A DNA stretch of 64,000 bases from Antedon bifida. Taxonomy: Eukaryota > Echinodermata > Crinoidea > Comatulida > Antedonidae. The stretch covers positions 6,388,501 to 6,452,500 of the forward strand of contig OY727094.1 of the NCBI GenBank assembly GCA_963402885.1. The letters run 5' to 3'. Each line of letters begins with the position of its first letter. Position 1 is the first letter of the stretch. This document shows, one piece after another, positions 1 to 64,000 of the stretch. The notes under the pieces are model-generated. The model did not search any database and was not told the DNA's origin. It worked only from the letters and a program-made list of their open reading frames with translations. A program made the translations under genes and the position numbers.

Positions 1-1421
1 TCATCAGGAGATGATAATGAAAATACGACCACTAAACCGGAATCTGATGAATTTTTATACAATACAAAACAAATTTTTACTGGAAGCTCTGCTCAAGCAA
101 GCAATGCGAACGAGAATTTGCGTAAAAGGCGGCAAAAAGGAGGTAACCGCAAGGAACTTCATCTTGACATTTGTGGTCCGAGTGGAGACATTTTGCAACA
201 AGTTTTGTCAGAGGATTCTGTTTTTGATAATAATTTAACTTACAGTCAAATCCCAAGAGAAGAACATCAGCGTTCAACCAGTATGAACGATGGAAGATCA
301 CAGCGTTTTTGGCAAGCGAAAGAAAAATTTCAGCCCACACGTCACTGTAGCTTAGATCATTGTTTCTTTGTTCCACAGGATTTTGATTCTGAGCCAGATT
401 ATAGTTTGACCGCTCCTGTTGTGTTGACTGCTCCTGTCGCGTTACAAGGAAACCCCGGATCCAAGAATTCCGGAGAGAACATATATTTACATGAGGTCAA
501 TCAAGTTTTGGATAATGATGAAACTAAAGCGATTGAGATCACAGAATCAGATCATGTGCCATTTGCGAGAATAAATTTAGGATCCAATCAGGATTCAAAG
601 GCTAATGAAAAGCCAACTGAAACTGTGACATCAGCTGGTACAGGAAAGCCAGATACACCACAAGCTGTAAGATTAGATCATCACGATATCAACGTCAGGG
701 TTGAAGCTTGTGACTCAACATCTCCAGCGAAAAACGGAAGCCCATCGACTGCTCAGCAATTATACTCAACAGATAAATGTAACATGAATAAATTTAACAG
801 TATGCAGGAAAATCCTACAGGAAAATCGCCGGAGAAAAGCGTAAACATCGAGAAAATGCCAAAAAGTCCAAGCACTGCTTCATCGGTTTTTGGCCGTTTG
901 TTTTCCTTGCGACGCAAGAACAAGGATGATAATAACAAAAGCAAGGATGATAGTTTTAAAAATATTAACGAAGATGATCAAACGGTAACAAAAATGGCAC
1001 TTAAGAAATCATTAAGTTCGGATATTACTGTACGCTTCTCTGACTTAAGTTGCGAGAGTGATGAAGTTTGGTTTGATAATGTTACAAGCGAAGATTTTAG
1101 TGGCACTACCGAGAAACGTTCGTCCTTCCAGGAGGTTTTACGCGTAACCTTGTCGAAGGACGATCGCAGACGTTTAGGCCCGCCTGTAAAACGCAAACCA
1201 TACTACAAACGGACCTTGAGCGACCCGTATAAAACCAGAGATTCGCAAGAAGGATTTCTTGTACGTACTGGATCAGAAAAAGCACGCAAAGTGAGTCGAA
1301 AACCGAGACAGCGTGGTGGTTCAGCACGTGGGATATGTAGCCTGTGTGGATTTACGGTTGGACGAGAACGTGCGTATATAAAAGGACGCTTATTCCATGA
1401 ATCCTGCATTTATTGTTCCAA
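1..1421 (+). CDS. Long exon of a LIM-domain protein (partial, 5' end outside window)
   Basis: The frame is open from base 1 to the stop at 1423. There is no obvious start, so the exon or its coding part begins upstream. Coding should end at 1421, where a CCAA/GTAAGT donor gives 473 codons plus 2 nt (phase 2). Most of the product is hydrophilic, Ser/Asn/Asp/Lys-rich and probably disordered. A basic patch lies near residues 295-310. KRTLSDP at 403-409 fits the RxxSxP form of a 14-3-3 site. The C-terminal end has the first half of a LIM domain: C446-x2-C449-x16-H466-x2-C469-x2-C472, then a split Lys codon. The sixth ligand lies in the exon at 33182. LIM domains bind two zinc ions and mediate protein contacts, often in cytoskeletal or scaffold proteins. 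That role is family knowledge. The orthologue was not identified. Confidence 0.85.
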
Positions 1422-1800
1422 GTAAGTGTCTTTTTATTTTTACTTTTTAGATTTTCTAAGATAATACTAAATGCAACATGATATTTTTGGATATTCTATT
1501 TTTATTGCCTTTTTTATTTTTTGTTCGATCGAGAGATCAGATTTCATATCATATAGCCTTGTGAACAAATTTATTTACATTTTTACTGTGTATATAGTAA
1601 ACGGTGTCTTCCTGTTACTAATACACCCATAAAAAGCATAACAATGTCCCTGCTAAAATTAGAACAAGTAAGTTATCTTTTTTAATAAAAAAATGTTTTA
1701 GATAAATTAAATTATTTTCACTTTTTCTTAAAAAGTTCATTTTTATATAAATATATAGTGTATTTAATTTGTATTGTTTATTTTTTTTTTAGTCTTTGTC

Positions 1801-1925
1801 TAAAGCTCTATTTACACTATCAAACTTTATGTGACAAAAATATGTGATGTTCCCATGGACATGATGTCATATCACTACTATATTTAGGCATATTACTACC
1901 ATATTTGGGCACATCCCACTTGGAA
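1801..1925. mobile_element. MITE family A, degenerate copy
   Basis: Begins TAAAGCTCTATTTACACTAT and carries the family core (TGTGATG, CATGATGTCATATCACTAC, ATTTGGGCACATC). The right terminal repeat is lost. Confidence 0.6.
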
Positions 1926-4195
1926 TTACTTTAAAAATAGTATATAATATAAAATATAATTTTTTTATTTTCAAGTTTACATCTTCGCAAAGATATAATG
2001 AGTCCTATTTTTAAATATTTTTTTATTGAAAATTTCCAAAAGATAATGCAAAAATAACGTCTTAAACATTAAAAATCACCAAATATTACATATTATTTTA
2101 ACTTTAATATTGGTTTATTTTTCTATATCCTTAATTTCCGAGGAACACATTTTCACAAAAATAAAAGTCATGTGAAAATTAAGTTTAAATTACTGCACTT
2201 GCTTTAATATTTGTTATTTACATTTAAAAACATAATTTAAATCATCCATGTGTTTACTCACTATTGTTACTTATTTATTTACCGTTGGGTGGATACATCT
2301 AGTTAAAGTGACTTTGAACTTTTTACCATGAACCGGACGTTTGCGGTGACAATATTGGAAATTATCCAATTTTTTTTTCGTAGGCTCAAGTATGAAATTA
2401 TGACTAAACAAATCAAACGACTTGAGGTGTAAAATGTAATTATAATATCACTAGATATCATGTATTTATTAACTTTAATTATTTGTATATTATATCTGAC
2501 CTACTTTATGAGAAGCTAAGTCACCGCGACCCACATGTTATGTTACTTCAAATTTCTGTAGGTCAGGTCCTAAATTTATACAACAGGGGGTGGAGGTGAA
2601 GAGTATAATGATTTCAAAGTCATTAATAATAAGTGTTGTATATACAGTACGGTACCAATCCAAAAAAAAATGTATGTAAAATCCATACCAATCAATGTTG
2701 ACCTTAACTTGACCTTTTAACACATAGATCCGATAGGTATGTTTTGTTTATCTTACATAAAGTAAAAACATTTATGAATTGAAACTACACATTAAATTAC
2801 TAAAAATAGATTTTTTAATTTTTAGACAAAATCACAGATTATGCATTAAGATGACTCTGTATGCAACATATTTTAATAATAAAGTTACCTGGCTTGAACA
2901 TAGTATCAATATCAAGATGCAACTTCACTTTATACCATGATAAAGATTGAGAATTTAAAAAATTTAGCTATATTTTATTTTTTTATATCCAAATTTTTAT
3001 TTTTTTTTTTTAAATCTATACATAAACCAGGTCAGGAAATACTTGGATGGACTGAACTATTTTGTTAATAGTGCCCTGGCAAAGATATACAAATTCTTTA
3101 ACAATATTTGCTATGTGATTACCAGTATTTTAGGATGTTCAGCCAGGGAGATGTAAAAAATATCTCACTGGTTCAGCAAAGATAAAAAAAAACATGTAAA
3201 CATGTATTTCCTTATTATATATTGTAATATCCATAGGAAAGGGAAACATGTGTAATACATTTGTCAAGTATTATAACAACTTTAGATACTATACTTTAAA
3301 CTACTAAAGTGAGAAATGAATATCTATAATAACAATTAACATTTTACAGAAACCCACTTAGAATTAGTTTTTTAGTTTAAATGTGGTTAAAAGCATTGTT
3401 TTAAATTGTAGTGAGGATCAAGAAGGGATATCTCCCTGTTTGTTTTTAAAGCTTAAAGTACCTGTAATTGTTTCCACATAGGATGTATTACAAGTTTAAA
3501 AGCCGCTTTTAACCTACTCCTAAATTGAATAGGATTAAAAGGAGGAAGTGTTTGGAATAATAATGTAGAATAACTATATTTACGTATCCTGAAAAGCTTT
3601 ACCATTTTGGTAGACAACATTTCAGGGGTGAATCACAAAACATTCAGCCTAACTATAATTTATCGGTAAATGATGTAAACTTTAAATGTATTTCTTAACT
3701 TGCATCATCAACATTTTCACTTCTTTCAGCAAACTTTCTACATTTTGCGTGCTCTTATATGGAGTTTTTGATCAATTTTAATAACAGTTTAACATATTCA
3801 TAGATAATTTGTTTTTGCGTTCCTGAATATTCTTGGCATTTAATTTCTACGCCAGTCTTGCATGGTGTAGTGCCCTCTAGAGCCATTATCATGTCTGAGT
3901 TATTATGTTAGGTTACTGTAGGTATTTCACTTGTTAAAACTCAACTTTTGCATTGAGTAAATTGCAAAAGCACTGGAGTCATTCATGTCAAAATTTATCA
4001 ATTGCTCAGTTTGTTTGACTCTATAAAAAGTCATGTGCGAATTTTGATTTAGGTCCTTGCATACCTACAGTACAGTATTATCCATAACCAACAGTAATAC
4101 AGACTTTGTACCTTCATTGTCAAAACCCTGTAGTCTACTAGTGTTTATTTCGAAGGAAATCTGTAAAAAAAAAATAATAATTTTGGTTTCGTACA

Positions 4196-4416
4196 GTATA
4201 GGAATCATGTCAAAATTATTCTACTGCAGTACTCTATAGTATCTATATTTTTTATTGCGTGTATAATTTTAGTTAATTTCAATGTGAAGTTATGCACCAG
4301 TCACTGCAATAAACAGTGTGTATGATTTATCCTGTTAAATAATTTAACAAACATGTTTAGTGTTAACAAAAATTAGTACTGCAGGAACTTCAGTAAAATA
4401 ATTTGGACATGGTCCC
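4196..4416. mobile_element. CTGCAG-ended MITE (family C) copy
   Basis: Left end CATGTCAAAATTATTCTACT then GCAGTA; right end GCAGG...CAGTAAAATAATTTGGACATGG, its inverted counterpart. TGTGTATGATT in the middle is shared with the other copies. Confidence 0.6.
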
Positions 4417-4957
4417 TACTTATACTTCTACCATGCTATTAAGGTAGTACACAGCAGTGATGTAGCCATGAGAAATAGTGTTCCGGTTTTTCGCAAGAAA
4501 AGGGAATAATAATAATAATAAACGCCACTGGCAAAGGCCTCTGTGAAAAAGTGGTCAGGTTTGAACCTTACCAACCATACTGGTGGCTGCACAGCCCTAC
4601 ACAGTTTATTTTTATCCATGACTTTTGAAAATAATTGGCAGGAAACACGATAATCATCATATTCTTATTAAATATGGCAGTACCTGTTATGTTGACATGT
4701 CTGATGATATCACTTAATTAATTACGGGTTTAGGATTACCTGAAGACATACCGACAAAGCATTTTATAATTAGTATAACATGCAAGTCATTTCATAAACA
4801 ATTAGTAATTATGAAACCGTAATGTTTAACATTTTGAAAGTTATGGTTTAGTGTAAATATTTGTAGATAATGTTATTTATAAACTAGTGAGTGGAGGAGT
4901 GTCAGGAAGCAAATGACTAGGCCTGCTATTTGTATACTATAGAATGCCTATAATATT

Positions 4958-5012
4958 GAGGGGATACCTTTGGACCCAACAAAGTGTCCCCTTAATATAG
5001 ATGTCCCCTGGT
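4958..5012. mobile_element. TACAGTAGAACC-type element (family B), fragment
   Basis: Shows GGGGATACC and GTGTCCCCTTAATATAG, the internal motifs of the family. Confidence 0.45.
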
Positions 5013-5168
5013 AAATGGGCTTTTTCATATGCAATTAAGGCAGAAATCATGAATAATTCATTACCTGAATTATCTTCTATTATAAAGAATTGCAAGATAG
5101 CTGATCTACTTCCTAAATATACTAAACCTAACCCTCTAAATAATCTCTCTCAACTATTAAAAAAAAAA

Positions 5169-5250
5169 GCATGTTCTTGAAAGACCTCGAACCGAGGGCT
5201 CCAGTGTAATAGGTTAAAGCCTTTACCACTAGACCAAACATTTCGGTTGG
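5169..5250 (-). repeat. tRNA-like (SINE) remnant
   Basis: The - strand reads TGGTCTAGTGG, a perfect match to the Pol III A box consensus, then CTCGGTTCGAGGTC, a near B box, followed by a T8 run. The stems do not pair properly, so it is a tRNA-derived repeat or pseudogene, not a functional tRNA. Confidence 0.45.
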
Positions 5251-5510
5251 CGAACGCTGTTTACACAAATTATTTAATCTCTCTGCATGCATATATAGCA
5301 CCCTCTATAATGACCCATATTATGTCATAATTATTCTAATGAATTATTCATGATTTCTGCCTTAATTGCATAGGAAAAAATGGCCATAGTGTTAAAAGCT
5401 CTTGTTTATTTTACAGGAAATTGTTCCCATAAATAGATGTGTCCCTTGAATAGAAGTGGAAAAATATTGCTGTTGTTATGTAACATTTTCCTAGAAACCA
5501 ATTATAAGGT

Positions 5511-5650
5511 CTATCAAGCTAGTGTGAAAAAAGTGTGATGTGCCTATGGTAGTGAAATGCCCAAATATGCTAGTGATATGACATCATATCCATATATGGA
5601 CACATCACTTTTTTTTCACAAAAAGTTTGATAGTGTAGACAGAGCTTTAG
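5511..5650. mobile_element. MITE family A copy
   Basis: Internal core plus intact right end TTTGATAGTGTAGACAGAGC. The left end is shortened and diverged. Confidence 0.7.
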
Positions 5651-6475
5651 TTTGTAATATACATCAAATCTTGAGAAAAAAATATTCAAATTTGAGGGCA
5701 GTGTAATATCTTGGATTATCTATTGCTATAACCAACAAAATAAAAAATTGATTGACAAAAATATTTGTAACTCAGATGAGACCACAACACAAGTCTAATC
5801 TACTTCATAGTACTGTTAAATCACCATAAAAAATGTTTTTTTTATGGTGAACTAAAAAGTATGTATGTAAAAGACAATAAAAATGATACATGGATTCTTT
5901 GTATCTCATGTCATTCCAATTTCCTGGGCTAAAAGGAAACAGGTTTAACAGTAATTTCTTGATTTCAAAATATAATTTTCTTTCAGGCATTTACTTGTTG
6001 AAATGCATATTTTGTTAAATATATTTTGAAATGCGTGACTGTGCAGCTCGATACGAGACAGATGCTAGTTTCTATCTAAATCTGTACGTACTCGATTCTA
6101 AACAGTGGCTTCCTGAATATGATTATCTGGCCTGATTATTTCTATTTTGGGATATCTAAAAGTTTCATCTAAATTCTTGCAATTTATCAAATTAATTTTT
6201 GGCCTTTTCAACAAGATTTCAAATGTTCGCTTCCAAATTTAAAAAATTGCGAAAAATTACCAATATAGAATAGAATTCCCAGGTGACTACTTTCTGTGGT
6301 ACAATTTGACCCATTAATTGATTTTCTATCAAAAGTAGTATGAAATATTTCATTCAGAGTGTTTTTGATGATTGTTTTTTCAGTTGTGATTTCTAGTTTT
6401 TTTGTTTTTTGTGGGGGTGGGGGAGGGGTGTTTAAAGGTAGGCCTAGATTGCATGGAAAATTTTGGGAAAATAGG

Positions 6476-6645
6476 ACTGTAGTAGAATCCCCTCCCTCTC
6501 CCTCCCTCCTTTAGGACATCCTTATTCAGAAGATGTTACTATAAGGACAATTTTCAGTGAAACAAACAAAGGGCAAAATGTTTTTAACACTAAAGCCTAT
6601 TTAGGGGAAACCACTATTAAGTGGACACTTTGTTAAAAAGAGGTA
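6476..6645. mobile_element. Family B element, diverged
   Basis: AGTAGAATCCCCTCC, GGACATCCTTATTCAGA and CCACTATTAAGTGGACAC appear in order. These are degraded versions of the repeated TATTAAGGGGACA motif. Confidence 0.5.
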
Positions 6646-8026
6646 TTCTGTAATCCTTTATAACAATTAATAGTATAATTTGTTTATAATATCCTGCAAA
6701 ATTACATTTAAAGTCAAATGTCTTAATTGCGTCTGTGTCACATATTTTGATTATTTATTATGAGTATATTTATTAAGCTGATAGTCATTGTTATTTTTGT
6801 TAATGAGGTGAGTCATTTTATCTATGACTTCTCATACCCTTAGGAAATTTAATTGTCAAAAAAAGTGCATATGATTTTATGTTATCTCACTGGGATACTC
6901 CCTGTATATACAGTCACATCTTTTTTTAGCGGACCTGATGAGCCCCAATTGCTCACTTGGTCATAAAACTATTCCATAAATGAGCATGTTTTCTCTTTTT
7001 TTCTCTCTCTTTCTGAAAGATTTTTTTAAAAACAGATTTATGATTGGAGTCTTGTAATACCTGCCAACCATTATTGTGTCAAGAAATGTGCCATATGCAA
7101 AAAAAAAAGATGTGTGGTGAAAAGGGGGACTGTGGCTTCCACAGTAAGCAAAAAACAAAATTGAATTCTGCTTTGATTAATAAGCTAAAGAGGTCTGTTT
7201 AAACACAAAGTGTCCCTTGTAAAGTTTAAAGGGGGTTGGGATGATTTTAACGTCCTTGCTGGATCTTCTATGATCTGACATTGTATCACACACTTTCTTG
7301 CTGTTTTTCTGTATTGCTAAAGTGAATGTGTCTTTTGTGTCTGTCACTTATTTAATTGTGAATAAAATTTAATAAACAAAAGTCGGTATGATTCGTATTG
7401 ACAGGCAATTTTGTTTTCCAATTATTTTTAGTTTGCCGCCCTCTCCTGTTAAAAAACTTTTAAAAAGTATTTTTCTTTTAACTAAAGAGGGCAGTAGTTA
7501 CTTTTTCTATAATATCAGATTGAATCAGATTTTACTTTAAAATACACCTGGATGCTATTTGAAAAATCTTATATAAATAAAAAAATAAAATACACTAAAC
7601 GCAAAATACTAAAAAGGAATCCGCAAGAGGTTTCTAGGCCATGGCTCAATATCATTGTCGATCGATATTGACTTCGAACAATTTTTTTTAAACCTTTTTT
7701 TCTATATAGTACCCTATATAATTCAGAGAAATTTGTAAAAATAGATTTTAATAGGCAATATACACCTGCCTTGATATGTTAAAAATGTTTAAAATTGTCA
7801 TCACTTGACATTAATATTGATGTTGTATGTATAGTATAGCACATCAAATCTTTTCATATAACACCTGCCAAATTTGTTAATAGAGGATGTGCGGTATATA
7901 ATGGAGCCCTCTATTATTTTAACATTTTCAGAGCAAATGTTGTTAACAGATATCGAGCATATCGCAAAAGACAAAAAAGAAATGTGTCTGGCCTATTAGT
8001 AAAGTAGTATTTTGTGAACCCATCCT

Positions 8027-8204
8027 TTGGGACATCCCTATTAAGGGGACACTCCTATTTACCATAGGACAGTTTACATTGAATGGAATAAAAGGCAGTT
8101 TGTATGTTGTAACACAACAGCAAACCTCTATTCAGAGGAATACCCTTATTTAGAGAACAGTCTATGTGACCAAAAGCGTCCCCTATAGGAGTTCTACTGT
8201 AATT
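8027..8204. mobile_element. Family B element
   Basis: Starts GGGACATCCCTATTAAGGGG and ends CCCTATAGGAGTTCTACTGT. The inverted relation of the ends suggests a MITE. Confidence 0.6.
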
Positions 8205-8370
8205 ATAGCTAAAAACTGTTAGAATAGCATACTTAAAACATATACAGCAATAAGATATATATTCCTATTTTTTTCTATGCATGACACAAAATCCATATAT
8301 GAGTGAGAGGAATGCAATTGAACATTTCTTTATTTGATTGATCACCAAAACATACAGCAAAGAAATAATG

Positions 8371-8510
8371 TAAAGCTCTGTCTACACTATCAAACTAGTT
8401 TGACAAAAAAAGTGTGATGTGCCCAAATATGGCAGTGATATGACTTCGTCATGTCCATATATGTGCACATCACAATTTTTTGTCACATGAAGTTTGATAG
8501 TCTTTTTTTA
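8371..8510. mobile_element. MITE family A copy
   Basis: Intact left end AAAGCTCTGTCTACACTATC. The right arm reads GTTTGATAGT and then decays into a T run. Confidence 0.75.
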
Positions 8511-9044
8511 ACGCATACACAAATTTAATGAAAAGAATAACATTTCTTTATTGCATACATTTTACTTACATTTCTATATTTATTCAATCGTCATTCTGTC
8601 TACCATGTTAAAATACATATTTCAACTCCAATATACATATATTTCAACAGACACACAAAGCATATGCGATTACATATTAATTTTACTGAAAATTGATTTT
8701 TAAATCATATTTAAAACGAATTTATCTTGATTTGTAAACGTAACTCTTGCAGCTGAATGATGTAGCATGCAAATTTTGTTGTTGTAATCTATTAAAGTAG
8801 ATTGGTGTTCTTACAATCTGAAATTCCGCTGGAAAATTAATTAATGAGTGGCTTCTCTACAAAAGAAATTCAACTGGTTTGAGAGAATTGGCATCTACTG
8901 AAGAATTCCAGATTTCAACGATATAATTATGTATTATGATATCGTATTCATCAAAGGTGCTGGTTTCCGGATTTGTGCTAGGAATTATATTACAATAATT
9001 TTGACATGATGCTAAAAGGACTTTAAAAATATGGATAGTATTAA

Positions 9045-9520
9045 TCTTTCAGTGGAAAGTTAGAGGCTATTTTCGAATAATTGTCAAAATCGGAAATTTA
9101 TTTGTTGCGTACTGATTCAGAATGTAAATATTATCTGTATACTTTTTAGTTTTGCATTGGGACATTTTTACAACAATTGAAGTGATGTTTTTCTGTTGAA
9201 AGTTTATAGTCTTTCCAGATAATATTCACATTTGTCTCATTCTCATTTAATATAAAGTCTACTTTTTGCATTGGGAGCTGTTTAATACAATTGAAAATCT
9301 GAAGGGATGTTTTTCAGTGGAAAGTTAGAGTCTATTTACGGATAATATTGAATTAAATTCAATATAAAGATCTTGCTGTATACGTAATTGCACTGGGAAC
9401 TGTTTAATATAATTGGATGTTTTACAGTGGAAAGTTAGAGATTATTTTGGATGTCATTAGAAATGTATTTTGTTATCTTACTGTAGTTTTTGCATTGGGA
9501 ACTATTTAATGAAATAAAAT
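9045..9520. repeat. Diverged tandem repeat, about four copies of 110-140 bp
   Basis: CAGTGGAAAGTTAGAG-like sequence occurs near 9050, 9193, 9315 and 9425, each followed by TTTTTGCATTGGGA(A/G)CT and TTTAATA. Confidence 0.7.
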
Positions 9521-9789
9521 TTAAAATAAGAAGCTCATTAACTTCAAGATCTTGCTTGGAAGCCTTTTAATGGAACATGTTAAGTACCTATAATTCACAA
9601 ATTCTCCTACAAACCTACACAAAATATAAAAATAGGATTTGACAAAATACTTTGTAGAAAATTTACAGCTAAGAATAAAGAGAGCGGCTGAGGCTGTAAA
9701 ACCACCGGAACAGCATTAAGTTGGTTGGAGAAATAGAGATCTTACTATTTTGTATAGTATTTAACATTTGTCATAGATGTATGTATACA

Positions 9790-9988
9790 GCGTATATACA
9801 CAGTATACTTTGCAATTTAACTACTGATTAGCCATCTTTCTGATTGTTGATGTATAGAACTATCAATCGTATCTTATTGAAAGAAAGATAGATAAGATTT
9901 ATCATCAGGGTCAGCTTATATTTATCTTGACTGAAAAGAAGAAATCAGTTTCATTTTAGTAGAGAACTGGATTTATAACAGATACAAG
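9790..9988 (+). other. Possible noncoding first exon with strong donor
   Basis: ATACAAG/GTAAGTAC at 9989 is a near-consensus donor. A TATATA-containing stretch lies near 9791. All three frames before the donor are interrupted by stops and no ATG-open frame reaches it, so it could only be an untranslated exon. It could also be a chance donor in intron DNA. Confidence 0.2.
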
Positions 9989-10629
9989 GTAAGTACATTT
10001 TCGTCTATAAAAGTATTATTTTTTAAACTATGTTTTTGTAATTCATAATTTTGTTGCTGTTTTCTGAGAAATTTCAGATATAGTGTTGGAATTGTATAGC
10101 TATATACTTTTAAACTTTTAGCTAGTGTCGGAGTTACACGTTTATATACAGCTATTTTTAGATACAGATAGTGTCAGAATTGTAGCTAGCAGTCTAGCAA
10201 TTCAGCTATTCATAGAATATGTCTGAATAGCAAATTCTTTTATTTATTAGAAGAATTCTTTGCTATTTTCAACTGAGATGATATGCTGGTTTATAGTTAG
10301 ACCCAGATAGACCATGTCCTTTTAGAGATCTGTTATAATTTGGTTTTATTCATAAACAAAACAAATGTATTGATATGTGTTTAATCGGAGTGTTTTCAAC
10401 AAAACGGCTGTAAAATCTTCTAGTTTGCTACAAAATTTATTGGGCAAATTGCTTTTGCAAACATCTTCTTGGTTTTCATTTATTAATGGCTACTTTAAAG
10501 AAAGGGATATTGCTTTGAATGGTTATTTCAAGAGTTCTAAATTACTGTAAAATTTAAATATCTTCTACTGGGTTTGCTTAGTTATTATGTTAAACCATTA
10601 TTCTGGTTGCATACATTTCTAGAGTATCT

Positions 10630-10704
10630 GGTCACATACGTTTCTGAATTTGTACCTGGTCACATACGTTTCTGGATTTGTACCTGCTCACATACGTTTC
10701 TGAA
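10630..10704. repeat. 28-bp tandem repeat, three copies
   Basis: CACATACGTTTCTG at 10633, 10661 and 10689. A degraded copy lies just upstream. Confidence 0.8.
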
Positions 10705-11512
10705 GTACTGTTTAGTTTTCGTTTATATTCAGAACAGTATCAAAGATAGGAGATTCACACTTCTATGTAAAATATGTATATTTTATCAACCATTATTCCT
10801 GTTACCGTAGAGGAAATTTCGTTCATGCTGTTACATAGGTTTCTGTAGTATTGTTTACTTTCATATTCGGAACAATATCAAAGATAGGATTGTTCGTTAT
10901 TTTATCATTGCATCAACAAATAACTTTTTTCTTCTACTGCAGATACATGTCGTGTCAAAGTATTTCTACTGTGTTTGATAAATTTGTGTGTTTACGTTGC
11001 ATATTTATCACACCTTAAGTGTAAATACTTGGAAGAAGGTTTTTTTCAAGATTATGAAGGTTGTCTCAATACCAGAAACAAGGCTATGACACAATTTGAA
11101 AAGTTCTTGATTGTTTTCAAAATAAACTTTTTTTAATTGGATGCTTGACTTCTGCCCCAATTATCCTTGAAAAGTGGTAATGTTGAAATGCCTTTACATG
11201 TCAAGTTTATTTCACTGGCTGTGTAATTAAAAGCATACTGTGTTTACAAATGGACATTTTCAATGAAGAGTGTATACAATGCTATTCAAGTGTGTGGTTA
11301 CAGATGCAATGGTTTAACATACAGGTGTTGTGGTTTGTTTTCCTATGTGCTCACCTGTGTTTGTTCTGGTTTTTTAATTGGTATACCTACTTTGTTGACA
11401 TTCAATCAAAAGGAAGTAGAACAGGTTGGTGATTTTGTTTAAATTGTCTAGATCTGGGAATAATTATTTACCTGACAGTAGAACCACTTCTCTTTCCTGT
11501 ATATCTATAACA

Positions 11513-11576
11513 ATATACACTGGTCAACATAGTTGGGTCTTGAAAGTGTCCACTTAACAGGTTCTACTGTATGTTA
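11513..11576. mobile_element. Family B element, right end
   Basis: Ends AAAGTGTCCACTTAACAGGTTCTACTGTA-like, matching the right end of the other copies. Confidence 0.5.
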
Positions 11577-12014
11577 GCATTGTTAATGATATAACAGAAT
11601 GCAAGAAGGTAGTTGAATCATAATAATTAATTAGCATAATTGTGTTTTGTATAATGTCTCGTTAAATTCCATGTGTTTGTCCATGCATTTGTAGCAAACA
11701 CTGTGTATTCAATCAATGCATATCAATGTTTAATGCAGTATAATCTGAAGTGAATAATAACGAATATTTACTTTATTATATAACTGCTGTACCCTGCATC
11801 CAAATAACCACACTTTTCAATTTGATTATATATGGAATTATTTGAATAAAAATATTTAAAGTTCTAATGAGCCTTTAATTTGATTAAGATGGAATTATTT
11901 GAATAAAAGTATGATATAAAACAGTCAATCTTTTAACTCATGAAGATTTATTTTTTGTATAATTGTGGTATAATTAGTTATATATTTCTATTTTCATTGT
12001 ATACTTTATGCAAC

Positions 12015-12078
12015 ATAAATATAAATAATAGGCCTAAATATAAATAATAGGCCTAAATATAAATAATATGCCTAAATA
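12015..12078. repeat. 19-bp tandem repeat, about 3.5 copies
   Basis: Unit TAAATATAAATAATAGGCC. Confidence 0.85.
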
Positions 12079-12728
12079 ACTTTATAGTAACCTTCTTTTA
12101 TTTTGGGAGCAGGAACGGGAACATTTTGTGGTAACTGCTTAAAAGGCAGCGCAAAATAACTGGTTAAAAACACCCAATTCGGTGTTTAACTGGTTATCTC
12201 TGAGCAATTCTTAGCTGCAACACAAAATAACGGTTATTTGATTGACAGCTGCTGACCTCGAGTCAACTTCACTGCAGTAACGTTTGAATTAACCGCCAGG
12301 ACCAATTGCATTTTGGGTACTTCTAACAATTTTTGACCACCCACTGATTTAAACGGCTATTTTGGAGCAAAGGTTGAGAGATCAGAGATGCAGTCAATAC
12401 AAAAATTACATTTTAAAAATAATCGGTTTATTCGGCGCTATGCATCAGAAACAGACCCTTAAACAAAAATGTAGTCGGTATTTTCAATAACAAGTGGTAA
12501 TAACTGTAATTGATATTATTCCTGTCTCCTTATTGCATATAGTATGAAGATAAAATAACAACACAATACATCAACACAATTTAATTCTTGTTCTGTGTAA
12601 TTACACTATATGTCTCTGATTGACGTTTATAGATTACACTTATTTTACCGGCAAACACCTATCATCCCGTAAGCACATCATATTTTATAATATCTAGAAC
12701 GAACCCGTTTTTAAGACTTCCATATTCT

Positions 12729-12769
12729 TAACCAATCACATGATCAGGTTTCTCTACCGTGATTGGTTA
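12729..12769. other. Perfect 11-bp inverted repeat with paired CCAAT boxes
   Basis: TAACCAATCAC at 12729-12739 and GTGATTGGTTA at 12759-12769 flank a 19-bp loop containing TGATCA. Both arms contain CCAAT. Confidence 0.7.
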
Positions 12770-15192
12770 GATCCTTGCAGACTATGACATATATCTGTAC
12801 TTCATCATTTTTGATTTTACGTTTTTGACAATGTTTATTAGGACTATCGTACACAATCTATGAAATGTATATTTCTAGCTTGATTCGCTGTTGAATATTA
12901 TTGTTCAATTTATCAGAGTAGGTCTAAGAAAATATTTTTAAACCTTCTTTTAGCTTCTTTTTGTGATTATTATTAAGATCTTGAAGTCTGATGAAAACCT
13001 AGATTTATGAAAAGCTTTATTTGAATCTTTTCTCATTTTTTTTGCATCTAAACATATTTAATTTGAAGCCCTGATATTATGTTCAAAATCTTAATATCTC
13101 CAGTAGGTTCATTTAAAGATTAAAATATGTTTCCTTCATTTTCATAGGTAATATTATTGTGAGTTTGTTATATTGTTGATGATTTTTAAATGTTCAAAAT
13201 GCTTGCATTCATGCCTCTGAAGCATTTTCTAAGTTCTATCTTTAGTTTTTAGTCTTCAAAAGTTACAAACATACGTCATAAATATATTATATTTACATAT
13301 ATTTATGTTTTGTATATAGGAAAATTACTGAAAAAAGTGGCTGGATCTCAATGGAGATACAAGTAAAATAAGCAAAAAGCTAAATCAAAACAATAAAATA
13401 AAATAGGCAAAAATATTTGCAGAGCTTTATAAATAAATTGTTTTATCATTTTATATATCTGTCATTGACATACCTCTTATTCTTTAAAAACATTTTATCT
13501 GATTCCTGTATTATGGCTATTTAAGTGAGTACAACACAGGAATTGAAAGAACTGAATTCTTAGAACGTATACATTTGCATGTTAAAACACCTGTAACGTA
13601 CATATCTGTCATTTAAATCGAATATAAAAGTACATGAGGAGAGGATACAATTTTTAATGGATTTTATCTCCTCCTAATTGCTCGGAATTGACATATTTTA
13701 TGGCAAAGGTGTTTTGGATGCGACCTTCGCTCATAAATTACTGCTATAGTTTGTAAATGATAGTAATTTTAATGTTTATGTTTTATGAGATATTGATGTA
13801 TTCAAAATGATCCTTTCCTGGCCAGGGTTTGTTTTTTTTAGCATAGCCTACTTGGAACCTTGTTTATGTTTCCTATCTGTATTTACATCAAGATAGGATC
13901 AACAGGGCTTATTAACTCATAAAAAGCATTTTGTTAGGCCTTGACTGGGGCAGTGGTTACCAGTATGAGTGTTCACTTGTGGTTATAGTCTTTACCATCT
14001 GTCCAGGGCTCCATACCTGTTTTTAGTCTTGTGCAACGTGACTATACCTCATTATGTCGGTTGGTTGGTCGGTCGGTAAACACTAACTCAAATTTGCTTA
14101 CGCGACTGCAGTCATGTATATGGCCTTGTTTTTTTTTAAACCAGCCTAGTTGAAAAACATTTCTTTAAAAAAGAAAACTTTAAAGACCCATTACCTGCAA
14201 TTTTGGACGTTTTTTGGAAAATAATACATATATATCACTTTAAAAACATTAAACCATGTCATTCCTTGTCTTAAATGTACGTTTTATGGTAAATTATGAT
14301 AAAAAGTGAGAAACAATGCACTACCTAAGTAGCTCGCGGCGATCGACCTCTCGTGGACGGTCTTAGGCCTAGCCTAGCTAGGCTTAGTTTTGTAGGCCTA
14401 GCTGGTAAACATCGGTAACGTACGAACATCGTACGCTAGCTATATACCTAGCCTGACGTTGTATAGTTGCTGCATTAATTGTCTTTCTATTTTTGCCAGA
14501 CTCCGTTGATACAAATTGGGGAAAACCCGGTATTTTCGCTGAAAAGTTAGGAGTCTTCCATTTGTTTTGGCCTCACGATCGATCGAAAAGTGGGCGAATT
14601 ACAGGTGAAAAACAAAAATATCAATCCGCGCGCAATGCATTTTGGGATTTATAGCGGGCCGCTATAATTATTAGAATCGACTTATTTTTCACATTTTTAA
14701 CCGTTTAAAGACGAAAAAAGTTATCGCAATAGGACCATATAGTATTATTTTTACATTAAATATAGTTTGTGATCTTAAATTAGATCTAAAAAACGTAGGG
14801 AAGGGGGCTTTAAGATTGAAAATCAACATTTTTGCTACAAGCTTCCAAATTGAGCTGGAAAGAAAATGCGTCTGCACAAAAATCCACAACAATATTCCAA
14901 AGACGATAATTGATTCTACGACTTTCCCATTGCATTGTGGGTGCCACTGCTGAGTGGTATAGATCCAAGATTTTGAAAACTGAAGTGCTGAACTATGAAC
15001 TATGCCTACCTTTGACATATTGTAAATTTCAAAATTTCAAAATTTAGGGAAATGGAGACGGTACCGGCTTGGATCCACCAATGGTTGCATTGCAAAATAC
15101 AAACACTATTCTATGTTATAAATATATAATTAGCTTGATACATGGCGATATGACCATGTGTTTGGTTCATGGAGTAAAGAATAACTTATTCT

Positions 15193-15313
15193 TTAAGCTC
15201 TGTCTATACTATCGAACTAGTTTGACCAAAAAATGGTAGTGAAATGACATCATCATGTCCATATATGGCACATTTTTTTTTTCACATAAACGTTGATAGT
15301 GTACAGAGCTTTA
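15193..15313. mobile_element. MITE family A copy
   Basis: Both ends are present (AAGCTCTGTCTATACTATC and GATAGTGTACAGAGCTTTA), with a shortened interior. Confidence 0.75.
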
Positions 15314-15540
15314 GGCCTACTCCATGGTTTCATCAAAGTTAGTGCTCCCTCTACTGCCTCAACTATTTCTTTGATTTGATAATTTTACTGTATTTAACAT
15401 GTATAATTTACTATTTCATCAAACTATAGACTCATTTATATACATGCGTGGTGCTTAATAATATGATATTACATATTATCATATATAACATACAGACTTG
15501 TCATTACTTACACAAAATTATTACAGAAAATAATTGTTGA

Positions 15541-15600
15541 GAAATTAATATAATAATAATTGATATAATAATAAATAATATAATAATAATATATTAAAAT
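15541..15600. repeat. AAT-rich simple repeat
   Basis: Imperfect TAATAATAAT runs interrupted by TGATA and AAATA. Confidence 0.8.
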
Positions 15601-16289
15601 CATTAATATTGACTTGTTTTATTCATTGGAATATACGTATTTATATAACTGTCAGTTTTTATATTTTATTTTCATTTCTTTATTAGATTCAAAATGACAA
15701 AATTATAATAATGTATTTAAAAACTAATATCTCATTTAAAAATGTACAACATAAATAATTATACAGTAAAAGGTATTAAAAGTTCAAAAAGATCAAATCT
15801 AGAATGCTTTAAACAATAATTATGTATTTGAATACATACATATATATCATTGTCAGATAATAAAGGTTTAATTATCCTCATCTCTAGGAATTCATAGAAT
15901 GGAAATGTCAGCTAAGGCAATTTCCATTGGTTGCTAGTAAACAACCTCTGCATAGCAACGAGCGGATCATTAATTACCGCAAGAATTGCAATGACTTCTT
16001 TTTATGTTGTTAAAGCAATGTATTCGTTCAATGTATCTTATTGTAGATTACAGTTTAAAAAGTGATTTGTATATTTTATGATTTAGAAGGATGAGGGGGA
16101 GGAGTGTTGGTCAATACGGATGGGTGGGACAGTTGTGAAAAGCAGCAGCCAGTCTAAAATTTTAAGAGAAAAAAATATGGAATTTATTCATTTATAATTA
16201 TTACAGATTCCAGTTTTTTCATTTATATAATTTATGATTTAGAGGGGTTGGAGGTCAGTGGGATGTGAAATGGTCATTCTAAAAATGTT

Positions 16290-16376
16290 ACTATAACTAT
16301 ATTAGAACTACAAAATAACATATTCAAAGTCTGATTTAGTTAATCTTCATGTTTTGGGGGACAATACATCTTTAAT
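16290..16376 (-). mobile_element. MITE family D fragment, inverted
   Basis: CATGTTTTGGGGGACAATAC followed by ATCTTTAA is the reverse complement of the left end at 23829. The ACTTTGA and ATTTTGTAGT motifs also match the copy at 52180. Confidence 0.5.
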
Positions 16377-16395
16377 GTAAAATTGTATTTTTCTG

Positions 16396-16470
16396 AGCAT
16401 CCCTAATGCTCAGCTTCGGCTGGATGGACCACTCTCGTAAAATATTGTTGAAAATAAATAAATAAAATGT
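16396..16470. repeat. Dispersed repeat with A-rich tail
   Basis: GGCTGGATGGACCACTCTCG TAAAATATT and an AAATAAATAAAT tail match 53045-53095. The tail suggests the 3' end of a retroposed element. Confidence 0.45.
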
Positions 16471-17785
16471 ATAACAAAAACAACATTTCTATTGGTTGAC
16501 AACTGTAAAGAATCTAATAAATGAAATGTCCGTTGTACTAAAGAATATTTTATTTATTAACGCTTCTGCTAGTTGAGTAATTAATGTCCTTATGTCTTTG
16601 TCACCCCACATCATTAAGTTAACCCGACGTCTAAAAATAAGCACAAGCCTGCGGCTTTGAGGTGAGCTTTGAGCCTATTATAGTCAGTGCATGTTTCATA
16701 TCTTATAATTGATGGCCAGAATCTTCTTGAATTTGATATTTGAATATAACATAATGACTGCAACTTTGAGTTACGATAAAAAACAAGATGTTTTAAAATG
16801 TATAATTATGACCATAATAAAATACATTCAATAAAAAATAGAATAAAAAAGTAACAAAACATGATCATCATTACTTTTTTTAAATTAAAAAAAAAATCAA
16901 TATGTAAAGTGATAAAAAAAATTGTTTTAAAGATTAAAAAAAATGATTTAAAGATAAAAAAAAATGTTTTAAAATGTATATTACAATTATAAATACCTTC
17001 AATAATAAAATGATAATGAAATATAATTATAAATAAAGATTACATACAAAAAATTGATATGTGGGGGAGACTTTCTGTTTACATTTTATATTTCGTCACT
17101 TCACACTTTTCATTTTAGTATTGCTAAGCAGTTTATCGTTTCTAAATGAATCTAGTGAATCCTGGCCCTATAAATTTAAAGTTTAACATCATTTAAGTTT
17201 AATATCGGTCAACTTTTGCAAATCGAATGTGGAATTGGGTTCATGTCAGTATTTTTTGTAATAAATAATTTAAAATGTTGACTATCACACAGGTCAATAA
17301 CTTGTGCATTTATTTAAAAGTGTGTTTGGGATCAATTATTAATTTCCAGATTTTCTAGAGCCATCAGAGAGGTTGCCAGGGCATACCCCAGCTGTCTCCT
17401 CAGCACAATAAAGGCCTAATATCCAAGGCTAGACTCGCAGCACATTGCTAGGATATTGGCGTTTCCTGTGATATTCAGTATTATGTTCGTGGACAGTATT
17501 ATTTCCCCTTCTTTATTATTCGTTGAGGTCCTTGATAGTCATTTTGCACTTGGAGGTTGTTTTTCTATCTGGATGCAACCGTTGTGGATTTAAATTTCGT
17601 AAACATGTTTATTATCTGCTGAATATAACTGTTAGTAATTAGTGAAATCTGTAAGTTATGATTTTTTATTATATTTAAATTATCTAATTAATATTATGCA
17701 TATTTCCTCTGGCATTTACCTATCAATGTTTAGAATGTTTTGTACCCGTCACTTTTTATTCTAGGAAAAAAATCTTTAAAAAATT

Positions 17786-17838
17786 AGTTAGGGGAGTGGA
17801 AAATGTTGACTGCTTCTAACATTCCACTCCCTCTAACT
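17786..17838. other. Strong hairpin, about 16-bp stem
   Basis: AGTTAGGGGAGTGGAA faces TTCCACTCCCTCTAACT with one mismatch. Inside, AATGTT and AACATT extend the pairing. Confidence 0.7.
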
Positions 17839-18126
17839 TGATTTCTAGGCCTCGTTTCAAATTTTATTCCCAGACTATGTAAGTAAGTTTTAGATTTACT
17901 AAAAATACACATACCAACTTTTCTCAGAACATGATCATTTTTTCAACCTGATATCATTTTTCCAGTTTCTTTATGTTACTCCATATTTTATACTTTAGCA
18001 ATAAAATTACACTTTTTAGTTTGGAAAACTCATGTTCTGTACCAAATTACACTGTTTACTGTTTAAATAACTGTTTTAAGATCTAATCATTTTGTTAGCC
18101 AACCAGGACATTGTTAAGATGCACCA

Positions 18127-18172
18127 ATGGTCAATCAATCTGTCAATCAGATGGTCAATCAATCTGTCAATT
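18127..18172. repeat. 23-bp tandem duplication
   Basis: GGTCAATCAATCTGTCAAT occurs twice, separated by CAGAT. Confidence 0.75.
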
Positions 18173-19359
18173 AATATTTATTGTTCATTTTATTGACATA
18201 TATATGAACGGAAGTATATTTTTATGATATTGTCCCATAAACAATACAGATTTAGTATGACATACATTCAGAGGCCATTTAAGGGTACTAACCTTCTATT
18301 TAAATTTGTTTCTAGGATTTCTATAGGGTAGGGTAGATGATGAGAACAAGGGTTCAGGATAGGGGGTGGGGCGCACACATATGTTATGCGGAAGTGAATC
18401 CAGGATCTTTTTAACAGGGGAACGCTAATATAGTAATAGTATGTCAAAACTAGATATGAAAAAGTAGTTCATAATTTTATTATACCTGTCGAAAGTGGGG
18501 AGTGCACCACCAGAGATATGCAATGCCTCTTCTTGAAAACATTTGGGCCGGAGGAACACCATTCGCAGTGGTTCCACTAATTTTGGTGTGTGTCTGAAGA
18601 CTGCCCTCTATCACCATACAGATATTGATTTTTTTTTTTCATGGACAAATTATTTCCTCAATGTTATAAACATACATTCTTACTCTTAATGTGTTTTTAA
18701 TGTTGGCTGGGCTGGGAAATTGACTTGATTGGCCAGGTAGCATGCTCAAGTGTCTTACCTGAAGGCTTTATATTTCATCTGTCAGATTTGTAGAAAAATA
18801 TGTCTTGTTCAGCTACAGGTGAAGCTTCAAAATATACAAACATGTGCTTGTTTTTATTTGATACAATCCGGACCGGAAAGCCCTGCAGGGGATCTGAAAT
18901 TGTCATTTTTAAATTTCATTTTTTCCCTAATTTTTATCATGTTAAACATTTTAATTTAAAAATAATTGTCTGCCTGAAAAAAAAAATTGTAATCATTTTT
19001 GTGTTAATTTGCCATTTTCACTTTCACCAAAAATTGGATTTTAAGAAAAAATGTATATTTACCTAAAAAACCGTAATTTAAAAAAAAAAATCAACTAGAC
19101 CCCAGTATCAATTCAACTGTGTACTATAAGATGAAATCATATTTTGTTTGGCTATAAAACTACAAATTCCCTATTTAAAGCTGATGTTTTCTTTAAGATT
19201 TAAAAAAATAATTGGTAAATTACGGTATGTCATTTAAAAAAAATTATCATCTTTGAAAATTAGCCTATTATATACAGTTAAACTAATATTAATTAATTAT
19301 ATGAGATATATTTAAATTAAAATATTTCAATGTCGCCATCATCATAATCGCTTTTTCAA

Positions 19360-19367
19360 TGACGTCA
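19360..19367. promoter_or_regulatory. CRE palindrome TGACGTCA
   Basis: A perfect cAMP-response-element core in otherwise AT-rich intron. One 8-bp match can occur by chance. Confidence 0.25.
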
Positions 19368-21950
19368 ATAGTATTAAAATAGATTAACGGATATTATTAA
19401 TCTTAAATAAAAGTCTTTAGTTCTATTGTTTTGTTCTTCTCTCTGTTTTCAATTTGTTCAAACAATCAAGTAAAAAGATTTCTTGAAAGAATATATTTTA
19501 ATATTCAACCATTTATATTGTAGTTTAATTGCATTTTTGCTGAAAAATGCAAATTTAAAAAGAAATAAGGGATGGCCATCTTTCTTAGTTAATTATTATT
19601 AGAAACAAAAACATGAAAAATGAGAATCAGAAAAAATAAGAAAAATATCTTTAATTAAAAGAAAAAATGCAATAAAAAAGTAAGCGACAAATGTATAGAA
19701 AAGAATATACCTGTACTTATCAACAAAAGCTAAGAATCGACTGTGCACAACATTTAATTACTGTTAGAATTCATCCTTGAAAAATATTTATATTTTATAT
19801 AAAATTTAATTAAGTTTCTGAATGTTAAGGTTCATATGGAGTGTTACTACACAATTCATAATCAAGATTAAATAACATTATATGCCCATGTTCGTATTTG
19901 TATTTCTTTAATTTTAATTTATATTATCTATTATTTTTTATTAAAATTTCTGCCAAAAACAAGAAATATAAAAGGCAGGGATACAGTAGACTATATAGGA
20001 AAAAATATTATTTTTATTATATTTTTCCTCCATGAGTAGACTAAGCAGGTGGTAAACACATAGTTGATCATCCCAAAACAGAGAACTAAAAACAAATTTG
20101 TTACAATCTACAATTATATCATATCGTAATTTTTAAAAATTGTTTTTTATATTCTAAAACACTGTGTGTAATTGTTAGCTTGATATCGGTATAACACTCA
20201 ATTTCAGGTACGAATTTGCATAATTTAATCAATATTAATAATAAAAAAATTATGATTGTCAATACATTTTAATTAAATTACATTTTTATGTTTAAAATAT
20301 AAACATTTTTTAAATTTCATGATTTGTTTTCCATATTAATAGATTCATAACAATCTGGGGTGCTGAACAAGAATCTTCATTTAAAGATATTAAGGACGCT
20401 ATTTTTAATAATGTTTTTCTTAATGGCATGATGGAATAACATTAATGCACTTAAAGTTTATTATAGCATAAATACAAGATTTATATAATTTTTTTTCCCT
20501 CAATGGTAAATTTTTCTTTTATTTTGCACATAGTAATAAAACATACTGCGTCTTCATCATTCTTCATTTCTCATTTTTATGAAGACAATATTATAGTGAA
20601 TTGATTGAATATGCTGAGTGTTATGTAGCTATTTTAAGTATAATGACGCACATGTGTGTCCGTGTTTGTGTGATTAAGCATATATCACTGTCGGCTGTTT
20701 AATTTTCCTTCCGATTTTGCTGATTTCTTATTTTGTATGTTGTGTTTCGGATTCGGCATGTTTTTCTTCTCATTCGACGATTTAATCAAATAAATTTTTT
20801 GTTATTTTAATAAGTAGAATGAAATCTTCAGATTTTAATTGAGAAAATGATGTTTGTCGAAGGAAATGCTGTAATCTGATATTAAAATAACACCATTATC
20901 AGTGGTTAGCAGTAAAACAGATCTTACCGCATTGCTGGGTTATTTATTAATACCCGGCGTATATATATTGTAAAGTCAAATCTAATAGGGTATTTAAAAT
21001 CTTACTGTTTTGTTAATACTTTTTCGTCTTTTAGTGCTGTGAGACAGTAAACAGTGCTTTATAATTTCTGCCACACAACAAATCAAGATTTAACTTAAAT
21101 GGTCAAGCCATTTAAAAGATAGAAGAGATTTACTAGTTTACTAGATAAAGTGAAACAGTCAGAAAAACACTAACCCTACTTAGTGAACAAGGAAAATCAG
21201 TTAAAATTGTTGTATTCGATTGGTAACTTTCGTAGTCAAACATAAAAATTTGTTGAGTACTTTTTATATTCGAATGGCAGATTGTGCGCAACAGAAAATG
21301 ATACGAATAGAAAACGTTAACAATGCAAGCTTTTTCGTTGAGAACAATCTCAATGCTCAAAATACTCCATTAAATAAGTACTCAACAGAAAAACTATACT
21401 AAGTCCCAATCGAATACAACAATACAATACACTGCAAATAAAGAAATTAAACAACATTTTAGCTGGTAGTTATCTATAATTGATTTGAAATTTTACTTTA
21501 CAGAGTCGAATATTAAACTTGTTTTGACATATTCCTTCTATAGAAACTCTACATTCTATCTCATAAGTTGTCAAATGAAGCAATTTGTCCTATTTTTGAT
21601 AAACGAGTTTAAACAATTGACAGACATCTATTGTTCTGTACAACTATAAGATGGTAAAGACATACTATTTTTAGCATTGTTACCATAATTAGATTTTCTA
21701 CTTTGCTGTATTTATTACCAACTATTTTATAGTACATAACTCATGTATAGAAATCCTAACAGATGTTTTTAAATTACTTATGTGAAACATATGTTATGCC
21801 AAATAAATCATTTGTTTTAAGGAGAAAAATTATTTTATGGTAAAGTTTTAGATATTTATTCTATTAATATACATTAGTTATTAAATGTTTTCTGTTATTA
21901 TCTAGAAGACAGTCAATTGATGTGCATGTTGTAGTTTTTTATAGGATTAA

Positions 21951-22002
21951 ATTGGTAAATTTGACCATTGGTAAATTTGACCATTGGTAAATCTGACCAT
22001 TG
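21951..22002. repeat. 16-bp tandem repeat, three copies
   Basis: Unit ATTGGTAAATTTGACC, with one C/T change in the last copy. Confidence 0.85.
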
Positions 22003-22664
22003 CCTGCACTTGAATAATTCACCCCATTTTTAACAGTGACATTACAATTCTGATTGAATCACATAGGAGTCGCACATTCAAATTTAGAACTTTTTAGCCA
22101 GTGTGATTAGTTTTACTAAGACCATGGTAAGTTCCACTGGGTAGAGAAAATTAACCATTGGTCTTGGTTACTTCATTTTAAGAGAATTCAGGTGGGTGTC
22201 AGGTGGAAAGCGAACCAATGATCATCAAATACCTGAAATCGTACCATGCTTGATTATGGTTGAAAGTCCAAGTAACCAGTTAGAGGCAAAGAAATAGAAT
22301 GTTTTGATAAGAGTAACTCAAGTTTTATGAAGTTTTTCCTACCTCATTCATTATATAGTGAATACAGGCAGTAAAACTATAAGAACATACTATAATTAAG
22401 ACTTACTATTAGAAATAATGAGTTATTTAAAGATGTAATTTCATTATTTTGTACAATCCCAACTAAAAGCAAAATGTCATAACTTCTGTGTTGTTATATC
22501 AAAAGAGACCTTTATATACAGTAATATAATGACAAACCATTTGTTTAATCACTGTCAAGAGAATATTGCCTATTAAATTTTAAATCACTAATTATACTAA
22601 ACAGATCTTAACACCTTGGTGATAATTAGTACTACATAAATTAGAGATAATTTCTAGAATTATA

Positions 22665-22882
22665 TTTATTATTTTGAGTTAAAATTTTTATGGAGGTAGG
22701 AGACAATGTTATATACATACTTTTTATTTTTATGGTATTTTGGCAACAAACCTGTTGAAATATACCCTGTGTATGTTTAATTCTTTAAATATAATATTTA
22801 TTATTTTGAGTTAAAATCTTCATGGAGGTATGAGACAAGGTCAATTTACATACTTTTTAATTTTATGGTATTTTGGCAAAAA
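22665..22882. repeat. Direct duplication of about 85 bp
   Basis: ATTATTTTGAGTTAAAAT, TCATGGAGGTA/TTATGGAGGTA and ACTTTTTA..TTTTATGGTATTTTGGCAA occur twice, about 130 bp apart. Confidence 0.75.
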
Positions 22883-23828
22883 TGTATGTATACCTAGAGT
22901 TCCAGGTGGCGATTTACTTACTAAAAGAAAACAATTTGGCATACACGGCATGTCATACATATACTTGAGTTAAAATCGCCAGAAAAAAATAAAACAAAAA
23001 GTAACTACAGTATTCGACTTGATGCTTGAGTAGTAAGAAAGAGTTTTTCGCACTTTACAAAAGTTGTGACAGCAGCTCAATTTGTTATCATCACATCTAC
23101 AAAAAATACAAATACGTCCTCAAAAAATCTCAAAGAATCTTGAATGGTGACAGAATTATAATAATATTAAAATGAATAATAATAAATAAAAAAGTTAATA
23201 AAAAGTTAATTCCAAATCAGGTGGAAATGTAATAATAATGGAGTGCTGTATAAATTTCTTTGTTACCATTAAACAAAATTAAAAGTAATAAACGATAAAC
23301 TTTATTATTACTTAACAAATGCTTTTGTATCAGTGGCACACGTTTATGTACAAGGCAATTATATAAGTAAAATGAAATAGTAAAAACAAAATAATCTTAC
23401 AGACAGAACAATACATAACCTTTATGATGGAGTTAATGTTATCTATTTATTATTATCATTATTGAAGTGATGATGATAAAATTAATAAAAATGGTAAACA
23501 TCGCTTGTTAATTTGATAATAAATAGTACAGTATTACTTTCTTTGTTTCCATAGAGTAAAACCAAATTATTTCTCCTGTGTTTGATGAACGAGCTTGTCA
23601 TTTGTGTTTTACATATTTATGGTAGAATAGGCAGTTTGCAGTGATATAACAAGCTTATTTTTACACGAATTGGATTAATTTACAGTTAAGTGGCCACTTA
23701 GAGCCTAGTTTATTATCCGTTAAGAACGAACATAGCTATCTAGAACTTTGAGCTGCATTTTAATGGTGTATACTAACTGTAGTATACAACAGCAAATATA
23801 TTTATATACAATATATTACTGTATTGTT

Positions 23829-24078
23829 TTAAGATGTATTGTTCCCCAAAAACATGAAAAATGAATAAAAAAGACTTTGAATTGTTATTTTGCAGTTTTA
23901 ATAAAGTTAATCACTTCCTTAAAAAAAAAAAAGCTAACAAAAAAATAACAAAATAAATGGTTAAATGCAGCCAAAAACTTTTTGACTTCCAGTCAATTTG
24001 ACTATTTTTGCTTTAAATTTCAACAAATTATGTGACATTTAAAAAAATTATTTTTTCAGGGGAACAATATATCTTTAA
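23829..24078. mobile_element. MITE family D with TIR TTAAGATGTATTGTTCCCC
   Basis: Left end TTAAGATGTATTGTTCCCC and right end GGGGAACAATATATCTTTAA are inverted repeats of about 20 bp around a 250-bp noncoding body containing ACATGAAAAATGA. Confidence 0.65.
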
Positions 24079-25977
24079 GGTTTGCACCATGATTAAACAC
24101 AGAATGCAAAATTAGGATTTTGGTACACCTTGTGTTTCCAAAAGAAGATAAAGTATAGTTGAGAATGTCTCGGCATTTCGTTTGTTATGGTGTAATTATC
24201 TTCTGGAGAATGTTATGTTACTGATTCTTTGGTGAAGTGTGACACACATTTTGCTTCATGTATGACATGCAATTTTACCTCATGTGTGACATGAATTATA
24301 AAGTATAAATAAATGAGAAACTTTTAAATATTTTTTAAAGAAATGTTAAATATCAGTTCTAATTCTTGACCACTTGGACCATTCAGAACTATATGTTGAG
24401 AGATATATTTTAGATGTTCAATAATTATATTGAATATTGATAGTCTTTTGTGGTTGTTGTGCATGATTTGAACCCAAACCCTCAGCATTTACTTATCTTA
24501 TCAACTGTAATGGTATTCAACTTAACTCTTATCATCACAGAATACAATTATCTTCTAACTTACAATGCAAGCAACGTCTAATTGGCACTAACAAGAAATA
24601 AACAATGTTTCCAACGTAAAACGTTATCAAGGTTGAGGATTGCGAGTGAATTTGCGTAATGGCTACTTTGTCGAAAGGTTATCATGAATGGAAACATCGT
24701 TGGGTACTTAGAAACTGAACAACTGTTGTTTACCGATCTTATCTCCAACGAAACATGTACACTCGGTCGTAACATGTTATCATCTCAATCCCTTCCATTA
24801 TGGCCAACCAATCAAACTTCAATGTCTAAAATTGGATGATAGTCTGCAGTTGACCAAACATTGACAGGTTTCTTTTGCACAGGTATACTCAACAATTTTC
24901 TCGTTCCAACTTGTAAATTGGTTATTAATTAGCATATGTACTGAATTCTGAAACGTGTACGTGAAATAAATTTCTCTTTTAGCGTATTTTATTTGGACGT
25001 GTGATCACTCACCTGCGACTACTTGCGTGATGATATATGGTTGATTTGAGAGCAGTGAAATTACTCACAAATTCACACTCATTTAACGTGTCTTCATTTC
25101 GACACTCGCTGTTTAACCCTTACCTTATGTAAGCGATCAAATCATCGAATGCAACACTTAATGCTGATTTTACTGATTTATTCGTGCGAACGTGTTGCAG
25201 ATTTAGTTGCTGTTACATAAAATTGATCCGTAGTGCAAATATAACGTAAACAGTACGTTGCATTTGCTTCAGTCTATATTTTGCACTGATTTACTCTATC
25301 TATCTATTTAGATGTTGATAAAAATTTTATGTCATTCTGACACCATAACAAATGGAGAATAAAGCGTCGGTTTGAGTGAACTGTTTAATTGGATGTATGC
25401 TAATTTGAATATATCGGTGTTTTTGCAGCTCTTAATAACACACGGTCGTCATAAGATTTGTTGATTGTTTTATCCTTGTAACAACAGCGGACACTATCAA
25501 GCTATTGTTAGACTGGCCATTGTCTTGAGGGATTATGAAGAAGTCATAATCAACCGTTAGCTGCATCGTCAACACAAATTAAAGAGAACAGCTCCTCCAG
25601 TTTCTAAATACAATCGCTCGTGAAGGACTTCCATTCTCATTTGTTCGAGTTTCTAGATATCATATCACACTCTTGATTTGTTTTCATCCAGAGCGTAGAA
25701 TATTAATTTAGAATTGAATTGGTTTGTCGATTCAACGTAGTAGTGCTTTTGATTTCACAATCTGTGTAATTATTAAATTGACCAAACGTACGAGAAGATA
25801 TACAGTTTGAACTTTGTTACTCAAGAAATTCATACATATTTGATATGATTTGTTTCTATTGATTTTAATTGAGGAGGTTCACTGATTTTACTGAACAGTT
25901 ATTTAGGTATTGATTGGTACACGTGGTAGAAGAGTTTAATTTTGGAAAACATAATAAAACATACCAGGAACACATAA

Positions 25978-26040
25978 GTGGTCGAATGGTATGGTATCGG
26001 CACATTGAGAAGAAGAGCTAAGTTTGAGTAAAGGTTACTA
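25978..26040 (+). repeat. tRNA-like SINE remnant
   Basis: AAGTGGTCGAATGGTATGGT matches the A-box segment of the copies at 26155, 42766 and 58530. The B box is decayed. Confidence 0.35.
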
Positions 26041-26057
26041 AATTTTTGTTTTCACTT

Positions 26058-26100
26058 GCAAAGATTTATCAGTCGCAAAGATTTATCAGTCGCAAAGATT
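26058..26100. repeat. 17-bp tandem repeat, 2.5 copies
   Basis: Unit GCAAAGATTTATCAGTC at 26058, 26075 and partially at 26092. Confidence 0.8.
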
Positions 26101-26151
26101 TTTTTATGCTTTCCGGAGAAAAATAATGTAGAAATTTACTATGCATACCAA

Positions 26152-26225
26152 GTCACAGTGGTCTAATGGTAGGGTGCCAGCAAGTTAAAGCAGAAGATTC
26201 CACAGTTCAAGTTATAGATTGCTCA
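26152..26225 (+). repeat. tRNA-derived SINE remnant
   Basis: CAGTGGTCTAATGGTAGGGT (A box), AGCAGAAGATT and CAGTTCAAGT (B-box position) follow each other at tRNA-like spacing. Confidence 0.45.
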
Positions 26226-26713
26226 GTTTTTACTTGCACAATTTTTCTCATTTTTACAATTTAACATTTATTCTGGACAGTTGTTGTAGTTACTATCTAA
26301 TTGGATTTTTTTGAAGTACTTCTTCTGCAACATTTGTTTGTGAAATTAAGACAAAGAAGAAGAAATATATACAGATGATTGCAGAAAGAAAGCCATTAAA
26401 TTTATGAATGGAAAAACTGTTTTATGGTTATTGTTTGAAAAGGTGTTTGAGTTACGGCATGTCTGGGTTTTTACGTCATAATTGTTGATCGTATAGATGT
26501 ATTTTGATCAGTCTTCCGTATCGTCAGCTAGATGATTTAATATCGTAAAAACAGAAATTGAACGTTGTATAATTCAATCTTAATATAATTCGTCTGCCTG
26601 TACATGACAAGCGTGTTGGAGTACTAATGAGATAGGTTACTGGATGTTATATTCTGTCAGATTTCTTTCTTGAATGTACAATTGAGAATTTTCTGTAACT
26701 ATAATTCTACACC

Positions 26714-26838
26714 ATGAGTTCTTACTTAACTTTACCGTCTCCTGAAGTGAAAATGAGAAAGAATAGTTCGGTGATGCCGCCTGTCGTTAAGCGAACTTTT
26801 GCACCGTTGAGACCAAGGTCGAAATCGGTTGGAACAGC
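26714..26838 (+). CDS. Alternative first exon, 41 residues, basic/proline-rich
   Basis: The ATG sits in CACCATGA, a good initiation context, with an in-frame TAA a few codons upstream. The frame runs 41 codons plus 2 nt to AGC/GTGAGT, a strong donor in phase 2. The peptide starts MSSYLTLPSPEVKM and continues with Val/Pro and a basic tail containing RPRSKSV, which may be a phosphorylation motif. The phase matches the LIM exon at 1421. It could therefore splice to 33182, giving Ala-Cys at the joint and only the second half of the LIM domain, or skip to a later exon. It lies inside the 31.8-kb intron between the two LIM exons. Transcription from an internal promoter is inferred. No homologue was recognised. 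Confidence 0.7.
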
Positions 26839-26971
26839 GTGAGTTACAGTTTTTCTTTTCATATTTCTTTTCTCTTTCATTTTTTTTATATGTTTATGTG
26901 GTACTACATTTGTTGTCAATTGGTTGCATTAATTTGTTTTCATTTAAAAAAAAAACAAGAAAGTGTAGTTT

Positions 26972-27096
26972 AATACACATCACACTGTTTGTATGATTAT
27001 ACAGCACTGGTTAGACTGAACCATTGAAACAACCATTAAATCAGTAAAATAATGCAGTTACTGCAGTAGAATAATTGTGTATGATCCATGAAAACA
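26972..27096. mobile_element. Family C element, right half
   Basis: Carries TTTGTATGATTA and the right end GTTACTGCAGTAGAATAATT followed by CCATG. Confidence 0.5.
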
Positions 27097-28316
27097 TAAC
27101 TTATTAATATTAATAAGATATCTTCAATCTTATTACTACATTGAAAACAGATGAAATCGATACATTTTTCTAGCAAATCCTGGCGCCACCACTGGCACTA
27201 CTCAACCAGTAATTTCATCGCACTGGCAACAGTTGCTATTATAACATCGCGGCCTTCTCATTCTCAAGTTTGATGTAATGATCTAACAAGCTATGTAAAT
27301 ATTTGGTTGCTGGAAGAGATAATATGACCTTTTATCATGTTAATCAATAACTTAAGTGTTTGTGTGCGTAAGCAATTATAAAATAGTTGTTTCTTTTAGC
27401 AAATAAATCTTCAGTAGAAATTAGCAAATAGATAATTGTTAACTGACAAAAAAGTATAATAATTTACCGATATTTGAAGTTGTAGTTTTGTTATGACAAT
27501 AATTATTATTCATCTGCACAGTCAGAACAAATTAATATCCTAGTCAAAGGAACCCTATAAAATTCCATTGTGTCCTTAAAATTGAGGGAGGGAGATTGGA
27601 CAGAGTGGGAGAGAGATAGACAAAAATTGTCAAAATGTCATAACTGTTTCTGCTTTGTGAAAGTCATATTCAACTCAATTAACAACACTGGCAGCTAATA
27701 TAGACTCGTTCGTTAATATAGCACACTTTAACCACTTAAAAGTATGATATTGCCAGCTAATAATATAGAAATGCCAGAAGCCAATGTAGAGAAATATAAT
27801 TGTTTCAAAGCAAGGTACCTATAATCCTTGCAACCAATGAAATTGCTATCCAGTCATCGTACAGTATCAGAAAAAAATAGTTAATAGAAAAAAAAAATTT
27901 AGCTCCAGAATGTCAGTGGTTTTCAGGTTAAAAGTTTGGTTTTCAAGATATGTTTTGAATAATAGTAAAGAATTTTATATCATATGAAATCAAATCAATC
28001 TTTATTTCCATCATCATTATAAAAAAAATAAATTTAAGATTAAACCATATCATTTACAATACTTTTAACCACACTAAATAAGAGGTATATCCCTAAACCT
28101 CTTCAATTCAAGAAACATTTATTGACCAAAAATATTATATCATAACAATGGTTGGCATATAATATATATAGGCGAGAGACTACAAAAGGCCCAATGTCGC
28201 TGTAGTCCCTCTTTACATTATACAAATAATAATAATACAACACTTAATTAGCTGTTACGTACATTATATAAATGGAAAAAAAAAAGAAAAGAATACAGTA
28301 TCTTAATTAATTAGGT

Positions 28317-28450
28317 TATCAAACTTATGCCCAAATATGGTAGTCACATGCCAAAATATAATAGTGATATGACTTTATCATGTCCATTTTATGGGCAAAT
28401 AACATTTTTTTTGTCACATAAAGTTTGATATTGTACTAGACAGAGCTTTA
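28317..28450. mobile_element. MITE family A copy
   Basis: Left end truncated to TATCAAACT. Core and right end with AGACAGAGCTTTA are present. Confidence 0.7.
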
Positions 28451-28942
28451 AGCCAAATACACCCCCACATTCCCACCCTCACATGTTTCAACAACACCCG
28501 CACACTCAAAACAAATTTTCTCGCATTATGATACAGATATCAATATATTCCACTGAGAAAGTTAGGCAATAGATTGTACAGAGAATATGAATGTTAGATA
28601 TATTTTCCAAGGTTAGTGATATATCCCATATGTAAATAAAGGTGTTGCGTTACAGTAATAATACAAGTCAACCATATTAAAATCTATTGATTTACATGTC
28701 AAGTTATTATTACCCAAGATTGTTTTATGAATTAAAATCAATAATTATCAAATGGTGGGGGTGTTGTAAATGTCAGAGGTTGTTTTAAAGGGTAGAGGTC
28801 ATGCATAATATACAAAACTTGTTTCTTTATCCAGGGGTGATATAAATACTTTGAAGATGCAAAATGTTATGTTTATGGTATCATACTTATCAAACAAATG
28901 GTGGGGTGAGGGTTTAGGGTTAGGGGGAATTATACAGTTCCG

Positions 28943-28955
28943 AGGTCAAAGTTCA
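28943..28955 (+). promoter_or_regulatory. DR1 nuclear-receptor-like site
   Basis: AGGTCAAAGTTCA is a direct repeat of AGGTCA-like half sites with 1-bp spacing, the RXR/HNF4 type. It sits inside the diverged tandem repeat. Confidence 0.35.
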
Positions 28956-29098
28956 TGAACTCATATTTACCATATATCATTTGAATTTGTGAAATTTATA
29001 TACAGTATATATTTTTTGTATTAATATGCAATATAATAACATCATATCTATCTAATTGTAATTTAGAAGTTGTGGCTGTGGGGTAGGGGAGGTTACAG

Positions 29099-29111
29099 AG
29101 GTCAAAGTTCA
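29099..29111 (+). promoter_or_regulatory. DR1 nuclear-receptor-like site, second copy
   Basis: The same AGGTCAAAGTTCA occurs 156 bp downstream in the next repeat unit. Confidence 0.35.
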
Positions 29112-29695
29112 TAATATCTTATAATATCTTTTTCCCACTGTAAGCATACACATTTTGTAGATTTTATTTTAATTATAGCTATACTTGCAAGGCATGAAAT
29201 TGTATACTATATTTTTCAATTGATATGTAATCTGAAATCGAATGATTCTGCAAGGTAAAACATCAAATTGTAGTTTCAGTTCTTGAAAAAATAATAAGAT
29301 AAGAAGAATAAAACAAATATCGCATAGGAATCCAATACTCATAAAATGTAATTAAATGAATACAGTTTGGAAAGCGCGTCTGTTTGCATTCCTGTAAAAT
29401 GTAATTTCATGTTTTTATTCTAAAACCGACCTGTTGTTTGTGTTGTTTTATAACTGTTCTACTCCGCAGCTAAAAATGTGTGCTGTCTCTTTTAATCATA
29501 GGGCGCAGTTTAAAATCACAATTACAGGATGGATAAACTATTCTATAATTTATTGTGCTTATAAACCAAGTCTCATTTGAGGCTTGGGACTGGAGTTGTG
29601 AGTTACAACCCTGGCACTAGTAGGTAAAGTATAGTTGTTGCAACATTTTGGTTGTTACTGTATGCTATCGCTTCTGAAGAATGCATTTATAAACC

Positions 29696-29845
29696 TAAAG
29701 CTCTGTCTACACTATCAACCTAGTTTGACAAAAAAGTGTGATGTGCCCAAAATATGGTTGTGATATGTATATCATTATGTCCATATAATCGGGTCACATC
29801 ACATTTTTTTGTCACATAAAATTTGATAGTGTGGACAGAGCTTTA
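29696..29845. mobile_element. MITE family A, near full-length copy
   Basis: Both terminal inverted repeats are almost identical: TAAAGCTCTGTCTACACTAT at the left and GATAGTGTGGACAGAGCTTT at the right, about 150 bp apart. It carries no ORF, which is usual for a non-autonomous element. Confidence 0.85.
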
Positions 29846-30305
29846 CTAGTAATATTAATAATAAGATATTCGTACCAGTTATTAGACTCTGATGAACAAA
29901 ATGTTGGACATGTATTTCTTAAATCAGTTGATTTAATTTCCAAGGCGTAGGCTAGTAAACCAAATAACTCTAGTTTAAAATGTGTCAGGTATATCAACGT
30001 TTCCTCTCATTAAATATTGCTAAGTAATTTAAATCAACAGTTTTATGTTATAAAAACACATAAATCTTGGAGAATTGACTCCTTGCCTTCTGTAAGGCGT
30101 GTGTTGGCAAACGTAGACTCGCATAAGGAATATCGTTAACATTTAAAGTTCACGTAGAAGATTGTGAGGTGGGTGGCGACAAACGAAGGTATATCAATTA
30201 TCTGTGAAATATTAAGACTTAACATGTTGAATTGTAATAATAATTATAATAATTTAAATTGTAGGAATACAAAATAAGATTATTATCGATCTTCATTATG
30301 TTTCC

Positions 30306-30332
30306 ATGTGGGTGTTGATTAACTACCCACAT
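30306..30332. other. Short hairpin ATGTGGGT/ACCCACAT
   Basis: Perfect 8-bp arms flank GTTGATTAACT, itself close to an HNF1-like half site. Confidence 0.5.
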
Positions 30333-33181
30333 ACAATATTATTTCCAATGAAGTAAAAATATAAAAATACTGAAGTTGTTTTTATATCATTCTTAAATCA
30401 ATAGAATGGTAAAACAGTATTTGGCTCCACATACTTGTCCACTGAAAACAACAGATAACAAAAAGATCAATGAACTAGCCCAATAATAGTGAATGCACAC
30501 AATCTATTCAAACAGTTAAAAAAAAAAACCCCAAACCAGAAGTTACTGACAGTACAAAGTTGCTGCTAGTAGGGGAAGAGGGTGCGGGAGGAGGTGGGGT
30601 TTCCTTTCCTCTAGGATCTCCGCTAGTGAAATTATTGGCTACTGAACAAGGCATTTGTGCAAATTCCTATTGCTAAAAGTCACTATCTTCTAGACTCAGC
30701 ACAGTGGTATATATCAATACAGTAAATATAAAACCTATGTATTTCATCTCTGTTTATGAACTATTATATCTTTTATTTCATTAGGCCACAGGGATAATTC
30801 CATTCCCTTGGCAGGGGTAGTGGAGATTGAATTTAATAATTTTGTATTCATGTTATCTTACTTGGAAACACAAGCCAAATGTTGTTTATCCACCTAACAT
30901 ACCAACACTACTTAAGTTTATGATCGTAAGCTTTTATAATCTTAGATTTGTATTTCTAAATTTAGACAATTTTATTACAGCATTTATTGAAGCTAATAGA
31001 CCTTCTGAATCTGTCAATAAATAGTATAAGTATGTAACATTTTTCTTATGAATACAAACATAGAATGAACCAACAGTCAAGTATCAAGGTATTAAATCAT
31101 AATCGTTCGGTCTGTGTTCTTCTTGATCGAGGCAAAATTGGTCAAAGCGCATTGGCCAACATGTCAAGATGTATTCTCAGTACTGTACGTCGTATTCTGC
31201 AGTATTTTTTTCTTAACTTCAAATTTTCTACAATATTATAAATGTTCTACACATGTACTACTGGTAAAGAAATTTAGGATTTGGACCTAGAGTTCATGAT
31301 ATAAATGAATAGTACAGTTAGTAATTTTATTTAAAAGAATAACACTAACAGTTTTGGAATTGAAAAAAATATATAGCTCTTGCAATTTTTCTAATGATGA
31401 AAACACTATATTTGACAAGAGAAGTGCTGGGTATACAAATGAAAGAGTACTGTCTGTCTGTCCGTTGGGACGAGGCAGTGTCATAGGTCAGTGCAATATC
31501 TTGGTGAGGTTCCAAAAATAGTTTTTAGTCCTTCCAATGATTTAGTATGTTTTTATTTATGTTTACAATGTAATATAATTTATTTTATAATAAATATAAA
31601 AAAAATGCAAATTTGATCTTTTCCTGAGGCCAACATTGAGATAAAAGTATGCTGTTATATATAGTCAGATTTCATTTCTTGATTTTCATTTCTATTATCC
31701 AATTCAATTTTATACAAAATTAGAAGTTTAATTGACAAGCATACCATTTTGACAAAATGAGAATGGTTTATTTAATGTGTTTGTTTATGTAAAACAAATG
31801 TATGCTGCAATGTAAAGTTGATTCATGGCTTTGTATTACTGCGTATTAATCATCGTTAATAATTCATAATTACCTTGATGAATCGAAAGTAGAACAATAC
31901 GAATGTCAAGTTTGAAATTTAACCCCTGATGATGGTGTGATTAAATCGCAATACATTCTGTCAATGATAATCATTAATAAATGACGATTCTGTGCATAGT
32001 TTACTCTTTGCTTCGTTTTTGCGCATAAATTAATTAAGATTAACGATGTGATTTCAGAAAACTGTAAATTTTAAAATGAGTAATTGGAATGTTTTGTAGC
32101 TGATTAGGACATAATTTCTTTAATGGCTCTATTAACAGGGCAATATTTCTAACAACTAAACATTTATTTTAACTGTAATTATATTTATACAAAATTTGTA
32201 CAATTTTTCTGTCAAAACAAAATTTTTTTTTAGCCAAAAATATTTAAAATTCTATGGTGCGTGATGAAAATACAAATAATTCTAAAATAATTTGAAAGGA
32301 TTTATAAAATTGTTTAACATTTTTTAATGAATTTACAAATTTACAATAAAGCATCTTCTTTTATTCCTGAGTATCATACAATATTTAAATAAATTCCACA
32401 CTGGCAAGTCTTATTTACTAAATTTATCCTCAATATTTTCCCACAAAGTTACTTAGCCGTCGGTGAAGTTTACAAATTGTTTCGCTACAGTAAACTTTTT
32501 CTAAAGCTTTCTCCGACTAAAGTGGCAAAGAAATATTTGGATAACAGTTTATTTTACCCGATTAAGAAACTACCTGATAAATACTTCATTGATCTGTGAG
32601 ATGCAGTCGATTAAAGAAGGAATTCGTAAAACCCGCTTTGAAAGGCTTGTCAATAGGCGTTACATGATTACATTCCTAAGTAGTTGACTTGTTCAACAGG
32701 TAGCGATCGTTGAGTTAATTTACTCTAAGTACTGGCCTCAGTGGGCCTAAAGTGATGCACTGAAGGGGATTCTAATTGGACTCAGTCAACCGTAAAAACA
32801 AAACTTTTTCAGAGTTGTTCTAATACTTTTCTGTGTTAATTAACCGGATTAATTGGAATTCTCTGCGTAATTGGGTTCATGTTGTTCTGTTAGCCCCCCT
32901 AAGACGCAATTTATTTTTTGTGGGTGATTGACTGATATGGTTACGCATGACTGTTATGTTTACTAAAGATTGATAATCGCCGTTATTTTGAGAATATTTA
33001 TGAGAGTAGTTTCAAACACATGGTTCTTATTTTCACTCTAGTTTCTTGGGACTATTTTTTCTCTCTGAATAAAACAAGACTAATTACATAAAAGTAACAT
33101 TGATACAGTGGATTTAGTTTCTGTGCATTTATCATTACATGACTTCGTTTTGATAATCATGAATTCTTTATTGGTTCGCAG

Positions 33182-33220
33182 GTGTGAAAGGCCGTTGCAT
33201 GTGAAGGGATACATTGAAAG
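33182..33220 (+). CDS. 39-nt internal exon continuing the LIM domain
   Basis: This exon has an acceptor ending TTCGCAG (AG at 33180-33181) and a donor AAAG/GTAAGC at 33221. It enters and leaves in phase 2. The first G completes the Lys codon begun at 1421, and the next codon is Cys, exactly the sixth LIM ligand expected after C-x2-C-x2. The 13 codons read C-E-R-P-L-H-V-K-G-Y-I-E plus a split Arg/Ser. The Cys-x3-Leu spacing fits the start of the second LIM zinc finger. Ligands seven and eight must lie in the next exon, which was not found here and is probably beyond 64000. Both splice sites, the phase and the motif agree, so the exon is well supported although it is tiny. Confidence 0.85.
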
Positions 33221-34891
33221 GTAAGCAAGGATTTTCTCAATTTAACATCATTTTAGTAATAAAAATATTTAACTTAATAATTAACATTGAAATCTAGTAG
33301 TGCTAGTACTACTAAATAATATTAAAGTTTGGTGAAAACATTGATGTTCATGAGAAATATATATATCAAGACCGTAGCCAGGATTGGTACAGTAGGATTA
33401 TTTAGTCAAACCAAAATCACTTGACTTCGGTACCAAATGGCAAAAGAGGTTAATATTGTACTATTAGGCCAAGAAGTAGTAAATGAATTTTTCTTTTGGC
33501 TCAGAAAGAATTAGACAAACACATTTTCATGAGCTAGACCTATTTATTAGCACATTTGCTGCTGCTCTTTGAGGTCTCTAGTTGAAAAGTACTTCAGAAA
33601 TTATTTCAAAGTCTGGAAAGGTTAATGTTTACTGGGGAAGCACATATAAAAATGCGAAGTTCAGCACTTAATTTTCACAATGTTTACGTCCTCGGCCCCC
33701 TATTTCAAAATGCAGGATCTGACAACGACTGAAAAGCAATAATGTTGATTATTCAAGATTGAGAAAACACTAATGGTTGTAAGAAAATCAATATATATAT
33801 AAAATTATCAGACATATGCGATAATCATTTATTTGGCAATGTAGGAGAGTAAAAATTCAACCTTGGAGAAGATGACATAAACTGAAGACAATTTTTATTA
33901 GTAATGAGACGTGAGTCAAGGGATTCACAGACTGGAAAAAAGTGCAACCATTCAACTGTAAATGATGATGTATAAAATTCAAATTCTGTGAAAATTACAC
34001 ACGCAGATGGCAAGGATGAGCATATCCCCATTTGCATTTTTTGTATCTACCTTACAGCTATTTTTTATAGTATTATCTAAGATAGATGATGGAAAATATT
34101 TTCATTATTAGTTAGGGAATCATCAAGGTTGACCTTATCATGACCCATGTATGACCCATGTATCTTGGCTTAATGTTGGATATTTTTTCATCTCTTCGCA
34201 TTTTATATTAAAACTATTCAAATATATTCGTCTCTCTGAAATTATTCAACTTAAATTTTTATGATCAATATTTATTGTGTCTGTTTGATGATATTCATTA
34301 ATTTCATGTCGAAATTAAAGGTTGAAAATTTCTGAAAATGTATATATTAGGAAAACATGGTTTTTCACTTTACCTAGTAAGAATTGTAAATTAATATTAT
34401 GCACATTTAAATCTCTTTTTGAGCTCTACACCTGACTCTTCCTTTCTCTTCTAATTTGATCTTCCTTCTTCTTCTACTAATTCACATCCTTATTTCTTCC
34501 TTCATTTTAATTCTACAATATTACACCTGTGATTTCCACTTATTCACACTTTTTCAACTACTTTTTCTTTTTTCTTTCCATCATACTCTGTGTTATTCTT
34601 AAACAATTGTTACTTTTTCTGTCTCATTTCTCCTCCACCTATGTTTATAAAGATGCAGTAATTTAGTAGTAAAATGATTCCTCTAAGAAATACATACACA
34701 TGCACATAAATAAATTAAAAGACATTACATATACTTTCTTGTTAGTTATATATTACTATTTGAATAAACACATTCATTTGACAAGAGTATTTTGTAGTTG
34801 ATTTATATGGCAATTAGGATACCCTTGACATTGCCTTGGATTAGCCAGTTCTTACATTAGATAGAAGCAGTGCCTGGCTATGGATATTCCC

Positions 34892-35322
34892 GCATGTAGT
34901 GCTAGGGATGGATATCACATGTAGTGCTAGGGATGGATATCACATGTAGTGCTAGGAATGGATATCACATGTAGTGCTAGGGATGGATATCACATGTAGT
35001 GCTAGGGATGGATATCACATGTAGTGCTAGGGATGGCTATCACATGTAGTGCTAGGGATGGCTATCACATGTAGTGCTAGGGATGGCTATCACATGTAGT
35101 GCTAGAGATGGATATCACATGTAGTGCTAGGGATGGATATCACATGTAGTGTTAGGGATGGATATCACATGTAGTGCTAGGGATGGATATCACATGTAGT
35201 GCTAGGGATGGATATCACATTGGGTGCTAGGGATGGATATGACATATAGTGCTAGGGAGCGATATCACATGTAATGCTAGGGATGAAGGTCACATGTAGT
35301 GCTAGGAATGGACATATCACAT
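34892..35322. repeat. 25-bp minisatellite, about 17 copies
   Basis: Unit CACATGTAGTGCTAGGGATG + GATAT. Central copies are nearly identical and the last four diverge, so homogenisation has acted mainly in the middle. Confidence 0.9.
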
Positions 35323-37233
35323 GCTATTCAACTTCATCTGGTTTTCTAAACCCTGGAGACAAGTGTTGGTTTTCATGCCTAAATTAAAGAAGCGGGTGTT
35401 CACGCTTCGTTGATTTTATTAAATGAACTTGTAAAATCACAGTACTTTGATTACTTTTCTAATTGGGTACCTGACCTGATTTTGTTTCCATTTTACGGCC
35501 TCTATTTGTTCTTGACATTTCTCATAAATCATTTGAAATGGAAGACCTAGACTGGTGTTTGTTGTCTTCCCCGTATTGTCCTTGCACTATGGTGGTGAAT
35601 GGTTATATTTAACTGCTTCCTCTCTCTGATTTCTTCCATATGCTGTATGTACTGTGGGTTGGTTCATCAATCTTATTGGTCCCATATGCAGTCCTAGGGT
35701 CTGTTTTTGTGAAAACCAAATAATTGATTCAATAATGTGTAAATAACATTTCCTGAGCAGAGCAGAAACAGTAGTGAAAGTTCTAATAAATGGACTTAAA
35801 CTCATGACAATTTTTTGGCAAATCCTCATTTTTATCTTCAGTTGCTTACGCTTACACTTGCTCCTTTTGCATTTTGAGAAATTATGAAGTTTGGATTTGT
35901 TTGGTATTATGCATCAGAAATGAAATGTCTCGCCTCACCAAAACCTTGATTTTAAAATAATTCAAAAGCTTTATGATACTGTATAAATAAATGCAATATT
36001 GCAATACATGAATAAAAAAATATAATATATGTCAGAGTTTAAGGATGATATTATTATATCGTCTTTTATTCTGTAGTTATGTCAAAGTTGTGTATGAACA
36101 GCTGACAGCAACAGTATACTATTGAAAAATAACATTTTTTATGTGAAAACATCTTTTCAACAGCAATAATTCACTTTTTCCATTCCATTTAAGTCAACCT
36201 TTTTCTTTCGTTTTCTACAAGATCAATAACACACAACGATTTTTAGAAGATTAGTGATTAATTGTGATAAATTATTTGTAAGCCAATAATAATAATAATA
36301 ATGTGTTGTTGTGCAGCGCAGCTATCACTATGTGTGAAATTCGAATTGATTATCCAACAATTTTATATAGTAAATGTTATGATTTCTAGTTTGACAGCTT
36401 TTGTGCATTTAGGAAATTACACTAGATCGTTTTGCATCCAAAATCGAAGATAATTTCCAAAAAGGAGGAAATTAAATAGAATCGTTCTAAATTATGTTGT
36501 TTTCAGTCGAAGTTATGAAGCAGATTTTTTTCAATCAGAGGAAGATTTTTTCCATTTTCATTTTATTATCTCATTGGTTGGTGGCTATTAGTTAAATCTA
36601 CCAGCTTATATCTTGATATTCCGTACATTTGTGAATCTTGTAGTATTTTTTTTTATCTGCCTCTCAGACGTTCAGAGAGTTCACATTTGATTGTTTATCA
36701 AAAACTCTTGAATCTCTGAAAACCATTTCGTGCCTAGAATACCCGGATAAACTAATAATAGCCATTTTATTCCTGGAAAGAGAAATATGAGTATTCTTTG
36801 AACTTATCTTTACCGATAATGGTCTAGCTTGCAATTTCCTTTTAGTCGAGTTTATACAATCTGAGAAATTGCCACAATATTTAAGATTCGTGGAATATAT
36901 GTTTGAGTAGTGTATAGGAGACTTCATAATCTCAAATATATACTGCGATACTTATTGTAACAAACTTAGTATACGCTGAAAAAAATATTAATTTATGAGT
37001 AAATTATTTAAAATATATAAATTGTACTCTGTTCATACAGTAATTGAAGAACAATGAGTTATTCAAGATGTATAAATTACAATACAAACGTAGGATTTGT
37101 TGCCTGTGCCTTCAACCTGAACGTTCATTATGCATGGGTTAAGTTACAGTGACAGTTTACTTGTGTACCTGTAGCAAAATAGCCAAGTATTAATTTTTAA
37201 AAGTCAAACAATTATTATTGTAATTTATTCAAG

Positions 37234-37247
37234 GTTACCATAGTAAC
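37234..37247. promoter_or_regulatory. X-box (RFX-type) motif
   Basis: GTTACCATAGTAAC fits the RFX consensus GTNRCC-N(0-3)-RGYAAC exactly. RFX factors control ciliary and other genes. Function here is not shown. Confidence 0.4.
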
Positions 37248-37499
37248 AGCCAAATATTACTTAATGGAACGCAATGAGGAGTCAAGAGTTGAAAACGGGA
37301 GCCATGTTTTTAATCAGAAGATCCAAAAATAAAAAAAGAAATCATCCTAATGAATTTGACCGAAGGAATTTTTAAGGGCAAAAAAGGATTAATTAGTGTA
37401 TAGCGAAAGGCCATCGGTTCAGTTAGATATTCTTGACGTAATAATGTGAAAATAAAGATGGTCGACACAGATTTACTGACGTACAAATTTAAGCTTACA

Positions 37500-38030
37500 A
37501 AATCAAAGATTCTGTTATTTTCAATCTTTAATCCTTAATCAATGTTTATATATCAAATTATAAATAATAATCTTTATATAGTTTATAATTTGTTGATGTT
37601 GGTGTTCGTTATTTGAATAGAATTTATATCAAAATTCAGTCTTAAAAGTCTTCTATCATTTTCAATCCTCAGATATAAATATTTATTCATTAACAAAGAT
37701 TTTTATATAAATTAGACCAATAAAAGATGATTTGAATTGAAAATACAAATGATACATTTATCTATGAATATACCCAAATTATTTGTAATTTGTTATATTT
37801 GAAAGGAATATAATAAAATTCAATCCTAATAATTCAGTCTTTATCTCATTTTCAATCCGTAACCAATGTAATTGAATATAGTGATAGATTTATCTATTTT
37901 TCATTTGTTCTGATTCAGTGTTATTTGAATAGAATTTAAATTCAATGTTTATAAACTAATATAATACTGTGGAAAAAAATATTATTAACTACTTTTGTTT
38001 TTTGATGAATGAGTGTTATTTGAATAGATG
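37500..38030. repeat. Diverged AT-rich tandem repeat, about three copies
   Basis: ATTTTCAATC(C/T)(T/G), GTTATTTGAATAGAATTTA and AAATTCA(A/G)TC recur at intervals of roughly 170 bp. Confidence 0.5.
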
Positions 38031-38342
38031 ATAGATAGATGAAATACATAGATAAAACAATGTACATGCTGGTCTGTGTTCTGTTTGTTATATATGTTTG
38101 CTGCCCTCTTAAGTTTTACTTATATTACTTTTAACCAATAAGAAAGCTTGTTTCTTAAATCATATAGCTATCCAAGCCTTTACTGATCTTTTAATCAAAT
38201 ATTGTTTATAATATATACATATATATAGTAATTGAAATATATTTATAACACATCGATATGCATTTTTACCTAAAAAATTATCATTGTATGTCATACTGAT
38301 ATTAGTTAAGTGAGTCCTTTAAAATGTATTTAAAATGCCTGA

Positions 38343-38368
38343 TTATAAGCCCGAACCCAGGCTTATAA
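38343..38368. other. Short hairpin TTATAAGCC/GGCTTATAA
   Basis: Perfect 9-bp arms with an 8-bp loop. A related ATAAG-TGGGCTTAT follows about 12 bp downstream. Confidence 0.5.
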
Positions 38369-39314
38369 TTATATATATAAGTGGGCTTATTTCTCAATAT
38401 AGGCTTTATTATGTGCTTTTATCCAGTATGATTACAATAGGAATATTGTTATCTTCTTACACTTGATTATCTTGACTGTATCTCATCACATGTGACACTG
38501 TTTTACACCATTTGCTTATAATACTGGACAAATTATACATAGGTCAATGGCCTTATAGCAACTTCAACATAATTCAAAACCCATTATGCTTTTCTTACTA
38601 GACCATGTTGACTTTTGCAGATTTTCTTAACATAAATTTAAATCAAAGATTAATTTAATCCGTTAAACACATCTGAAATAGCCCGTTACACAATTTAAAT
38701 ATATCATAAAACGGAGTAAGATGTATTAACTCGGCTCATAGTGTCAGCTATTCTCAATAGAGAAGACGGAATGTGAATGCACCTCAGGTGTTGGCTGTAT
38801 ATCTTAATCTATTGCTTCTATGTACATTAGACTGACATGCATATTAATTCGTTAACGACATGATTCAACCTCGCAGTACAAGATATACATCGCTATACCT
38901 AGCTATTTTCATCATGGCTTAAAAATTATGGTAGAATTCCAAATCGTATGGCTGTTAAAGGCTTACAAACTCGCGCGTAATTCAGTAAAGTGATCTTCAT
39001 TTTCGGTATTAGGTTGGCGAATACGCTAAGTTCAAAACATATCCATGTCATTGTTTTATACATATCTAACCGTTTTTTTATTTTACACCTTTTTACAAAT
39101 CTGAAATTCCTTTGTTGAAATTCAATGTGTATGTGTCTTGTAATTCATTATAGGTAAAATTTCTATAGAAATTTTTACACTTTTAATTATTTGAAATGAA
39201 CTTACAATTCATTTACTGACAGATGGCTCAGTAAAATGAACTTATAAACACATTGTACATTAGCCTTATTATCATTAAATATAAATTAGCTTTGTGCAAC
39301 TAACCGTGTGGTTT

Positions 39315-39340
39315 TATTATTATTATTATTATTTTATATC
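39315..39340. repeat. TTA microsatellite
   Basis: Seven or so TTA units. Confidence 0.8.
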
Positions 39341-40469
39341 GTTATTATCCTTTCAAAGCCTTGCATAGAGCATAATTTTCATGTGGACAAAAAAGAATAA
39401 TAACACCATGTAGCATTCACAACTTACGTAGCATCAAAGAATATATATCTGCATGTACAACAAACATACTTTTCGGTTTTCTGATTGGCTGTTGGCAAAA
39501 CAAATGTCACAATTATTTGTATGATACCTCTGACAATATATTGGATACAATAAGTCAATTTTAGCAAAAAAAATGGAGATTTCAAAGGAATGTGACTTTT
39601 TTTTAGTTTGTTTGATGATTTTCTGAATGAATCTAAACTTGAATAATCGTTTTTTTTTCCATTTGTCAATATGTCTCAATCACGTAATCAGATTTGAAGC
39701 ATGCACTCACGAAGAGTACCACTAAACTCGGCTGTTCTTTGTGTTTGTGGAAATTTGGTTTGTAAATATCTTCGTCTGGCTGACGTTAGAAATGTGCTTT
39801 TGGGATAACACCATCTGTCCCGTAATTCATGTTTAAATATAAGCGTTGTCATAGCTCATCTGTGTTGGTATTTGAATATCTCAAGGTAGGAGAGTGACTT
39901 GTTAGCATATCCCTTGGGAGGGTTATGACTTGTTAACATAGCTCTAGGGGGTCAGTAGATTCTTCTGCCAGAATGTTATACATTAATGAATAAATTATAA
40001 TATATATATTAAGAGAAGAAGAAAATCTTGCATTTTAAATTTTTGCATGCATGTTAACAAAATTATAATTTATTATATAAAGTATGTACAGTGCACATTC
40101 CCAATCACATGATTGGATTATGATCTTTTAAATTACATATTTGACACAATTTGATAATCAATAACCTATTTTGTTGAAATACTTTTACATTATTTATTTG
40201 TAACAATTTATTAGCAAAAACAAATATAATTATTTAAGTTATATACTACCTGATTTCATATAATTGAATAATACAATTTATTTATAATTGTATCTACACA
40301 ATTGTAGATAAGTAAGTTAAATTATTTGTTTTCAATAGGTATAATCTGGAAAGATGTAAGAGTTAAATATCCTAGATTTTAATTGTTTTGTGTTAACGAC
40401 ACAGAGGTATAAAAGAGTCACACATTTATGTCATTTGTGAATCAAATATGAATTGAACATTTTCAATTT

Positions 40470-41010
40470 ATTCTATGCACACTTAAATCTAGTGTGTGCG
40501 AACACAACTTTTCTGTATGATTGCTATTCTTACAAAACTTAATTATTTGTGTGTATTAGTGTGTATGAACACAGCTTTAACTCTATGCAACTTTAACTCT
40601 AGTGTGTGCGAACACAACTTTTCTGTATTTATTTATATTTGTGCATATCAGTGTGTTTGAACACAGCTTTAACTCTATGCAACCTTAACTCTAGTGTGTG
40701 TGAACACAACTTTTCTGTATTTATTTATATTTGTGTGTATTAGTGTGTTTGAACACAGCTTTAACTCTATGCAACCTTAACTCTAGTGTGTGTGAACACA
40801 ACTTTTCTGTATTTATTTATATTTGTGTGTATTAGTGTGTTTGAACACAGCTTTAACTCTATGCAACCTTAACTCTAGTGTGTGTGAACACAACTTTTCT
40901 GTATTTATTTATATTTGTGTGTATTAGTGTGTTTGAACACAGCTTTAACTCTACGCAACCTTAACTCTAGTGTGTGTGAACAAAACTTTTCTGTATAATT
41001 GCTAATCTTA
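40470..41010. repeat. 92-bp minisatellite, about six copies
   Basis: The motif AGTGTGTG recurs at 40491, 40601, 40693, 40785, 40877 and 40969, giving 110 then four times 92 bp. Each unit carries two GTGTG-N-GAACACA motifs and a TTTCTGTATTTATTTATATT stretch. Confidence 0.9.
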
Positions 41011-41334
41011 CAAAACTTAATTATACAGTTCAAAGAACTGTGTTGCATCTTTTTCACCCTGACTTGTTTTGCTATACTGAACAATTTCCCGTTTCTTATA
41101 GTGGCTATTTTGTGTAACTATTTGATGAGATATATAGTAAAGTGTAATTAAAACTGTTAGTGTTGGCCAATAGGAAAAGGAGGCTGATCATTTATCTGTA
41201 ATTGGATATAAATGAAGTTGTAATGCTACACATCGCTACGCAATAAACATTATTCTAAGACTCAAGACAGAAAATATGTATGGGGTGCTATTGGGGTAAA
41301 AAAACATCAAAGCTAAATCAAGCTTAATCAATCA

Positions 41335-41520
41335 ATCAATCCTGTGGTCATCCATTGTTGGGTGAAGCCCTCCTCCAACAATTTCCATTTTTTCTGCTTT
41401 CCTTTCCTCTGTCATTCTCATCCAGACTGCTGTGTTACTATTAGTATATTTGGTGATATCATAAATAATGTAATCATAGAAAAAAAAAATTCAATTCAAA
41501 ATTACATTTTAGTGAAAAAA
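41335..41520. repeat. Dispersed repeat, copy 1
   Basis: TCATCCATTGTTGGGTGAAG, CTCCTCCAACAATTTCCATT, TTTGGTGATATCATAAATAA and TAATGTAATCATAGAAAAA are shared with 45119-45280 in the same order. It is probably a fragment of a SINE or LINE. Confidence 0.6.
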
Positions 41521-42757
41521 GGTATTTATACCTCCATGATTCAAGCTAGTAATATCTACACCCATTTTTCGTTCACATTTAAACAATAGGCATAGAGAGT
41601 GCTATCCAATTTTTAAACAATATCAATATTTGATAATCAATATTTTAATAGGCTTTTTTACAAATTACAGGGACATGTGGAGTATCATTTAATATTTTAA
41701 AAAATTTTAGGAAGTGGGGAAACTATTGAACTCCATGTATACATGCAATGAATTGTATTTCTAAAAGTTGGTTGTATTTAGAAATGATAAACCTGGTTGG
41801 TCAATTAAATTTTAATTAGTTTTGCAGATGTTTTTGAACAAATATAATGTTTGCATATTACTTATTACATAGTGACCTAACATTACCTTTGTCATAGTTC
41901 CATCCAGAGTTCAAAAATGCCTTTGTGTCAACTAAAAACACTTAAATAAATATTTAATTGATAATAAGTATAGCACAGTTGATTATTGAATACGTCAACA
42001 ATCTAGATGTGGCACTACATTGCCACACATTACACAAAGGGAAACTGACATTAGCCTTTTCTATTTTTCACCTGATTCTCTGTACTGTATCTCCACATGT
42101 AGCATTATGTTTCCAGTATTAAGGCAAATACTGTAATACAGTATCACATATTTATCACATGTGGTTCTGTATTATGCTATGGCCTATGATACATGCATAA
42201 CATATGATATATATGTTCTCGCTTATATGATCAGCCACCTTTAAACTGTGCACTAGATTTTTTCTAGATATGGACTATTACTTGCATTTCCAGTAATAAT
42301 ATTCAAAATGATTTCTATTGCTTAGCAATCAGAAGACATATTTAAAATTCAAGCATGTTATTATATCATATCATATCATAGATATGGATTGGTAATGAAT
42401 TTGTCCTCAAGGAGTATGTCTGAAAACCATGTAAAGATGATATACTAATAAGTTATAAGGGCAATCAGAAATATGATTTTTTTTTTTTTGTAGATGTGTT
42501 ACTGACACAAATTATAGAATGATTGATTGTATTTATGCAATTATATTTTATTTGTATGACTATTTAATATAAAAGTTAGTTAAAATTAAAGTTTGGAAGA
42601 AAATTTTCAATTCAAAAAAATGGTGACCGTGACTTACCTTTTGATATGAACCCAACCCTTTGTCTATGTTTTTCTCTAAAGTAAGTTGAACTAGTTTTAT
42701 TCCATCGTACCATATCCCATCGCTATGTACCAAATTTTAACCATTCTATGACGGCCC

Positions 42758-42832
42758 CAGTGGTCAAATGGTAGGATATCACCATATCAAGCAGAAGGTT
42801 TTACACCACGTATTTAAATCTAAATCTTTTCA
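42758..42832 (+). repeat. tRNA-derived SINE remnant
   Basis: CAGTGGTCAAATGGTAGGAT then ATCAAGCAGAAGGTTTTACA, the same order as the copy at 58530. Confidence 0.45.
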
Positions 42833-43455
42833 GACCTTCCCTACTTTTTTTAGATTCTTTGGTGTTTTTTTAAATAGTAAAACAAAATGGGTTGGTTTAT
42901 AAAAATGATTAATAATAATCTTCTTTAGTATTTATCCTTATCATAGTAATTATATTTTATTAGAAGTAAACATCTATAAGTGTAACTAAGTACAGTATCT
43001 TAAAATAGATTTTCCGAGATCTTTTATCAACTCCACTTAACACTACAGACATAATTCTGTCCGGTATATTTCTGACTAATGTAAACAAAACATTTTAAAA
43101 TGTTTTATGCGTAGTTTGCTGATTAAATGATCTGCCATAAAAATGATTTTGACTAGAATACTTGCTTGTAAAATTGTGAAGGTGGTGCCAGCAACAGAGA
43201 TGGACCTTGACTTCATCTGCAACAGCCTGTAAACAGTCTAGATAACCTTTGACCTCTGTTTATTAGTTAGCATAGACAGACTACGAGAAGTCAGACCTAT
43301 TTAACACTGCCGTATGAACAAGAGTTTTTTTCCCTGCAAACTTCAATTTAGGTCTGCTTGTTATGTTAGAAAATTAATAGTTCGGATTTGTCGTTACGAG
43401 ACCTTTTGTAGGATTGGCTGACTTTGATTCAGCTGTTCTTTTGACGTGTTGCGTG

Positions 43456-43461
43456 CACGTG
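43456..43461. promoter_or_regulatory. CACGTG E-box upstream of the acidic first exon
   Basis: A palindromic CACGTG lies about 280 nt before the ATG at 43738, in a repeat-free and less AT-rich stretch (about 43320-43640) that is the natural place for this exon's promoter. Class known: bHLH factors bind CACGTG. Occupancy is unknown. Confidence 0.25.
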
Positions 43462-43642
43462 TCTTGTTTCTCATGAGTTATGTCTGATCAGTTATGGTTG
43501 GAAAGCAAGGCTAGAAAGATCACCCATCTTGCGACAAGTAATATCTCTATTTGTTATGACCGTCTTAAATGTCATTAATAGATTCTGGATTAAGACGCTC
43601 ATGATTATCACTTTTTGAGGCTGATGGGTAATTTATAATTAA

Positions 43643-43738
43643 ATGGTACGAGGCAAACAACATTGGATAGTTGAAGGTGACTGCTTTATTTGGATTCCGG
43701 TGGTATTGACAAGCAACGAAATGCAGGATTCGTGGTGA
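43643..43738 (+). CDS. Upstream ORF of 31 codons overlapping the 43738 start
   Basis: ATG at 43643 starts 31 codons ending in TGA at 43736-43738. The last base of the stop is the A of the main ATG (TGATG). If transcription begins upstream of 43643, ribosomes would meet this uORF first, and the overlapping stop/start could allow termination-reinitiation or repress the acidic isoform. A TATA-like TTTATAATTAAA lies at 43632-43643, so a start downstream of it could exclude the uORF ATG. Existence of the frame is seen. Translation is inference. Confidence 0.35.
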   Translation: MVRGKQHWIVEGDCFIWIPVVLTSNEMQDSW

Positions 43739-44252
43739 TGGATGTTACAAACCGAAAAGATACCAGTTTGGTTGAAAATGATCATGGTATTGGAATACTT
43801 AACAACCAGGAATTGAACATGGAACGCCCTGAAAAAGACTCTTATCGTAATGCAGCATTTTTGGAAGATGATGGTGAAAAAATAGAAGAGAAAGAAAATA
43901 GAATTATAACAGACCAAAAAAAAGAAGTTAACATAATTGATAAGGATGCTAACGAAAATCTTGCTAATGAAAATGTCGATGAAATCGCCAACGATGACGA
44001 TTTAGTTACGGATTCGATATCAATAACAATTAATTTTGACGATGATAAATGTAAAATACCTAATAATGAAACAAACACATTTCAAGAAGATGGTGCTATC
44101 TCCATGGCAACGACGACAGATGATAAACTGAATGCGATGGCTATTGCCTCGGGTTCGGAAAACACCTTCAAGCACGATATCGAGTGCACGGCTCACTTTC
44201 AGAGCGCACAATGTGAAATTATGATATCATCTGTAGATGAAGAAACCAAAGG
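43738..44252 (+). CDS. Alternative first exon, 171 residues, acidic disordered N-terminus
   Basis: The ATG at 43738 opens a 171-codon frame plus 2 nt, ending at AAAGG/GTAAGC (donor at 44253, phase 2). The same frame is closed by TGA at 43678. Between that stop and the ATG I found no AG acceptor in the phase needed to follow a phase-2 donor, so a first exon fits better than an internal one. The product is strongly acidic, rich in Asp, Glu, Asn and Lys, with no recognisable fold and few hydrophobic stretches. It is GC-richer than its flanks and lacks repeats. It has the same donor phase as the upstream LIM exons and so probably splices to a shared downstream exon, giving a LIM-less isoform. A uORF overlaps its start. 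Confidence 0.75.
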
Positions 44253-44822
44253 GTAAGCAACGCCATACTTCTTTGACACTGTTTTATATGCATCCTATCA
44301 ACATTAATTTTACATATTATTTTTAAATGCATAAGTTCAAATGTTGTAATAATTTTCCGACTACCTAATATAATATGACATTCAAATCCAAATGTATGAT
44401 ATGTTTTGATAACAAAAAAACTTTATTTTTTTAAATATGACTGAAGAAGGTGTGCTGTGATATTATGTGTGTAACACTAAATATATTTTCACATAAAATG
44501 TAATATGCATAAAAGGCAACATTGAAGGTTAGACGTGGCAATTTTATCATGATAGTTGAAATAAATAAATATATAATAAAATATACAGCATAATTTATTT
44601 TACATAAGAAGTGTTCAAGAGATTAAAACTATATCCGCAAGTGTGTCTACAGTTTTAGAATAAGAGTTTTCAATAGTGAAACAGATCGTCCACTAATATC
44701 TGTTACAGTCTTCAAATATCTTGTATTATGGAATTGTTATTCTGAAATAAAGTGATCAATCAATCAATATAAAAGGAGAGACAGTGATATGATGATACTA
44801 TTGTATATTTGTTTAACATATA

Positions 44823-45017
44823 TCATCATCATCACTATCATCATCATCTGTTATCATCATCATCTGTTATCATCATCATCTGTTATCATCACTATCATCC
44901 TCACTATCATCATCATCACTATCATCATCATCATCATCACTATCATCATCATCTGTTATCATCATCATCATCTGTTATCATCACTATCATCATCACTATC
45001 ATCATCATCACTATCAT
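44823..45017. repeat. CAT/ATC microsatellite
   Basis: Interrupted (TCATCA)n with CATCTGTTATCATCATCATC sub-repeats. Long Ile/His/Ser reading frames across it are artefacts. Confidence 0.9.
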
Positions 45018-45118
45018 TTTAAGAGCCTTGTCTGTGTACAAACTTCAAATTTTAAGTATTTTATTTTATTTAAATGCTGTACAAGCAGCGCATTCATTCA
45101 TCATCATCATTGATTTTG

Positions 45119-45280
45119 TGTTCATCCATTGTTGGGTGAAGTCCTCCTCCAACAATTTTCATTTTCTTCTGCTTTCCTCTGCCAATCTCATCCAGGCTGA
45201 TGTGTTAGTATATTTGGTGATTTCATAAATAATGTAATCATAGAAAAAAAACTTCAAAAATAAATTGTAGTGAAATTGCA
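45119..45280. repeat. Dispersed repeat, copy 2
   Basis: TTCATCCATTGTTGGGTGAA through TAATGTAATCATAGAAAAAA parallels the copy at 41335 with small indels. It follows a CAT microsatellite. Confidence 0.6.
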
Positions 45281-46649
45281 AGATTGTGCTTTACTGGTAA
45301 CCAGAGAAAAAATAATACATTCTAGAAGCTATGCTTGTGAAAATATAATACCCCATTATACTGTATAGTAATATGATAATATATTGCAATATTCGTTCAA
45401 AAATAAAAAGAGTAAAATATTATTCGCATTTAGATGTTTAGAACAATATATAAAAACAATGCTACAGTATTTAGTTTGCAAGACTATTTGTGTTTCCTAT
45501 CATTTTATTTTGTCAAATTTATGGCAAAATTAAATTTTCTACATTGTGGCATAGTGTTCTTGTTTTTTAACAATTTACTTTACCAATGTTGCTCACCAAC
45601 TACTAAATACAGACTAGATAAAAACATTTAAATAAAATGATAAATCATAAAATGTGGATCATTATAATTCATATTTTACCTATTTTTTACTTTTATTCAA
45701 TAATGTTCTTTATAGCGCTTATTGCACAATGCTTCTAAGCGCTTCACGTTATTACCCAGGTCATGTTTTGGATTAAACACGTATGAAAACATACTCCCAT
45801 TAAATGCAGCTAAGTAAAACAGAATCATATCAAAATTTAATGTTCAAAAAACAACAAATTAAGATCATTAATTAACCAAAATCTCATAAACTAATTAGTA
45901 TTTATATCAAAAGTAATCATATCATCATGTTTTAATAAAAATATTGAAGTACTTTATAAATTAAATTTGTAAATGAAACGTAAAAAGTCTTAATAGTGTT
46001 GTTATTAAGCTACATTATGTACCATCATGAGTGGAGTATGTTTCATAATTGAAGTTGACTAATGAATCTTTTAGTTTATTGTTTACATCCTCCACTAGTA
46101 TAATAAATATTTTATCGATAGATAAGCACTTAATTATTTTATTTACAAGGAAATGTTCTAGTACAAACATTTATATTTAGACATATTATTAAGAATTATT
46201 ATTTTTATTCTATTTTTATAACATACACTACTGTATGTGGAAATCTTCAAAGACATTTTTGCTTCGTGATTTTTAATCCTCAATCTACGTCATTCTCTTA
46301 AGGCCGCAAGTTGAGGCCGTAACCCATGTCGTTTTCTCGTGGATAATGATGTTAAACAATACCAAACGCAAATACTTAATGGACTAATGCATTATGGGCA
46401 GTGTTTTACTTTTGTCATTTTAGCTTTCAATTTATTCTGTCCAGCAGACTAAATAATGATAAATTATTCAATACATATAAGTTCTTCAATCCAAATGTAA
46501 GTTTAGCGGATTGACATTTGAAAATGTTGTTTTTTTTAGCATGTATCGGTCAATGTATGGTAATGAATTGGAAAATCTTACAAATAAAATAAATTGGTAG
46601 ATTTTACTAACTTCTTGAAATGAAATGAAATAAAAAAAAACTATAAGTC

Positions 46650-47400
46650 TGCATGATACAGCACTAAAGAATATGTTACAGTAAGAAATCAAGTTGTGAT
46701 AGCTTTAGAGTTGAATCCAAATGATTAAGTGTTACTTCCTACATTCATTCCATACATAGTCTATAGTAGTAGTCTGAGTTTGTATGATACAGCACTATAT
46801 AGTATATGAATCAAAAAGTATTAAAGAAATTATGTTGTGATAGCTTCGGTAGTAAAGCCAAATGGTTAAATCAGGTGATATTAATTGGTACTTCTTTCAT
46901 TGTACAGAATGCAATACAAGTCTATAGAAAACATGTGAGTTCGCATGATACAGCATATTAATCAAAAAGTATTATGTTGTGATAGCTTCAGTATTAAAGC
47001 CAAATGGTTAGAGTTGATTATTTGGTAAGATTTTACTAACTTTTTTCAATGTACCAATTGCAATAAATATTTGACAGAAAAATGTGAGGTTGCTTTAATG
47101 ATCACTGAGGAATAGGAATATGGATCAATACCTACATTAACAAATCAAGTTGTGATAACTATTGTGATGAAGCCATATTTGGGCACATCTTACCCTTTTT
47201 TGTCAAACTAGTTTAATAGTGTAAAGAAGATTTTACAGACTTCGTTCAATATACAGAAATTGCAATAAATATTCTATCATCAACAATCATTATTTGTGCA
47301 TGATACAGTACTAAATGATGAAAATCAAGATGTGATAGCTTCGGTACTGATGCTAAATTGTTAGATAAATTCAATACGCAATATATTTATTATTTTATTT
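46650..47400. repeat. Diverged tandem repeat, about five copies of 140-180 bp
   Basis: GCATGATACAGCA, GTTGTGATAGCTTC and AAGCCAAATGGTTA recur. The GTTGTGATA motif lies near 46693, 46832, 46975, 47149 and 47329. A MITE half-copy lies in the fourth interval. Confidence 0.7.
47171..47234. mobile_element. MITE family A, half copy
   Basis: Only the right half remains: ATATTTGGGCACATC, a T run, then TCAAACTAGTTTAATAGTG. It lies inside a diverged tandem array. Confidence 0.5.
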
Positions 47401-49227
47401 AAAAATTTCTCTGTGAAAGATTTCCAACCAGATGGGGGTTATACCCAAGAAAGATGTTTGACCATTATAAAATGTTCTGCGTAGTCAGTGGTCAATCATA
47501 AAGGACTTTTCCAGATGGTCATGTTGATAATGTTTTTCCAGATGCCACATCAAAATGTGAACAAAGCATTAATTAAGTCTATTAGACTTTAAGCGTGGGT
47601 TCACACTGCAACATACCACACACATGTCTATATCATATAATGTACAAATCCAGTGATTAGCCATTATCGTCCTAATTTTTTAAGATCTATTTCCGTTTGA
47701 CATTTGCTAACTGTCTTTAATGGACCTCCTTATTGCAAGTCTACAAATTATTAATGTGTCAATCCTATTAATTCTTGAATAATACTTTTACTGTTTTGCC
47801 TTGTCGCATGTCCGTGCATAAACTTGGCGTCGTAATACTCAAACTGGACTGCAAGATCAACCCGTGATAAGATACAAACAAAAACAACTGTTCCATTACA
47901 CAAAACATGAATAAACTTCAATAGAGATAAGATTGTTTTCGTTCAGTTAGTGGGTGCCAGCGATTTTAACTATTTATGTAGTGTAGAAAAATATTATGAG
48001 ATATTTGTTATATAATGTCTAATAATGGCCTTCGCACTTAAAGTGTTGATAAAGTCACTAATTATAGATGGTGATAAGTAAGTACTTGCTTAAGACTATA
48101 AACCATGTTTTTTGTTATCCATGTTTATGCGTTAATGGAGACGTGTTGATCTGCAGGCATTTGCTAAACCAGAGGCTTCAACAGCGAGTTTCTAGTATCT
48201 AGGGTAGTTAAATCCATTGAGGCTATTCTAAGCTATGTGAAGACATTACATCAATCCAGGGTAAGATTTTTAAATTTTAGTAGAAGTCATTGTGGTTTTG
48301 TGTATACCGCCCTCAACTTTTGCTTATCATTAAAGGGATCCATTGAGCAATACAGCCTTTTTAATGATATTTCTATAATATTTTCTATTACTAACAAAAG
48401 CAATTGAATTCTTTCTGGTTGTTTTACTTTTTGGTTTTTTGCTTATTTTATTTGTATCTCAATTAAGAGACCCACAGAATTGTAATTTTTTCTTTTTTTT
48501 TTTTTTATTAACAAATACAAATATAATATAACTCACAGCATATCGAATTTAGATTTTGTCACTATTTAGAACCGTCTTATTTTGGGAAGCATTAAAAATA
48601 AACATTACTTGAATAATCATACTATACTTTATATGCTTGTTTATACATTATTTCACTGTATATATATAATGACAGTACATTATTCTTGTTAAGTTTGCAT
48701 ACCAAAAACTTCTCCAGCTAGTGTACAGTTTAGCATTTTTGTTTACAGACACAAGAATTAATGAACGCTTTTATGCAACTATGTCAAAACAAAGCTGTTT
48801 ACTGGAGTAATTCAAGCTCTTGGTTTTTTGTATATATTATGACAAACCAACGTTGTCCTAGATTTAAACTTTCACAGTAAAGCCACTTGACATTTTGTGG
48901 TATTTTCAAGTCATATATCTATAATTAAACATATTGGATATATTGTATACATAATTACAAAACGGCTTCAAATAAATCCCTTTTAACGTTAAATAATCCA
49001 GTAATCCGAGTATAATTATTTCAGATACTTTGTCATTTAGTGAAAATCTTGTGAAGTAAATACTGCGCCGTTCCTTATTTAACAAGTAGAAATGTTTTTG
49101 TATAATGTGAGAGGTGTGGCCTGTTGAGTTTTTGTTTCTATCTAGTACCGTAGTCTTTGTTGATTTGTTTCGAACTTGCGGTTCCTTTCTTTCTTGGAGT
49201 ACTTTTAGAATTTAGAATTTCTTTAGG

Positions 49228-49348
49228 GAACATATCAAAACTATTTTACTGCAGTAACTACCTTTTTATTGCAGTAATGTTTGACTTTAATCTGTTTTAA
49301 TGTACGAGTTTTTTAGTCAGTCACTGTAATAAAAATTATATGATTACA
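49228..49348. mobile_element. Family C element, left half
   Basis: AACTATTTTACTGCAGTAAC, ATTGCAGTAATGTTTGA and ATATGATTAC occur in the family order. Confidence 0.5.
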
Positions 49349-49399
49349 CAAAAAAGTTGCATACTTATATAACTTGTTTCTTAAAAAAACAAAACATTT

Positions 49400-49985
49400 T
49401 TGTATTGGGTAATTTTAAAAATAGAATTTTAAGAATAATTATATAACAAATGATTATTAAATAAATATTCATTTCATTATTTATTTGGTCTATTTCAGTA
49501 TATATAAACAAAATAAAATTGAAATTGGGGAGACCAAGGTCAACCTAAGTGAACTTAATCAATGTAGCTAAGCCGGTTGACCCAACCCCAAAGTCAGTTT
49601 ACACATAAAAGACACAAAATACAGTTAAAGCGAAATAAATATTATTTATTATTAATTATTTCAAAGAAAAGGTTTAATATATCCTTGTATCTATGTTGTC
49701 CTTAGGTAATTTAAACACAGAATTTTAAGAATAATTATAATAGGAGCAAATGGTTATTACATAATAATATTTAATATTTAATAACAATTATTTCAAAGAA
49801 AAGGTTTAATATATCCTTGTATCTATGATGTCCTTATCTGTATTGGGTAATTTAAAAATAGAAACTAAATATATATATAAATAATTATAAATAAGAGCAA
49901 ATGATTATTAAATCAATAATATTTAATACTAATATTTCAAAGAAAATATTTAATATATCCTTGTATGTTGTCCTTGTCACAGAAT
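49400..49985. repeat. Diverged tandem repeat of about 135 bp, three to four copies
   Basis: ATTTCAAAGAAAAGGTTTAA, TATCCTTGTATCTATG(T/A)TGTCC and AATAATTATAA..GAGCAAATG repeat in the same order. The first copy is separated by unrelated sequence. Confidence 0.7.
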
Positions 49986-50584
49986 AATTAAAAGTTATTA
50001 ACACAAATTTGTCCTTATAGTATTAATATTACTGTCGATAAGGATATTAATTTTTTTTATATTTGTCCAAGAACAAGGTTACTCTCCAACAGAAACAGCA
50101 CTAAAGCCCATACTAAGTGTCAATATATATGGGATATATTGTGATAAAGCATTTGGCAAGAAGTCAATTTTTAAGTAATCATTTTTTTTTCTGACACAGG
50201 AATGTTTTTTTTATTTATAATTATTCCTTATTTTTGTACAACCACAACCCATAGTGACATGATACTATTGCACTGTTTCCAAGAAAACTGTGCTCTAAAG
50301 GCGTGTTGGATCCAATGTAGGAGGGGATCTAGCATTGTTCAATGGGCTAACGCTAACATATAATAATATACTGTCAAAAATGGATATCAAAATAGAAGAA
50401 GTGTCACTCTATAATACTTAAGCCTTTAAATCCGCTAAGTCTAACTACTTATTATACTTCTTTATATTGAAAAAAACCACCTCATACAATAAGTTCCTGT
50501 AATAATATTAACCAATAGGAATCACCAATCCGGTACTGGTATCTTAATATTCCGGGAATAGTTTTATGAGGAACTTAAAACTCA

Positions 50585-50590
50585 TATATA
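50585..50590 (+). promoter_or_regulatory. TATA-like box before the 50679 first exon
   Basis: TATATA sits about 94 nt before the ATG at 50679. A start about 30 nt downstream would give a leader of roughly 65 nt. The region is AT-rich, so the match alone is weak. Confidence 0.25.
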
Positions 50591-50678
50591 CAGTATGAGT
50601 GGGCCAAATTTGTATTAGTTATAGTATTTACTACATCGGATAATATTGTGCTGTATAGCTTTTTAGTTATTAGTCAAA

Positions 50679-50734
50679 ATGGAACTAATTAGTGTAAAAG
50701 AGAAGAGGGAACTATTTAGTATGTCGGCAGATAT
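50679..50734 (+). CDS. Short alternative first exon, 18 residues
   Basis: ATG in CAAAATGG (purine at -3, G at +4) is followed by 18 codons, MELISVKEKRELFSMSAD, plus 2 nt, then a perfect GTAAGT donor at 50735 in phase 2. An in-frame TAG lies five codons before the ATG. A TATATA at 50585-50590 would place a transcription start roughly 65 nt before the ATG. An AG after a pyrimidine run (CTTTTTAG) also precedes the ATG, but it would give phase-0 entry, which does not match the phase-2 donors upstream. The exon is short, so chance cannot be excluded. The phase agreement with four other exons is the main support. Confidence 0.55.
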
Positions 50735-51030
50735 GTAAGTAAATATATATAGTCTCAAAAAGTGTTACAATATAATCGTATATCATTACTCTAAATAACC
50801 AATGTATATATTTTGTAATTAATATTTTTTTGTAAAAATCTCTGCACTACACGTTATTATGGTATTATTATGAATTCACGATAAGATTGATTGAATAAAG
50901 TTCTAAAGAAACAAATACTGGAAATGAATTAATTATAAACAGCATAAGGAAACTAAGGCTAACGAAACAAATTAGGCAAATGAGTTAGGAATTTTTAATT
51001 TTTTGGAAACAATGTTTTAGTGAAGCAAAC

Positions 51031-51140
51031 TATGTAACAAAAAAATGAGATGTACCATGGACATGATGATGTCATATCACTACCATATTTGGGTAAATTA
51101 CTTTTTTTGATTACTAGTTTGATAGTGTATACAGAACTTA
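51031..51140. mobile_element. MITE family A, diverged copy
   Basis: Contains the ATGATGTCATATCACTACC core and a decayed right end, GTTTGATAGTGTATACAGA. Confidence 0.6.
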
Positions 51141-51206
51141 ATCTTTTTGTTTTGTGTAAGAAATTCTTTTTATCAAACCAATGGTAGCAGTTTTTGTTTC
51201 TTATAT

Positions 51207-51340
51207 GCGACTTCGATAACTCCAGAGGCGCCCTATTTACAAGGTCAATTGGGACAAAAATTTACATCATCGCGCCTATGGAACTTTTTTGTCCCGATTT
51301 ACCTTTTAAATATGGCGCCCTCTGGAGTTATCGAAGTCGC
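51207..51340. mobile_element. Foldback element with nested inverted arms
   Basis: The outer arms GCGACTTCGATAACTCCAGA... and ...TCTGGAGTTATCGAAGTCGC are identical over 21 bases and continue into GGCGCC after a one-base difference. Inside, GGGACAAAAA faces TTTTTGTCCC, and GTAAAT-like sequence continues the pairing. The whole 134 bp can fold into one long hairpin. Sequence on both sides contains TTAT, a possible but unproven target duplication. It is far more GC-rich than its flanks, suggesting a recent insertion. Confidence 0.75.
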
Positions 51341-51469
51341 TTATTGTTGTACAGGGAAGATGTTGGCTGCTTTCCCTTACAATATCCAACATATGTTCCT
51401 ACAATAACACATGTAGGATTGTGGGAATGATTTTTTAATTGGGAGATCAAAGTAATAATTCAGTAAAAA

Positions 51470-51650
51470 CCCTCCTTTGGAACAACCTTGTAGAGGACAC
51501 CCTATTGAGGGGTCACTTTCCTCCGAAAAACAAATGAGGAGAAATATAATTTTCACTACAGTCAACCCCTATTCAGAGGACACCCCTATTAAAAGGACAA
51601 TTTTTTGGGTTTAGAAGGTGTCTCCTTAATAAAGGGGTCTGCTGTATTAT
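51470..51650. mobile_element. Family B element, long copy
   Basis: Contains AACCCCTATTCAGAGGACAC and CCTATTAAAAGGACA in the middle and ends in AAAGGGGTCTGCTGTA. It has no coding capacity. Confidence 0.6.
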
Positions 51651-52179
51651 GAATGTGTTAGGGGTTACATGTTAAACGTTCATAATTTATTTTGAGGGGT
51701 CAATTGACCTCCCTGACCCTTTACTTCCTGTTATTATGTAGACATAGAACACAACAATCATAATATTGTAAATTATGAAATTAGACAAATTATCAAATCC
51801 AATTAAAACATTATCTAAAGAAAGAAATAATATAAAATTATCAGTGCAAACACATTACTACCATCTGTTGAAAACCTAAAAGAAACCTGTTGCCAAGTAA
51901 CAGGTGTTATGTCGTCTGCTAACTATGCGTGCATCGTCCGCAATCAATTTCCCAAATATTCATCACGCTGTGAATTGTGTAAGGTTGCAGAATATTAACA
52001 CCAGAGTTGGAGAATATCATTGTTATCTGAAAATATCTCATGATCTAAATCAATAATATTGATTATGATAGCCCATATTTTACGCTTTAAGATACATGAT
52101 TGATTGATACTATTCTGTTGAAATGGAGCATGTTAATGGGGTGATGTGTGATTTTATATTTTTAACTAAACAAACATTT

Positions 52180-52290
52180 AGAGACATTGTCCCCTAAAAA
52201 CATGAAAAATGAAGATTATTAAAATCAAACTTTGAAATAGATCATTTTGTAGTTTTAATCAAGTTATTCACTTACATGAAATTTCTCTTT
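52180..52290. mobile_element. MITE family D fragment
   Basis: ATTGTCCCCTAAAAACATGA and AAATGAAG, then ACTTTGA, CATTTTGTAGTTTTAATCAA and a TTATTCACTT match the element at 23829 in order. Confidence 0.5.
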
Positions 52291-52964
52291 CTTTTGATAA
52301 ATTGTATTTTGATAAATTGTGCTATGTGAACAAGGCTACGATAGTAGTAAGTCTACCTTTTCATGTTTTATCAAAAGAAAAAAAATACCAACACAAATAT
52401 TTAATATTATAAATAGTAAAAACTTCAAAATGTTATACTAAATATGTTTGAAATATTTATTTTTTGTGGTTGCTTCCTCATTATAAAACCGAACATGGAA
52501 CCTCTGTTTTACAGGAAGAGTCTTGATGCATAATACCATTTTGATATTCGTGTAACAGCTGTGTAGATATATTAAATAAACAAATAAATATTGCAGAATA
52601 GGCATGTGAGAGAGAAACTTAAAAATAAAATCGTAAAATATTTAATATTCTTGTATATCTTCTATTGAAAATCTACATTAAGAATTCATATTAAAATATA
52701 TTTTTGTTTTTTCTGTCATCATAAATAATTATTGTTAGATTTAATTCCTCGTTCCTAATAATAAAATCAATAAATTGTCAAATAAAACACATTATTTATA
52801 TAATGTTGGTAAGTTTTGCCACTCTGTGACCTACATAAAATGACATAGAAATATTACTGGTAGATTTTTTTTATTTAAAAAAACAGGTAAAACATATAAA
52901 AATAGAACTTGTTTTTGTTTGTATTCAAATGTGAACTATGAAGAATTTTTCTGCCAAGATGCTG

Positions 52965-53095
52965 TGTATGACCGAGTCCATAAAGTTTTAAAACTTTGAA
53001 TGTCTTCCCAGAGAAGAGTGAAAACTCCTCGTAATGAATGGTTAGAGCTGGATAGACCATCCTCGTAAAGTATTTATAAAAGAAAGATAATAAAT
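52965..53095. repeat. Dispersed repeat with AT-rich tail, copy 2
   Basis: GAGCTGGATAGACCATCCTC GTAAAGTATTTATAAA corresponds to the copy at 16396. Confidence 0.45.
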
Positions 53096-53276
53096 CATAT
53101 TTAAATAAAACATTTCATAATAAAATCCCAATGATGTGATGATGTTGCATGTACGCCATTTAATATATACGGCCAGCTTCGAAAATGAAAATGTTTAAAT
53201 AATATTTAATTAAAAAAACAATTGGAATGGTTCCAACATGGTTTTATACAAACATACATGTTTTTTACATTATGTA

Positions 53277-53325
53277 CTACAGTAGAGCCCCTTTTGGACA
53301 CCCCCCATTAAGGGGATACTTTCTG
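53277..53325. mobile_element. Family B element, left end
   Basis: TACAGTAGAGCCCCTTTTGG followed by CCATTAAGGGGATAC. The remainder is lost. Confidence 0.55.
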
Positions 53326-54359
53326 TCTATTTCGTGCCTAGCTTACCTGGATAAACCAACAAATGCCATATTCTCCTCGAAGAGCGAGACATTTTTCAGA
53401 AGAATTAGGGTGTAATTATCCTGGCATACTGGCCCATATCAGAACCTGAACCATAGAGCACCGATTTATTCTAGATCCTGGATGAATGATGATAGGGCTG
53501 TAAGAAATTAGTTGAAAACTGAACTGTCCACTCTAGCCAATCTATATAAACTCTTTGTCTAAAACATACCCAAATCTACTTTAAAACCCATGGCTGATGC
53601 TCTCTCTGTAAACTAAGATTTAATAATTTAACCTTTCTGAAATTTATCCATTGTCTTAACAAGACAGAAGAAGTCAATGAGAATAAATTTTAGTACGGCA
53701 ATATGTCAGAGCTAGAGAATTTTTATTGCCGTAATGATTTGAAGAATCTAACAAAAAAGTAATATATCTATATGAATTTATACTGCGATTATCTTCTATT
53801 TATATTTTGTGTAAATGAGACCATTAAATATGCGAACATTAGATATGCGAAAATATTCCTAAAGGCATTGTGTACTGTACTATAATTATTCAAGATTATT
53901 ATTACCATCGACTGATGCACGCCAATGTCAGAAATGTGCAAACCTAAACAAAATAATTTGAATTTCTCCTATTTTCCAGTTTTCAATAAAAATGTGAATG
54001 AAAAAACACTATTTTGATCAGTTGTTTTAGATATTGTTTTTCCATTTCTGCTGCCGTACAGAATGAAAATCATTCAAGCATGCAGTTAAGAAATTAGAAA
54101 AATAATGAGGCCTGTATCTTCTATTGCTAAAATGATTAGTGTTTTTTTCTTTTTGTAGTCTACAGAGAATGTAGATTTCTGTAATTTATTCATTACAATT
54201 TTTTTTGCTAAATATTATCAACACTCATCATCATCATTATTTTTAAGTTACGCATGGGCCAGTAAACTAGTTTTCTTACTCCCCCGAATTGTGAATGGAA
54301 TTTCTTTGAAAAAATTTACTGACCAAAATGGGCCAGTTACTGGAAGGTTTTAATACAGG

Positions 54360-54580
54360 CCCATCATGTTTTTACTGGCCCATCATGGGTTTTACTAGCC
54401 CGTCATGGGTTTTACTAGCCCGTCATGGGTTTTACTGGCCTGTCATGGGTTTTACTGGCCTGTCATGGGCTTTACCAGCCTGTCATGGATTTTTACTGGC
54501 CTGTCATGGGTTTTTACTGGCCCATCATGGGTTTTTACTGGCCCATCATGGGTTTTACCACTCTGTCACTGGTTTTTAAG
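54360..54580. repeat. 20-21 bp minisatellite, about nine copies
   Basis: Unit TTTTACTGGCCCATCATGGG with TAGCCCG and TGGCCTG variants. The long ORFs across it in two frames are products of the repeat. Confidence 0.85.
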
Positions 54581-54997
54581 CCAACACTGTAAAGTTACTA
54601 CCAATTTCTGCAACTCTTTTAAAAATGATTTTTTATTCTATTCTGTACTTTTAAAAAATATTGATAGAATAATATGGCAAATTTTATTTTATTTATATCT
54701 GGGACAGATTTTGTTATTAAGAGACAAGCACATTCTTAGATATGCATTTTTCAAAATGATATAAATCATAATTTGACAGGTATTATTGTATGCCATAATA
54801 TTTGACAACAATAACGATGGTTGTTCTAGCACTTCGTTGTCCTAAAACATAATGGGAATATGATATAAAAACAGAATGACATTCTGAAATATCAAAATGC
54901 TTTGAGACCCATAAATATGTTAGTCTTACTGTAATATTCTAAAGTCATATTAATAATCAGAATTGATAACAGCTACTCCCATAATTTATTCATGAAA

Positions 54998-55395
54998 ATT
55001 AATTTTGATTGGTTGATTAGTATCAATTTATTCAAAATGTCTAATTTTGATTGGTTTGCTATTATTTAATTTTATTTAGAAGTCTAATTTTTGTTGAATG
55101 GTTTGTGAAAGTTATCTAATTGTGATTGGATAATTAAAATTGTATTAATTACCTATAATATTATGTTATTTAATTGATCTACAATTGATAACTATTCTTT
55201 ATTAATTCAATTCAAACTCATGATTGATTATTAAATTATTCAAAAACTATTATTATTATTTTATTCAAAATGGCTTTATGTTGATTGGTTTGTTTTTAAT
55301 TTTATACAAAATACCTAATTTTGATTAGTTTATTGTTAATTTTATTCAAAATAACTCATTTTGATTGGTTAATTAGATTGATTGCTTATATTATA
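54998..55395. repeat. Diverged repeat rich in inverted CCAAT
   Basis: Units of about 50-60 bp built on TCTAATTTTGATTGGTTTG and TTTATTCAAAAT. At least six ATTGG (CCAAT on the other strand) fall in 400 bp. Confidence 0.65.
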
Positions 55396-55775
55396 AACTT
55401 AATGAAAATGTAGAATATATTCAAGGTGAGGCATGCGGTTTCTATGGTTATTGATCCAACGAATAAAGTTAATTATTAGTTTTTATCGTCTCAACCTTTC
55501 ATGCCATTTTGTTCTATTGCATTTACTCGAATATTAGGATCAGCGTGATAATTAGGTGAGAAATTAAATTGCAAAGTCCCATGTTTCATTTTAACGTCAG
55601 AAAAGAAAAGCAATCATGAAAAGTGCGTTTTGAACCGACGGTTCTGAAGGGAGAGAGAAGTATTGCAGTTGTTGAGGACGGATGTCGGGATAATGAGATG
55701 TGATGATGAAATACCATGGCTGTCAGAGTATTTCAACGCATTATTTATCAGAAATGTGTTTGATAAATAACACCC

Positions 55776-55783
55776 CTATATCT
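55776..55783 (+). promoter_or_regulatory. Weak TATA-like sequence before the 55848 first exon
   Basis: CCTATATC lies about 70 nt before the ATG. The 5' flank 55430-55847 is repeat-free and less AT-rich than its surroundings, as a promoter region would be. The exact start cannot be read. Confidence 0.2.
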
Positions 55784-55847
55784 TAGAGTGGTACGGACCA
55801 TTAGTAAACCGATTAACTGAACGTGATCGGTTATCGAATTCTCTAAG

Positions 55848-56020
55848 ATGTCAACTGAACTAAGAGGTTTTGAGAGAAGGATGTTTAGACTAACAAACCT
55901 ATCCCGAGTCTCCCCCTTCCCGTTTATGCCCCTGACTGAGGAACCGGAAGGCAATGACGTCCCTGAGGTAAACATTTTCGGTAAATGGATACGACGTACA
56001 CTAAAACGAACATGGAAAAG
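55848..56020 (+). CDS. Alternative first exon, 57 residues, basic amphipathic end
   Basis: The ATG at 55848 has an in-frame TGA eight codons upstream. It opens 57 codons plus 2 nt to GGAAAAG/GTATGT (donor at 56021), again phase 2. The peptide has a basic start with RMFRLTNLSR, a Pro/Phe stretch, an acidic middle (EEPEGNDVPE) and a basic, tryptophan-containing end, GKWIRRTLKRTWK, that could form an amphipathic helix for membrane, calmodulin or nucleic-acid contact. That role is inference only. The codon composition is GC-richer than the surrounding DNA. About 450 bp upstream lies a repeat tract rich in inverted CCAAT boxes. It probably joins the same downstream exon as the other first exons. 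Family not recognised. Confidence 0.65.
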
Positions 56021-56847
56021 GTATGTACAATTTCTAAATACGGGACAATATTTTGCATGTGGTCTACTACTAGACGATGCAGACATGGACAGTTGTCTCT
56101 GAAAGATGTCTTGAAAAGATAATAGTAATTTTTAAGTAGAAATTATTTTAGATTTATATTATATTTTTGTTGTTCAATTTTTTTTTTAATTCATTTATTT
56201 TCTTTAATCATGTACTACATATATTATATTTCTTAACAATAATACTTAATAAGAGTAAATGTATAATATTACAATTTTCATTAAATATGGTACAAACATA
56301 AAATAAAATATGTTTTTCTATCCATAGCCGAACATATATTACTACGGTCAGTAGTTAATGTCTATTCCTTCATATTACCATTTTCCATTATGTTATCATA
56401 CAAACAATAAAATGTGTTTTTCTTCTAAACAAAACATATATTATTACTGTCAGAAAAGTTATTATATTACTTGATGCTGTTTACATACAAATATATATTA
56501 ACATTTTACATCATGTTATGATACACAAAAATAAAATCTGTTTCTCTATTGCGAAATATACACTCGCATAATAATATTCCTGTTCTGAGATTTTCTGCAT
56601 TATTATATGAGTAGGAGTGTTGTCGTCATATTGTAACATTATATGAGCCAAACCATAATTGTTTTTGTTCATGTGTACATGTTTATTTTTATGAAACATT
56701 ATGTAAAGGTCATCATGTGGTCTACATCTAAAGTAAAAATAAATTATTACAATGTTCCTAATATTTTTGAAACCAATGATTATAAAATTTATAAATAATT
56801 GAAATAGTAATAAATGTGTATTTAAAAAACATTAAATAATAAGGAAT

Positions 56848-57068
56848 CATGTCAAAAATATTCTGCTGCAGTTACTGCAGTAAATATATATTTTTAGCTT
56901 AATAATGTTTGATTTTAGTTTGTTTCAGTGTAGAATTTATGAGGGATTGACTTAATAGACAATGTGTATGATTACAAACAAAGTCTTGACAAAAATTCTA
57001 TAAACATGTTCTGTAAACAAAGTGTAGTTGCTGCAGTAAATGCAGTAAAATAATGTTGCCATGGTCTC
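56848..57068. mobile_element. Family C element, full-length copy
   Basis: Left ATCATGTCAAAAATATTCTG with CTGCAGTTACTGCAGTAAA; right TTGCTGCAGTAAATGCAGTA followed by AAATAATGTTGCCATGG. It is about 220 bp, as in the 4196 copy. Confidence 0.65.
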
Positions 57069-57177
57069 TAACATGGGTAGTATTAGTTTGAACTGAAATT
57101 AACAAAATTAATAATGAAATAGCAATAATAGAAACCTGATTGTAACAAGAAATCCTTATTAGGGGGGAAAACTAACC

Positions 57178-57935
57178 CTAAACAGCTATTGACACCTTAA
57201 ACACTATATGCACCATTATAACCAATTCTAAACACTTTATGCATACCTATGTGCACCATTACCACCAAGCCTAAACATGTATTGACGCCCTAAACACTAT
57301 ATGCACCATTATAACCAATTCTGAACACTTTATGCATACCTATGTGCACCATTATCACCAAGCCTAAACATGTATTGACGCCCTAAACACTATATGCACC
57401 ATTATAACCAATTCTGAACACTTTATGCATACCTATGTGCACCATTATCACCAAGCCTAAACATGTATTGACGCCCTAAACACTATATGCACCATTATAA
57501 CCAATTCTGAACACTTTATGCATACCTATGTGCACCATTACCACCAAGCCTAAACATGTATTGACGCCCTAAACACTATTATGCACCATTATAACCAATT
57601 CTAAACACTTTATGCATACCTATGTGCACCATTATCACCAAGCCTAAACATGTATTGATGCCCTAAACACTATATGCACCATTATAACCAATTCTGAACA
57701 CTTTATGCATACCTATGTGCACCATTATCACCAAGCCTAAACATGTATTGATGCCCTAAACACTATTATGCACCATTATAACCAATTCTAAACACTTTAT
57801 GCATATCATAAAGGCTATCTTCCACCATTAGAATGAAGCCTAACACTTATCAACACCATAAACACTATGCACCATTAAACCAAATCCTACACTAAATGCA
57901 TATCCTAAACACTTCATTATAACTAACTCTAAACA
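57178..57935. repeat. 93-bp minisatellite, about eight copies
   Basis: ATTGA(C/T)GCCCTAAACACTAT recurs at 57281, 57374, 57467, 57560, 57654 and 57747, with degraded copies on both sides. Each unit contains related sub-repeats built on TAAACAC and TGCACCATTAT. Confidence 0.9.
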
Positions 57936-58529
57936 CTATTTGTTTATAGCACAAGCACAATAAAATGCAATACAAAAAGAATCCTTACTAGGCCAGCCAG
58001 CATTGTCTTTGTCCAAGAGTTGTCTCCTGTTCCACTAAAGGATAAACCATGTACCCTCATATTAATATTTATTGTATGTTTATAATAGCCCATCTCATAA
58101 AAATATTGTTTTCTGTGTTCTATGTACACTGACTTTCTTAAATTAACATATGTTTCTGCGGCTACTTATTTTTTATAGTGTCTCTCTCACTCAAAAGTTC
58201 AAATATAAGTGAATGTTTATATTATATATATATTGCTTTATATATCAGTTTTAATATTTCATACATAACAAAATTGGGAGAGGGGATTGTCATGATCTAC
58301 CGATTCCAAAGTCCTGGGTACAAGTCTTGTCAGATGTCAAGTTTTTTTCTCAGAACAAAACAATTTGTACACCCAAAAACTGTTCGTTTAGAAAATATTT
58401 TTTGCATTTTCTGTATAAATTGGTTTCGAAATATAGACCTATTGGCTAAATTTGGTATTGTCCATTATTAGCAATTTGTTTTTTAAAAGAGTCGCTATCC
58501 AATCAAATTTGAAACATACTATGTATATC

Positions 58530-58605
58530 TAGTGGTCTTATGGTAGGGTCTGCATTTCAAGCAGAAGATTTTGAGTTCAATTCTCGGTTGGGGTGTCTTT
58601 TTCTC
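58530..58605 (+). repeat. tRNA-derived SINE remnant
   Basis: TAGTGGTCTTATGGTAGGGT (A box), an anticodon-like CTGC-ATTTCAA-GCAG stem-loop that would read TTC (Glu type), and GAGTTCAATTCTCGG (B box). The acceptor stem is not conserved. Confidence 0.5.
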
Positions 58606-59962
58606 ATTCTCATAGATTTCATCTTCCTCATGTTTTTCTCAGTTTAAAGATTTAAAAAATAATTTCCCATTATATCACGGGGGAGGCGGTTTGTAGTTTT
58701 TCTCTATTTTGCCCGTAAAATATAACTAATTAAATGTGAGATTAAGATTTAAATTCATCTCATTATTATTTTACAGAAATTAAATATCAAAAGATGAAAT
58801 ATGTTGGAAAAATCATGAAATACACTTTAATATTGTATTAATTTCTGTACATTTTATATTAATATTTTTAATAAACTATTGCAGATTTCAAAATGTGGTG
58901 AATCATTTATCTAGAAGATGAATTCCATATTTTATAGTGATATATCAGATTTTATCATAAGAGTTTGGAGATCCCATCTGTAATATATATTGAAATTTGA
59001 CTTGATAGCTAATGTTTTGGCGCTTTAGAATTAATGAATTTTCAGGTGAACTTGATTTAACAATAAGTTAATGACATTATTTCAAGGTCTTAATTACTTA
59101 TGCGTTCGTTTATAGGTCACAACCCTAATGATTTATTCATAGGTATGGTACGCAAATGTTGCAAAAATGTACGTACTTGGTAGATTTTGTTATTGCCATT
59201 TAATACTACTTAGGCTCTATCTAATTTCATATTTATGAATGAAGACTTGACTTTTTTTGTTTTAAATTTAAATAATTTTTAATTAATAAGTAAATCTTTT
59301 TTTTTTTCTATTTTTGGTAAAAGTCGATAAAAAAAATATGTAAGAAAAAAGTGAATGCCTTCTAAAATATTTACTGATAACAATTTTTTATTCCTACCTG
59401 ATCAGTCATGTTGTTGACACTTTGGTGGGTCCACTTCCCTCTTAATAGGATTTTAGAGTAATATTAATTTTTTTAGGAACGTATATATATTAATATCAAC
59501 CAATCAAAGTAAAATAAAAAACGATGAGGGATCTTTATAGGTTGTACCTTGTTTTACAGTCCCTTTAAGGCAAAAAATACAGTGTAGTATTATAATACCT
59601 CTTGAATATGAGTAATCAATATTAAAATAAGGAGTTGAATTTATTTAGTTATATGCGTAATTAAGACCTAAAATTACAGATTATTCGTTCATAATTTGTT
59701 CATTAGTATTTGAATTAACAGAATTTCTATGTTTTTTCTTAAAACAAATGATAATAAATGATACTTGACTTGACTTGACATGTATTGGTTCAAAAAGTTG
59801 TTAATAATTAGAGAAAGTTTATCAATTGATGTTTTTTAATTTAAAGGATACCTATATCGCCTTGTTTGCCCTAGCGTCATTTAGACAACATGTCGCCAGT
59901 CCGGTTTAGTAATTGCCGTTTGTAATTTACCTCTAATGTATTGGTTCGAATTTGCATCTTTT

Positions 59963-59976
59963 GCAACCATGGCAAC
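59963..59976. promoter_or_regulatory. Near X-box motif
   Basis: GCAACCATGGCAAC differs from the RFX consensus at one position. It lies in a less AT-rich, repeat-free stretch (59860-60010). Confidence 0.3.
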
Positions 59977-60155
59977 ATAAATACCTGTCTGACTGTTTGG
60001 TTGATGAGTCATATGTACGATTGAAACTTTAGGTTTTGAAAATATTGATCGGAGAGAAAGAAATGCTTAGATGATGTATGCATTTGAATTATTTTATGAT
60101 TAATTACAATTTGTTGAGTAAAGTAAGAATACCATGTCATCAATAACATTGGACA

Positions 60156-60425
60156 TCATATCATCATTATCACTATCATCATCGTTATCACTATCATCAT
60201 CATTATCACTGTTATCATCATCACTATCACTGTTATCATCATCACTATCATCATTATCATCACTATCATCAACATCATCACTATCATCATCATGATCACT
60301 ATCATCATCGTGATCACTATTATCATCATTATCACTATCATCATCATCATCACTGATATAATTACTATCATTATCATCATCACTATCATCATCATTATCA
60401 ATATTACTATCATCATCATCAATAT
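60156..60425. repeat. ATC microsatellite
   Basis: Interrupted array of ATCATC with CACTATCATCAT units. The - strand Asp/Ser and Met/Ile frames are low-complexity artefacts. Confidence 0.9.
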
Positions 60426-62110
60426 TATAATTCATTATTTGTTATGTTTAATATATACAATATGTACCAACAAAATAAATGATATGATACCATATCATGT
60501 TTTTAAAAAACACAAATTCATTCATTGTTCAAATCTACAATTAAAAAACAAAATCCTTTTAAATATTGTATTGAAGTATCTCTTAACATATACATTTCTT
60601 GAGCAAGCATATATAATGTATTAAATGTTTTTCTTGATTTTAGATAATTGTTTAAACTTTAAAACATTCATCATTGTTATATTATTATAATCATTCTTTA
60701 TCCTCATCAAATTTATCATCGATGTAATCATCATAGTGATATTTATCATTTAATGTTATAATCATTAATTGCATCATCATCATCAACATTTCTTTACCAC
60801 TTTTAAGAATTATGATACATACTTATAGTGCTATCCTATACAACCTTTGAATGTAGTAACAAAATGAACAAGAATATAATTAAGAATTGTAAAACATTGC
60901 TATTGTTCCATATTTTGTATGCAACCTTTGAATAATAGTAAACAACCCCATTAATTACCGTCCACCTCATGAGAAATAATGCAAAATATCTTGCAACTAA
61001 TTTCGCATTTCATTCAAGTTATAAATTGTACGGTATTTATTGCGGAATGCCTGAGACGCATTAAGTCTGGTTGTCAACAGCACAAAACAAACGTTGAATT
61101 TTATGTTATATTGGAGCGTATTTCTGAAAAACATTCGACATGTTAAGGCACCTGATTTATTATAAACACGAAAAGCACTATTACAAATTTCTGATTAAAT
61201 TTATAGAAGCAATGTTGTAATTATTTTGTTGTTAGTTATTTAGGGTGAAGGTAAGCTATGTATCCAGTAGCATAATGCAAGGAGAAAATGTCCCTGGTTT
61301 AGCGCTCCTCAGGGGCCCTCCAATGCTAGGCTCTGAAGCCCCTGGGTTTAGCCAGTGAATACTTATAGCCTTCACACTACTGTATGTATCGTTTAAAGTC
61401 GTAGGACTAATCACAATGCGGTTGAATCCTGATTTCTAGCGACAGGTGGAATTGAACCCAGATACTTGAACTGGAAGGCAATCATTTGTCAATCAAATAT
61501 TCTAATATATTAATTATTTAATTTCAATGGCAGTACAGTTATGTTTCATAAATGTTTTTAATCATTTAAATACATTTAAAGGAATTTCTGATGTAGACAA
61601 ATAAGTTATTTTCAATTAATTAACTGCAAGGTAAATCACACATGTCACGGATGGTTTATTGCTATAACACTATAAATATTCCTCTTTATTTATTTAATTA
61701 TCAGAAAATCCAAATTAATATGGTAAAAATGCATTAAGCGTTAATTAATTGTTCTGACACTTTTATGTATGTAATTAGTCTCAATTAATTAGCGGTAAAC
61801 TTTGACCTAGTTAAGAACAGGTCAAGATAGGCTAGTTCAATCCAGATGTCTATTTTATCTGTCAACATCGTGGTTCATCATTTTAAGGTAGATTTCCATA
61901 TTATTTTAGTTTTATGGAAAATTAAAAATGTTTTTGAAACAAAAATTGTTGGACCTGTGGGAAGTGGTATCTGTTGAAAATTTAAACAAATTTACTTTTT
62001 TCAAAGAAAACGAAATTGAGTGTTCAATCAACAGATTGTTTATCTTCTTAATATTTGGAACACTCCTATACAGGAGACACTTAAAAGCTAATGAAAGACA
62101 ATATGTATTT

Positions 62111-62187
62111 TAACACTGTAGCCAACCTCTATTTAGGGGACATATAGTTGAGTCCTGAAAGTGTCCCCTTAATAGAGGTTTAAACAT
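62111..62187. mobile_element. Family B element, short copy
   Basis: CACTGTAGCCAACCTCTATT, then GTGTCCCCTTAATAGAGGTT. The two ends are inverted repeats around a short centre. Confidence 0.6.
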
Positions 62188-62597
62188 TGAACATGAGCAT
62201 TTTATTTATTACTTGGCAAATTAAAATAGAATTTTGCCAAGTATGGTACTTGCTTGTTTGTTTGTTAGAACGATAGCGCTTACAATTTTCAAGTTATCAT
62301 TCTGTAAATAGGTATGTTTTACTGAACATGCCTATTGAAATTCAAGTAAATCGGTACATTAATAACTTCACAAATAAAAGAAAGAAAAATTTGTATTCTT
62401 TTTTAACATGGGCTGAAATATCAACCTCAGCCCTCTGTGGCAATATTTTGCCAAGTACTTTACTTCCACTGTTTTTAATTTAGCAGTCCCCTTGAGTATT
62501 AGCCAAACAATCTGACTACAATATATTTGGTTTGTTTTGATTAATTATAATTTTCCAAGAAAGGAAGAACAATCCCTAGATAGGTAATTACAAAATC

Positions 62598-62816
62598 ATG
62601 TCGCGGGTCACTAACCCAAGCATCATCGATGCTATGCTAGGAAAGCTTATAAGTCCCCGCTTTACTGTCAGCAAATTGATCAACGATGTATCATTTAGAT
62701 CTTCAAAACAATGTAAACCGACTCGGCCATTATTTTCCAGCATTCACTCAAATTACTTTAAACAAACACTACTCGGCCCGTCTGACAGACAAGGATGCGC
62801 TTACGATCAATTTTAA
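62598..62816 (+). CDS. Possible coding ORF of 72 codons, unrecognised
   Basis: A frame of 72 codons runs from ATG at 62598 to TAA at 62814. The frame is closed upstream by TAG at 62577. The segment is less AT-rich than its flanks and free of repeats, and the peptide (MSRVTNPSIIDAMLGKL at its start) has a balanced composition rather than the low-complexity look of chance ORFs nearby. No good in-frame GT donor in phase 2 was found inside it. It could be a single-exon small protein, part of an untranslated leader, or a chance ORF in a conserved noncoding stretch. No function can be given. Confidence 0.3.
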   Translation: MSRVTNPSIIDAMLGKLISPRFTVSKLINDVSFRSSKQCKPTRPLFSSIHSNYFKQTLLGPSDRQGCAYDQF

Positions 62817-62829
62817 TATTATCAGTTAG
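62795..62829 (+). other. Candidate tiny first exon (11 codons, phase 2)
   Basis: ATG at 62795 gives 11 codons, MRLRSILILSV, plus 2 nt up to TTAG/GTATCT, a moderate donor. The phase is 2, as in the other first exons of the locus. It overlaps the end of the 72-codon ORF at 62598 in a different frame. The evidence is weak because short ATG-to-GT stretches arise often by chance. Confidence 0.18.
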
Positions 62830-63098
62830 GTATCTGGTTTCACGGGAAATCAGCTATGCTGCTTAATGACATCGCGATCACCGTCAAATACAGTTATCCA
62901 CGTTGATTTGTAAACATGCTAATGTTTTAATGTAATTAAACCATTTCGGGCGATTTCTTTACGACAATTCTAATTGATCAGGCGGTCTATGTTTATATCC
63001 ATGTGGGTATCTAATTGATTTATTATAGATTCGCATAGAAAGAGACGAAATTTTAACCTTTTCACGTAAATAGAACACATAAATTTGTTTAAATAATG

Positions 63099-63236
63099 TA
63101 AAGCTCTGTCTACACTAACAAACTAGTTTGACAAAAAAAAAGTGTGATGTGCCCAAAAATGGTAGTGATATTTCCAATTATGGTAGTGATATGACATGAC
63201 ATGACATCATGTCCATATAATGGTTACAGTTTTTTT
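63099..63236. mobile_element. MITE family A, right-truncated copy
   Basis: Intact left end TAAAGCTCTGTCTACACTAA and core with a small internal duplication (GTAGTGATAT twice). The right arm is missing. Confidence 0.7.
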
Positions 63237-63446
63237 AATACATTTTTATACAATCTTTATCAGTACTTTAACACAATTTCAAGATTTTTTTTTAAAATAT
63301 TAAATACAATTTAGAATAAATCATACAAAATAGGTCATAATCATTGTTATAGTGTTTTTGTTTTAGGATTTCTGTTCTTTTTCGTTTTTTCTTTCTGATG
63401 AAAATATACAAATAAATCATGACTTAGTCAACAGAAAATATAGGCC

Positions 63447-63609
63447 TAAAGCTCTGTCTACACTATCAAACTAGTTTTTTAACAAAAAAGTGTAGTAAGT
63501 ATGATAGTAATATGCCCAAATATGGTAGGGATATGACATCATCGTGTCCATATATGGGCACATCACATGTTTTTGTCACATACTGTGTGATTGTGTAGAC
63601 AGAGCTTAA
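63447..63609. mobile_element. MITE family A, near full-length copy
   Basis: Left TAAAGCTCTGTCTACACTAT and right GATTGTGTAGACAGAGCTTA (first bases diverged) flank about 160 bp of family core. It is the longest copy because of an inserted stretch in the left half. Confidence 0.8.
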
Positions 63610-64000
63610 GTACCGTCTTCTGTATCGCTTCGTCATTACAAAATAATCTTTAATAATGATTGTCGATAAATTTCCAGCATCTTCTTCAGTTACCACAAAT
63701 AAATGTAATGCTTATGCCGTGCTTTAATAAGACAATTAGTATGTTGTGATGAATGGGGCCCAGTTTCTGATAAGGTTAGTTCTTTTTCTGGGCTATAGGT
63801 TAGCTGAAGCTACCCTCCATTTATAATGAATAATCATCACCGACAGAATACTTTCTATCGAGATAATTTTCCATCCAAATAAGGTCATTTTTACCAAATT
63901 TATATTTATTATTTATTTTTACTGTTTTGTATTTAATAATAAATCACATTTTTGTACTCTGTGTAAATTTAATCGTGATAATCGCAACATTTTTTACATG

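Follow-up and report, generated by a model that had tools for sequence, protein, structure and literature searches.

Phase-matched candidate first exons upstream of a Rap1GAP body in the crinoid Antedon bifida

Introduction

Several first exons feed one common body in the PDE4 and plectin genes, and the choice of promoter in LIMK2 changes a LIM domain. Human RAP1GAP (RAP1GAP1) is described, in the portion of text available from PMC12329598, as four variants that differ mainly N-terminally around the GoLoco motif, and a table in the accessible part of PMC6143958 enters 'Yes' for an alternative promoter of RAP1GAP and 'No (5' UTR)' for other genes; we take this 'Yes' to denote an altered protein. 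According to an excerpt of PMC11139668, human RAP1GAP2 carries a PKA/PKG site at Ser7 and a 14-3-3 site at Ser9. Passages of PMC2885315 assign multiple alternative first exons to Ablim1, with LIM-bearing and LIM-less forms, and an excerpt of PMC8834001 records two LIMK2 isoforms and alternative promoters. A Capsaspora PXN-like protein combining four LIM domains with a Rap-GAP domain is reported in an extract of PMC3305314.

Here we analyse a window of 64,000 nucleotides from Antedon bifida (assembly GCA_963402885.1, contig OY727094.1, positions 6,388,501 to 6,452,500), together with its flanking genome; coordinates count from the first base of the window. An earlier note on this DNA had put forward four exons as alternative first exons of one gene.

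Results

A gene model assembled from the flanking genome comprises 17 exons over about 121 kb and encodes 1380 residues in a single open frame that ends at its only stop, including LIM, GoLoco, Rap-GAP dimerisation and Rap-GAP domains. Pfam searches of the long protein return Rap_GAP (E 1.3e-62, 211.1 bits) and Rap-GAP_dimer (PF21022; E 7.4e-38, 129.6 bits), and an N-terminal GoLoco motif is matched with E 1.4e-07 (31.3 bits against a cut-off of 25.1). The body also matches PDB entry 1srq (E 7e-130, 436 bits). The window corresponds to the 5' half of this single Rap1GAP gene, whose identity, frames, phases and splice-like sites are directly shown; its GAP activity on Rap1 is predicted. The common body that the earlier note expected downstream of 64000 is present: the plus-strand exon E3 (LIM3 exon, 100024-100096) is followed by GoLoco and Rap-GAP exons that continue its frame.

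The LIM domain is spread over three plus-strand exons. E1, a large exon whose coding sequence starts near -446 (1..1421 within the window), holds one frame of 622 codons with the first part of the LIM match at its end, and its donor after 1421 is phase 2. E2 (33182..33220; CERPLHVKGYIE) supplies the middle part and is both entered and left in phase 2, and E3 contains the last LIM ligands, downstream of every first-exon candidate. The end of E1 and E2 alone match the LIM consensus with 30.2 bits over profile positions 1-43 of 58; once E3 is added, as in the long protein, the match extends over positions 1-53 of 58 (E 2.9e-06, 27.9 bits, cut-off 22.9). The best PDB match of the domain is the MICAL-type 2co8. 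E1-E3 together encode a single LIM domain, with predicted zinc binding and fold. A Pfam search found no LIM match in three alternative-start peptides that include E3 without E1-E2.

In an internal-exon scan of 1.5-112 kb, E2-E6 score between 26.2 and 42.7 bits (E6 being recovered with a different start), and the best unrelated exon reaches 22.1. The E3 acceptor at 100024 (30.5 bits) is the top one among same-phase internal exons and the best-scoring before the GoLoco exon; the runner-up among exons entered in phase 2 and left in phase 0, 76720-76765, scores 18.2 bits. Because the E3 acceptor is phase 2 and has the top score before the GoLoco exon, it is the predicted shared acceptor. Since E3 accepts phase 2 and E4 accepts phase 0, a first exon can be spliced to E3 only if it leaves in phase 2. 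At least two phase-compatible ATG exons lie upstream of this common acceptor.

As previously claimed, each of the four exons starts at an ATG, runs to a GT donor and has phase 2 at its exit, the phase also found at the donors of the LIM exons at 1421 and 33220. All are on the plus strand, and their coding lengths (125, 515, 56 and 173 bases) are each 2 modulo 3. Exon 26714-26838 has 41 codons plus two bases, holds the peptide RPRSKSVG and ends at a weak donor (GTGAGT, 5.4 bits). The longest, 43738-44252 (171 codons plus two bases, donor GTAAGC), ranks first of the 102 plus-strand first-exon candidates. Exon 50679-50734, with 18 codons plus two bases and donor GTAAGT (5.9 bits), is the weakest of the four, and 55848-56020 (57 codons plus two bases, donor GTATGT) has a basic end, FGKWIRRTLKRTWKR. 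The strong differences in chemistry described earlier hold for the acidic peptide of 43738 (pI 4.2) and the basic one of 55848 (pI 11.2); 26714 is basic as well (pI 11.6). The donors of 26714 and 50679 score below 12 of the 14 proven donors, and both exons are lost at a 6-bit donor threshold. Pfam gave no match for the 26714 or 55848 peptide alone and an insignificant one for 43738. For exon 55848, a basic amphipathic helix was considered and rejected, as 10% of shuffles attain its moment. The region 26600-26900 has one match genome-wide. In blastn of nine regions (eight candidates plus LIM3, ±150 bases) against 202.6 kb, seven match only themselves, and the extra matches of the 86254 and 98065 regions lie beyond the donor. 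CpG enrichment near the candidate ATGs is suggestive at most by percentile.

The phase agreement was assessed with a first-exon scan of 98.6 kb that ignored phase and demanded a donor of at least 4 bits and a length of at least 45 bases. Both its codon model and its donor matrix were built solely from this gene, generic pseudocounts being added to the matrix. Over 14 exons, the leave-one-out coding signal is modest, ranging from -0.01 to 0.52 bits per codon, and the matrix used in the scans and the Markov null includes one misplaced donor (E15, three bases early). The scan recovers all four exons. Its 102 plus-strand candidates divide into 39 of phase 2, 35 of phase 0 and 28 of phase 1, and the top nine, one of them the LIM2 exon E2, are all phase 2, an excess that is directly observed. 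In 150 Markov sequences, a mean of 1.91 candidates score at least 10, versus nine in the real sequence; the Markov candidates comprise 127 of phase 0, 85 of phase 1 and 74 of phase 2, and at most six of a top eight were phase 2, a maximum reached once. The best eight on the minus strand are mixed (phases 0,1,1,1,1,0,0,1), as are four flank scans, which show no phase-2 bias and may include other genes. With E2 excluded and the shortest allowed exon set to 45 or 60 bases, phase 2 fills ranks 1-3 in all 32 settings and ranks 1-4 in 30 of them. When exons down to 30 bases are allowed, an item of phase 0 appears at rank 3 or 4 in all 16 settings, with other phases from rank 6; we take it to be the item ranked fourth at a minimum of 21 bases, 55985-56020, a second frame within exon 55848 that uses the same donor. 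The four exons were left unmasked in the Markov background and in the 21-base scan. Chance agreement of phase is made unlikely by the phase-blind scan set against the minus strand, the flanks and the Markov sequences. The 1-in-80 odds previously quoted for random phases are reasonable, and the phase identity withstands the phase-blind test.

The first-exon scan adds two phase-2 candidates, 69015 with its junction at 69064 and 86254 with its junction at 86345, the latter with a weak donor (4.8 bits), and the weaker 95783 and 98065. CpG is low around and after the ATG of 98065, and a repeat match lies right past its donor. The CpG-rich stretch at 79-83 kb contains no tandem repeat scoring 80 or more. 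The pattern RxRSxS occurs twice in 183,071 six-frame residues (1430-100000), in frame in exons 26714 and 86254, in a test defined after the peptides were seen; exons 43738, 50679, 55848 and 69015 lack it. The related pattern RSxSxP also has one minus-strand match. A pattern search found no N-terminus resembling the human motif RKRSxxFG.

Seven minus-strand candidates exceed 10.5 bits, so some plus-strand candidates are likely to be chance. It is quite conceivable, at slightly less than an even chance and with odds that overlap those of the main model, that only 43738, 55848 and perhaps 26714 are genuine, 50679 and the weaker extras being chance phase-2 reading frames. The 18 codons and weak donor of 50679, the roughly 1.9 Markov candidates scoring at least 10 per 98.6 kb, the seven on the real minus strand and the low CpG and repeat match of 98065 all fit such a partial set, whereas chance candidates would be expected to be phase-mixed and, with the LIM2 exon set aside, the other eight all share phase 2.

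It is unlikely that 26714, 43738 and 50679 are small intronless reading frames or separate intronic genes. Read-through does meet a stop at each junction (GCG TGA, GGG TAA and ATG TAA, respectively), but a donor of at least 5.3 bits coincides with the stop in just 18 of 895 ATG reading frames of at least 18 codons on both strands, and one of at least 11 bits in a single case; moreover, 55848, 69015 and 86254 have no junction stop. Less probable still, and very doubtful, is an internal cassette exon at 43738-44252 with its acceptor at 43856. Although the form starting at that acceptor (7.1 bits, phase 1 in) tops the internal-exon scan, the upstream exons E1 and E2 both leave in phase 2 and neither in phase 1, and the ATG reading adds 39 open-frame codons and has the higher coding score, 45.2 versus 32.2 bits.

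Discussion

We consider it probable that this locus exchanges N-termini on a Rap1GAP body, with downstream starts removing the LIM domain and the E1 start yielding a LIM-GoLoco-RapGAP protein. That each start is transcribed and spliced to E3, and what each end does, is inferred. A start upstream of E1 would lead, by E1-E2-E3 splicing, to the LIM-GoLoco-RapGAP protein of about 1380 residues. Internal promoters would lie before 26714, 43738 and 55848, and probably before 50679, 69015 and 86254, each start providing its own ATG exon, which would be joined in phase 2 to E3 through the acceptor at 100024; for exon 26714, E2 may be an alternative partner. The LIM-less products would consist of a distinct N-terminus, 24 E3 residues with the last zinc-ligand pair only, GoLoco and RapGAP. 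The exchanged ends (a LIM scaffold, a PKA/14-3-3-like RxRSxS site, a strongly basic stretch or an acidic one) may set the location and switching of the GAP. The fuller proposal, in which the promoter used determines whether the gene yields a LIM-scaffolded RapGAP or one of at least five RapGAPs that lack the LIM domain, with first exons in the introns of the split LIM domain and an optional PKA/14-3-3-like site, we regard as evenly balanced.

If this model is correct, one gene combines several regulatory modes, at least two of them known from separate vertebrate genes, namely GoLoco-flanking N-terminal variants and a 14-3-3 switch, and start choice directs one invertebrate-like Rap1GAP to several places and switches. 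It would hint that the variety of N-termini in vertebrate RAP1GAP and RAP1GAP2 predates their split, and a GoLoco Rap1GAP with a LIM head would tie Rap1 control to LIM partners.

The overall layout is already known in animals, as are alternative RAP1GAP promoters in human; the LIM head on Rap1GAP looks unusual and new. No LIM-headed Rap1GAP was found among the literature matches listed, a weakly supported negative, as the two words co-occur in several of the listed papers, for example PMC9385026 and PMC6156499, and subscription journals lay outside the scope. The residues around Ser7 and Ser9 of human RAP1GAP2 have the RxRSxS layout. Exons 26714 and 86254 likewise place two serines two residues apart, as Ser7 and Ser9 are in the available text of PMC11139668; here, the pattern is confined to some starts of the gene, and phosphorylation and 14-3-3 binding are putative. 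Unlike the PXN-like protein of Capsaspora, whose four LIM domains are divergent and of the paxillin class and for which the extract of PMC3305314 makes no mention of GoLoco, this gene has a single MICAL-type-matching LIM. Ablim1 and LIMK2 belong to different protein families. Human RAP1GAP, as far as the accessible parts of its sources go, shares the GoLoco and Rap-GAP body, the N-terminal variants and an alternative promoter, whereas here there are about six predicted first exons and a LIM domain, a term ('lim domain') absent from PMC12329598. PDE4 and plectin, the earlier note's models, offer a fair analogy of layout among unrelated proteins; human RAP1GAP and Ablim1 are the closer comparisons.

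A Rap1GAP gene with a divided LIM domain

Examination of the window together with 99 kb to its right and 39.6 kb to its left (genome 315.6 Mb, 27 contigs) revealed Rap1GAP exons 3′ of the window, on the strand of the window's gene. Joining 17 exons (E1 to E17) yields a single frame with one stop, encoding 1380 aa and spanning -446 to 120839 when numbered from the window start; the gene itself points to an animal genome. The joined protein exceeds the Pfam cut-offs for LIM (27.9 bits), GoLoco (31.3 bits), Rap-GAP dimerisation (129.6 bits) and Rap_GAP (211.1 bits). Its nearest PDB chain by sequence is Rap1GAP 1srq (E 7e-130), and its LIM domain matches best 2co8, a MICAL-type LIM (E 6.8e-07). 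An acceptor-like TTTTCAG lies ~25 bases 5′ of the E1 ATG; an upstream leader exon is therefore likely, and E1 may or may not provide the protein start.

The LIM domain is divided among E1, E2 (33182-33220) and E3 (100024-100096, plus strand, outside the window), the last of which supplies the final zinc ligands (YCEDH). E3 is entered in phase 2 and left in phase 0, and the GoLoco exon E4 (104283-104372) is entered in phase 0; E5-E17 extend from 111159 to 120839, like E4 on the plus strand and outside the window. Any exon joined to E3 must therefore exit in phase 2.

An internal-exon scan from 1.5 to 112 kb (acceptor at least 4 bits, donor at least 5 bits) scored E2 to E6 at 26.2 to 42.7 bits, E6 with its start 91 bases early, and the top unrelated exon at 22.1 bits; rank 1 was one form of the 43738 exon. 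Among items with the phases of E3, the next-ranked is 76720-76765 (18.2 bits). As these thresholds lose 3 of the 13 internal exons of the then-current model (E7, E12 and E15, border early), further, weaker shared exons may exist besides E3.

Long intronic tandem arrays with periods of 25, 92 and 93/187 bases occupy 34893-35323, 40544-40996 and 57177-57805 of the window, which also holds a minisatellite of 20-base units with a repetitive open frame (54354-54558) and an ATC-rich array with open frames on both strands (60155-60425). Outside it, at ~79400-83300, CpG observed/expected reaches 2.36 versus an intron mean of 0.61, and no tandem repeats of score 80 or above were detected there. RG/RY-rich open frames on the minus strand at ~152959-153878, also outside the window, resemble a Y-box protein gene.

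Candidate first exons leave in phase 2

The four ATG exons that the earlier note had proposed as alternative first exons leaving in phase 2 were recovered exactly as placed (26714-26838, 43738-44252, 50679-50734 and 55848-56020). All have a length of 2 modulo 3 with GT directly after, and phase 2 is also that of the donors of the two LIM exons (1421 and 33220). The donors of 26714, 50679 and 86254, a candidate from the scan below, are weak, and in 26714, 43738 and 50679 the in-frame stop overlaps the apparent donor. Donors at stops are few, however: among 895 ATG ORFs of at least 18 codons on both strands, 18 reach 5.3 bits or more there, and one reaches 11 bits or more.

In a phase-blind scan of 98.6 kb, each first ATG after an in-frame stop was combined with every donor of at least 4 bits (minimum 45 bases). 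Scores drew on a small codon model (1251 codons), whose background excluded the four exons, on the donor matrix and on the identity of the base at -3. The plus strand gave 102 candidates (39 in phase 2, 35 in phase 0, 28 in phase 1); the top nine were all phase 2: 43738, 26714, 55848, the LIM2 exon itself, 98065, 69015, 50679, 95783 and 86254. Further first-exon candidates outside the window, on the plus strand, are MELSWVAILCTPVKRS at 69015-69064 and MLSIKAKNRLLKHSPLVLRKRSNSLPEVYS at 86254-86345; some weaker ones (98065 and 95783) are probably due to chance.

Among 77 minus-strand candidates the top eight had phases 0, 1, 1, 1, 1, 0, 0 and 1, and seven exceeded 10.5 bits, including one that lies antisense to exon 26714. 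Phases were mixed in four flank scans. The phase-2 excess was absent from 150 Markov sequences, where phase 2 never took more than six of the top eight places, a number reached once; with the four exons not masked, a mean of 1.91 candidates reached 10 bits in this null. A 6-bit donor limit left 43 candidates with ranks 1-5 in phase 2, 26714 and 50679 being dropped. On the plus strand with the LIM2 exon excluded, minimum lengths of 45 or 60 placed phase 2 at ranks 1-3 in 32 of 32 settings and at ranks 1-4 in 30. At a minimum length of 30, a phase-0 item appeared at rank 3 or 4 in all 16 settings, a place taken in a further scan by a second frame inside exon 55848, and other phases followed from rank 6.

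RxRSxS sites and proposed working of the starts

The residues around Ser7/Ser9 of human RAP1GAP2 are RKRSVS. In six frames of 1430-100000 (183,071 residues), RxRSxS (or RxKSxS) matches twice, both times in frame in candidate exons: RPRSKSVG in 26714 and RKRSNSLP in 86254. RSNSLP of the latter fits the mode-1 14-3-3 motif RSxSxP, which also matches once on the minus strand; a related RRSVS is present in E1. Since the pattern was defined after the peptides had been inspected, the sites offer support for the alternative-start model rather than proof.

A start upstream would yield a LIM-GoLoco-RapGAP protein. An internal start would join its own N-terminus to 24 residues of E3, GoLoco and RapGAP, keeping only the last zinc-ligand pair of LIM; such proteins would therefore presumably lack the LIM fold, and Pfam LIM was not matched in three internal-start peptides holding E3. 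The N-terminus of 43738 is acidic (pI 4.2), those of 26714, 55848 and 86254 are basic (pI >11), and those of 50679 and 69015 are short. We infer that the swapped N-termini may set the location and switching of Rap1 inactivation.

Comparison with known systems

N-terminal variants of human Rap1GAP1 are described as determining Gαo binding in the GDP versus the GTP state (PMC12329598), and an alternative promoter of human RAP1GAP has already been published (PMC6143958). In human RAP1GAP2, 14-3-3 bound to phospho-Ser9 inhibits, and Ser7 phosphorylation by PKA/PKG releases (PMC11139668); the likeness here lies in the RxRSxS of candidate exons 26714 and 86254. No LIM-GoLoco-RapGAP with first exons inside a split LIM domain was found among the literature matches listed, and the predicted arrangement therefore appears new, as far as could be seen. 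Its parts have counterparts: Ablim1, with many alternative first exons, produces LIM-bearing and LIM-less forms (PMC2885315), as predicted here, and a single Capsaspora protein likewise combines LIM and Rap-GAP (PMC3305314).
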